A stretch of 64,000 nt of DNA, taken from positions 3,720,001 to 3,784,000 of the forward strand of contig CP126200.1 in the NCBI GenBank assembly GCA_030272155.1, read 5' to 3'. The notes beneath the pieces are model-generated. The model made no database searches, was not told the DNA's origin, and saw only the letters and a list, made by a program, of their open reading frames with translations. Made by a program: the position numbers and the translations under genes. This DNA is from Tetradesmus obliquus (taxonomy: Eukaryota > Chlorophyta > Chlorophyceae > Sphaeropleales > Scenedesmaceae). Positions 1 through 64,000 of the stretch are shown here, piece after piece (position 1 is the stretch's first letter; each line of letters opens with the position of its first letter).

Positions 1-214
1 ATGTATGAACTGTGGTTTGTGCACGGTGTGTTAGTCATGTAGAGCTTGGTGATCCAGATTACCTTGGCTGGGCATGTACACCTCATCACATGGGATGCTA
101 AGCTGCTGGACAGTACAGTTGACAGCAATTGCAGTCCTTCTAACAGGGACCCTGTTGCTGTACGCAAGCTGATAGTCACTTTGTTCACTGCAACTGCATG
201 TTTGGCCGGTGCAG

Positions 215-388
215 GGCGGTGCCAAGGCGTACAACACCATCCCGGTCAACGGCTGGCTGTGGTGGGCCTACAACGAGAACAGCGGCGACACCGGCGGCAT
301 TGTGCACAACCGCTGGCAGGACCTGCACTGGGAGAAGATCAACTGGATGATTGCACGCATGGGGCTGCGGCCGTGGTACCTGAGGTAA
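215..388 (+). CDS. C-terminal exon of a GH5 endoglucanase-like glycoside hydrolase (partial at left edge)
   Basis: Terminal exon of a secreted beta-glycanase-type hydrolase. A 3' splice site (gtgcag) ends at 214 and 57 codons run to TAA at 386-388. The peptide contains WWAYNENSGDTGGIV, then a Trp-rich segment ending GLRPWYLR. Glycoside hydrolase family 5 enzymes typically carry such an 'NSGDTGGI' block near their C-terminus, after the last beta-strand of the TIM barrel. The two catalytic glutamates would lie in upstream exons outside the window, so activity and substrate cannot be read. The last codons (CTGAGGTAAAG) also resemble a splice donor, so a further exon is possible, but none is evident in the next 2 kb. 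Family assignment is fairly sure; end of gene is likely. Confidence 0.75.
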   Translation, partial: GGAKAYNTIPVNGWLWWAYNENSGDTGGIVHNRWQDLHWEKINWMIARMGLRPWYLR

Positions 389-3046
389 AGCCGCGACAGC
401 AGCGTGCATGCACACAGCAAGCAGGCAACTGTCACAACAGAGTGCCTGCAAAGCACGGCACGTTTGATGCGGTGCTGTGTCTGGTACGCTACTGCTGGTG
501 GGTGGTGGTGTGCTGGTGCTATTAGCCCAGGGCTCCAGCAGCTGTGCTAACTGCCAAGTAGAGATCCCTTTGTGTTGTGTACATATTCCCAGGTCCTGCT
601 GCACCATGAGCTGCATGGTGCCAGCGCGTAGTGTCGTTGTTGTTGCTGTACGCAAGCGCCTTATGCGCTTGCAGTGCACGCGTGTCTTCAGGTATGGCTT
701 GTAGAGTAGTCCAGAGAGGTGTGGGTTAGGTGTTGTGTGCAGGCACTGTTCAGCTGGGTGGGTGGCCAGCACTGCGCTTGCGCATGGCTGGACATGACAT
801 CAGCTACTGCGTGACGTTTCTTGCTAGCATGCATGCAGGGTATGCTTGCAATCAGCTGGCTGTACTGGCTATGCATACATCACCCTAGCAGAGCCTGCTC
901 CACAGCATCACGCAAGGCAGTTTGCTGCTTGTTGTATCAGGCTTTACATCAGTCGTGCATTCCTTGGCATGAGCTGTTCTGGTGGGTTGGCATCTCTGTC
1001 TGTGCACGTCATGCCGCAAGCCACGGCGCCACACCTGTGCACCTGAATTGTTCAGGAGGTTCTTGTGACTTTGAAATGAATTGAGATCTTGTGCTTCCGT
1101 GTGCATGTGATGTCCTGGGCTGTCGAGGGTATATGGTCCTGCATACAGCACCCTTTCCCGAGTGTCACACAGCTTATGGTGACTGGACGACATGTCGGTG
1201 GGATTTCAGAGCATGTGTGTGAGTGCAGTGAGCAGGCATCATTGCTGCACCAGCAGCAGCCCTGCTTCTGCACCCCTGCAGGAGCAATAAGCCGCCAGCT
1301 GTGGCACTAGGTTGTTGGTTCACCACGCGTCATCTGGACATCAGGTTTGCATCAAGATGTCCTTTGTACAAGCTGCACCCAGCTGCCTTTCACGAGGTTT
1401 GCATCTCCTGTGTGCCTTTGAGATGTGCCTCGTCTGCGGTGCTTGCCGCCCCCTGCTCTTTGCGAGGGACTTGACACTGCATCCCACCAAGTTGCATTCA
1501 CAGTGTTTGGGGAGTCAAAGTGCCAGAGATAGGCGCTTGCACCTGGGTGCTGGGGTCCAGAAGCTCTTGGCGGCTTGCTGGTGTGTGTATACATGTGCCG
1601 TGATTCATGCAGCTTGGCGGCTGCCCCTGGATTCGCACTTCTGTCAGCTGCCCACACTGGCCTGTTGCTTGTGGATGCACTGTAGGGAAGCAGCAGTGAA
1701 TGCATAGCTGAAAGCTGCCCCTGAAACAAGGGGTGCTTCTGTGATGAATGTGCCTGGGGTCTTGCAGCGGTGGGCTGTTGTTGCCCTGCTTGTGTGAGAA
1801 CACAATAAAAACCGTCATCATTACAAAACCGCCCTGAGTAAGGGCGGTAAGGGCAGCACTGTTATCACAGGTTGCTGGATTGCTGAGATCCATTCCTTTG
1901 CCTTCCTTAGGTTACCATACATTCATTATCTGGGTACTACGTTTCACTAGACTAGTAGTAGCAAGTACTTGTGTTGATTTAAATACGGCAGTCCAGAATG
2001 CAGCAGTTGCATTGTTTGTGTGTATACATTTCATGCCAGCCTTTAGCGCCATACGCGTGGCTGGCTGTACCCAGGCTCGTAGCAGATTTTGTTGCTTTTT
2101 GGTTGGGCATACCTTGCTATACATACTGTACTTGTGAGAGTGTCAGACCTCAGCAGGATGTGTGAGTCGGGTTTGCATTACAGTCGTAGAGCGTGGTGCT
2201 TGCTGCGTGATGTGCTGTGTTGCGGCGGCCTTATGGGTTTTGCTCTTTGGGTTGCAGCCTTGCAGACAGACCACAGCTAGCATGCACCCCTGTGACTGAC
2301 GAGCGTGTTGCACCAGTGTGTGATGCATCAGTTTTTGGCATGCGAGGAGTTTGGTGCCTTTTGGGCAGTCACAGCTGCCCTTATCATGCCCAGGCTTGAT
2401 GTTTACACGCTTTGCGAAAGTGTACACAATTGTGTACTGAGCCGCAGCCCTACCTAGTAGATTGCCTAGTAGATTGCCGACCCAAGTTGATCAGCCTGCA
2501 TTGGCAACCATTATGCAGATCATTGTAGTGTGGCCATGGATTGAGGTGCCAGGTCAGCAGCCAGTAGTTTACATCCGATGCTGAGCAATGCGTGCTGTGC
2601 GTGGCAACAGGTGTTGCGCAAGAAATCACACTACCATGCATCCTGCTCCGAACATGGCCCTCACATGCTGCTGGCAGAGCGCTCACCCAGTGGCACCAGC
2701 GTGCCACAGCGCTGGGGCCGGTGGCGGGCCAGTGTACTCTAGCTATTGTAACCTCATCATGACTCATGATGTCGGACATCAATCTCTGTGCACATCTGCA
2801 CGTGCGAGCGCCGAGCAAGTTCCTGCTGCTAGCTAGCCGCCAGCTCCCACAGCGCAGGGCATGCTCGCATCAGCGACGTGCTGCGCAGCACGTGCAGTGC
2901 ACTGGCACTGCCAGCAGCTGTCAAGTAAACGGCTGCTGGCGCGACGCCGCCACAGCTGCAGACACTGTCTGCCCTACTGGCAGTACTACTGCACTACTAG
3001 TAGTAGTGCCGTGCTAGTTATGCACCAGACAACAACTACTCACCCT
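389..3046. other. Long gene-free stretch (3' UTR plus intergenic)
   Basis: No exon with flanking splice signals and family resemblance is visible on either strand. A TGTAA poly-A signal candidate on the plus strand lies at 2747-2751 (agctattgtaacc). If it serves the GH5 gene, the 3' UTR would be about 2.4 kb, so an unrecognised gene or a nearer unseen signal is also possible. A perfect stem-loop lies at 1828-1848. Confidence 0.4.
1828..1848. other. Perfect 7-bp hairpin
   Basis: ACCGCCC (1828-1834), loop TGAGTAA, GGGCGGT (1842-1848). It is isolated in a non-coding stretch downstream of the GH5 exon. Role unknown; it could be a 3'-UTR structure or a small palindrome left by a mobile element. 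Confidence 0.5.
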
Positions 3047-3051
3047 TTACA
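3047..3051 (-). terminator. TGTAA poly-A signal of the RS-domain gene
   Basis: Plus-strand TTACA at 3047-3051 reads TGTAA on the minus strand, about 250 nt past the RS-protein stop codon at 3298. TGTAA is the usual chlorophyte polyadenylation signal. Confidence 0.55.
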
Positions 3052-3297
3052 ACCACCAACAGTCATGATCTGGTGATGACCGGGTGTACAGCTGAAACAT
3101 CCTGTGTACAGTACAGGCAACTTGTTGAAGGCAGCCGGCATGTGCTCGGCTGAGCTGCAGCCAATCAGACAGACTGCGGTGAGCGCATCCCATGCGAAGC
3201 TCATTGGATCACAAGCCACGCAGCAGACCCGCCTCATGACTTTGCCACAGCTGCAAGCTGCATCTCAGTGCGGCAGTAAGCCTAGTCAAAGCAGACA

Positions 3298-4999
3298 TCA
3301 CAGCCGCAGCTTGAACTTGATGTTCTGCAGTGGTGCAGGGACCTGTGCAGCCTGCGTGCCCTGCGCAGGACCTGCCTCCACCCAGCCTCCTTCCACTTGC
3401 GGTGCTGCTGCTGCTGCTGCTGCTGGTGCTGCAGCATCTGCATGTGCTGCTACTGCTGCTGCGCCGCCAGCTTGGCCGTTGGCTGCTGTACCTTGCCCCT
3501 GCTGCTGCTGCTGCTGCTCCTGGTTGTCTGGTGCTGGCGCTGGGCTGTTCGCCGCAGGCTGTGCTGCTGCTGGGGGTGGCGCCGGCGCATCTTCCTGCAA
3601 GTCATGCCACACCACAGTATAAGCACAGAGCTGGATGCCTCACACACGTCATTCAGCAGGCCGGCTAATTGTGCGAGCTGTGTGCAAAGGTGCAGGCATC
3701 TGACAAGCATCTGACAAGCCGTTGCATGCACCACAGGCAACACATGCCCTCTGTCGCATGGCTCATGGTGCATCGCCTTGAATAAAAACTTGCTCCATAC
3801 CTGCCCGGCTGCACATCTATGCAACATTACAAACCCCAAGTGCACAACAGTCAGTCGTTTTATCACGCAGCCGCACCTGCAGGTATTCCTCTGCTGCCAC
3901 AAGCACCTGCTGCATCTCCTCCTCAGCTGCCTGCAGCTGCTGCTTGGCATCCGCCACGCGCCTGGCAGCCAGCGCCAGCTGCGCGAGCATGTTGCCGCGC
4001 TGCTTGCTGCGCTCCGCAACGTCCCGCACTTTCCCTTTCAGGAACTCCACCCGCACCTCTGCTGCTGCGCGTGCTGCCTGCTCTGCCTCGAGCTGCTGCC
4101 GCAGCGCCTGCAGCTGCGAGGACAGCTCGGCAGCTGCAGCGCCGCCGCCGGCTGCTGATGCGCGCTGTTGCTTGGGCTGCAGAGCAAGAGCAGCAACGGC
4201 AGTGCGGCAAAGCATGGCACAGCAGACGAACTTGGTTGGCAAAGCGAGCCGGTTGCATCCAACATGCCGTTTAGCCTATCAAGCGCTACCCCTACCCGAA
4301 CTGGTTTTGTGCGCATCCCCATGTCCATGTACCCTTCCTTTGCATGCACGCTGGACCATAACACCTAGCTGTGCAATCTCCCCTACGTCAAACCACAAAT
4401 CACACACCGGCCAGGTGCCCAGCCTGTGCCATCACCCTGCCGCTTTGTCCTCACCTGCTCCTGCTGCTGCTGCCGCCGCTGTCCTGCAGGAATCTGCCCT
4501 GGCTCCTGGGAGCTGCTCCTGCTCCTGCTGCGGCTGCGGCTCATCGACCTGCCCCTGCCAGGCGACCCCGCACTCCTGCTTCTGCTGCGGCTTCTGCTGC
4601 GGCTGTACCTCCTGCTACTGTATGGTGGGGAGCGGCCGCGCGGCGGCAAGTCCCTTGGGGGCCCTCTGCTGAGTCCTCCTCCTCCGTAGCGGCCGGGGTT
4701 ACCATCCATGCCGCCGCCCCTTGCAGGAGGGGGCCCCAGGCTGTCTCTGCCGCTGCTTCGGGAGCGGGATCTGCTGCGGCCTCTGAAGCCTAGCGGAGAT
4801 CTGGATCTAGATCTGTCTCTGTGGCTGCCTCTGTAGCCGGCTGGGGGGCGTGGGGGGCTGAGGGACCGGCTGTAGGAGCGGCGGGCGTAGGGGCTGCCGC
4901 TCCTGCTGCGCGGGGAGCGCGAGCGCGAGCGTGCGTAGCCTGCAGGCAGTGTGCAGGGGAGATGCAGGACAGCTTGGAGTTGTAACACCACCTGCTGCT

Positions 5000-5030
<31 letters not shown>

Positions 5031-5419
5031 ATGATGACAGTGATGTTTGGGGTGGCAGATTCTGACGTTGTTGTGAAGAGACAGACACATTGTGCATCGA
5101 GCTGGACCTGCGCTAAAAGTGTGGACATTTAGGCTAAAAGTCCCCAGGGGGGGCGGGCTGCAAACCCTAGGTTTGCGAGCTCGAACCTGGGCCATATCTT
5201 GCAGGAAGCCATACACGGGGTGGAGATACATAACAAATTAAACCATGGTGACTCAGCCAACAGGCAGACACAGTTGCCTGATTCGTTGCACACACATGTT
5301 GCTGCAACCGAGTGACTATGACGGATAGTGCAACAACGACTGTGTTATCGACATGAGCTGGTGCGGCACGTCAGCACTTGCTTCTGCTCACCTGGTGAAT
5401 CGCCACGCCTGTACACCAT
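3298..5419 (-). CDS. RS-domain / coiled-coil protein, probable splicing-related nuclear protein (369 aa)
   Basis: Four exons: 5392-5419, 4455-4939, 3877-4176 and 3298-3594; lengths 28+485+300+297 give 370 codons with matching phases (1,0,0). Exon 1 encodes only MVYRRGDSP. It joins a long Arg-Ser domain (about residues 10-150: SRSRSPRSRSGSPYARRSYS and many RS/SR dipeptides, with a Gly-rich PGRYGGGGLSRGP patch). A Gln-rich hinge and a 100-aa coiled coil rich in Ala, Gln, Glu and Arg follow. A low-complexity Pro/Ala/Gln tail ends IKFKLRL. No RRM or other RNA-binding fold is visible. RS domains are known from SR splicing factors and their partners and usually send proteins to nuclear speckles, so a pre-mRNA-processing role is inferred. 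It is divergently arranged with HAUS5, about 680 bp between start codons. Confidence 0.7.
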
Positions 5420-6099
5420 TGCGCTGCTGCTGCAGTCCTTGCGGATGGCCTGTGTGGTTAGACACTCTCAGGGTGTGCTTCTTCTAGATATAAAGCACCA
5501 ACTTTTGATGAAGTGAGCTGGCTTGGATCAACTGCAAGAGATTGGAGAACTCGGCAGTGAAGCAGCAGCGACGGCAGCAGTGGTGGCACTGGTGCCAGCT
5601 CAGCTGGAGCTGGCAGCAACTGATCTGCACGCAACTGCAGCAGAGGCCCTTGCAGCAGGATGTACTATGCTTGACGTGCTTGGCAAACGGAACTTGCTAC
5701 TTCCACCGTGTTACTGTGGCAACGAGCAGTAAGCACCGAAGCAGTAGCCGGCCTTGCAACGCGACGAGCCGGTAATGTCTTCAGCTATGCTTCCTGATAA
5801 ACCCACGGTGCAAAGCACCCTGCATGCATGTTAAAGTAGCCGTTTGTTACATGTGTCAGCAGGCTCATGTTTGAATTGCGATTGTCGGACGGTGACCCCC
5901 GGTGCCCAACAGGTTGTCTTTCTCTCAAGAAGTAATTGGTGCCGTACTTTAACTTCTGCTCAGGAGCCGTCTGGTAGAGTAGCGATACCGCACAACAACA
6001 GCCAGCAGTTCACCAGGCCCAAAGCAGGCGCTTTGCTTCGCCCGTGTAAACTTGTACAAGACGGTTGTTGCTTCATAGCCATTGATCGTCTACTCCACC
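5420..6099. promoter_or_regulatory. Divergent 5' region shared by the RS-domain gene and HAUS5
   Basis: Start codons at 5419 (minus) and 6100 (plus) face away from each other across 680 bp. No TATA box in a convincing position is visible. An open frame on the plus strand at 5523-5732 lacks splice signals and family resemblance and is treated as leader or spacer. Promoter function is inferred from layout only. Confidence 0.4.
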
Positions 6100-9000
6100 A
6101 TGGAGAAAGAGGTGTCCAGATGGCTGCACCAGCAGCTAGGCTACAATGCTGCTGCAGACTCCACCCTTTCAGCAAACTGCAGGGGAAACCTGAAAAGCCT
6201 TTGGGAGTTCTTGATGGCCAATTACAAATCTCCAGAGAATCAACGGCATATACACAACGTGCTGGCAAAGCACAGGCGGGAGCAGGAGGCAGCCAGGCAG
6301 GCACCAGAGCGGGCGCAGCAGGCACTGCAGCAGCGTCAGCACCTAGCGCAGTTGGAAGCCAAGGCAGCAACACTGGAGCGCTCCCTGGCTTCATTGCAGG
6401 TGAGGAGGCATGTATTGCTCAGCCCTGTCTTTGTTGCCGTGAGGCATGCACACTTGCTGCTTGCCAATCTGCCCAGCAATGCACCAGCATACGACTAAGT
6501 TCTCAAGCTACGTTGAGCTGATGCTTGCTGCTCTGTTGTTGCTGGCAACCCCTGCAGGCAGCTGTTCACAGCAGTAACCAAGATGCTGCAGAGCAGAGCG
6601 GAGAGCAAGGCCTATTCAAGCTGGAGCTTCATGAGACGCAAACGCAGGTGGGCTGGCAGTATGCAGCATGGCCGCGCCACGCCCACTGCCACACACGCCT
6701 GCACGCATCCGTGCCGCTGCTTGCAGGTTCCAAATCACACATGGGACAATTGCTGTGATTGCTGTGCATCTGCACAGCTGTTTGTTGGCTGCTGCTTCCC
6801 AAACGCACCTCCTTTTTCCATTCTCTTCTGGCTGGCTGCAGGCGCTGCTGCTGCAAGCTGCTGCGGCGCGCATACGTCAGCTGATGCCACAGCTGCAGGC
6901 AAAGCTGTTAAAGCTGCAGACAGACACAGAGCTGGCAAAAGCGCGCTGCCAAGCTTCTGGTAGGCTGGCAGTGTGATGCAGTGGTTGCTTTGGTGTGAAT
7001 ATACTAACAGTAAACATCAGCAGGGCTCGCAAGCAACATGCGATGCATGCTGATTTGACCAGCAGCACCAGCACACAGACAACATAAAGACATGGTTGGT
7101 CAACTGGAACATACCCAATTGTTAAGACCTGGCTGACTGTTGCGCATGCGCAGCCGCTTTTCCTCTGACACTCCAGCTTTTTGTGTCACCTCGCTGCACC
7201 CATTGGCGCTCTCTCCACTGTCACTGCGGTGTGCTTTTGCCTGATGTGTTCACATTTCTGCATCAGGCGGCAGCCGGCGGTTGCAGCAGGTACTGCAGCA
7301 GCTGCAGCAGCTCAGCTGTGCCATCCGCAATGAGCTCTCAGAAGTGCTGGAATGCAAGGTTCAGCAGCAGCAGCTGCTGCAGCAAGGCGCAGGAGCACCG
7401 GAGCAGCTGGACAGTGCACGCGGCACCGACCAGAGTATCAGCGCTGCTACCTTCAATATCAGTGGCGCTGACACACCGCGCAAGAAAGCAGCAGCTGCTG
7501 CTGGAGCTGCCCTGCAGGATGGCAGTGGCATCTCAGCGCTTGCAGGAAGCAGCAGCAACAGCAGCACCAACACTTGGGACGAACAATCCAAGGCATCTGC
7601 TGCAGGGTCAGCTATGGAGCTGCAGCCACTATCCCGCTGCGGTTTGGTGTCGGGCTATGTTCCATCGCAGGGTGTGCAAGGCACTGTGATGCAGCTGCTG
7701 CAGGAGGCTCCTGAGCTGCTGCTGAGCTGCAGCAGCCAGCTAGCAGCGCAGGCGAGCCAGGAGCTGACTGCTATACTTGATGAAGCAGAGACTGCGCTGC
7801 TGGCGCCGCTTGGCTGGGGCAGCAGCGCTGCATCAGCTGGCCAGGAGCTGAGCAGTGCGTCCAAGGCGCAGCAGCAGGGCCTGCTGATAGCTGCGGCAGA
7901 TGTTGCAGCAGCAGCGGCAGCGACCTGCCCTTACACGCTGCCCTGGACCATCCCCTGGCAGACCAGCATCAGCCAGCAGCAGCAGCAGTCTGACAAGGCC
8001 GCCGCGTTCCAGTCTCCGGAGATGCTCGTGAAGCAGCGGCAGCAGATGCACGTGCAGCTGTACGTGCAGGCCAAGGCATCAGCAGCTGCTGCTGCGGAGG
8101 CGGAAGTGCGGCTGGAGCAACTGATGGGTGCTGTGCCGCTGCTGAATGGTGCTGCTGCTGGCAGCTGGGAGTCTCAGCTTGCTGCGCTGTGGCTGCGGGC
8201 TGAGGGCCTGAGAGCTGAGCTGGCAGTGCTGACTCAGCGCAAGGCTGAGTTTGAGCAGGATGTGGATGCCTGCATTCAAGTGAGCAGTGAGCCTGGCCTG
8301 CTGCTGCAGCAGATGATTTATGTGTCGTGTAGGGAGAGCTGCAGTTGCAAGCCAATATCTGTTGGTGGTGCGGGCCGAAGGACAGCTTGCAGGCATGCGG
8401 GCAGTTGCCATTGAATTGATGTGCGGGGGCACGATGTTTTGTGATGCGTGCTATGTCCTGCGTTTCTGCGCGCACCCTCGCCTGTGTTGCTGATGCTCCA
8501 CAGTACTTAGTAAGTAGTTGTGCTTGGTAATTTTGCTGCTGCTCCTGCAGGCTGAGGCCCACTTGCAGGAAAAGTGGGACCTGATTAAGGCAGCAGTACG
8601 GGAAGACGCAGAGCTCAACGACCTGCTGTACCGCGTGGCAGCAGACAACATGGAGCTGTATGCCGGCCTGCACAGCCAGCGCGATCAGGCGCGCAGCCTG
8701 CTGCTTGAGCAGCTGGCGCCCACTGCAGCAGCAGCCAGCCGCAGCGCAGATGCAGGAAGGGATGAGCTGGCTCGGGAGGCTGGGGTGGTTGCGCGGCTGC
8801 CAGTGTGCGGCGCGCTGCCGCCGCAGAGGCTGGGTGCGGCAGCAGGCGGAGCTGGTGAGTTGGCAGCTGCAGATAACAGCAGCTGCGGTGGATGCTGCGC
8901 CCGTGTTGCAATGCTAGGGCGACGTGAACCTAATCATTACAGTACACCGGCTGTGAAGTCGGGCTGGCATGAGCTTGCTTGCTTGCTTGCTTTCTGTGGC

Positions 9001-10482
9001 AGTGTTGTGTGATGTGCTGAGGGCCATGGCCTGTGTTCCCCTCCTTGTGCTGTCCCTGCAGGAGCAGCCAGCACCACCCTCGCCACCATCACTCGGCTGC
9101 AGCTTGCGTCACAGCAGCTGTCGCACCTCGGTAGGCCCACCACAGCACCCAAGGCATTCACAGCTGCACGCCTGGCTGGGGCAGCAGCACCAGCAGCCGG
9201 CGCTGCAGGCAGTGGTGGCAGGAGCAGTGGCAGCGGCGTGGATGCTGCTGCTGTGTCTGCGCTGCGCGCTGCATGCTCGGTTGATGCAGTTGCGCCCGTG
9301 AGGTGCCCAGCGGCACTGCTCTTGGAGGTGGCAGGTGAGGGCAGCTGCAGCATCACATGCAACTATGAGGCCACACACCTTCTTTAGCTGCTTTGTTGCC
9401 ATGCGTGCTGCGGCAGCTGTCCGCATGCGCAAGACAGCACTGTCTGCAGATGTCAGCCTGCCACAACGGGGCAGCCTCAAAGTGCTGTATCTCAACCGCT
9501 GCTCCTGGGCTTGCGCTGAAATGCGTGCAGACGAGTGCCGCCAGCTGCAGCAGCTGCAGCAGCAGCTGGACCGGCTCAGCAGCTTCTGCCGCGGCGCTAC
9601 AGCAAGCGCTGCACAGGCGGCAGACGAGGCTGCGCAGCTGCAGGAGCAGGTGGGCTAGCGGGGTTGTGCAGGCTGCGCATGCATGCCAGCAGCATCTACA
9701 TGGTTGCACAGGCTAGGAACGTTGCACTCGCCTTGAGCACCACTGCAGCAGCAGCGTCCCTTGTGCGTTGTGCTGCATGGTGTTTGGCTGCTGTCTTGAG
9801 TGGCAAGTGTTGCAGGGCCGCCATGTGCACTGCAGCCATGCCCTGTCTGTATGGCAGCCTTTGTGTTGCGCTCAATTCAGCATGCTGCAAGTGCTGCAAT
9901 CGATGCACTATAGTGGAGATTTATGTGCAGAAGTCAGCGGCACGGGCGTCCAGGCCGGTTGGTCCACCAGGAGGCAGTAAGGTGAATGCAATGCAGACGC
10001 AGAGCTTGTCTTGCCCTTGTTACCTGCAACATTCCGCATCGCAGGTGGAGGCGCTGCGTGCGAGTGACATGCAGCAGGTGCTGCCATGGCTGGTGGAGCT
10101 GCTGGAAGGCGGGCAGCAGCAGCGGGCCACCAAGCTGCGGGAGGTCAGCAGTGACCTGCAGCACTTCTGGGAGATGCCAGCGCAGCACCTGCTGCCTGAC
10201 ACTAAATGTGAGTGCAGACGCACTGGATAACATGCTTAAAGAAAAAATAAGGCGTGCAGGGTGTGCTTCTGTGCGGCCACAGTCCTGCTGTTACAATCAT
10301 CAATGTGCAACTTGGCTTCTCTGCATGCGCTGCTGCTCATCTGCGATGCATGTGCCACTCACGTGCCATGCGTATGCACTTGCTGCCTGGCTGCAGATGA
10401 GGGCAAGAGCTGCTCTGAGTGGCTCCAGGAGATCCAGGCACTGCACGGCAGGAAGCGCGAGCTCAGCAGCCAGACAAACTAG
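6100..10482 (+). CDS. HAUS5: HAUS augmin-like complex subunit 5 (848 aa)
   Basis: Augmin recruits gamma-tubulin to the sides of spindle microtubules for branching nucleation; subunit 5 is one of its eight coiled-coil subunits. Nine exons: 6100-6399, 6558-6647, 6842-6959, 7267-8279, 8551-8854, 9062-9334, 9450-9649, 10045-10207 and 10397-10482. They total 2547 nt in one open frame, close to the ~800 aa of plant AUG5. The start ACCATGG fits well. The N-terminus (KEVSRWLHQQLGY, then CRGNLKSLWEFLMANY) matches the conserved head of plant AUG5/HAUS5. The rest is Gln/Ala/Leu-rich coiled coil with Ser/Ala-rich interruptions in exon 4. The C-terminal WEMPAQHLLP stretch resembles the conserved tail. Exons 6 and 7 are the least certain: exon 6 could end at 9130. 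TGTAA lies at 11004-11008. Confidence 0.85.
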
Positions 10483-11003
10483 TTGTACAAACTGGTTGTG
10501 CCCTTGCACGGGACAGGCGGCAGGGCAGCGCGCAGCCATCACGACAGCAAGAAGGGGCAGCCAGCTGGTTGTGCAGGCCGATAATGCAGCTGCGGCAGTT
10601 GCACTGCATCAGCCGGAGTCAGTCTGCAGTCAGCTGCTGAGTAGTGGCAGTTACGCCAGGTGCTTCAGCGCAGCAGCCAGCGCGCATTGCACGGAATACC
10701 CTATTGCAGCGCGGCTGCCGCAGCTGTTGGTGCGATGGGTGCAGGCAGTGGCTACGGCCAGAGGGCAGCAGCGCAGCTGACTGGCATGCTGCACAGGTGC
10801 AAAGGCAGCAGGTACATGGCCAGGGAGTCTCAAGCCTTAGCAGCCAGCAGGACATGGCACTAATGTTGCTCTATTCTAGCTGAGCTTGCAACAGCTGTGG
10901 CGCCAGGCGCGAGGCGACCTGTGGACAAGGGTGTGGCTCTGTCATCATGACAAGCTACTGGCAAGTTGGCTGGAATTGACAAAATTGGCCTGTGTTTCCG
11001 TTG

Positions 11004-11008
11004 TGTAA
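11004..11008 (+). terminator. TGTAA poly-A signal of HAUS5
   Basis: TGTAA in ttgtgtaaaac, about 520 nt past the HAUS5 stop codon and before the repeat region. Confidence 0.5.
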
Positions 11009-11093
11009 AACAAACAACGTGGCCATGCTAAATGCTTAGTGAGCCGCTGAGCCAGGGAGGGTGTGCCCAGCAGGTTGAAGGTATGGCAACACA

Positions 11094-11345
11094 GCTTGCA
11101 GAGCATCCTGGCACCAGATAGGCTTTAGCTAGCTCAGCAGTGCTGTTGCCAGGCAGCACCTGGGGTGCAGCTCTACAACAGGGTACCGCACGCCTTCAGT
11201 AAGTATTAGTATGTAAGCCATGATTTTTCGTGCTCCGTAACCAGCAAACGGGCGTCAGTAGAAGCAGGAGTCGAATGGTCAGCAGCGTCGCCGTGAATTC
11301 CTTTTCAACGCGAGTCGCGCCTTTCACGTCAAAACCACCATAAAG
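11094..11345. repeat. Diverged direct repeat, copy A (R1a)
   Basis: About 250 bp starting gcttgcagagcatcctggc and running through gtcgaatggtcagcagcgtc. It recurs at 13053-13306 at roughly 85% identity by eye. Together with R2 (12525-12620 versus 13307-13404) it defines a larger duplicated unit that is contiguous in copy B but split in copy A by the 11374-12524 insert. Confidence 0.75.
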
Positions 11346-11373
11346 TGCAAATCAGGGAGTCTCAACTCCGTAT

Positions 11374-12524
11374 CCCGGACGATGGTTTCCTTGCTTGTGT
11401 GCCAGACATGTCGCATGGGTTCACATGGGTGTTGCCTGTGATGCGTCCAATGAAGCCCTCCGGCCCACCACCCACCCCTCCCACCACTGCCAGAGAAGGC
11501 CCTGCCCTTTAATGCTCTCCGCAAGTCAAGTGTCCACGGCACATGCTGAAATGCATTCCAGAACCGGCAAATGAATTTGAACGTGGTAGAAAGTGTTTTG
11601 GTTCTTGCAGCTAGCAAGATATTCAAGAGCTTCGTCAAAGTCCAGTTAATCAATACCATAAACTGGTAAAATACTAAGGAAGGAAACTCAAGGCTTTCAA
11701 GACAACGTATGCAAGGCATGCACGTGCAATGCACACACGCAAAAAGCAACACACGAAAGAATCCGGACAGCTGCGTGCACCAGGTAGTGATGTGCATCGA
11801 GGCGCAATAGTACCTCTGTAAAACGTATGTATGAGTTGTTACGGCTAAACAACTGCACGCTACCTCTGGCAACGTCAAAACCTGCGTCCTCAAACACCTT
11901 CGGCCTTTGAACCTGGCGAATAAGAGGAACTAGTGGTCGTTATTTGCCCACTTGTTGCAGCTTTTTGTCATAAATATTATCAGGCATCTTTGATGGGCTG
12001 CTTCGACGTATTCAAGGACTGTTACGACCCCTCGCTTTGCACGCTTTGCAATGCCAGCGCCTTGCGCACTCAAAGTTCAGATATAAACTAGGCATGACCT
12101 CTGGAACACATTGAGGACGTAGTCACTTGCTTAGCTCTAAAGTAGCAAGAGATTTGCAAGGGAGATGAGCAGGTTTACCATGTTGAACTTCCCATGCAAA
12201 GGGGGCGGTTTAGTTGAAGCTGAGACACCCAGTTCGTTTGTAAGGGGGGTAAGCGACCAGCGAGGGCTGGTCTTGCTGTGCTTCAGGGGGGGTAAGCGGA
12301 AAGCGAACTGGTCACTGCCAGTCAACACACTGAACGGTACAGTGAAAGCCTCACAGGGGAGGGGGGTGAAGCGGCGAGCGACTTTCCAGGGCAACACCTG
12401 TTGCCTAGCTGACCCCCGGTAAGCGATTGTTACCCCTCCACAAACGAACTGAGTGTCTCAGCTTCAACTCAACCGCCCCCAAAGTCGACAGTCTCCGACG
12501 ATTTTCGTTCCTCAATCGTCCGGG
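11374..12524. mobile_element. Insert of ~1.15 kb with short inverted ends
   Basis: Copy B of the surrounding repeat lacks this stretch, which marks it as an insertion into copy A. Its ends carry the inverted 10-mer CCCGGACGAT (11374-11383) and ATCGTCCGGG (12515-12524), each flanked outside by TAT, a possible 3-bp target duplication. About 25 bp just outside the left end has no match in copy B, so the exact edge is uncertain. A minus-strand open frame (11324-11893) shows no family resemblance. A complete MITE is nested at 12201-12480. Confidence 0.5.
12201..12480. mobile_element. 280-bp MITE with 40-bp terminal inverted repeats
   Basis: The left end GGGGGCGGTTTAGTTGAAGC (12201 on) and the right end, read in reverse complement (GGGGGCGGTTGAGTTGAAGC), match over 40 bp with two mismatches. 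Both flanks read AAA (12198-12200, 12481-12483), a possible 3-bp target duplication. The interior has several G-run/TAAGCG motifs (about 12242, 12286, 12357, 12413), like subterminal transposase sites. There is no coding capacity, so it is a non-autonomous DNA element. The superfamily is not assignable from the ends. Confidence 0.85.
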
Positions 12525-13052
12525 TATAAGTAATGCGTAAAATAGGCATGTAAGTAGCATGGAAAGGTGGAACTGCTCACAGCGGAAAAGCAGTAAACAA
12601 GCCTACACACCAGCAGTAGGCGCACCAGTGTGGCACCACTTGCTGCACCAGCCCACGGGCTTGAATTTAAATATACTTCCGATACCACACAGGGCTTTGT
12701 ATAAGCATCAGCCGTGGGCAGCTGCAACCGGCATCATGCCATAATCGTTGTTGCCGTGCTCTGCTCCAGCTTGGCAGCTTCTGCTGTTGAGCCATGCAGC
12801 TGCTGGAGGGTCCTTGCTGTGCCGGTCAGCGTCATGCTGTAGGCAGAACACATGCCCAGAGAGAGTTCAGCATCAGCCGCTGCTTTTCCAAACTGGGCTC
12901 AGCCTTTGAGACAACCGTGGGTTGTGAAACACGTGGTTGCTGCTGTGCCTTTGCAGCCTGCACAGGGGGACTGGGCGGAGCGCAGGAAGAGTTGCACACC
13001 AGCAGTTGAACTCCTCAAGTGGCTGTTCTGGTCAGTGGTCGATGCTGCCTGT

Positions 13053-13404
13053 GCTTGCAGAGCATCCTGGCACCAGACAGGCTTGTGCTAGCTCAGCTGT
13101 GCTGCTGTTACGCAGCACCTGGGGTGCAGCTCTGAAATAGGGCACCGCACGCCTTCAAAACATTTAAGTATGTAAGTAATGAACTTTGGTGCTCCGTAAC
13201 CAGCAGACGGGCGTTAATAGAAGCAGGAGTCGAATGGTCAGCAGCGTCGCCGTGTATTCTATTTCAAAACGAGTCGCGCCTTTCGCCTCAAATTCACCAT
13301 AAAATAAACCAACAATGCGTAAAGTAAGCATGTAAATAGCGTGGAGATGTGGGGCTGCTCATAGCGGAAAAGCAGCAAATAAGCCTACACATCAGCAGTA
13401 GACA
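13053..13404. repeat. Diverged direct repeat, copy B (R1b+R2b), uninterrupted
   Basis: Matches 11094-11345 followed directly by the equivalent of 12525-12620 (gcggaaaagcag, aagcctacaca, cagcagtag). This copy represents the empty site before the copy-A insertion. Confidence 0.7.
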
Positions 13405-14908
13405 TGTCTCTACACTTGGAATGCTCTAAGGCTGGCAACAACAGCAGTAATAACGAGCACAGTGGCAGTGCAAAAAGACATACACCACTTGCGGCAAGGT
13501 GGCAGCACTGTCAGGGCATGGGCCTGCACACTCTGCTGCGCATCACACCTGCTGACAGACCTGTATCATGTTGAAGCATGGGTGGCATGGTGCTGTAACA
13601 GCAGTACTTCTACGGCAGTCATGAGTGCATGAACAATGTAAGTCTGAACAAAAGAAATGAAGGCAGTGGCTGTGTGTGTCGCTCATGCAGGCGCTGCAGT
13701 GTGCCAGTGCATGCACAAAATATCAGCCATGTGTGCATTTTCAGGCCAGGTAAAGACAGAAGTTGTGGAACCACGGTGCCGCTGCTGTGCCTGACAAGGC
13801 AACAGGCAATGCATGACATCTACTGACCGATAGGATATAGGCAACTCGCAAGCATAACACAACAGATCAGCTCCACGTGCATCAGCTTCAACTCATACTG
13901 CCCCAAACCTCATACAGCAATCCAGTGAGCCGAAGACAACAGGCATGCGGGTTAATGCGTAGCTGGAATCAAGCAATTCAGAGCAAAACAGACCTGAAGT
14001 GATATGTTGTGCTGCTACAGTGGGACTAATTGCCAGACACCGCACCAGTGTGCATGGGCAAAGAATGTTCAGCAACAATAGCATGATTCACTCCACTAAT
14101 GTTGGTGATTGCTTCACCACAGACCAAACCGCAGATATGGTGGCACCTTACCCACCTACGCTGAGATATGCAACAGTAGAATGAAACCGCCTGCAATGCA
14201 TTTCAGTAGACCACAGTGCAGAAAGCAGATCAAGTCATCACATGCAGCACAGATAAGAAGAGCTCATTGCATGCACCGATTCCCAAAGTTCCTTTCGATA
14301 TCTACATTGCCCTATTTAAGCGCACAGCCTTCAAGACTGAACTTTTCATCACCTGTGTTGCTTGTACCAGCATGGCACACACACACACACACACACACAC
14401 ACAGCTACACAATGTGTAACGGCTGCAGCAGTGCCAACGTAGCCACCGTGCTGCCTGCCATGCTGCTGGTTGTACATCAGACACCTGCCAGCTGGCACTG
14501 TACTGTATCCGTTCTCGACACCGTGACGGCGTGCAGCAAGATAGACGTGCGCATCCTGTCGCGCAGTTCAAACCGTGCTGCCCAAACACCCGACGCTGCA
14601 GAGCCAAAAGCCTTCCTACACAGCGCTAGCCATGTACTCTCCTAGTGGGGCAGTCACTCTGCGCTGCCTCGTGCAAAATCCTCGGGCGACACCAACAGAT
14701 CGGTGAAACACAAATGAAGCATATGTTGGCCGCCATCACCCAGCATACACCGCACAAATGGCCTGTATGCACACGCCTAGACGGCTGCCATGCTATTGTC
14801 CAGCGCACACAATCCCCAGTGCATCAACCGCTGCAAATTGGCACCAGCGCCCGGCCCAACATCACAGCTGCACCTGTTGACACGATCAGCTGCGCAACAA
14901 CCACAGGC
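13405..14908. other. Gene-free stretch with a (CA)n microsatellite
   Basis: Nothing with splice signals or family resemblance on either strand. A (CA)n run of about 16 units lies at 14371-14402. The distal part is probably intergenic sequence downstream of beta-helix gene 1. Confidence 0.5.
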
Positions 14909-14913
14909 TTACA
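14909..14913 (-). terminator. TGTAA poly-A signal of beta-helix gene 1
   Basis: Plus-strand TTACA, i.e. minus TGTAA, 132 nt downstream of the gene-1 stop codon at 15045. Confidence 0.55.
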
Positions 14914-15044
14914 AGCATGCCTGGCTATCGAACCCTGAGCATTACTTGCAAGGCCGCACAAACAACAAACCAGCCGATAGCTATCCCAGCCAGCCCAGGT
15001 ACCTACCAGCTGATTGAGCTTTGCGCAACGCAGCAGCTACATCA

Positions 15045-18000
15045 TCACACACGGGCGCCAGGCAGGTCACTGCTGCCATCCCTGCTGCTGCCGTCCCTGT
15101 CAATTGGCAGTGTGTTATCCAGCACACCCGGAGGTGTCTCAACGCCTGTGGTCCAGCTTGCAAATGGCACCTCTTCGGCGTGCTTGTAGTTTGCTGCACG
15201 CAGCGCTGCTTTGGACTCTTCTGTGAGGACCAGTGACTCAGGGTCGGTGAAGGTGAGGCTGAGGCCTGGCACGTTGATCAGGTTGTCGGCAAGCACCTGC
15301 AGCAGCAGTGGAGTCAGCAGCAGCAGCAGCATCAGCAGCAATGAGGGTTGTTGCACTTGGCTATCAGAGGCAAGCATGCTACAGCAGAGCAGGGAGTAGG
15401 TGCAACGCCAGGGGGCCCTGCAGGCACTCCTTCACACCAGCGTCACGCTTCATAGTTATCATTTCAGTTGTTGAAGGACCTCAAAGGAGTACTCTTAATC
15501 GTACACAGACACATTTCTGAGCTTCTCAAGCTACGCACTGTTGTTGTGACCTGTTGGTCTCGGCGTTCCCTGGCTAGGCACACCCTGCCCAGCCTTGACG
15601 TACCCTGGAGCTGCAGAGCAGCCTAGGTAGTCCCCCACTCACTCACTCACTCACTCACTCACTCACTCACTCACTCACTCACTCACTCACTCACTCACTC
15701 ACTCACTCACTCACTCACCGTTGTGGGGTTGCAGGGCAGTCCTGTCTTCTCGCAGGCCGCCAGCCCCAGGCTCATGCTGGGGTAGCTGCGGTGCGGGTTG
15801 ACAAACACGTTGCCCTTGATGACAAAGCCCTGCGTAACCGACAGGGGGTTAGGCATGCTGGGAGGGTAGCTGCTGCCGGTGGTGTTGAGGTTGGAGCTGA
15901 CCTGTTTTTGTGGCAGTGGGGACGGCGGCGGCAGGCATGAGATGAAGTTGATGCGCAGTCAGGTGCACGTGGCAGAGGTATGTTGGAAACATTGCTTATA
16001 AACATTGCGGGAGGAATTGCAAAGGATGCACTAGTCAGCACAAGCAGGCCTGCTATCTTGATGCTGTCGTCCCAACACGGGCACAGAGGAATGGGAACAT
16101 GCGTGATGCATTTGTGTGACCAAGCGCATCACCCACCGAGAAGTGTGACCACATCGAGGACTCATTCTTGGGGTTGACGAGGATGTTGTTGAGGAACTGC
16201 ACGTCCCTTGAGGGAATGCTGATGGCGGGGTTTGTGGCCAGCGCAGGGCCCCATCCACCTGCAGGTATGCATAAAAACACATGAATGGTGTAAAGTCTTG
16301 TCTTCTGTGTCATAGCTTCTGCTTTAATGGTGGTGTTGAAAACTTGGCCAGGGGCAGCTGGAGTGCAAGCAGGCGCACGCTGCACGGCAACCAGGCATCA
16401 AACGGTGGGAGAACAGCTTTACTTATGTGTGCAGTGCACCCAGCTCGCTCGTGCCATGTGAAGGCAGTGAACTACTGCCTGGGGTCTAACCAGCCGATCC
16501 GGCTGCTTGCAGGCAAGCATTGTTTTCAGAGAGGTGGTGATTACATGAGGATCCTGGGGCCAACTACAATGCTGCCTGTCTTTTGCACTCACCCAGATTC
16601 CAGTTGCGTGTGCATACTGCATCTGAGCCGCAGCCTCTGGTACCATAGTTGAACTCAACCGTGTGGGACCTGCTGCCGACCCTGCAGCAAAACAAATGAC
16701 GCTATGCTGAGATGCGACAGGGAAGGCAGGCTCAAGGCAGCAAGGCTGAGATCGCTGTGCTATGTGATCTGGCAAAAGCACAGCAATCTGTCTTTTGCAA
16801 GTATTTCATACAACTCCACGCTGCACACGTGTATGTTGTGCACCTGCTTTGGCTGCTGCTGCATGACTAGGCATGACCAGGCCTGTACACACCCTCAACA
16901 CACACTCACTTGTACAGCGTGTTGTGCGCAATCAGCACAGAGTAGCTGCCAATCGCCCCCAGCCCAGCTCCCCACACGTTATAAATGACGTTATTTGTCA
17001 TTTTCATGCCGTAGGCCTCGTACTCCAGGAAGGGCGGCGTCATGAACTCAAACCCTGTGCCCTGGCCCACCCTGAGGCCCGCCTGCTGGCAGTGGTGCAC
17101 TGCACAACAGTGGCCACACGCAGCAGAGCACAGAGCACGGCAATTGTAGAACAGCAGGTGTGGCAAGCTACCTGGGGCGGCGTGCATTGCAGCGCTGTTT
17201 GCATGATGCTCGAAGAGCGGATAGATGTGCATGATGCTTGAAGAGAAGCTGGCACTTTACAGATGATTCCACGAAGTGCATCGTCCAGAAAGAGCACCAA
17301 TTGTCTCCATAATGCAGTGGTGGCACCAAGGCAGAGTAAGTTGTGGCCGCACCTGTGTTGCTGTCGATGATGAAGTAGGCAGAGCCGCCTGCACGTACGC
17401 ACACAGCAGCAGACGATGTCCTCAGCAACAGCAGAACACACCTGATTCACAGTGCGCACAGCTGTGGCGCTGTGATACACCGCCCCCTGCAGCATGTGCA
17501 GTCACGGCTGCCACTGCTGTCTGCTCCGTGCTGTGCTTGCTGCATGTCTGGCACAACACTCTCCAGATCAGGCTCGATTCACACGTCTACACACAAAAGT
17601 CCTCCTCTAGTCTTGCAACCACACATCGCCATCATTGCAGGTTCTTCCAAGCTGTACAAACGCTCATGCGCTGTGCGGCAAACACCCCCAGCTGCAGGTA
17701 TTTACCTGTGAGGATATATCCTCACCTTTGAGGTACATGCACCAGTCTGCGTGGTGGATGTTTGACCTGCACACGTGGCCGTACTGCACCGCCACTCCAT
17801 CCAGGCCCACACCATTGGGGCAGGAGCCGTAGATATCACTGTCCTCAACATACAGGCCCTTCACCTGGTTGATCTGCACAACAGCACACATACATGTATC
17901 TGGTGCCAGATGTCTTCAGCAATCACACACCGCAGCAGGCATACACCGCTACATCTATATATGCAGTTACAGCCGCACCTTCAGGGCCTGGTTGCTGCCA

Positions 18001-18780
18001 GGGTAGCTGGTACCAGCACATGGTGCCGCATAGCAGCCATACCACATGTGTTCAAGGGGAAGTGCAGTTTGATGCAATGTCACTGCAGTGCCAGCCTCAC
18101 CTTCAGTGCCTGGTTGCTGCCAGGGTAGCTGGTGCCAGTGCCGTAACCCGCAATGGTCACGTTCAGTAGGTACACATAGGAGCTGCAAGGGGGCAGCCAG
18201 CAGGTGAATGAAGCAGGTGACACTCAGGCATTATTCAAAGTGAGATAGGAACGTTCAGCAAGTACACGCTGGAGTTGCATAACATTTACCAGGTGACAGT
18301 CCGGTGATTCTTGGATGCTGCTGTCTCTCACACTTCACCCGCATGTCTCTCACACTTCACCCGCATGTCTCTCACACTTCACCCGCATGTCTCTCACACT
18401 TCACCCGCATGTCTCTCGCACTTCACCCGCATGTCTCTCACACTTCACCCGCATGGCGCTTGAATGGTGCTGGCACTTATGTTGCGAAGTGCTCAAGTCC
18501 TGCGCTCAACGCTTTTAACAGTGTGACAAACACGAACTGCCGCCGCCTTTCTGCACCCACCAGGAAGCCAGGTGCACCACGTTGCCGCCTGCAGTCTCCA
18601 GCCGCTGCTGGAACGTGATGCCCTTGAAGTACATATAGGTGCAGTTGAAGATGTCAACAACCTCAACGATGCTAGGAGGCGCTGACGTATCAGCTGCAGG
18701 GTCCCTTTGGATGATGAGAGGGGCGTCCTCGGTGCCCCAAACCCCATCCATCCACAGCCGGCCACTCAGCGCGACGCCCT

Positions 18781-18871
<91 letters not shown>

Positions 18872-19496
18872 GCAGCAGCAGCAGCAGCAACATCATCAGC
18901 AGCAGCAGCGTCAGCAGTAGGTTCCGTTCGGATTATCAGGGGGGCGTCCTCGGTGCCCCACACCCCATCCATCCACGAACGGCCGCTCAGCGCAGCGCCC
19001 TGCAGCAGCAGCAGCAGCAATTGTGCAAAGCCATTTTGGTGGGTGTTGCCCTCACATCCAGCTAACAGTCGCTTACAGTAGGCAAACCAGCGCACTACCA
19101 AACCCCCGAGGGAGTGGAATCACAGGACAGGGACAATGAGACGGGCAGATTTGTTCAGTTATAAAACAAACTATAAAATATACCCATGCCCTACTCACTG
19201 GCTTGATGTTCATGACAACCCCAGCCTTGAGTAGCCCCTTGCCCAGGCTGAACCACGCAGCAGCAAAGGTCTTGAAGGGGTGGCTGGCGTTGCCCACGGC
19301 AACAGCCCCGGTGTAAGAGGGGTCCACCCAGATGGTCCTGCAGCAGAGCAGCAGCAGCAGCAGCAGCAGAACTGTGTTGTTGACCGGAAATGAAGCATGA
19401 GCTATGTGCATGTTTTGAGCGGCATGCACACAACTCTTGCCCCGAGTACATGGATGCCAATGCACACTGTACAGTGGCACTGCTGCTGGTGCTGCC

Positions 19497-19554
<58 letters not shown>

Positions 19555-19806
19555 TCGTGCTCACCTCGGGGCGAGGTTGTAAGGGACCTGTGTGCGTGGG
19601 CAGGGGTAGGACGGCAGCGGAGGCGTTGCCGGGTTCCACTGCCTCTGAGAGCCTGCATGGTGAACACAGCACAAACGATTTAAATAATGTTAGCAGCAGA
19701 TACAGCCTCTTGATCGACCTGCAGATACAATCAGGAGTATGCTAGCATCAGCCCCAAGTGCTTCGATGAGCGGGCAGGTTGTCAAACTGTCAGCAAATGC
19801 AAACAT
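15045..19806 (-). CDS. Secreted right-handed beta-helix protein, paralogue 1, C-terminally shortened (~544 aa)
   Basis: Exons: 19719-19806 (tentative), 19565-19652, 19199-19337, 18561-18778, 18101-18182, 17726-17873, 17353-17388, 16910-17099, 16593-16681, 16137-16258, 15719-15901 and 15045-15296. All phases agree with paralogues 2 and 3. It begins with an N-terminal LPSYPCPRTQVP block and TIWVDPSYTG...NASHPFKT. Parallel beta-helix coils follow, e.g. GLYVEDSDIYG, TNNVIYNVWGAG, IPSRDVQFLNNILVNP. Such folds bind or cleave polysaccharides, but no catalytic residues are recognisable; an extracellular or wall role is inferred. Exon 12 ends SSDLPGARV then TGA. In the paralogues the donor GT follows the same Gly codon; here it reads GC, so the Sushi-like exons are lost. 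The first exon has a weak donor (GTCGAT). Confidence 0.7.
15637..15718. repeat. (ACTC)n microsatellite forming the start of an intron
   Basis: About 20 units. On the coding minus strand it reads GTGAGTGAGT... and begins exactly at the donor after the exon 15719-15901 of beta-helix gene 1, so every fourth base offers a consensus GTGAGT donor. Confidence 0.9.
17976..18016 (-). repeat. Partial duplicate of a beta-helix exon end (gene 1)
   Basis: Repeats the last ~36 nt of exon 18101-18182 (SYPGSNQALK) plus its donor region, ~120 bp downstream in the following intron. Confidence 0.8.
18322..18453. repeat. 22-bp minisatellite, six copies
   Basis: Six near-perfect head-to-tail copies beginning tgtctctcacacttcaccc, one with a single change, inside an intron of beta-helix gene 1. 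There are no spacers, so it is not a CRISPR array. Confidence 0.95.
18781..18891. repeat. Long CAG/CTG triplet run between duplicated exon starts
   Basis: About 35 triplets with a few interruptions. On the minus strand it is (CTG)n ending in the CTGCAG acceptor of exon 18561-18778. An ~85-bp copy of that exon's start and acceptor lies on the other side (18922-19010). Confidence 0.9.
18922..19010 (-). repeat. Partial duplicate of an exon start with its acceptor (gene 1)
   Basis: Encodes ALSGRSWMDGVWGTEDAPLI, nearly the same as the start of exon 18561-18778 (ALSGRLWMDGVWGTEDAPLI), and has its own CTGCAG acceptor. Read onward it runs into the triplet repeat, so it is a decoy unless a cryptic donor is used. 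Confidence 0.85.
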
Positions 19807-19861
19807 GCAGCCGCAAGCACTTCACAAAAAAGCCAGCAGCATGCATGATGTGAGCAAAGTT

Positions 19862-22800
19862 TCAGACGCAAAATTTACTGCCGCTTACGCACGCCTCACC
19901 TTCGCAGCTGCCGTTGACAATGCTCCAGGTGTTGGTGTCATCACATCGCGCCACCCAAGTGCTGCCTGTTGCATTTGCGTTGCAGGGCGCGGAGCATGTG
20001 CTGCCGACAAAGGTGTGTACACAGCCTGCATCAAAGCCAATGCTGTTTGGCGCCAGATAGGCGCTGGGAGGGGCGGCGCATGTCTCAGCTGCAGTGCAGC
20101 AGCAGCAGCAGCGACAGTAGCAGCGGCAGCAGGAGTGGAGGACATCATGCGTGTGTAGCAAGCATGCTGTGGCTGGCGCTCTGCCGTTGGTGGGTGATGA
20201 GTCAACGGAACTGCAATCTTTTCAAATCCTATTCTGACTGCAATGTGACAGGCTCAGTGTGAACTGCACAGCAGTTGCTGCTGGCCTGCAAGTACTCCAT
20301 GGCCACTGGACTGCCCGTCAAGCAGCAACATAAGCACACACCAGCCAACACACCTCTTTGGCTGAACCTGCCACCTGTACACTTGCTGAACGTGCCCCTG
20401 CACAGTTGTTGTCTGGATTGTAGGATCAAGGCTTTGCTTACTTTGCAAACTGCTGACAAGCTGCGGTCACACTTACTTGCGCAGCTGCCGCCCAGGAGTG
20501 TCCACGTGTCGCTGTCATCGCAGCGTGCTGTGTAGTCCGTGCCCGTGGCCCTGGCCCCACACGGCGCAGTGCAGACCGCGCCCACCACCGCCCTGCCACA
20601 CTCCTTGGGCCATCCTGCGGTGCTGTTGGCTGCCCATGCAGCATCGGGCGGGATGCTGCAGATCTTTGGTGGCTTGTAATCTGGGTCAAAGTATGCGCCT
20701 GCGGACAGAATTCATTTGGCCAGAAAGCCAGCGGTTACTTTTTGGTTATCTATGCACATGTGCAGATACATACAAACAACAGTGGGTTTGCCATCATTGA
20801 AACTCCTACAAACACAATTTCACTACGGTGGGCATACATATCAACACATACACACAGTGTGCCACCCAAATGTGCAGCAAAAATGGCACGCACCAGGCAA
20901 GTCGGTAGCGGGGCTCCTCGCAACTCCATTCTTATCAAACAGCACTGCATTGGCCAGCTGCCCCGGTGGTGTGGCCAGTGGCGTGTCCCATGCTGCAAAG
21001 GCCGCCTCTGCTGCTGGCTTGTAGGGCACCAGGCCCAGCGCTGCCTTGGAGTCATCGCTGAGGACCAGTGAGTCAGGGTCGGTGAAGGTGAGGCTGAGGC
21101 CAGGCACGTTGATCAGGTTGTCGGCAAGCACCTGCACAGCAGGTTTGAGTTAGCAGCAGCAGCAGCAGTGTGAACTGGCATGACAGCGCCGATACGGGGT
21201 GTGAGGGTGTGAAGGTGAGGCTGCAGGCATGTGCAACATGTACAGTGCATGGCTCACGATGGAGCACGTGTGCATGCACTGCAGCATGTCAGATGCCATG
21301 CAGCACGCACTGTGTGCTGTTCAGCCATATGAGCTGCCATACATGAACGCACTGCTGCCAACTGCGAAGATCTGTGTGCCAGTCCTGCATCTTATTCACC
21401 AGAGTGTGTTGCTTCAAATCAATGTCACAAGACCATGAACTTGACTGTCGCACTTGGTGCATTGATGCAGCACAGTGCCAGATCTAAGACTCCACAACAA
21501 CTGTTACATAACTGTTACATGACGGACGCACCGTGGGTTTGTCGCAAGGCAGACCTGTGTTATAACACGGGTCCAGACCCAAGTTCATATCTGGATACAC
21601 GCTGTGCCAGTTGACAAACACATTGCCCTTCACAACAAGGCCCTGATACATTGTAACAGGGTTGGGTATGCTGGGAGGGTAGGCGGCGAGGCCGGTTGTG
21701 TTGACTGATGCGCTTGTCTGCAGCATGGCAATTGAAAGCAGCAGCAGTGGCAGCAGCAGCAGCAGCAGCACCCCGGATGTGTAAGCCAGCCGGTTTGGTG
21801 AGTGGTATAAGCAGAGTGCAAATAACGTGAGATCCTGCAGCTGATGCTGTGCAGCGTTGCGTGTGCGCTGATGTGTTTTATAGACGAATGCGTGCAAATC
21901 TGCTGCAACTCAAGGCAGGCGTGTCACTCACTGCAAAGTGTGCCCACTTTGCCGACTCGTTCTTGGGGTTGACGATGATGTTGTTGAGGACCTGCACGTC
22001 CCTTGAGAGGATGCTGATGGATGCGCCTGGCGCTGATGGCAACCAGCCACCTGCAAATCAAGAGAGAATGCTCATTCATATCATTGGGAATGTAAGCAGT
22101 GTACTTCACAGCGACAGCAGACACAGGGGAGCAACAGCATGCACAGCTGCACAGGCATGCCACCAGACATGGTGACAGCCATGCAGCAACCATGCTGGCG
22201 TCACTTGTTGGGGCGCCAAACAAGCAGAAGTACATCACAAGCAAGCGTTATACGCTAGTGACGAGGCACATGCAGCACTGAAGTGCACAACAGACATTGA
22301 GCTGGCACGTCTTTGCTGCTGTAGCTGCTGTTCAGGCATCTGACTTGCAGCATGCAGATCATGTGTTGAAATGCTGTTCCAAATGCTCGTTTCATCTGCA
22401 GCTGGCGCCACCCACCTTGTGCGCTTAGCGCTGCACATGCCGCTGCTGTCCCGGAGCAGCCTCTGCTGCTGAATTGGATCTCGATTGTGTGAGACCTGCT
22501 GCCAACCCTGCAGCAAGCCAGCAGAGCATGCAGCAGAAGCGCTGCTTCAGCACAATGATGAGTCCTAGATTCTGCATAGTGGGTGACTATATGCGCTTCA
22601 ATCCCAGCAACAATGCCACCATCATACGCTGTTGTCATGGGCCAGCACTGCTCTGCACACAAGCATTTGAGTGTTACATGTATCAGTGAACCAGTCATGC
22701 TGTTTTTCACTGCTCCTGCCAGCTCACCTGTGCAGCGTGTTGTGTGCCAGCAGGATGGAGTAGCCGCCAAACACGCTCAGCCCAGCACCCCACACGTCAC

Positions 22801-22945
22801 GAATGACGTTATTTGTCACTTTTATGCCGTAGGCGCTGTACTGCTGCCAGGGGCTGTTCATCTGGAAGGGGTCAGTGGCACCCCCACTGACTAAGGCAGC
22901 TTGGCCGCAGGTGTGTACTGCACACACATAATAGCAATAAACCGA

Positions 22946-22977
<32 letters not shown>

Positions 22978-25372
22978 GCAGGCAGGCAGTGAGGGAGGTG
23001 TCCACGCACCTATCTGGCCAGCAGGCAAGCACTGAGGCCAAACAGAATGCAGCAGGGACCGTAGGATGTGAAGCAGCGTGGCTGGGTGATGCAACAAAGA
23101 GACCGCAGATGGTGCAAGTACTGCACGCACACAGGTGCTACACAGATTGGCACCAGACAGTTGCAGTACAGACAGGTGGACAGGTCCAATCCTGTTGGTC
23201 AAATTTACAAGTGAAGATCTTCAATTTGCCAACTCACCTGTGTTGCCATCAACAATGAAGTATGCTGTTCCGCCTGCAGCAGCAGCAGCAGCAGCAGCAG
23301 AAGTAGCAGATCATCTGGGCGTCAGTAACAGTGCCCACAGCGGCAGACCTGTAGTATTGCAGCTGTAGGTGTCCCAGCGGGGCCACCTGCCTGCTGCATT
23401 ACCTTCGACTACATGCATTTTCAGCGATGTAACATGTGCACTTTGTAAGACTGGCAACACGACGCTTTGCTTGCTTGGCCAGCAGGTGGTTTGCGCACCG
23501 CAATTCTATCGGACATTGACCACCAACACCAGCACCAGAACCAGCAGCAGGGGCAGCAGCAGCAGCAGCAGCACCCCAACAAACAGCAGCACCACCACAA
23601 CCAGCAGCAGTAGCTCACCTGAGAGCCCGAAGCACCAGTCCGTGTGGTGCACCTTGGACCTGGCCACATGCCCGTACTGCACGGCGATGATGTTCAGCGC
23701 AAAGCCGCCCGCAGATGAGCCGTACACCTCACTGTCCTCAATGTAGATGCCCCTGGAGTTGTGCACCTGCGCAGCAGCAGCCATGACACATGCATGATAC
23801 AAGTAAGGTCAACAAGTGCACAGATGAGCCGTACACCTCGCTGTCTTCGATGTAGATGCCCCTGGAGTTGTGCACCTGCGCAGCAGCAGCCATGACACGT
23901 GCATGATACAAGTAACTCGACAAGCACATGCATAGGCCATACACCTTGCTGTCTTCAATGTAGATGCCCCGGGAGTTGTGTACCTGCGCAGCAGCATGCA
24001 TAACAGGTGCAACACACACGCAGTGTGATCAGGCAAGGTATGATGGGGAGTCATGTACCTGCGCAGCAGTATGCATGACAAATGCAACCTACAACATGCA
24101 ACATGACAACACACGCATGACAGGAGGAGAAAGGAATCTGAGGAGAAGACTGATCCAGCTCGCAACATGGCGGCATCGCCGATTTGGTCATGCCTCTTGC
24201 CACCGCTGCTGCCCTCAAGAGCTGTCACAGCTTGCCCACACGACTCTACACACACTAAATAACGACGAATTCAGGCACCCACCGGGTCCTGAGGACTAAG
24301 ACAACTGTGCTGCGCTGCTGCCCACCTTCAGTGCCTGTGCAGTGCCTGGGTAGCCAGTGTTGTAGATGCCGGCCACAGTCACACCCAGCAGGTAGATGGA
24401 GTCACTGCAGGGCGGTAACGGCACAAAACAGACCACACACAGAAGTCAGCACAAAAGCGCACCCACCTCTGAACATAATCCAGGAGGCTTGTGCCCTTTT
24501 GGCAGGACTGCTCAGAATGGCATGCATTGCGGACATATATGCCACTGCAATGCCACTGCTACACGGCCGGCTTTCCTGATAAACCTTATTGATAGATAAG
24601 GCTGCTAGGCTGCTTCTCGGTACCTGTTGGCAATGCGCACTGCATTGGCTGCTGCTGTTGTCTTGGGCTGGAAAGTGACTCCATTGAAGTACACGTAGCT
24701 GCAATTAGTCATAAAGATGACTTCAAGCACTGAGGTTGGTAGTGATGAGTCAGCAGCAGGGTCCCTCTGGATGATGAGGGGTGCCAGGGGTGTGCCTTGA
24801 ACCCCGGACAGCGTCATGGAACCAGCCAGGGCAATGCCCTGCAGCAGCAGCAGCAGCAGCAGCAGAGTTAGTTGTTGGAATGCAGCAGAGTAATTTGGTG
24901 AGCCCAGCAGCAGGTAGAAGCATGGCATGACAGGGACAGGACAAGGACAGCTGAGGGACAGCTAAGGGACAGTATATAGAAACGTTTGACACAGGCTAGG
25001 AACAGGATAGGGGCAGCTTAGGGACGTTTAAAATTACATGAGAAGGATGACATCGGACAGCTTTGGGACAGGATAGGGACGGCTGGGCAACTGGAGTCAA
25101 GATGAGAAAGGGATGTCAGGCTCACAGGTTGTGTAATAGTGCAAGTGACATGTGGGCGTTACATCTTGTAGATGCCAATGACTAGCAGCACACATTATGG
25201 CAGCAGCAGCAGCAGCCAGCCGCACTCACTGGCTTCAGGTTGATGGTGACACCAGCAGTGAGCCACTGGGGAGCCTTGGGCAGGGTAGCCCAAGCAGCAG
25301 CAAAGGTCTTGAAGGGGTGCGTTGCGTTGCCAACTGCAACAGTGCCGGTGTAAGCGGCATCAACCCACAGCG

Positions 25373-25404
<32 letters not shown>

Positions 25405-25777
25405 CACACAATTTTAGGCTGCACAAGATGAAGCAAGGCAGTACACGTCTGTAAGCCGTCACAGCAGTTTATCATGGTTGCGTATGAACCTGTGCATATT
25501 GGCAGCAACACAAACGCCACAGCCCGCTGCTGCTGCATGCTTCCTCAGGGAGCTGCAGCTGGCACATCGAGTGCTGCTCAGCACAGGGCGTTATTCTTCA
25601 ATAATGCATTGTATGCAGCAAGGCGCAAGTAATTGATGAACAACGGGCGCCCGCTGCTCCTGCTGCTGCTCCTGCTGCTGCTGCTGCAGACCCCTCAGGC
25701 TCACTTGCTTGCCAGTGCTGTGGGGACCTCAGTGCGGCAGGGGTAGGACGGCAGCGGGGGCAGTTGCAAGCCTGCTT

Positions 25778-25826
<49 letters not shown>

Positions 25827-25895
25827 CAGTGCAATGCCGGCGATGAGCGCAATGGCATCAGCTGACACGCGGCATGCACCAGTAAGTACACGCAT
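19862..25895 (-). CDS. Secreted right-handed beta-helix protein with two Sushi-like domains, paralogue 2 (695 aa)
   Basis: Thirteen exons: 25705-25895, 25230-25374, 24624-24838, 24326-24404, 23619-23766, 23238-23273, 22728-22917, 22416-22507, 21932-22050, 21532-21717, 20894-21131, 20477-20698 and 19862-20088 (2088 nt). The N-terminus has a hydrophobic signal peptide or anchor (ADAIALIAGIA then a poly-Leu run written by CTG repeats), then PLPSYPCRTEVP. The beta-helix spans about residues 65-520 (SRDVQVLNNIIVNPKNES, TNNVIRDVWGAG, IEDSEVYGSSAGG). Two ~75-aa modules follow, each with six cysteines and a C-x-APC...ATG...ARCDD-x-x-TW...GSC pattern, reminiscent of Sushi/CCP domains. It is probably secreted or anchored outside the cell; ligand unknown. 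A longer start at 25928 is possible. Its stop lies only ~55 bp from the tentative start of paralogue 1. Confidence 0.8.
23822..24066 (-). repeat. Tandem partial copies of an exon start (gene 2, three units)
   Basis: Units of ~110 bp at 23822-23930 and 23931-24020, and a vestige near 24050, each repeat the acceptor and first ~45 nt (VHNSRGIYIEDS) of exon 23619-23766 with its upstream intron end. Confidence 0.9.
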
Positions 25896-25927
25896 CCTTC
25901 GGCAGAGTTCACACCAAACGGTATGCA

Positions 25928-25932
25928 TTACA
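25928..25932 (-). terminator. TGTAA poly-A signal of beta-helix gene 3
   Basis: Minus-strand TGTAA 210 nt past the gene-3 stop (26142) and just upstream of the gene-2 start codon (25895), so the two transcription units nearly abut or overlap. Confidence 0.55.
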
Positions 25933-25943
25933 CTTTTCACACC

Positions 25944-25978
<35 letters not shown>

Positions 25979-26012
25979 TGCAGCACCCTCACACAGCACG
26001 CCCTGCACTCCT

Positions 26013-26247
26013 CTCCCCCGCTGCTGCCGTTGAGCATCGCCCATGTGTCTGTGTTGTATTGCCGTGTTTAGCAGCATCCTACTGCATTGCTGTGTTGCTC
26101 CTCACCTCCGCAGCTGGCGTTCAGCGTCACCCATGTGTCTGTCATATTGCTGCATTTGGCTCTACTGCATCTAGCTGTATTGCTGTAGTGCTGTAGTGCT
26201 TCTCACCTCCACAGCTGCCGTTGAGCACCGTCCATGTGTCTGTGTCA
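26013..26247 (-). repeat. Three tandem copies of the last Sushi exon end (gene 3)
   Basis: The segment encoding TDTW..LN.S and the GGAG|GTGAG donor occurs at 26208-26247 (intact), ~26104-26135 and ~26013-26060 (decaying), with a period near 95 bp. Confidence 0.8.
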
Positions 26248-27937
26248 TCGCAGCGCGCAGTGTAGGCAAACCCAGTGGCGCCGGCCGCACAGGGCGCACT
26301 GCAGAGCGAGCCAATAAGCGAGCCAGCGCAGCTCTGGCTGAAGCCCGCGCTGTAAGGTGCTGCTGTGGCATCTGGCAGACCCGAGCACACTTTGGCTGTG
26401 TTGCAGCAGGAAAAGGTGACAGGCAGGCAGGAAAAGGTGACAGGCAGGCAGGGCAGGCAGGGCAGGCAGGCAGGTGATCGGCAAGGCAGTGTGATGGAGG
26501 CTGTACACATATTGTGAGAAGGGCAGTACATCTGTTGGAGGACTTGCTAGTGGGACAGTGCCAATGCATCCAGGCTCGGGTGCAGCTAACTGATAACTCT
26601 GCAGGTTGCTGTTCAGCAAGCCTAACGCAAAGCAGGCATTTGGCAGGCACCCGGCGGCGGCGTGTGCAGGCGTGTGTGATCATCCCTGCAATGAATGCAA
26701 CAACCAAGTTGCTGTTGGCTCTGCATTGAAGTTGCTGTTCTGCTCCGAAAGCAGCTGGCAAAGCATATCCTGGCTAGCCCACTCACTTGCGCAGCTACCA
26801 GTCAGGATCGTCCACATGTCTGTGTCGTCGCAACGTGCTGTGTAGTCTGTGCCTGTGGCCCTGCTGCCGCATGGGGCAGTGCAGCTTGATCCAACTGCTG
26901 ACTTTGTGCAGCTGGCGCTCCAGCCATTGGTGCTGTTGGGGGCAAGGCTTGCGGCTGGTAGTGAAAAGCAGAACTTGGTGGGCGTGTATGCGGCGTCATA
27001 GTAGGCTCCTGCAGCAACAGGAGACGGCCAGCAGATGCATGAGGCGCCTGTAAATAACATGCGCAGCTTCGGCGTGCATGGAACAGCATTGCTGGGATAC
27101 GTTGAGATTCATCAGATGTCAGTTCGTGCCAGGCGTGGCCTGCATTTGTTTTGGGCTGGCGTGACGTGGTTTCACGCAGAAGGTTGCACGCGCAAACTGC
27201 ACCCGCCAATGTCCTGCACACACACGCAACGCAAACTGCACCCGCCAATGTCCTGCACACACACGCAACGCAAAACCAACAGACTGCTTCTGAAGGACAT
27301 CGTCCAACAGGCGTACTATAGAGAACACAAACAGCACGTACCTGGCAGGTCGTTGCTTGCTACTCTGGCAGTACCGAGCCTATCCACTGGCACAGCATTG
27401 GCCAGCTGCCCCTGGGGTGTGGCCAGTGGCGTGTCCCATGCTGCAAAGGCCGCCTCTGCTGCTGGCTTGTAGGGCACCAGGCCCAGCGCTGCCTTGGAGT
27501 CATCGGTGAGGGTGAGGCTGTCAGGATCAGAGAAGGTGATGGCCAGGCCTGGCACATTGAAGTGGTTTTCTGCTAGCACCTGCACAGCAGCAGCAGCAGC
27601 AGGGCGGTGTTGGGGTTGCGTTGCGGCGCAAAAGCAGTAGTAGATGCGGCAGCCAAGTTGAGTGACTGTGAAATTTGGTAGTAGGACATCTGCTGCACAT
27701 GCTGTAGTGGCAACAACAGTGCATGCAAGGCTACGAAGCTGTCGCGGCCTTCGCCACCGGACAGCGAGATATCATGTGCCAGATAAGCAAGCGACAGCAG
27801 CTGTCGCACGACTCATTGCTGCCATGTGCTGTTGCTGCCAGCATCTGCAGCAGCAGCAGCAGCCAGCACACAACTCACCGTAGGTACGTCACATTGCAGC
27901 CCGGTCTTAGCGCATGCATCCAGGCCCAAGCCCATCA

Positions 27938-27973
<36 letters not shown>

Positions 27974-28330
27974 CCAGAAGCAACAGAACAGCAGCAGCCA
28001 GCATATAACTCACCGTAGGTACGTCACACTGAAGCCCGGTCTTAGCGCATGCATCCAGGCCCAACCCCATCAGCAACAGCAGCAGCAGCACCAGAAACAC
28101 CAGAACAGCAGCAGTCACGAACAACTCACCGTAGGCGTGTTGCATTGCAGCCCGGTCTTCGCGCATGCATCCAGGCCCAACCCCATCGCATACTTTGGGT
28201 CTGGCTTCCAGTTCACAAACAGGTTGCCCTTGATGACCAGGCCCTGGCTGACACTGATGGGGTTAGGCATACTGACAGGGTAGGCTGCGGTCGTGGCAAT
28301 TGGTGAGCTTGTCTGCAACATGGAAATGCA

Positions 28331-28363
<33 letters not shown>

Positions 28364-29752
28364 GCAGCAGTGTGGATGCGTGAGCTAGCCAATTTGGTGA
28401 TTGGTAAAGAGCAGTGCATGTGGACCCTGCAGGCATGCTGTGCAGCTTTGAGTGTAGGGGTCAGACAAACACGTTGCCCTGTTAATGAACAGGCCCTGGC
28501 TGACGCTGATGGGGTTAGGCATGGTGGCCTGATTTTGGCTTGAATGTACACCAATTGCGCATATCTTGCACCAGGGCAGTGCTGCAGTCCTGCAGTGCGC
28601 AAACGCTCACCGAGAAGTGCGAATCTTGCACCAGGGCAACTATTGCAAATCTTGCACCAGGGCAGTGCTGCAAGCAGCAAATCTTTGCAATTCTTGCAAA
28701 TGTTGCACCACGGCAGTGCTGCAAGCAGCACACCAGCTCACCGAGAAGTGTGCCCACATTGCCGAAGCGTTGTTGGGGTTCACGATCAGGTTGTTCACAA
28801 ACATGACGTCCCTGCTGGGCACGGCAAGTGCGGCGCTGGGGGAAACTGGAGGAACCCAGCCGCCTGCAATAGCAGCAGTGTCAGCAGCAGCTTGTGAAGC
28901 TTTGTGACTGACATTGCATGACAGAGCATAGCCGTGTCTCGCCGAACATATAAGGCCTTGATCGCCCATAGCATGCGCATATACATGTGGCGATCTGGCT
29001 AGCAACAAATGCGCCCGCAGCAGAACAGGGCCATGCAAGATTTACACGCTCCCAGCAGCTGGTGGCAGCCTCAATTGAAAGATGCATACACCTTTATTTA
29101 CATAGCTTGTCATTGTTAGCATTGTCACTGACAGTGGCATTGTTGCCATTCCCACTCACCCATCGCATTCACAGCGGTGCAGGTGGCGTTGCCCCAGCCG
29201 CAGCCGCGGCTGCTGGTCTTGATCTCAACTGTGTGAGACCTGCTGCCAACCCTGCAGCAACGAACAGCATCAAACCAGACATCACAGTGTGAGGGGACGT
29301 TCGAGGTAGCACGGCAATGATAGCTGCTGGTCTTTATCTCAACTGTGTGAGAACTGCTGCCAACCCTACACGGCGCACAGACAGTCAGGTGCGGGGCACA
29401 ATGCTTACAACAAGCACGAAGATGATAAAACAGTGCTAGAATCACAGTAAAGCAAGCGACCATGAAGCCGAGAAAGGTACTGCTGTGGCCGTGTTCAGAG
29501 AAAGACAACTGCATTGCCACTTAGCTGTCACTGCTACACAACTTACTTGTGCAGCGTGTTGTGTGCCAGCAGGATGGAGTAACCGCCAAACACGCTCAGC
29601 CCGGCACCCCACACGTCACGAATGACGTTATTTGTCACTTTTATGCCGTAGGCGTCGTACTGCAGCCAGGGGCTGTTCATCTGGCCACCGCCCAGGCCGC
29701 TGACTAGGCCCGCCTGGCCACAGTTGTGCACTGTTGAATATTGCAAATATTT

Positions 29753-29797
<45 letters not shown>

Positions 29798-32616
29798 TGC
29801 TGTTGAGCATTTAGTGTGGCAGACGAGATTTACAGCGCGGACATTGAACAAGTTTCCTGCAAGGTACAGTAGCAGATGTGCAACATGCACACACGCACTG
29901 CCTGTGATGCTGCGTGGGCTCACCTATGTTGCTGTCCACGACGAAATAAGCGGATCCGCCTGCAGCAGCAGCAGCAGCAACAGTAGAAGCTTTAAGTGAT
30001 GCCTGCCAAGCTGTGACGGCACCCAGAGCATCTGTTCTGCCAGCTGCCGCATCAACACAGTACGCCCGCGCTCTTGGGCTTCAACCATCGCTGCTGGCAA
30101 CGTTTAAGCCCACTTTGCTGACACGGGAAATGCGTGACTCAGCACCACCCACATGCTGCACCTTCCAACAGCCGGACCTCAGCCCCCACAACAGCAGCAG
30201 CAGTACCAGCACCCACGCCAGCAGCAGCAACAGCAGCACGAGGTGCACCCACGTCAGCAGCAGCAGCAGCAACAGCAGCACCAGCAGCAGCAGCACCCAC
30301 ATCAGCAGCAGCAGCAGCAGCGCCTCACCGGACAGCCCCAGGCACCACACACATGCTGCCACCTCCAACAGTTGAACCTCAGACGCCACGTTAGCAGCAG
30401 CAGCAGCAGCTGCACCCACGTCAGCAGCAGCAGCAGCAGCAGCAGCGCCTCACCGGACAGCCCCAGGCACCAGTCTGAGTGGTGCACGCGGCTCCTGCAG
30501 ATGTGGCCGTACTGCACAGCAGAGAACTGCAGCGCCCAGCCGCCGGCCGAGGCGCCGCCGATGTCGCTGTCCTCAACGTAGATGCCCCGCGCATTGCTGA
30601 CCTGTGCAAAAAGAGTATGCAGGGCCAAGGAACTTATGATGACGTGTACATGGTGCATGCACAGTTGTCCTTCATGTGGATGCCCCACACGTAGCAGACC
30701 TGCAAATGCACATGGGGCACACGATTGAGTTTGAAGAAAAGGCTGGTTCATGTGGCCGTACTGCACTGCGCTGGCCTGCAGCGCCCAGCCACCGGCAGAG
30801 GCGCGGCCGATGTCACTGTCCTCAACGTAGATGCCTCGGGCGTTGCTGACCTGCAAGAACACCAAAAAGTATGAGCGGCAGGGCAAGTTGATGATTGTCT
30901 GCACACTTGTCCTTGTCTGCACACTTGTCCTCAACGTAGATGCCCCGCACGTTGCTGACCTGCAAGAGCAGCGAGGTGAGAAGAGCATGTGCGGCAGGGC
31001 AAGCTTATGCTTGTGCGTACATGGTGCATGCATAGTTGTCCTCCACGTAGATGCCTCTGGCATTGCTGACCTGCAAATGCACAGTTGGCACAGTTGCGCT
31101 TTGAGAAAGGGTGGTTAGATGTGGGTCCTGGCATCATCTAAGACAGTACGAGCACACCTTGGTGAACGCGTGGCCAAAGACCAGATAGCATTTTGTGTGC
31201 AAATAAGGGCATGCACCGCATGCACAACAAGGAAAGCATGCACTTGTGCGTACTTGGTGCATGCACACAAGTCCTGCGTGCTTTGACCGCACAAGTATCC
31301 TGCCCTTGAGGTGTTCTCATTTGTACTGCTGAAACATGCATTGCTTGCAACCTGCCCTGCATGTCCTTGCGCACACCTTCAACGTCTGTGCAGTGCCGCC
31401 GTAACCAGTGCCGTTTCCAGCACCAGCAATTGTCACATTCAGCAGGTAGATGTAGTCACTGCAGCACGGCAGCAGCACAGCACAAATTGTTATGTAAACC
31501 ACCAGCTGCTGTTACACACTACCACTGAACACCCCTGCATCATGATGTGCTGGTAGTTCTGGCCCTGCTTCTGTTGCTCCTGCCTGCACACGTCTCGTGC
31601 TCGCCCAACATGAGCCAGTCTTTGCGGTAGCAGCCCCCTTTGCTGCTGCTGCTGCTGCTGACTGCACCTGTGTGTTAGCAGTGCCTCCTCTCTCACCTGC
31701 TGCTGATGCGCAATTCATTGCGTGCTGGGCTGCCAGGCCTCACTTGGAAATCAATACCCTGAAAGGAGAGGTAACTGCAGTTGCTGATGTCTTGATGGGC
31801 TGCCCCTGGCTCGCAATGCCACACACTACAGTACCATCATATCAGCGGCCCCACCCCCTCACCTGCTGCTGATGCGCACCACGTTGCCTGCCGGGCTGCC
31901 AGGCCTCGCCTGGAAGTTGATACCTTTGAAGAACAGGTAGCTGCAGTTGCTGATGTCAGCCACATCAATGAAGGAGCCCGCTGAGTCAGCAGCAGCAGCA
32001 GCAGGGTCGCGCTGGATGATTACCGGCGCATCTGCGGTGCCCCATACGCCTGCCAGGCTGAGAGAGATGGGCCAGGCGGACGTCTGGAAGGCGATACCCT
32101 GCAGGCGCAGCAGCAGCAGCAGCAGCAGCAGGTGGCAGTGTGAGGGGTACCTGGGGATGTAGAGTTTGCAATGGTTGAACTTGCTGCGGCAGTCCCTGCA
32201 GAACACAGCAACAGCAGTGAGAGGAACATCATCGACATGTGCTGCGGAACCACAATAACAGTCAGGCATTTCAGTCCCCAACGGACTAAGAAACCCCAAA
32301 CCCTACAGCAACAAAACCCCAGAGCCAGCAGCACAGTTGTCTCACTGGCTTGAGGTCGATGGTGACTCCTGCTGTGAGTTCAGTGACATGCAGGCATTGG
32401 AAATGTACACGCCACTGGCATGCAGCCACACATGCCATGAAAGCAGCAGCAGCAGCCAGCTGCACTCACTGGCTTGAGGTTAATCATGACTCCTGCTGTG
32501 AGCTTGGTAGGTGCCTTAGGCAGGGCTGCCCAGGCAGCAGCCATGGTTTTGAAGGGGTGGCTGGCGTTACCAACAGCCAGAGTGCCGCTGTAAGAGGGGT
32601 CCACCCACAGCGTCCT

Positions 32617-32665
<49 letters not shown>

Positions 32666-32757
32666 GCTCAATGCATGCTGGGGCTTCCAGTGGCAGCTGC
32701 TGCGTCACACTGTGCAGTAAGCCCACCACACGTGCTATGGTGCTTTGTTGCTGCCTG

Positions 32758-32803
<46 letters not shown>

Positions 32804-33174
32804 GACACCTGCCTGCCACCCAACCATGCTGCTGCTGCTGCTCACTTGGAGGTGGCAGCAGTCGGCACTGCAGTGCGTGGGCATGGCAGTGATGTCAGCT
32901 GAGGGGTAGGAGGGCTCCAAGTGAAGCGTAACTGCCGCTTAGGTGCCCCTGCACAGATGCAGCGGCAATGACAGGGCCACACAACATAACCGCATACTTT
33001 ACTGCAGGTTGCAAAGGTGCAAAGGATTTAGCTATGTGCAGCAGCTGTTTGACCGCTTAGGGTCGCTGCGTATGCGGTTAGCTGTTGCTGGTGGTGTTAG
33101 CTGTGCAGGCGTATGCGGTTAGCTGTTGCTGGTGGTGTTAGCTGTGCAGGCTGGGCTGCTGCTGCTGCTGCTGG

Positions 33175-33228
<54 letters not shown>

Positions 33229-33544
33229 GCGGTCATGCACTGCAGGGTGCTTGCAGGCCTGCTAACCAACCACAGCACTGCCCTAGAGTCCTGAAATACT
33301 GCTTGGGAACGGTGTCACTGCTTGCAGTGAGCGGATTGGCGACTGCTCAGGCTTTCAGGCTCTGGCACAGTACTTGCTGTTCACTCTAGGTTATGAAGTG
33401 CAACAGCAGCAGGGGAACACCGCAAGACGCCCCTCGGCAGCGTTGAGTAAGCGTACCGCGTATCGGGATCTTTGAAGCATTCGTTTGCACGGCAAGCACC
33501 GCTGCCGCTAGTGCGAGCAGCAGCACTCTTGTGCTGATGCCCAT
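26142..33544 (-). CDS. Secreted right-handed beta-helix protein with two Sushi-like domains, paralogue 3 (710 aa)
   Basis: Fourteen exons: 33457-33544, 32846-32948, 32470-32614, 31863-32098, 31377-31458, 30454-30601, 29924-29959, 29547-29730, 29160-29251, 28742-28863, 28130-28312, 27342-27579, 26787-27008 and 26142-26395 (2133 nt). Exon 1 encodes a classic signal peptide (MGISTRVLLLALAAAVLA, cleavage likely after NA). Exons 1+2 (88+103 nt) equal the single 191-nt first exon of paralogue 2, which supports the model. The beta-helix (IYVEDSDIGGASAGG, VPSRDVMFVNNLIVNP) and two six-cysteine modules follow, then a short tail ending EPNAAI. A donor right after the last module (GGAG|GTGAGA) could extend the protein. 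Introns are packed with partial copies of neighbouring exon edges. The exon 1 donor (GTACGC) is not optimal. Confidence 0.8.
27190..27267. repeat. Tandem duplication of a 39-bp unit
   Basis: Two adjacent identical copies starting cgcaaactgcacccgccaat, in an intron of beta-helix gene 3. Confidence 0.9.
27878..28186 (-). repeat. Three tandem copies of an exon end with donor (gene 3)
   Basis: The end of exon 28130-28312 (LGLDACAKTGLQC, then GTGAG donor) recurs at 28010-28072 and 27878-27936, each followed by CAG triplets; period ~115-130 bp. Confidence 0.9.
30669..31075 (-). repeat. Partial copies of an exon start (gene 3, four units)
   Basis: Copies of the acceptor plus start of exon 30454-30601 (VSNARGIYVED) at 30750-30855 (about 105 nt), 30925-30965 and 31033-31075, and a vestige at 30669-30705. 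Confidence 0.9.
31690..31795 (-). repeat. Partial duplicate of an exon end (gene 3)
   Basis: About 105 bp matching the 3' part and donor of exon 31863-32098, offset by ~167 bp downstream. Confidence 0.85.
33066..33232. repeat. 42-bp tandem duplication followed by a (CTG)n run
   Basis: Two copies of a unit starting cgtatgcggttagctgttgc (about 33067-33108 and 33109-33150), then about 20 CTG triplets to 33226. It lies in the first intron of beta-helix gene 3. Confidence 0.85.
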
Positions 33545-34964
33545 TATATCCGGTTGACGGGGGTTTGCTGTAGCTCAGATGCACATCATACTTATAGAAA
33601 AGCTGTCGTGACAATGTTGCAGGCGTTCAAATGGTCCATCTGGCGTCCATGTGACGTGTAGCTCGTAAGCCTGCCTTTGTAAGACGGTTAGTGGCTAACG
33701 TTGCGCGCTGCCCTACTCGAAAGATTTAAATTTGGTAACACATTTGTATCTGAATGTTTTGTGCTCGTCAAACTGCAGTTATCCGTCGCCCACCCAGCTG
33801 CACGGAGATGCTCACCCTGCAATCTTATATATACAGCAGCAATGCTGCTGGCGACATCAGTTTGCACGCTGCTTCGTCAATCAAACTACTCACCTTTACA
33901 TACTCATTTTTGCACGTCGACGCTTCCATTGGTCGACTTTGGTGTGAAGCATAGTGGTTCACGTGCCGAACTTAACTCAACGCCTGGCTGCGAGCACCGA
34001 GCTGACAATGGCCTTACAGCAGCAGCTGTAACACAATGATCAACACGCGGCCATCTTGCAACGACATCACACCTGCAACTCCTTCAAGTGCCGGCCAGGT
34101 CACCCCAAGACGCACGCCAAGGCGCACCCTTGTCTGCTGCGTGCAGTGCCGTGCAACTGCTGAGCAGTACACCTTCAGGAGCTACACACTGAGTTGCATC
34201 ATGCGGTGCGCCGCAATCGCCAAGCTCCAATCTGATTCAAACTTGTGGCCCCACCATCTGATTCGAACTTGTGTCCCCCAAGCTGCGGAGCCAGCAGGTG
34301 TGGAAGCCTCCCTCTCGCAGCGCCCTGCTGCTGCTCTTGCAGGTTCCAGCCACTGGCATGACATGCTACGACCTTCAAGGATGCCAGGGCCCACTTGAAA
34401 GTACCCTCTTTCAACAAAGGTGGATGCAGTCAACCGCTGCGCCATGCTTCGCACCACTACTTGTACACTACAGCCAACGTTGGCTATGTCGTGGCCCTAA
34501 CAGCTGTTGCCCCATCAGCTGCGGAGCCGCCATCCTGCAATGCCCTAGGCCTGCCATGCTGTGCGCCACACCTCCCAAGCTTTCATAATGTGGACACGCC
34601 AGCTGTGGCCGCAGCAGCAACACTTCAGATAGTTGTCGCCCCACCAGATGTGGCAGCATCAGCAGCATCAGCTGCGGAGCCGCCGTGCCGCAGCGCCCTG
34701 CCACTGGCATGCCATGCTGTGCGCCACACCTCCCAAGCTTCACACGCGTCGCCCCAAAAACACCTTTAATAGTTGTCAGCTGCGGCAGCGCCATCAGCTG
34801 CGGAAGCCTCCATCCCTCAGTGCCCTGGTGATGACGCCCATCAGCCACACCTCTCAAGCTTCAAACTCATGGCCCCACCAGCTGTGGCCGCAGCAGCAGA
34901 ACTTCAGTAAATTGTGGGCCCACATCATCAGCTGCGGAAGCCATATACAACTTGTTGCCACGTT
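33545..34964. other. Intergenic region with decaying tandem repeats
   Basis: 34200-34930 holds several 110-190 bp repeats (shared words: ccacacctcccaagcttca, gctgcgga, cagcgccctg). They look like degraded copies of the last exon of the next gene; the clearest, at 34798-34850, encodes LMGVITRALRDGG on the minus strand. Minus-strand TGTAA signals are at 34014-34018 and 33896-33900. Upstream of 33545 lies the 5' flank of beta-helix gene 3. Confidence 0.55.
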
Positions 34965-39810
<4,846 letters not shown>

Positions 39811-40598
39811 TTCACGTGGCTTGGATCACTGGTGCATGGAAGCGTCAGCGTGGCGATGCGTGGATGGCAGCAGTGTGTTCAGAGCCATGTGATATGCTGC
39901 GAACATGGCACTGGCAGTACAGCTTTTGCAACGGCATTGCATGTGTAGGTGCAGGTGCATCAGCATGATGCTGAGCACAGGTGTGGCTTGTGTTTGCTGG
40001 GAGACATTCATCAAGCAGCTTGTATACAGCTTGCTTTGCGCACGCTCCCTCGCCAGTGGCGCTGTACGTGCTGTCACTGCCGTGCTGCTTGGTGCAAGCG
40101 GAGTTCTGGGTCCCTGACAACATGCGGGGTATCCTTACTGCGGTTGGTCTGCGCAGGTGCTGCTGCACTTGCTGCGAGTGATCGCCACCTCTTGGTGTTT
40201 ATGTTGCTTAATGTCTTCGCTTAATGTCTTCAGGTGACCCACGTTGCGAGCAGTAATGTGGAGGCTTGGCTGTTGCTCAGGCCCCCTGTCGGTTTTGCGG
40301 AGACGAACCCGCCCAAGGTTTCAAGCAGGACCGAAACAGCAGAGTGCTCCTGTGGATGTGCAGTGAGTAGCTGACAAAGCAACTAGTTTGCCGTAGACAA
40401 GGCCGCATACCTTATGTGCTGCCCTGAACCACAGCACGGATTGCAGAAGAGCCTGATCCAACTTTCCAGGCCACGCCTTGCAAAAGCGACTACCGAACGG
40501 AGAACTTACGAAACAGTTAAATGTATTCGTTTAGGACGCTTTGCCTAAAAGCTGCCTGTTGAGTTCCCCAAGCAGTAGTTCTGCTTCAGGCGTGTCTC
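39811..40598. promoter_or_regulatory. Divergent 5' region between the low-complexity gene and the Gln-rich ORF
   Basis: Start codons at 39810 (minus) and 40599 (plus) face apart. No coding segment with splice signals is visible. A promoter function is inferred from layout. Confidence 0.35.
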
Positions 40599-41812
40599 AT
40601 GACCTACAATCCGCTTCGACAACCTTCTGCTCAGCAGCAAAATGAATTTGCATCACCATCGCCTGTGGTTCACCCAGGCGCGGATCACAACAGGCCGAAC
40701 GTTTCGAACGTAGGCCTCCCAACACCAGCAGCAACTGCAGTAACAGGCAGAGGGCCTGTTGCAGGAGGAGCTGCAGGCTCTGCAGCCTTCTTACCGCCCC
40801 ATCTGCAGTACCATCTGCACCAGTCGCCATTGCAACATGAGCCGCACAGCCACAGCAGCAGCAGCAGCAGGAGCAGCAGCAGCAGCACCAACAGCACCTG
40901 CCCCCACACCTGCTGCACCTACATGGCCAACAACAACAGCATATAAGGAAAGTTGCCGAATTGCATTCATTACAAGCATCAGCATCATGCAACATAATGC
41001 GCACTCACATGGCAAGAAGTGGTCCCCCGAAAGGCCACCGTGGCTGCTGAACCTCAGATTAGCATGTGCAGCTCCTGCTTCTGCTCCTACGTCGTCTAGT
41101 ATTACCTGCAACCATAACAACACCTGGTCAGCGCCGTCCCGAAGAGCCACGATGCCCTTCGGGGGCAACGGCACTGACAGTCTTCCATCCTCTTGTAGTC
41201 CTTGGTAGCCTGGGTAGTGACACCTTGTCAGTGACGCCACTTGGTTGACACCGTAGCTCAGATTGAAGGTGAAGTTTTCCTCGCAAGAAGCAGGAGTGGC
41301 AGTAGTGTAAATTGCATGTAATGGGGGAATGTGTATGCCTGCTTTACCGTTTCGTACTACTGTCATTCAAAGTTGACTGTCCTAGTGGCCATGTATGGCA
41401 TGTTGTAAATTTTGTCGTCCTTTATCAGACGACGGGCGCTCAGCGCTCCCCATCGTCACGTGCGAGTGATCGTATGGGATGTGTTATATGCATTGAGGAT
41501 ACCTCCTTGGTGTATGAGCACCTACTCTTCCCTTGGCAGTATAGGCATGTGTTAGTTCCTTATTATATAACAGTAACTCCCAGTTCATGAGTGCGTCAGT
41601 ACATGCAAAAAGCCAGGTGTAACGTGTAGGTGTGAAATAAATATCGCGTACATTGTATGGGCAGCCTGTGCTGCTCTGGGTCGCCTGGTATCTGCACCAT
41701 CTTGCAGGATTTCTTTCACGCACTACAAAAATTGTAGTACCTGCTACACCAACAGGTGTGCCAGGTACAGCAGACAGCAAAATCCACGTAAACCCCCCCC
41801 CCCCCCAACAAC

Positions 41813-41843
<31 letters not shown>

Positions 41844-43883
41844 CACAGAACCACTCAGTGTTGGTTTTCACCAACACTGCTAGTCTCCAAACCCTTCCTC
41901 CCAAACCCGATGCTGCGACGACATGTAGGCTGTGTATGTGTGCACAAAACATTCATGAAAAGAGCATCGCCCAGCAACGTGTACCTTCAAACGCCCCACT
42001 TTCCGGTGTTTGCTCCTCTCAGAGCAGGCCACACCACACGCCCAACCTGCCCGTCACCCTCCCCCCGAACAGACGCATACCACGATAACACAACATCAAA
42101 ACATAATCCACCACAAACAACATCGCCGCTGCTGTCGCTGCTGTTGCTGTTGTTGTTGCTGTTGCTGCTGCTGCCTCCACTGCATATAGCAGGCAGATGC
42201 TGTTGTTCTGGACAGCCCGCATACTGACTGTGTGGCAGCCGATGTAGGTGCTCCGGCTGCTCTAGTCATTGTAGGTGTCAATGGGTGGCCCAACATCCAG
42301 TCCCCATGTCACTGACTGCTAACTGCTGCGTGATGCTGATAGCAAGGTGCGCTGCTGTCTGTGTGGCAGACATGTGGTTTGTCTGCTGCTGCTGGAGCTG
42401 ACAGCGGAAAGTGCATGCTGTAACCTGTTTAGGCTGGCAGACAGCTGCTGCTGTATCTGATGCTGTACACGCTGGATGACAGCCCAGCCACGCTGAGCGT
42501 ACTGTATTAATGTGTGACTGTAGTATCGTGCATGAAACTGCCGCCAAAACGTTGCTGTGATACGCTGGGTAGTACTTGTAGCTGCTGCTGTGGTGATGGT
42601 AGCTGCCTTCTGGGGTTGGGACTATAAAGCTGGCCAAGGCTGTGGATAATGTGCACCCGTAAAATGAAGGTGTAAGGATCGAACGAATTAAAATAACGTC
42701 GCAGCAAAGCCGAGGCGAGGTGAAGCTATGTGGGGAAGTGCATGTGTGTATGACCCAGGAGGCACCTCATTGCTGTGTCTGTCACTGAAATTATCTGTTT
42801 CGAGCTGCTGTTGATGTTACCTGAAGGGAAGTCGCTGCAATAGTCCGACACCGAGGTGGGCTGCTGGAGGCCTGTGCTACTGCGCGGTCCCGGATACGTG
42901 CTACGTGTCGAATGACAAGTACCGGTAACGGCTTCGGAACACACATACAGAAACTGCCCCACAAACAGCCTCAGGCCACAGCAGGGACTGCGAAGCTGCG
43001 GGGCGCCCACCAGAAAACTTACAGGTGTAGCGCTTGGTACCATATAAGGAAAGTTGCCGAATTGCATTCATTACAAGCATCAGCATCATGCAACATAATG
43101 CGCACTCACATGGCAAGAAGTGGTCCCCCGAAAGGCCACCGTGGCTGCTGAACCTCAGATTAGCATGTGCAGCTCCTGCTTCTGCTCCTACGTCGTCTAG
43201 TATTACCTGCAACCATAACAACACCTGGTCAGCGCCGTCCCGAAGAGCCACGATGCCCTTCGGGGGCAACGGCACTGACAGTCTTCCATCCTCTTGTAGT
43301 CCTTGGTAGCCTGGGTAGTGACACCTTGTCAGTGACGCCACTTGGTTGACACCGTAGCTCAGATTGAAGGTGAAGTTTTCCTCGCAAGAAGCAGGAGTGG
43401 CAGTAGTGTAAATTGCATGTAATGGGGGAATGTGTATGCCTGCTTTACCGTTTCGTACTACTGTCATTCAAAGTTGACTGTCCTAGTGGCCATGTATGGC
43501 ATGTTGTAAATTAACAGCAGCAGCAACAGGCGGCGCCGTTCCTGATGGTACAGCAGCAGCAACAAATGCAGCAGCAGCAGCAGCAGGATGGCGCTCCACA
43601 GCGCCCTGCAGCGCTGCCTGGTGTTCTAGGGCTGTTGAGTGCAGCAGGCGACAACAGGGCAGCAGGCGCGCAGCAGGCCACACGCCAAGCTGCCACGCAA
43701 AGGTGCCACACAAAACACCATGCACTGGCCCAACCACCCCACAGGGTCGCTGTAGCAGCCACAACTGTGGTGTTGCAACACGGCAGGTTACCCTTCACCA
43801 CTGCCCAAAAGCAGGAGCACTGCGCTGCTGGCCACAGCAATATCCGGCAGTATACGCCAACACACCAGCGTCAGTCTGCCTGA
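40599..43883 (+). pseudogene. Gln/Pro-rich ORF disrupted by a terminal-repeat element
   Basis: It starts MTYNPLRQPSAQQQNEFA and continues Pro/Ser/Gln-rich. Removing the element 40940-43512 and one 5-bp target copy joins two poly-Gln stretches in one frame (HLHGQQQQ upstream, QQQQAAPFL downstream), open to TAA at 43883. The Gln frame and the frame of the start codon are offset by one base near 40840, so there is either a small indel or an unseen intron. The host gene was therefore probably broken by the insertion and possibly also by a frameshift. No domain is recognised; such Gln-rich proteins are often transcriptional or RNA-related. Confidence 0.5.
40940..43512 (-). mobile_element. 2.57-kb terminal-repeat element, probably a non-autonomous LTR retrotransposon
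   Basis: Direct repeats of 472 bp (40940-41411 and 43041-43512) appear identical, which points to a recent insertion. The flanks carry the 5-bp target duplication AACAG (40935-40939 and 43513-43517). On the minus strand, TGGTACCAAGCGC (43034-43046) follows the end of one repeat and resembles a tRNA primer-binding site; this suggests minus orientation. The interior (41412-43040) lacks gag or pol and holds a C15/A27 homopolymer tract (41790-41839). Termini are not the usual TG...CA, so class assignment is tentative. Each repeat contains the same 142-codon minus-strand open frame (e.g. VNQVASLTRCHYPGYQGLQE) of unknown identity. Confidence 0.75.
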
Positions 43884-44122
43884 ATCCTAATCCGGCTAAA
43901 TTCTGGATGCCCTTTACCATCTGTCCCAACATCTGACCAAGCACAGCAGTGCTGCAAGTGCTGACCAGTCCTGCCCAGCCCTGCCCAGCCACACCCTAAA
44001 CCACTCTGCACACCCTAAACCCGAACAGAATGCTAGCACCCACACACCAGCAGCCCCCACAGCAACCCAGCTGCAGCATCCCAGCTGCAGCTGCAGCTGG
44101 CATACCAAGCACACCCAACCGC

Positions 44123-47100
44123 TCAGTCGCACTTGACGTTGCGGTAGATCCTGTGCACGAACGCGCTGGCGCCCCAGAACCCTACCGCCCCACACATCAG
44201 CCCCAGGCCCACGCAGAACATGGCGGTGTAGCCAAAGTAGAAGCACGTCTGGAAGAAGCCTGTCATGTGTGTTTTAAACAGGAAGTAGTGCACGCTGTAT
44301 GCAAACACATACAGCGCGGTGCTTCCTGCCATGCCGAAGCTGGTCCACTGCCAGTGGTAGTTCTCCGCATTGAGCAAAAAGTACGTCCCCACGATCGTAA
44401 CGCAGATCGTAACAATCAGCAGGATCAGGAACACCAGCAGCATGAAGCCGTACACGTAGTAGACCTTGTAGTTCCAGAATGACGTAAAGATGAAGTACAT
44501 CTCGATGAAGATGCTGCCAAACGGCAGAAGCCCGCCAGCCATTGCAATCGCAAGCGGCGAAAGGTACCACTGCCGCACCGGGATCGGACTCGGGATGCGC
44601 TTCACCCTGCAGGGGTGGTTTGGCGTGCTGCTCCAGTTGCGCCCGATGATCGTGCCCACTATGCACAGCGGGAAGGACAGGAACGCCCACAGCAGCAGCA
44701 CGATGACGATGTAGCCAAACGGAACAGCGGCCAGGCTGCCGTATGCGATCGCAATCGTGTTGAGCACGAATGCGATGCCGAAAACGACGCCGGGGAAGAG
44801 CATTGCGGTCAGCAGCATCCCCTGGATCCAGGATTTGCCTTCCATGCGGGCATAGAGGCCTCCGCTGACATAGCCTCCCACAAGAGAGGTGAGCGCGTAG
44901 CACACGATGAACACCGTGAGGATGGTGCCGCGCTCCTGCAGGCCGGCAGCAACGAGGCATGTGGAGGCAGATCAAGCACACAGCACGGAACGATCTAGGG
45001 GTTGGTGAGGATACTCCTCATTTTTGAGTGTCAGCGCGTACACGATGAACACGGTGAGGATGGTGCCGCGCTCCTGCACGAGGTAGGTGGTGTGATGCAA
45101 GGCAGGTGCAGGCGGCAGGCAAGCAGCACAGCACGAAATAGTCCAAGGTAGGTGGGCATGTTGCAGTGGCAGCATGATCCGGCTGACGTAGCCTCCCACA
45201 AGAGAGGTCAGCGCGTAGCACACGATGAACACCGTGAGGATGGTGCCGCGCTCGTGAAGGCAGGCAGCAATGAGCATGCGGAGGCAGATCAAGCACACAG
45301 CACGGAACGATCTAGGGTTGGGTGAAGAAATTGTTGAGTGAGAGCGCAAAGCACACGATGAACACCGTGAAGATAGTACCACGCTCCTGCAAGAGGTAGT
45401 TGGTGTGATGTGGGGCAGGTGCAGGCGGCAGGCAAGCAGCACAGCATGGAAGAGTCCAAGGTTAGGTGGGCATGTTGTTGTGGGAAGCATGATCCGAGAT
45501 CCATGTAAAAGAAGACTTGGAGATCCACATGGATGCATGATCCCGAGGTCCGGGTGAATGAATGATCCCGGCATCCGGATGCATGCTTGGTTCTGAGATC
45601 CAGATGGATGCATGATTCCAAGATTTATCAACAGCACAGCAGAGCACCACCACAACCCACACATAAAACGTGCCCATGAAGGTGATCAGGAACACAAACA
45701 GCCCCAGCAGGCACAGCAAAGCACCACCAGGCACAGCAGAGCACCAACCAGCACAACCAGCGCAGCGCAGCCGCTAAATAACACAGAAAAACACCGCAAC
45801 CCACCTCGTAAAACGTGCCCATGATGGTGATGAGGATCACGAACAGGCCCAGCAGGCACAGCTGCCCGCCCGTGCCCACGCAGGCCGCCAGCAGCATGCG
45901 CTGGCTGGGTGCGCGGAACACGTCGCCGTGCACCAGCTTCCAGCCCGTCTCCTCGTTCAGGTCGCGCTCCAGGCTCTCCAGGTCGCCGTCCTCCTTGGCG
46001 TAGCTGCGGCAAGAAACACAGGGGAGCAACGGCATGATTCGAAACAAAGAAATAAGGTGTTCAGCACATCGCACACACATGCATGCTGCAGGCTGTCCAG
46101 GTCGCCATCCTCCTTGGCGTAGCTGCGCAGATGGTTGATAACTATACGCGCATGGAAGTAACAAACAGGGATCACTCTCACACGCAGGATGAAACCAAAA
46201 GTGTGGTGCATAACGGGCACTGTGCGTGAGTTTTCTGGCGCGAGCGTGCTCTAGCTGCCACAGGCTTCAACTGGCAGTAGGCATTTGCGGCTGCTGATAA
46301 TGTGGCGGCTGCTCAAGTGTTGAAAGCGGCCGAGGTACAAAGAGCAGCCGCTCACCGCGCATAGTCCTTGCGCAGCGTGCGCATGAGGATGATGGCCACC
46401 AGCCCCGTGAGGAACATGACCATCATGAAGCTGTTGAAGATGGAGAACCAGTGGATCTGCGGCACGCAGCGCAGCAAGGAAGAGGTGTGGCAGACATTAC
46501 AATGTGTTTTATTGCAGACAAGACCATTCTACTTTACATCCTACCCATCAAGTCTGCAGCCGGCACACGCATAGCAAAGCACAGCGGTGCAAAGCAAGAG
46601 CTTCGTTGCAGTCGCTTGAGGGCGCTTGCGCTTGCTCCAAATTGTGATTGCCTGACACGCGCAGCAACCGCCGCACCTGTCGCACCTTGTGCTTGCATGA
46701 ACTGTAGTCAAGGTAGCAAGCCAACAAACCACGCGCATGCAGGCATCACACACCCAACTGCCGCAACACAGGAAACCTGCCATACAGCGCACCTTGTGCT
46801 CGAAGAAGTTGTGGTCCAGGTAGCGCTTAAAGCGCCCCCCAAACCTCTACATGGCATCACGCGCAGCAACCCACAGAGGCAAAAATGACAACAGCCGCAG
46901 CAGCCGCAACACAGCGCACCTTGTGCTCGAAGAAGTTGTAGTCCAGGTAGCGCTCAAAGCGCTCCCCAAAGGGCGTGCTGGTGGGCAGCCAGTTCACAGC
47001 AAAGGTGAAGGTCACCTGCTGCCCCTCCTTGAGCAGCACGGGCTCGCCCGAGGTGAGGTTCACGTGGATGATCTGCAGCAGCAGCAGCAGCAGCAGGGCG

Positions 47101-49489
47101 CGGCCGAGGATCACAGAGTGTCAGGCTGAGCTGTCTCACAGCTAGAAGCGCACCTGGACCTGCAGGTGTCCACCCAGTTGCAGTCGACTGCTGAGTCATT
47201 GTGTGATGATGCGGCAGCCCTTGCTGCTAAGCCACAGAGCATGTGCTTGCTGCTGCTGCTGTTGCTGCCGCCAGTAGGAAGTAACGTCGTTGTAGCAGCT
47301 GAGTTTCACTTTGCCACCCAACGCCGCGACTCATCGCTGCTGCTGCTGCTGCTGCCTCTGCAGCTGCAGTCACGCCTTCGCGACTGTAGCTCATCTTCAA
47401 CACACCTAATACCACTGTTGTACCTGTGCAAGCTTTGCTTCTGCTGTTGCTGCTGCTGTGCAAAGCCTCCATCGCTGCTGCTGCTGCTGTGGCCACACAG
47501 CAGGGATGCACTGCCATCTCCCTCACCCTGTCCGCGTTGTAGTTGATGCCCAGCTGCGTGTGGCTGCTGCGATAGACAACTCCACAACGCAGCACACAGT
47601 ACAGCTTTGCGCAGCCACTCCACTCAACCCTGTCCCAAATTGTAGTTAATATCCAGCTGCTGCTGCTGCTGCTGCTGCCATGACCAACATCCACGGTGTA
47701 CACACTGTACAGGCAATGCGCTGCAACCCGCCTCACCCTGTCCCTGTCGCTGCTTATGTCCAGCTGCTTGTGGCTGCTGCCGTTTCTTTCTCACCCATCT
47801 CCCCACACAGCAGAGGCGCACCTCAGAACACGCTACCACATGCTCACCCTATCTTCGTTAAAGCTGCTGCTGCTGCTGTGGTTACACCGTCCTAGTTTAA
47901 ACCCCCTCAATGCTGCACCCGCCTCACCCTGTCCCCGTTGTAGCTGATATCCAGCTGCTTGTGGCTGTACAGCAGCAGGTCCGGCTCGGCCCCCGGGGCA
48001 CCCTTGAGCTCTCCCACAAAGCCCCACACGGGCAGCTCATCCATGAACAGCTCGTACCAGTAGTGGTGCTGCACCGCGTACCTGCAGGCAGCAGCACAAT
48101 AGTGCAGTGCATACAATATAAGCAGTTGTTGTTGGCAGCTGGTACCAGTAGTGGTGCTGCACCGAGTACCTGCAGGCAGCATGGGTGATAGTGCAGTGCT
48201 GAAGGGTGCTGAGGAGTGTTTGTGCACACAATTGCATGACCTGCATCGAGAGATGCAACAGTTTGAAGCATTATGGTCACGTGACGATTCAAGGCAATCT
48301 CCAGCGCAGCTCTGGGGGCAGCTGCTGCTGTTTGGCGCTGTTGGCTCACTGGGCAGCATTGACTGTCTTCAGCTGCTGTTGCTTGCAAAAGCTGGGTGAG
48401 CTGAGCTCGTCCACAAGAGTACAACACTGCCGCCCATGCCAGCTGGGCTGCCAGCAGAAGCTAGCACGCTTGCTGCTCGTTAGCCTGCTGTTGCGGCAGC
48501 TGGGCACACAGCTTCTTGCAGTGACCGCTGCCAGTGCTGCTGCTCCTGCTCCTGCTGTTGCTGCTGCCGGTGCTGCCGCTGTTGCTGCTGCCGCTGTTGT
48601 TGCTGCTGCTGTCACCTGAACTCCTCGACATCATCCTGGCTCAACTTCTGGGAGCAGATGGGAGACTTGAGCACGGGCACTGCGGTTCAAGAATAATATG
48701 AGCAGCAGGAGAGCCATGTCAGCAGGTCCGAGAACGCTGTTCTACCACGCACAACCAGTCAGGTGCTGAATCATCACACGCGGTTGTTTTGCTGTGCCGA
48801 GTGGCTGGCACAAGGGCAGCATCCAACTGGGCAGTGGTGCTGCTGATGGCACAGCTGCAGACATGCTTGGTGCGCATGCAGTAATCCACATCCGCTGACA
48901 TTAACCGTGCCTGCAACAAGTACAACTGCTGCATGCATACTGGTGCAGCTGCACCCTCCGTGCCAGTTGGAACACAGGTGCATCTGCTGCTGTTTTGTGT
49001 GCTTAAACAGGGCACCCACCCTTGAACTTGATGTCAAGCTGGCTGTTGATGAGTTCATTGCCTTGCAGGACCTCGCCTAGGCCACCCCAGCTATGCTCAT
49101 CTTTCTGCTGCGGGTGCCGCTTGCAGTATGGCAGGGCGTAGTAGTTGTACGTTTCCTGCAGATCATGCACCGGCAGCAGTATGGTGTGGTGCTGAACAGG
49201 TGATGAGCCCTGGGGCGACTGCTAAAGACTGGCAAAAGGCTCCTGCTGGCAGAAGTGGTTGGCAACAGGATGCCTGGCAAGACAACTGCAGTACTGCTCA
49301 CTGCATGGATCAGCACAGTCTAGCACAAACCTGCGGGTTGTTGTAAGGTCCGACTTTGTTTACCCAAAGCGTTACTGCCTCGCCATCTTTGTATCTGTGG
49401 TTGTTCTCGCCAGCAAGAGTACAAACTGCCAGGCAGCCGAGCAGCAGCAATGCTGCCAGGCCCCAACGGCCCTTTCCCAGCAGCTCCAT
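44123..49489 (-). CDS. TM9SF: Transmembrane 9 superfamily (nonaspanin/EMP70) protein, 592 aa
   Basis: Nonaspanins are Golgi/endosomal nine-pass membrane proteins involved in sorting and adhesion. Eight exons: 49331-49489, 49020-49155, 48616-48679, 47928-48081, 46920-47072, 46356-46456, 45805-46003 and 44123-44935 (1779 nt, all phases fit). A signal peptide ([18 protein letters not shown]) precedes the luminal domain, with family hallmarks [37 protein letters not shown] and [12 protein letters not shown]1 is in exon 6 ([20 protein letters not shown]), followed by [13 protein letters not shown] and eight more TM segments. The C-terminus VKCD carries the family's K-x-D COPI/Golgi-retention signal. 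Length is typical. The gene starts only ~160 bp from a LINE fragment, which may have displaced its promoter. Introns contain many partial exon copies. Confidence 0.93.
45030..45394 (-). repeat. Three partial copies of the TM9SF last-exon start
   Basis: Copies of [16 protein letters not shown] with the upstream acceptor region at 45030-45080, 45183-45256 (longest, to GGYVS) and 45340-45394; the real exon starts at 44935. Confidence 0.93.
45658..45722 (-). repeat. Partial copy of TM9SF exon 7 end
   Basis: Encodes [17 protein letters not shown], a copy of [18 protein letters not shown] at the end of exon 45805-46003, about 145 bp downstream. Confidence 0.9.
46788..46848 (-). repeat. Partial copy of TM9SF exon 5 end
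   Basis: Copy of [11 protein letters not shown] plus donor (reads [11 protein letters not shown]), ~128 bp downstream of the real exon end at 46920. Confidence 0.9.
47527..47876 (-). repeat. Four partial copies of TM9SF exon 4 end
   Basis: Copies of the [10 protein letters not shown] segment and donor at 47844-47876, 47731-47774, 47640-47665 and 47527-47567; the real end is at 47928. Spacing is ~85-110 bp. Confidence 0.88.
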
Positions 49490-49651
49490 TATCCGTCTAC
49501 TTCTATCACCGCTGCATCGGCTGATGATCTGCTGAAGCCCGCGGTGAACTGGTGTCTTGTTGCAGCAGAGCACAACCAAACCAGCGTGTTGGTTAGGGAG
49601 TTGGCTCGATTATGCTGCTTGATTGCAGATGGACGCTGACGCAACCAGACT

Positions 49652-52063
49652 TTGCAGAACTTCGGTAACCTCAGGACGTGCCATGCACAAGAGCGATGCT
49701 GCTGCTCAGTGCTGGGGCTGTGCAGTGCAGGTAACCTTGTCAGTGACACGCATGACATCCAGTACCGCACCAGTGGTATTGACTTCAAAACCTCCATAGC
49801 ATTCTTGATGGCAACCATCAAGGAATCCTCACAACTGCACAGTCAAATACCCGTGACTCAACTACAGGGCATGGAGACAGCACAGCTCCTGAAGTATGGA
49901 GGCAGCACAGTTGCAGATATGCTGCTGCAGTACTGCAGCCTTATGTGGCAGCTGGAGCAGGTGCATCAGGTGCCTGGCACAATTGTGAACATGCCAAAGA
50001 AGGGAGACCTGACAGATTCTACAAACTATCGTGGCATCACCTTGCTCAGCGTGCTTTACAAATTTTACACCAGCGTCCTTAATCAGCGCCTCATCAAGTT
50101 TGCAGAGGGCGAATCGCAGCTGCAGCACCACAGCCAGCAGACAGGACAACAGCAACAGCGGTCAGCACCACAGCCAGCAGCACAGCAGCAGCAGCAGCAA
50201 CAGCAGTCACAGCAGCAGCAGCCAGCCGGTCCACCACGAGCAACTGCTGCTGCCACGGCAGCAGCACCGTTGCTGCATGAAAGCCAGAATGGGTTCAGGC
50301 CCAAGCGCAGCTGTGCAGATCACCAGAGCGTGCTAAGCGAGATCTTGTGTGGAAGGAAGGCTGAGGGGAAGGAATCATAAGTGCTGTTTGTTGACACCTA
50401 CACAGCCTTTCCCACTGTCTGGCTTGATGGGTTGTTCTACAAACTCTGGGAGAAGGGTGTACGAGGGAAGATGTTCCGGGTGCTGTATAACCTATATCAG
50501 GGCGCTCGTCGTGTGGTTTCTCATGAAGGTTGCGTCACTGACAGCTTTTCATGTAATCTCGGCTTGCATGAGGGTGATGTCATCTCCCCCACATTGTACC
50601 TTTTTCATTGATGACCTGTTGCGTGAGGTGCATGCAAAACACCCCGGCATAACGCTACTGGGTCCATCTGACGAAGCTGCTGGCCAGGTCGTGGCTGCCA
50701 TGCAGGCGGATGATTTTGTTGCTGTGTGTGGCTCTCTGTCTGAAGTTCAAGCAGTTGCTGCAACCGTGTATAAATACAGTTGCAAGTGGCGCTTTAAGCT
50801 CAACAGTCCAAGTCTGCTGTCATGCACATCTTGCCAGGTCGTCAGCGCAGCCAGCGTAGTCAGCTGGTTGATTCTGGCATTGTATGGAATGGCGCTCCTG
50901 TGCCAGTCGTTTCAGAATACTGCTACCTTGGTTTGTGGTTCAACGACGCATGCAATTGGAGTACGCATTTTGACAAAATGCTTGCCAAAGTGCAACGTGT
51001 GAAAGCTGGGCTTATGCCCATATGGAAGAGCCGTCATATCAGTGTTGAAGTAAAGCGTATTGTACTGTTGACCTGCATTCGTCCAGTTGTAGAGTACGGC
51101 AGTGAAGTGTGGTTTCCGTCAACAGCTAGGCAGCTGCAGCAGATTGATCAGGTGCAGACAGACATAATCAAGTGTGCAATGCGGTGTGGCAAGGAGCGTC
51201 CGTGTTCCTCAGCTGTCTTGGCTGAATGGGGTGTGAAGCCTTTGCATATGTGGTTACATCAGCGAGCTATGGAGTACTATTTCAGGATACAGCGCATGGA
51301 TGGTGTTAGACTGCCAAAGCAAGTGTTCTCCGCGGAGTGGAGGCGTTCGAGTGGAGCAATGGTAGTAACACCGTGGCACAAGTATGTGCAGAGTCTATTG
51401 TGCAAGTATGGTGTGAATGTAGAGACAGCGGCAGGGCGTGCAAGCTGCTGCAAGAGTCACATTTCAGGGCAGATTAAGAAGTTGCATGCAGATAGGATCA
51501 TGTGTGAATCACTGGAGCATTCCACTTTGTTGAGTTACATCACGCATGTGCACCCTAAACATGCTGATGCTATGACGTTCAAGCGGGTTAGACCTTTTTT
51601 GCGGTCTGGGGCGCCTACACGTGGTGTTGAGTTGATGATGCGTGTGCGTTTGGGTTGTTTGGCTGTACATGAACGCACCAGCCGTTATGGTGGCAGGCGA
51701 GCTGATGGTAATGCAGCATGTCCGGCGTGTGGTGCAGGTGTGGAGTCATTGTCACATTTGCTGTTTGATTGTGCTGCGACGTCTGTGCAAAAAGATGAGA
51801 TGTTCAATGAGATTAGGGCTTTGCCTGGTTGCGCTGCAAAATTGCGTAACTTGTTGTCTATTACAGATGCTGAGGTGAAGGTGAAGCGGTTTGTGTCGGA
51901 TGATGCTTGGGGTTCTGTTAGGTTACTGGTGTCTAGGTTCATTGCTGATTTTCTTGAAAAGGCTTGGGGTGTGCGTAATGCTTGCAAACATGATGGAATA
52001 GTGCTCCCTTCTGTTGCCGCTCCATTGAGGCGCGGGGCCGATGGCGTTGATGCTATGGCTTGA
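49652..52063 (+). pseudogene. 5'-truncated non-LTR retrotransposon (LINE) with broken reverse transcriptase
   Basis: The reverse-transcriptase core is recognisable: fingers (MPKKGDLTDSTNYRGITLL, QNGFRPKRSCADH), motif A FVDTYTAF, motif B GLHEGDVISPTL, motif C with ADD near 50706. A thumb region and a C-terminal zinc motif CPACGAGVESLSHLLFDC (CxxC...HxxxxC) follow. Breaks: in-frame TAA at 50378-50380, a shift in the T5 run 50601-50605, another shift near 50801-50812. A Gln-rich CAG insert (about 50112-50262) sits inside the fingers. No endonuclease domain is seen upstream, so the copy is truncated at the 5' end, next to the TM9SF start. It ends in an (ATG)n tail. Confidence 0.9.
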
Positions 52064-52070
52064 TGGGTAA

Positions 52071-52084
52071 CATGATGATGATGC

Positions 52085-52119
<35 letters not shown>

Positions 52120-52120
52120 C

Positions 52121-52177
<57 letters not shown>

Positions 52178-52179
52178 GG
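52071..52179 (+). repeat. (ATG)n microsatellite, probable LINE 3' tail
   Basis: About 36 ATG triplets with two CTG interruptions, starting just after the LINE stop codon. Several algal non-LTR elements end in simple repeats, so this probably marks the 3' end of the insertion. Confidence 0.85.
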
Positions 52180-52792
52180 GCATGGAGACGTACCTGTGTA
52201 GCCCGGGGCGGATCAGCCTGCCGCAGTTTCAGCGGCTGCACACTGCTCTGTTGAATCAGCCATACACACAAACACAGTTGACCTCAGGAAACCTCGTCAT
52301 GCAGGGCATGCCACCCAGCTGCATGATGCCTGAAACAACTGCATACGTGATGCACTCGCAGTTGTCACGTGGCAGCTGTATTTCAAAAATGCTTGCAGCC
52401 TCCTGCAGCCCTGGTTGCTATTTTACTATCATGCTTGTCTGCTGCACAATCAAGCCACATTATAACCCCATGAGGTCGTAGCCTGGGCCAACCGCGCAAG
52501 CAGCCGGCACAAACACTGTCAGGTGCCGTTAACCGCCACCGCGGCAGCGCCATCGCTGCTGCACCAGGCTGTTGCTGCCGACATGCGCTGCGACAGTGTA
52601 CGCCCTTGGAATGCCGGCCGCCGATGCCAGTCAAATGGCAACCCCTGAGGAGCTGTTGGCACACGCTCTGCGCCCTGCAACACAGCGCAGAAGTCAGGCA
52701 GACAGGCAGGCACGAGGTATGAGCAGCTGACAGCAGCAGCAGCAGCAGTCTGTCCCTGAAGCACTGCAGTGTACAGGGCCGTCATGTGTCGC
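52180..52792. other. 3' region of the ORAI-like gene
   Basis: No coding segment recognised. It lies between the LINE tail and the ORAI-like stop codon and probably contains its 3' UTR; no minus-strand TGTAA is obvious. Confidence 0.4.
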
Positions 52793-55700
52793 TCAAGGCT
52801 GGATGCCTTGCAGCGCTGGCACTTGCTGCGCGTACTCCTGCGAAGCCCCGTTCTGCAGCACAACCTGTGGCTGTTACAAACAGCCCTGCAGGAAGCCTGT
52901 GCAAGTGCAGCCAGGTGCGTCCCTGAACACCCACTGCTGCCTCAGGCTGAACACCCAAGCCATGTATAAACATCATATGTGCAACCAAAAAATAATAAAG
53001 TAAACATCATACCAAGCACTCACTAGCTCAGTGCGCTCAGTCTCCAGTATATGTGCGCTCCATTTGCGGCTGTATCCCATTGATACCAGTGCCAGCACCA
53101 GCACGATTGTGGTCAGCAGCTGCGACAGCAAGCTGTGGTCAAACTTGATCCAGGCCGCAACCGACAGGTTGGCAAACAGGCAGGGGATTCCTGCAAGCAA
53201 CACACCACAGCACTTTGAAGGTTTCAGTCTTGAAGACATGAAGATGTGCGCAGGCCAAGCAAATGAGCTGGACTGAGGCAGCGCTGACGCGTTGCAGGCA
53301 GGGTTGCCAGCTTCTACTCCTGCAAGTATGGGCCATTGCCCATAGTTTGCTGCACGGGCACGCGCCTGTCTTCATGGTCTGTGGCACTCCACCCACTTAG
53401 ACCGGATAGCACGGAAGGCTTTGCCCACAGGACCAGCTTCCACCCCTGCTAGCACAAGCATCAGCGATACACACACTGGCCTGCTTGCTGAACAAGCACG
53501 CGCGTTGCTCTAAGGCATACACACATGTGGACACTTGTTCTGCTGTACAAGCACCCACCCACCTAGCCCGAACAGCAGGAAGGCTCTGCGCCAGCTCTGC
53601 TCGCAGCGCTGCGCCCAGTGCATGGCAAAGGAGCGCGCGGGAGCGGGCGGCCGGTCGCCCCAGCTGCAGGCACGGCAGCGGGGGGCAGCAGCAGGACGCG
53701 CGGTTATTGAAGGGTACACATACACTACAGTCACCAGCCGCAGCTCCAGCCAGTGGCGCGCGCCTGGCGACGTTCAACCCTCACCTTTTTGTAGGCTGTG
53801 AGCCCATGCAGCTGCCAACTGCAGAACACGCCGCTCGCTGTACAAGTTCGGTTGAAAAGGCGCCTGCTGCTGCTACAAACTGTACCCCCTTATGGCCGCA
53901 TGTAGTATCAAATGCAGGGCATGCAGCTCACCCGTAGATGTTGGGAGAAGGAGGTTAAGAACTGACGACCCTCTCACCTGTAGCTGTCCACAAAGGCCTT
54001 GCAGCGGCTCCTGAACTCCGCCTCCTTTTAATAGCGCATGGCCACTGTGTATGGTATGACTGACAATCGCCGCAGCGCAACCATCTCACCTGTAGCTGTC
54101 CACAAAGGCCTTGCAACAGGTCATGAACTCCGCCTCCTTACAAAAGCGCATGGCCACTGTGTATGGTATGACTGACAATCGCCGCAGCGCAACCATCTCA
54201 CTTGTAGCTGTCCACAAAGGCCTTGCAGCGGCTCCTGACACCCGCCTCCTCACAGTTGCGCATTGCCAGTGTGTATGTTCAGATTGGCATTCCTGGCCCC
54301 TACCGGCTACCAGCAACTAGTAGTCGAAGCAGTGCAGCTTTGTCACCTGTAGCTGTCCACGAAGGCCTTGCAGCGGGTCATACATTCCGCCTCCTTAAGG
54401 CTGCAGAGGCTGCGTTGGCTGATGCTCACTGTTAACTTGTCATACTTGTCTGTCTGCAAAAGCCTCACCCGTAGCTGTCCACGGAGGCCTTGCAGCAGGT
54501 CATGAACTCCGCCTCCTGAAGGCTGCAGAGGCTGTGTTGGCTGATGCTCACTGATAACCTTTTCAATTGTCTTTTCAAACAGCCTCACCCATAGCTGTCC
54601 ACGAAGGCCTTGCAGCGGTTCATGAACTCCGCCTCCTCCTCCTCCGACATGTAGTTCTGGCCCGTCTTGAACACACTGACCAGCATCAGCGAGCAGATGA
54701 TCACGCAGATGGTCTCAAGGCCCACCTGGCCGCAGCAGCAGCAGCAGCGCCGGCGGCAGCAGCAGCGGCAGCAGCAGCAGCAGCGGCGGCAGCAGCAGCA
54801 GCGGCAGCAGCAGCAGCAGCGGCAGCAGCAGCAGCAGCAGCAGCCAGCTGATGATCGGCAGACGCTCTCAAGCCCACCTAAGCAGCAGAATGGACATCAT
54901 GCACCATACCGGCCAGGAGCGCTCAGTGTCTCAAAGCAGATTCGATGTCATGCAGCGCAGTGCAGCTAGCGGCACCTGGCAATGCAATGACGCGGGGCAT
55001 ACTTGTTTCCTGCAAGTTTGCGCGCTCCACACCGAATGTCCTGCAAGCATGCAATTGCTGGTGTTGAGGCTGCCTGTTGCTAATCCTTCTCCGCGCTATG
55101 CGCTTAAATTGTCAGCAGCACTGCTCGAGCGCAGGACATAACTGCTGCTGCTGCTGTTCTCTGTTGCACAGCTCCACCACCCTACTCAACCACCTCACCG
55201 TGAGGGCCATGGTGACTCCAAACAGTGGCAGCACTGCGCCAGACGTATCGACATAGTTGCCGAAGTCAAACTGCAGGAATGCAGACAGCGCAAAGCCACT
55301 GATGAGGGCAGCCAGCGTTGAAATGGCCTTCAGTTGCTCACTCTTCTCTTCCACATCTCGTCGGTTCTTCTCAACTACACGCGCCCACAGGGCACGGGCG
55401 TTTTCTAGGTGCCGCTGCTCTATGTCTTCCTGCCGCCACTGGCGCTGCTCCTCGCTGCAGCAGCAGCAGCAGGGATGCGGCAGAGGTCACAGCAGCAGCG
55501 CAGTTGCAGTTGCAGGTGCAGCGCGGAGTGGCGGGCAAGTCATGCGCTGCTGCTGGGAAGCTGTGCTGATGAATGCTGCTTGCCAGGCAGGTGCATGTGC
55601 TGCTGATGTTGCAGTGAATAAATCATCCAAAGGTATTCATCAGCATGCTAAAGTTGATATTTCTGGTGATAGGCAGCTGTCCTGCAGCAGAGCGGCAGGC

Positions 55701-56052
55701 CGCTGCACTGTTGCGGCTGTAGCCATGCTGCTGACAGCATATGCATGTGCTGATCCGAAGTGCTGCCTGCCCATGTTCTCTGCTGCTGCTAATGGACAGA
55801 CACTGATTGCTCTGAGCAACTCCTTGTGCAGCTGGTGTGCGCAGCATGCAGGGAATGACACGTTGAGCCAGGCTAAGCCTGCTGTGGTACTCACAGGAAG
55901 CTGTGCTGTGCTTCGCTAAAGTACAGTTCCTTCTGCCTCCAGCACATGTCTTCTGTGCGCCATTTCCTGTCCTCTTCCCGCCATTGCCGGCTGAGTGCTG
56001 TGTCGTAGCCTGTCAGCAGCGCTTGCGCTGCTTCCACTAGCCGTTCGTCCAT
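52793..56052 (-). CDS. ORAI: ORAI/CRAC-channel-like membrane protein (292 aa)
   Basis: ORAI proteins form hexameric plasma-membrane Ca2+ channels. Six exons: 55895-56052, 55199-55454, 54589-54725, 53563-53663, 53024-53190 and 52793-52852 (879 nt, phases 2,0,2,1,0). An unusual N-terminal helix rich in Trp/Arg/Glu (SRQWREEDRKWRTEDMCW) leads into TM1 KAISTLAALISGFALSAFLQ. TM2 is VTMALTVGLETICVIICSLM; after a cytosolic loop comes TM3 FLLFGLGGIPCLFANLSVAA and TM4 LLTTIVLVLALVSMGY, then a C-terminal helix SRKWSAHILETERTEL. Length and topology match human ORAI1 (301 aa). In TM1, aligned on SGFA, the selectivity-filter Glu (human E106) is Gln, with Asp two residues later. Family is fairly sure; channel activity is open. 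Confidence 0.8.
53978..54520 (-). repeat. Five tandem partial copies of ORAI exon 3 end
   Basis: Copies of EAEFM.RCKAFVDSY plus donor at about 54467-54520, 54344-54400, 54197-54250, 54089-54143 and 53978-54030; the real end is at 54589. Spacing is ~108-147 bp. With the original this makes six units, the largest set in the window. Confidence 0.93.
54735..54843. repeat. CAG/CGG triplet run upstream of ORAI exon 3
   Basis: About 36 interrupted triplets, (CTG/CCG)n on the minus strand, ending next to the acceptor at 54726. Confidence 0.9.
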
Positions 56053-56600
56053 GCACCAAAATGGCGTGTGTTGACGCCCAGATGACAGCTGCAGGTTACA
56101 GGCTGACAGATGCAGGGGCCTGCGGGCTAACAGGGGATGAAAGGCGCCACTGCTGTTGAAAAGGAATAAACAGAAGAATAGGGGTGCCAGTGGCGAGCAG
56201 GAGATACACAGCGCTAGCATGCCATGCGCATGTTCAGAGACAGTGGCAGTGCTTCTGCCAGGTGACTGTTGTTCAGTTCAAGGACCGGACACACTGACGC
56301 ACGCAACGTCGTTGCATAGAGCTTGTAACGAGCATATAGGCACAGGATTACGCCCCACATATCACGACCTTTGAAACAGGAAACGACCATGTCAGTGACA
56401 GGGCTCACAGGGCACCCTCGTCCAGCTTTTTCTCGATCGCACCTGCGCGCTGCTCGGTTTCGGGGATGCATGTTGCGGTTCTTTAGGCTTGTTCTACGCA
56501 GCGCTTGTCGGCATTTGAGTGACGGAGAGCGTTTGTGCGTGATCTCAGCAAGCTTCGTTTCAGTCCATTACCACCCGTGGTTAGCGATAAAACTGGCTTT
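56053..56600. promoter_or_regulatory. Divergent 5' region between ORAI-like gene and the 56.6-kb gene
   Basis: 548 bp between opposing start codons. In-frame upstream extensions exist on both sides, so leader lengths are uncertain. No element motif is recognised. Confidence 0.35.
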
Positions 56601-58326
56601 ATGTCCGTCATCGTTGGATTTGAAGTAGATCGGCATGTTTCCTCACCGGGCAAGCGGCCCCTTGACAAGCAAACGTCCGCCTTATCCATGGCGCTGAAGT
56701 CGCCCGGCTCTTGCGACAGCCCAGCCAGCCAGCGCTTGCACGCAGCTTTCTGCTGCAGCGATCAGCGCTCGGACGATGCCGAGGACGCCTACAGCTGCTA
56801 CAGCGACGAGGAAGACGATGACGAGGACCTGCCTAACAGCAAATCGTCCAGCCAGCACTCCATGCCCATCCCGCGACCGAGCAGCAGGTGCGATATCATC
56901 ATAATAATCATGACGAATGTGGGGCATGTGCGTGACTGCTCGCTGCCTTGTTTGCTGTCTTGTCTGGCTGTCTCGGCAACCCGGGAAAAGCGTCCGTACT
57001 AACCCTTTGCTGTGATCTGCGTGCAGGGTGGCCAAGCTGTTTGCTTACGCACGGTTCCAGGTACAAGTGAGGCAGGCGCAGCTCCAGGAGCTGCAGCAGC
57101 AGCACGACACCACGCTGCAACATCAGCACTACCACTGCCAGGTGAGCGCCAGATCGCAGCCTTGTGATGCTCGCGGTACCACGAAATGCCTGCAGGAGCT
57201 ATTGTTTGGAGTCAACGGACACCATGCTTGCATGCAGCTGGGTGATGGCCGATGCTTAATGAGCGTCTGCTGAGCAAATATCCTGCTGCTGCCTGCCCTG
57301 CTGTCACTGGCCATGCACAGGTGCAGCACACCCCGCATGGAGCGCAGCAGCAGCAGCGCTCAAACTGAACGTTTGCTTGCCTGGCGCTATTCTACAAGCT
57401 GGCATGCGTCTGGCATGGTTGCGTGGCCCAACATGCTGTGACTCATGCGCATGGTGCGCGTGACTCATCGCTTTGGCGCCTGTGCGCATGGCTCAACACA
57501 GCAATGGAGTATCTGCACAAACAGTGCACCAGGCTGTGTTGAGGAACCCTCATTAGCAGCAGCAGTAGCAGCGGCAGCCCTGTGCCTGCTGCTTTGCGCT
57601 GCTGCAGTGTTCTGTGAAGGCAGCTGATACCAACTGCTGGGATGCGGCCCCTGGGTGTATGGTGAAAACCTGTTGTGTGAACTTGCCAGTTCACGGTTGT
57701 TGGGTTGTGAAACTCTGTGTGATAGTGACAGTGTTGTGCGATGGCTGTGCGAACACGACAACCAGCGACTGTTGCTGTGTTCGCACGGCACAGGTGTATG
57801 CACCGACGCAGGCATCTGCAGCTTGCGGGCTGTCTGCCGTGGCGTGTGGATGCGCCTATTGTTTGCTGCGATCTCTGCTGATCTCTGGCTGCTGCAGCTT
57901 CCAATCCGTGTCGAGCTGCTGGTGTGTGCATGTGTCTCCCTTGATCAAGGTTGGCAACGCCACACTGGATTGCGATGCCATGCATGGTGCGCACAGGCAG
58001 TGCACGCCACTTGTGCAACATGCAGCCCCGCAAGGGCTTGCTGAGCTGCATGCTGGCTGCACCCGCATGGCCAGGCGGCAGAGTGTCCAGCGGCTCTGAA
58101 TCTGTCATTTCATGCCCCCTCTGGCTCCTGTCAGTGTGTGTGTGCTGTTTGATTGGTGCAGCAGCAGCGCTCCAGGGAGCTGCTGCTGCTTGGTCCGACC
58201 GCCACCTCCGTGTTTGACAGTGTGACACAGCCGCGTCAGCTTGTGATTTACGGCAAGCAACTCCTTGCCATTCACGTGTACCCTTCTTTGTGCATGCATG
58301 GTGCTTTGCATGCTGTTGCGTTCTGC

Positions 58327-58361
<35 letters not shown>

Positions 58362-58453
58362 ACCTGTGGACTCCATGCAGCTGAGGCAAAACAAACTTGC
58401 AAGGAGCATCCGCCCAGCCGTGAAGCGGCTGCTGTGCATTGTGCTTGCGTGTG
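56601..58453 (+). CDS. Unrecognised plus-strand gene, N-terminal exons
   Basis: Exon 1 (56601-56887) encodes MSVIVGFEVDRHVSSPGKRP, then a Ser/Cys stretch and a strongly acidic patch (YSDEEDDDEDLP). Exon 2 (57027-57141) encodes VAKLFAYARFQ and a Gln-rich helix; phases match (2 then 0). Possible next exons are 58162-58275 (SRELLLLGPTATSVFD ... YGKQLLAIH) and 58381-58453 (LRQNKLARSIRPAVKRLLCI), which join in phase 0 into a basic amphipathic stretch before a hydrophobic segment. This look is seen in some ion channels, but the family is not identifiable. An alternative short ending (VQHTPHGAQQQQRSN, stop near 57368) is also possible. Exons 1-2 are fairly sure, the rest tentative. Confidence 0.45.
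58327..58360. repeat. (GT)n microsatellite
   Basis: About 16 GT units, 20 bp upstream of a possible 3' splice site at 58380. Confidence 0.95.
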
Positions 58454-61400
58454 GTGCAGGCGCAGCACAGCAGCAGCGGAGCGTGGCTGCAATACACCAT
58501 TGGGATCGTGGTGTGTGTGTGTGCGTGTTGTGGAAGCTTGTATTCCCTTTGTTTTCTTTTTTCTCATACAACAATGCTCTTGGAGCGCGGGCCGGCAGCA
58601 TCTTTCGTGTGTGTTGGAAGGACAGCACACATGCACTGTGTAGTGGTGCCAAAGGCATCGCGTGGAAGCCTGCAGTGCAACAGCAGCAGCATGCAATGCT
58701 CTCTCTTGCACTGTGCTTCACGATGCTGATGGTGGATCTTGAGAAGGAGGATAAAGTTGAGAAGGATGAAGGAAGGAGGCAGCGGGTGTGTGAGGCAGCA
58801 TGGTCAGCTAATCAGCGGCACTCTGGTATGCCTGTCAAGGCGCTGCAGTGGCTGCTGCTGTGCATGCATCGCTGCGTGTCATGCTTTTGGCATGCACATA
58901 TCTCTCTGGCAGTACGGCACGGTACTTTATTTGAATGCGCTTGGATGCGCTTGGATGGAGACCGCTGCCTCTGCTCTTGGCAGTAGTCAGATCTGTTCTG
59001 CATGGTTGTGCACTGGATTTCTTGTGTATCTGTGTGTGTATGTTATCAGCAGCAGCAGCAGGAGTGAGTCGTGATGGTGCCATTGTTTTGTGGGTGTGTG
59101 CCGAGCACTGTACCTTGTACACAATTCTGACCAGGCATGAATGGTGGCAGCAACGCAGCGCAAGGGTTGCATTCCTCACCCGTTTGTGCTGCGGGGCCGT
59201 GTATTGTATCCCACCCAGGTCGCATTGTTCTGCTTCTCGTTGGCGTTTGTTGTTGTGCATCTCATCACGCATTGTTGCATGTCTGTGGAGTATGGCAATG
59301 CCCGCATGGACTCGAAAGCGCATTGCATTGCTGCATGTGCTTTTCACGGCTGCAGCAAAGCGCCTGTCGCGGCTAACGCAGGGCGTCCAGTGGCTGTATG
59401 CATGTGTTTGTGTGTTCGCCGGTTTGGCCTGCTGTGCCTGCTGCATGCATACCTCCCACCAGTTTAGCGTTACAATGCTGCTGGTGCAGGGCGTGCAGCA
59501 GCAGCGCATGGGCAGCCTTCGCAGCAAAATGCGTGCGTGTCAATGTTTGCATCTCACGAATTGAACAGCTGTGTGTGTGTACGTGTTACCCGCGGTGCAA
59601 TTAATATGTATGATGGTCTCAGCAGCAAGCGCGCTGGGTGTGTGTCATTAATATGACGGGGATGCGTTGCTGCATCCTCTGTTGCAGCATGCACGCAGTT
59701 GGCATGTGCGGTGATTGCTTGCAGCGGGCTGCCATATGCGTGCATATTACAGCCCGACCATGTGTGTCGCCCCCTGCAGCTGATGGTGCTTTCACTAGGC
59801 CATTACCAGGCCACTGAATGAAGTTTATCCAGAGAGTATTTGGCACAGCACCGGCAGGAAAGGCATGGCAGTGTGGTTGCATGCTGCTTACAATCGTTCC
59901 GCTAGTATATATGAATGTTGACGGCACGCAGTACTACACCAAGGGCTGGTTAGTGGTGTGTGTGTGTGTTCTCGTGGAGGCATATCATATCTGATCGAAA
60001 CTTGAACATGCTGTGGGCGTCTGTGGTGTCGGCCCAGATCTGCAATCATACCTTTGTGCTGTGTGCATTTGTGCATTTCAACCCCGTCTTGTGTTATCAC
60101 CTTGTTTGCTGGTAGTGAGGCCTGAACAGTAATGGCTTGCAAGGAAGGCTGAATCAGAGTGCCAGCTGTTGCGAGGACTGTTTGAGGTGCAGCGCGGATG
60201 CTGCGTGCACTGTTGTTGTTGCTGCCGCAAGCGCTTGCAAGTCCAGTCTCACTGAGCTGACTTTGCTGGCGCTGGCGCACTAGTTGTTTGCATTTCTTTG
60301 TATCGGCGGCTGCGCCTTAGCGCAGTTCTTCCACATAGCTTGCACATAGTTTGCACTTTAGCTTGCGTTGCGGCTGAGGTCGTGTCAGTGCAGAGACACT
60401 TTGCTCAACTACACAACGAGCATCGCGGTCTCAGCCTGAACCTTGCTGCACTCTGATATTGTCTGCTTGACATCGCTCGACACTACTGTGGCTGGTGCCT
60501 AGCTAACTAGGGTGTGTGTTGCTGCCTGACACCGGGGGTGTTGTACAACGCTGCCTGCTGTCAGCTGCTTTTCAGCATAATTTTACTTTTAGCTTGTTTA
60601 CAATTCCGCAGTCACCCTCCCGTAGTACTATCGTATGGACACAACACTCCCTGTACTGTTCCTTTTTGTCAACCTGATGGCTGCATTGTTGTTTTTTGTT
60701 CATAACCGCATGGGGGCTGCGGCAACGGCACTGCTGTGCGCCGTGTGCTGCGCACCTCTGTTGCCGCAGCAAGGGAGACGGTGCAGCGCATACGATGCTG
60801 CATCTCTCTTCCCCCTGTGCTTCCGCCTGGCTGTTGCTAGACGCCTGTGTATGACTGCCTGCTTGTTAACCGGCAACCGGCAGTCACATCCTAGGCTGCC
60901 CTGTGTGCTGCATACGCTGCAGCACACTGAACATGTGCTGTTGATGCATGAAAGGCAGGCGGTATCGGGGTGGGACTCTTGCGGTGGCTGGTGTTGTGGC
61001 CACTGCAAGTGGCGGGGCAACGTCAGCGACAGATACTTGGCGCCTGGCATGAAGCAAGCAGCGCTGCTGCTGTGCTGAGTGAACTTGGCTCTTGGCTCGC
61101 AGTTCTGGCAATCAGTGCCAGCAACTTTGCGCTTGTTTTCATTAGGGTGTCTCAGGTGGCAGTGTGCGTAGAGGGAACAGGCGGGCGGCCAGAGAGCAGA
61201 AAGCACCGTGGCTGGAGGCAGCCTGTGCTGTGTTGCTGATGACGCCACTGCTGTTTCCAGCTACGACTGGTGGAACCGGTTGCTGTTGAGCTGCGGCGGT
61301 TATCTTTTGCCTCGTCTGACCCTCAATCTTTTGCTAGCTACTGTTGCCGCGTGATGCTGCAGGGCGATGATGCTTGTAGTGCACCGCTGCACATCCTACA

Positions 61401-61959
61401 CGTGTTCTGGTTTCTCTCCACTGATCACTCGAGGTGCGTAGGGTCCGCCTGAGGGCGCTTTGATCTGTCACGTGGTGCAGCGTGCCCTTGTTATGGTATG
61501 CTGCGTGAGTAGTGCATCATCAGGGCAGGTGACGGGTTTGTTTGTCAGCACGCTTTGTGTATTGATGGGACCTACGCAGCGCAGGATAGCCTGCGCTGCT
61601 GTGATAAGGTGTTTAGTATTATCCTATACCTGTCGTATGAAGTGCAAGCAGCAGCAGGGCCACCTGCATATGCCATTGTCAGCTTGTTGTCATTGACAGC
61701 AGCAGCAAGGGAGTGCGCTTACGCTCCACTCGGAGCTGCATGCATGACAGGGCTGATGTTGGCTGCGGGCAGTCGCTGGTTTGATATGCGAACTCAGCGC
61801 AAGCTGCCTGATGCATCTTGCATTTTGTTGATGTACATGCCTGGCTTGACGGGGTTTTCTGGCATGCATGCCAGCATAAGTTGCATGAGCAGCGTCTTAC
61901 TCGCTTCTCAGCGTGGGCGGCAACTCCTTTGTTTTTTAGAGGTCTGCAGTATTTGAAGT
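58454..61959 (+). other. Region with weak coding signals, probably later exons of the 56.6-kb gene
   Basis: Hydrophobic open stretches suggest a multi-pass membrane protein but cannot be joined with confidence: about 59218-59360 (VALFCFSLAFVVVHLI), 60635-60900 (LFLFVNLMAALLFFV), 61260-61440 (RLVEPVAVELRRLSF) and 61555-61956. A plus-strand TGTAA at 61960-61964 right after the last stop supports a plus-strand transcript ending here. Confidence 0.3.
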
Positions 61960-61964
61960 TGTAA
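61960..61964 (+). terminator. TGTAA poly-A signal candidate
   Basis: TGTAA in gaagttgtaacagac, just downstream of the last plus-strand open stretch; it could end the 56.6-kb gene. Confidence 0.4.
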
Positions 61965-63665
61965 CAGACCCAGGCACAGGCCCTTACCCAATTGGGGTTG
62001 ACACAGAATGTCGAGTGGCTGGTGCAGGCCTGTACCGTTTGGTGACCGTCACTAAATTGTTACGTAAAAAGAGGCATTGTTACCGAGGCACTGGTTAGGT
62101 TGCAGGGGCAGCAGTGACTGTTACTTTGCCAAAGCAGGCAAGAAAGACGACACAGCCTGCGCAGCACCACCAGGACAAAGCCGCTTGAGTGGCACGTTTT
62201 CAATCAGACACCATGCAAAACACGTCATAAAGTAAACACGACTGCGCCACGAACACTTGGGATGCCGCAGCAGGATGTCCTCGCAGGACATGAATTCGAA
62301 TGCTTTGACAGCTCAGCCGCAGGCTGTGGCAGCCACCTCCAAAGTTTGAAAGCAGCAGCTGAGGAGGTAGAAGCACACCACCTTGTGATGCGCCATGCCA
62401 ATATGCAGCAGTGTGCTGTGCCTCCCTACGCTGCGTGAGCAGCTAGCTGCATGCAGAATGTCACCTTTACAATGTTGACGCAGATAAAAACACTAACGTC
62501 AGGTGCGGTGCAAGTCGTTGACCGTAGAGCCGGACACTCTACAAGGCGGAGGTTGCTTCAGTAAAGCCATCGTTTTGTGGCGCCAGGCTTGCTGTGCATA
62601 CAGCAAGCCCATGCAGTTATGCATCCTGATTGCAGCAGCAGCAATGCCGCGCGCAGGGGTACCCATTGAAGCATAAAGGCTGCTGTTAGGCAGCCGAAAC
62701 ATATGCATGCACGATGCATGCCGTGACACATCTGCAACCGCAGACATGTGTGCAATCCACATGGGTAAATGATGTGCGCCACTACCACGCTGCATAGACA
62801 TGCAGCAGTGTTGCTGAAAACCATGCTGATGGCTGGTCATTCAAATGTAGGGCGTTGGCGCTGCATCCCGCAGACTCAAAACGCCAAGCATACTGCAGCA
62901 GCTACGAGCAGTAGTACTGCCATCCTCCTCACGTAAAATTGCAGCCTAAGACAGATCGCACGTCTAAGTAAAGCAATGCCACGGCCAACGACAACACGGG
63001 TGAAACATTTTGAGGACTGTTGCTTGTGAAAGCCGCAGAGCGGTTGGGTTCATGGGCATGATGCATGCGTAAGCAAAAGAAGCGCGTCAACCGTGTACAC
63101 ACAGCAACCACCAACAAATGACACGGCATAGACATACAGACATAGACATAGACACAGACCATGACAATAAAGGCAACCGCCCAAGCAGCTGCCTAGCTTG
63201 TCACCTCCTTTGAAGCAATCAAGAGCTGGCATATGCACGATGCCCTCCGTATGAGATTCCTCCCATGTCCGCCTGTGTCTGATGTGTACAGACTCTCAAG
63301 ACAGCATGTAGGGACCCCTGTACTGTATTCAAAGCCACAAGGAATGGAATGAAATGCCAGCCATCAAGAAATGCCAGCCATCAAGAAATGCAATCTCCAA
63401 AACATGAGCGCGCCATGGGTCAACAATGAATGTAGCGTAATGTGACTTGAGCAGCAAATATTGAACGAGGTCGCTGCGAGATGCAGACGCGTGTGAACCC
63501 CGCTACAGTAAATGCTGCTTTTACTCCTACAAGCGTAGCCCAAACACAACAGCTGTGGCGCAGCCACACACACGCTCTCCAATCATGCGAATCCACGACC
63601 CATACAGTTGTCTGCAATGCAGCACAACGGTCACAACATATGCAAAGCATCCACGCGTAACTCCC
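61965..63665. other. Gene-free stretch
   Basis: No exon with convincing splice signals or family resemblance on either strand; probably intergenic or 3' UTR. Confidence 0.4.
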
Positions 63666-63950
63666 CTAGTCTGCAATGTGCAGCAGCAGGAGTAGCACCC
63701 AGCCTAGCAGGCTGATACTAGTGCCCAGTCCTGCTGTTATCAAGCGTTGCCTCTGCTCAGCTGGCCGCGTAGCAGGCCAGACAGGCGTGCCGAGCATGGC
63801 AATGTGTACTTGTGCAGTCTCTGTCGCAATCAGCAGCTCAGAACTTCGCCCAAACCAGGTTGCCATAAAACTTGCTGTTGATGATGCTTGCTGTATCCCC
63901 AGCAAAGCCGTACCCAGCAGATAGCCCTAGCCGCTCCTTTGCTGCAGCCT
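63666..63950 (-). CDS. Possible C-terminal exon of a minus-strand gene cut by the right edge
   Basis: Two overlapping minus-strand frames look codon-like. One reads LAKLQAAAKERLGLSAGYGF and ends LVWAKF (stop near 63848). The other ends with a hydrophobic segment, SISLLGWVLLLLLHIAD (stop at 63666), suggesting a tail membrane helix. Which is used cannot be settled without upstream sequence; no family is recognised. Confidence 0.25.
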
Positions 63951-64000
63951 GCAGCTTCGCAAGCTGACTAATACCTGTCGAGCCACTGCTGCACTTACCA

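What the first reader, a model, noticed from the sequence alone, without database searches (positions are those of the whole stretch)
15045..56052. Tandem duplications of exon-intron junctions in every minus-strand multi-exon gene
At least 16 junctions in five genes have partial copies spanning a splice site: exon starts with acceptor, or exon ends with donor. Copies of exon starts always lie upstream of the true exon, copies of exon ends always downstream, spaced mostly ~85-230 bp, one to five extra copies each. A tandem duplication across a junction gives exactly this layout, because splicing keeps the outermost intact site and leaves the copy in the intron. This implies a continuing, mostly neutral mechanism of intron growth, and a supply of alternative splice sites. 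HAUS5 and the RS gene show none obvious, so the process may be regional.
Basis: partly seen in the sequence, partly recalled or inferred. Interest (0 to 1): 0.9.

Follow-up and report, generated by a model that had tools for sequence, protein, structure and literature searches.

The report
Repeated exon ends hidden inside introns
In this alga-like genome many introns carry one to five extra, imperfect copies of the end of the neighbouring exon together with its splice site, often about 120 bases apart, which points to an uncommon way for introns to grow and would give cells a large stock of spare splice sites.

Summary
Extra copies of exon ends with their splice site occur in six minus-strand gene models of the window and on five other chromosomes, plus-strand genes included: 56 of 404 junctions in the first sample (null 0.24%; wrong side 8 of 404) and 13 of 62 in a 50-kb hold-out (null 0 of 496). 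They are tandem units of exon end plus intron: on average the spacer matches the flanking intron in the predicted register and not in the opposite one. Spacing has median 122 bp in the first sample but is broader in the hold-out. Of 43 tandem families alignable over at least 80% of their period, 34 span a junction, 3 are intron-only, 1 intergenic, 5 mixed.

"Mostly neutral" is only partly right: older copies show about half or less of the changes at codon positions 1 and 2 that neutrality predicts, even after modelling detection. Donor-type copies show no second splice site, so cassette exons are unlikely. Best account: short tandem duplications at splice junctions whose copies spent part of their history as working exon ends, most simply through out-of-register exchange between diverged alleles. 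That last step is inferred; no RNA or second haplotype was available.

The parts
17962..18182 (-). beta-helix gene A: exon 18101-18182 and donor; extra exon end at 17962-18016 (spacing 122)
18561..19019 (-). gene A: exon 18561-18778; extra exon start 18911-19019 upstream (spacing 221) with a degenerate intermediate copy about 130 nt away
23619..24088 (-). gene B: exon 23619-23766 with three extra exon starts upstream (about 109, 108 and 75 nt apart)
26008..26359 (-). cysteine-rich exon 26207-26359 with extra exon ends downstream within 26008-26142 (spacings about 101 and 191; the outer one has lost the GT)
27854..28312 (-). gene C: exon 28130-28312 with two extra exon ends downstream (spacings 116, 251)
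29160..29370 (-). gene C: exon 29160-29251, extra exon start 29323-29370 (spacing 114)
30330..31076 (-). gene C: exon 30454-30601 with three extra exon starts (spacings 249, 358, 469) and one weak candidate extra exon end at 30330-30365 (125)
31692..32098 (-). gene C: exon 31863-32098, extra exon end 31692-31791 (spacing 166)
32326..32614 (-). gene C: exon 32470-32614, extra exon end 32326-32378 (spacing 124)
35780..36731 (-). unnamed gene: repeated exon start (VLPFIDDSLLSRLA) in an array with at least five alignable copies
36938..37192 (-). unnamed gene: exon 37086-37192, extra exon end 36938-36968 (spacing 145)
44123..45391 (-). EMP70/TM9SF gene: exon 44123-44935 with three extra exon starts upstream (spacings 138, 318, 451)
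45640..46127 (-). EMP70/TM9SF gene: exon 45805-46003 with an extra exon end 45640-45717 (145) and an extra exon start 46085-46127 (119)
46784..47072 (-). EMP70/TM9SF gene: exon 46920-47072, extra exon end 46784-46843 (127)
47506..48199 (-). EMP70/TM9SF gene: exon 47928-48081 with two extra exon ends (191, 401) and one extra exon start 48136-48199 (88)
53968..54725 (-). Orai gene: exon 54589-54725 followed by five extra exon ends of about 47 nt, each with a GT donor (spacings 120, 242, 387, 499, 611)

Best explanation
Short tandem duplications, often near 120 bp, occur or survive preferentially where the unit straddles a splice junction (about 30-60 nt of exon end, the splice site, and the adjoining intron). 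Splicing keeps the copy attached to the exon body; the others stay in the intron and lengthen it, and arrays reach as many as five extra copies. Shown here: geometry, register, junction preference, occurrence on six chromosomes, and a coding-type pattern of change in the copies. Inferred: the copies were working exon ends for part of their life, most simply because arrays are reshuffled between diverged alleles by out-of-register recombination, so an exon end that worked in one allele becomes a spare in another.
For: Frequency 56 of 404 junctions, null 0.24% of 4580 draws; hold-out 13 of 62, null 0 of 496. Register test for the intron part. Junction preference 34 vs 3 intron-only against a random share of 0.41 (120-bp placements, P 8e-11) or 0.69 (240-bp placements, P 0.001). 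Codon pattern in 46 DNA-selected copies: differences at positions 1/2/3 of 56/783, 41/785, 154/781; 125 synonymous and 91 other changed codons, 1 of them a stop; conservative replacements (BLOSUM mean 0.07 vs -0.52, n=68, P 0.0008). Neutral simulation at the matched rate gives a synonymous/other ratio of 0.65, maximum 1.06 in 60 runs, vs 1.37 seen. The gap survives a simulated detection filter: 0.60-0.66 expected vs 42/33 and 61/58 in the two older classes. Hold-out: positions 1/2/3 differ 11/11/37, 29 synonymous vs 15 other. No second splice site at the far edge of donor-type copies (median best score 2.4 vs control 2.25). Published Scenedesmus context consistent with diverged haplotypes: DOE0152z assembly 208 Mb vs about 109 Mb for UTEX393 (PMC5552973, whole text), strain 46B-D3 'likely diploid' (PMC7955037, passages).
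Against: No second haplotype, population or RNA data were available, so exchange between alleles is not shown. The species is inferred only from size, GC and published figures. The approximately 120-bp spacing was clear in the first sample (59 of 96 spacings in 105-135) but weak in the hold-out (3 of 13; 6 of 15 full-unit C5 families by period). Copies with little intron divergence fit plain neutrality at codon positions 1 and 2 (17 of 70 families). The codon-pattern set of 46 was chosen for an unalignable spacer; the peptide-based sets are chosen on amino-acid similarity. Gene models come from my own HMM, which called some copies exons, and this inflates the junction class; among the 15 families with identity 85% or more, 10 junction vs 2 intron-only is not significant against the 240-bp share (my hand calculation, about 0.23).
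Confidence: 0.45

Rival explanations
1. Plain neutral tandem duplication across junctions: copies are identical at birth, then decay freely in the intron; junction preference comes only from what selection tolerates and what is detectable.
For: Register homology; young families change at about the neutral amount at codon positions 1 and 2 (0.028 and 0.091 vs 0.033 and 0.079 expected); copies carry some stops (3 in 96 copies), gaps and lost GT/AG.
Against: Third-position excess and conservative changes; older classes show 0.061 and 0.085 at positions 1/2 where 0.16 and 0.24 is expected, and the detection-filter simulation still predicts about 0.135 and 0.17-0.19; intron-only and intergenic units too rare.
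Confidence: 0.25
2. The copies are functional now: alternative or regulatory exon ends kept by selection.
For: GT kept 25 of 28 and AG 16 of 17 in the DNA-selected set; donor strength close to true sites (median 9.1 vs 9.65 bits); outer copies no more decayed than the nearest; coding-type pattern of change.
Against: No second splice site at donor-type copies; acceptor strength of copies is well below true sites (median 4.4 vs 10.2); the coding pattern is similar for all spacings modulo 3, and read-through meets a stop in 26 of 28 donor cases; GT/AG lost in 13 of 96 copies, which I judge to be about what ordinary decay would give; the EMP70 protein without copies matches Pfam in one continuous stretch.
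Confidence: 0.15
3. Assembly artefact: two diverged haplotypes stitched together, leaving both exon ends.
For: Coding-like divergence between copies and diverged intron parts are what two haplotypes would give; related strains look diploid (PMC5552973, PMC7955037).
Against: 23 of 60 junctions have two to five extra copies, including arrays of five or six different sequences, which two haplotypes cannot supply; some copies carry stops and single-base gaps; regular tandem arrays at about 98% identity.
Confidence: 0.07
4. Templated insertion: the exon end is copied with unrelated filler, not as part of a tandem unit.
For: In many pairs only exon end and splice site align; the outermost unit of two young arrays lacks the spacer.
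Against: Spacer and flanking intron are homologous in register on average, with scores of 50 or more against nulls of 19-38 in 10 of 13 hold-out cases (in widely spaced pairs the window may include a further copy), and above the 99% null in 26 of 70 overall.
Confidence: 0.08

Closest known systems
Potato RdRp tandem genomic duplication across an intron-exon boundary (Ma, Lan, Niu 2016, PMC4974935; abstract and passages read)
   Same: A tandem duplication crosses an intron-exon boundary and carries the splice signals with it.
   Different: One locus, and there it created a new intron and exon; here it is a class found at many junctions, the intron lengthens, and the extra exon part is left inside the intron.
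Intron gain by AGGT tandem duplication (Rogers 1989; Hellsten 2011; as cited in PMC4974935) and internal gene duplication (Gao and Lynch 2009; as cited there)
   Same: Internal tandem duplication as the source of new intron sequence.
   Different: There an exonic AGGT supplies both splice sites of a new intron; here one existing junction is repeated and I see no new intron made.
Introners (PMC9860276, search listing only)
   Same: Large numbers of similar events in introns of one genome.
   Different: Introners are described as elements that copy themselves into many genes; here each copy derives from the adjacent exon. No cross-locus family of spacers was identified, but the spacer search was swamped by CAG repeats and its output was cut.
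Minisatellites (recalled)
   Same: Arrays with tens-to-hundreds bp units that expand and contract.
   Different: Units lie mostly at splice junctions and carry a coding-type pattern of change.

Membership tests
Tandem duplication | direct orientation, adjacent units, whole unit including intron part homologous | tested here: met
   register test (on average over 23 pairs); 26 of 70 families above the 99% null; 43 full-unit families
Tandem-duplication intron gain (Rogers model) | duplicated exonic AGGT gives both splice sites of a new intron | tested here: not met
   the unit spans an existing junction; no distal acceptor at donor-type copies
Introners | related element sequence shared among many introns | tested here: inconclusive
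   spacers against 264 kb; output dominated by CAG repeats and cut; no shared family noticed in what was shown
Cassette or mutually exclusive exons | a splice site at both ends of each copy | tested here: not met
   28 donor-type and 17 acceptor-type copies: donor-type median equals control; acceptor-type 0.6 vs control -2.2, still weak; 7 of 28 and 1 of 17 single copies score 6 or more
Cassette or mutually exclusive exons | transcripts containing the copies | not testable with these tools
   no RNA data
Neutral tandem duplicates | no codon-position bias beyond that from the true exon | tested here: not met
   near-neutral at positions 1 and 2 for the youngest 17 of 70 families

The most novel reading that the evidence does not exclude
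A junction-directed duplication process: recombination or repair fails preferentially where homology between diverged alleles drops at exon-intron junctions, producing units often near 120 bp, so that a noticeable share of all splice junctions carries a stock of interchangeable exon ends that are swapped in and out of service over evolutionary time.
Probability: 0.25. Interest if true: 0.88.

Novelty: new variant of a known kind. Interest (0 to 1): 0.7.

Why it matters
About one junction in seven in the first sample (56 of 404) and one in five in the hold-out (13 of 62) carries an extra exon end, and introns that carry them are about 160 bp longer at the median. T. obliquus, which this genome resembles in size and GC, is reported with a longer mean intron than the four other green algae in the same table (462 bp vs 230-302; PMC5966456, passages). 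This gives intron growth a direct, datable cause, supplies many natural tests of how the spliceosome chooses between two near-identical sites, and, if copies are exchanged between alleles, offers a record of such exchange at splice-site resolution.

Tried and rejected
1. Cassette exons: unlikely, no second splice site at donor-type copies. 2. Exon extension by read-through: 26 of 28 donor cases meet a stop, and the coding pattern is similar for all spacings modulo 3. 3. Pure templated insertion with filler: I held this for a while; the register test and the hold-out turned it down. 4. My earlier reading that spacers are unalignable came from choosing pairs with a gap of at least 25 nt; corrected. 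5. A strict ~120-bp ruler: strong in the first sample, weak in the hold-out, so not claimed as a constant. 6. Residual 120-nt autocorrelation in introns after masking known hits: none seen. 7. Recent paralogues with an empty site: DNA searches of the genome with two window segments gave 34 matches, all at one CAG run, and 49 matches, all in a non-LTR-like element except two at a CAG run. Only 39 candidates were scored in each, so absence of paralogues is not shown. 8. Codon test between copies: third-position excess seen (39/50/84), but that set is chosen on peptide similarity, so I give it little weight. 9. Spacer sequences compared across loci: output swamped by CAG repeats and cut. 10. Correlation of copy length and gap (-0.51 for d<170): truncation on the sum makes this unsafe; not used.

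Full report
Setting. The window is G000:C10:3720001-3784000 of a 104,662,953-base genome in 17 contigs, GC 55.8%. T. obliquus UTEX393 is given as 108 Mb, GC 57%, mean intron 462 bp (PMC5966456, passages), so a Scenedesmaceae alga is likely; this was not tested by sequence. Related strains look diploid: DOE0152z assembles to 208 Mb vs about 109 Mb for UTEX393 (PMC5552973, whole text), and 46B-D3 is called likely diploid (PMC7955037, passages).

Gene models. No annotation was available, so I wrote a two-strand HMM gene finder and trained it on the window plus four 50-kb blocks of C1-C4: 366 exons, 319 introns, median intron 277 bp, donor AG|GTGAG, acceptor GCAG|G. Proteins joined from its exons with the extra copies left out match Pfam EMP70 (E 2.2e-153), Orai-1 (1.2e-33) and, just above its cut-off, Beta_helix (5e-6). 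The three beta-helix genes (A about 15.0-19.3 kb, B about 20.9-25.3 kb, C about 27.3-32.6 kb) are paralogues by their shared exon peptides; only A was run against Pfam.

Observation. Window self-BLAST: 58 direct pairs within 3 kb. After a low-complexity filter and a 1.5-kb limit: 53, 34, 10, 13 and 15 pairs in the window and C1-C4; one search lists all 125 against predicted exons. In 40-nt windows at 80% identity and within 600 nt, junction windows have a copy in 2310 of 22183, exon windows 2097 of 41279, gene-edge windows 348 of 3668, intron-only 3003 of 85167, intergenic 1370 of 98489; cross-chromosome nulls give 0 after filtering in 3 x 50,000 positions. The donor profile peaks 10-20 nt inside the exon (11-12%), is about 2% at 10-60 nt inside the intron, and rises again at 80-130 nt, where the copies lie; the acceptor profile is its mirror image with a lower second rise. 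A peptide scan finds a copy at 56 of 404 junctions (score at least 30, null 0.24% of 4580 draws), 8 of 404 on the wrong side. A wider scan gives 62 junctions, 60 after removing two whose exon is itself a copy, with 96 copies: 37 have one, 14 two, 6 three, 2 four, 1 five; spacing median 122, 59 of 96 in 105-135, 7 below 105, 15 in 136-200, 15 above 200. In 14 of 19 pairs spaced 190 or more, an intermediate copy is detected (p below 0.05 against other loci).

Hold-out. With the model fixed, 50 kb of C5 gave 13 of 62 junctions with a copy, 1 of 62 on the wrong side, null 0 of 496; differences at codon positions 1/2/3 were 11/11/37, 29 synonymous vs 15 other codons, no stop; GT or AG kept in 12 of 13. 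Spacing was broader, 106-264, with 3 of 13 in 105-135, which speaks against a strict length rule.

Tandem nature. In 23 single-step pairs the spacer aligns with the intron flank predicted by tandem duplication better than with other loci (excess 5.72 +- 1.36, 0 of 5000 permutations); the opposite pairing gives -0.34 (P 0.69). In 70 families not chosen on spacer alignability, 26 exceed the 99% null and 36 the 95% null. In the hold-out 10 of 13 flanks score 50 or more against nulls of 19-38, 3 do not; in widely spaced pairs the compared stretch may include a further copy.

Junction preference. I took tandem families whose aligned length is at least 80% of the period, period 60-300, in all six blocks: 43 families, of which 34 span a junction of a predicted exon of 60 nt or more, 3 are intron-only, 1 intergenic, 5 mixed. 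Random 120-bp placements give a junction share of 0.41 among junction plus intron-only (P 8e-11); 240-bp placements give 0.69 (P 0.001). Caveats: some predicted exons are themselves copies, which inflates the junction class, and conserved exon parts help alignment. Among the 15 families with best identity 85% or more the split is 10 junction, 2 intron-only, 1 intergenic, 2 mixed, not significant against the 240-bp share by my hand calculation.

Are the copies neutral? Of the 125 filtered pairs, 47 met gap at least 25 nt, spacing at most 330, identity at least 80% and a junction in an exon of at least 60 nt; 43 of these 47 have the expected type and side. Counted once per copy this is 46. Differences at positions 1/2/3: 56/783, 41/785, 154/781; changed codons 125 synonymous, 91 other, 1 of these a stop. 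Replacements are conservative. Simulating an identical duplicate that decays freely while the true exon keeps its protein gives third-position differences of about 72 and a ratio of 0.65 (maximum 1.06 in 60 runs at the matched rate) vs 154 and 1.37. Because the peptide-based families are chosen on similarity, I simulated that choice too: expected synonymous/other 0.60-0.66 at all ages, observed 25/21 in the two younger and 42/33 and 61/58 in the two older classes. By estimated intron-flank divergence, positions 1/2 differ by 0.028 (n=6) and 0.091 (n=11) in young families, close to the neutral 0.033 and 0.079, but 0.061 (n=24) and 0.085 (n=29) in old ones, where 0.163 and 0.236 are expected and the filtered simulation gives about 0.135 and 0.17-0.19. 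So young copies look roughly neutral at those positions; older visible copies kept their protein meaning longer than neutrality allows.

Are they used now? In the DNA-selected set copies keep GT in 25 of 28 and AG in 16 of 17; donor strength is close to true sites (9.1 vs 9.65), acceptor strength is lower (4.4 vs 10.2). In the peptide set GT or AG is kept in 83 of 96. No second splice site marks the far edge of donor-type copies (2.4 vs control 2.25), and it is weak in acceptor-type copies (0.6 vs -2.2). Reading through from the exon meets a stop in 26 of 28 donor cases, and the coding pattern is similar for all spacings modulo 3. I judge the loss of 13 of 96 dinucleotides to fit ordinary decay, and therefore favour past over present service as exon ends.

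Interpretation. A copy can have been an exon end only where it was joined to the exon body. In one lineage a copy that left that place decays from then on. For it to carry a coding-type divergence it should have diverged while in service on another chromosome, then been joined out of register. Exchange between diverged alleles does this and also accounts for diverged intron parts and intact splice sites. This is an inference; the data needed, a second haplotype, were not available.

Literature. The closest printed case is the potato RdRp duplication across an intron-exon boundary (PMC4974935, abstract and passages). I saw no description of a genome-wide class of junction-spanning tandem copies in the listings, of which I opened only the papers named here; the library lacks most subscription papers. 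PMC7590803 (S. obliquus AS-6-11) has no mention of introns, tandem or duplication in its main text by term search.

Noticed in passing
window 49884-52177: A stretch with 49 listed matches in the genome, most at 90-97% identity, with variable 5' ends and mostly a common 3' end near 52083, overlapping an (ATG)n run at 52072-52177: looks like a 5'-truncated non-LTR retrotransposon family, recently active (naming recalled). Two of the 49 are at a CAG run instead.
   Followed up: partly
window 40940-41411 and 43041-43512: Two identical 472-bp direct repeats 2.1 kb apart, like the ends of a very young LTR-type or similar element.
   Followed up: no
window 11094-11344 and 13053-13303: 251-bp direct repeats 2 kb apart at 86% identity, possibly an older element of the same kind.
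   Followed up: no
window 15045-32614: Three tandem paralogues of a right-handed beta-helix protein; genes B and C both carry extra copies at the homologous junction (VHNSRGIY / VSNARGIY), each resembling its own gene.
   Followed up: partly
window, many places; e.g. 18781-18917, 37198-37296: Very abundant CAG/CTG trinucleotide runs.
   Followed up: no
window 18322-18455: A 22-bp minisatellite, six units at 98%, wholly inside a predicted intron: one of only three intron-only full-unit families found.
   Followed up: no
window 26202-26304 and 26782-26884; also 19901-19936 and exon 20477-20698: Cysteine-rich exons repeated about 580 bp apart (72% identity for the first pair; the second seen only as a peptide match), probably real domain repeats in the protein rather than spare exon ends.
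   Followed up: no
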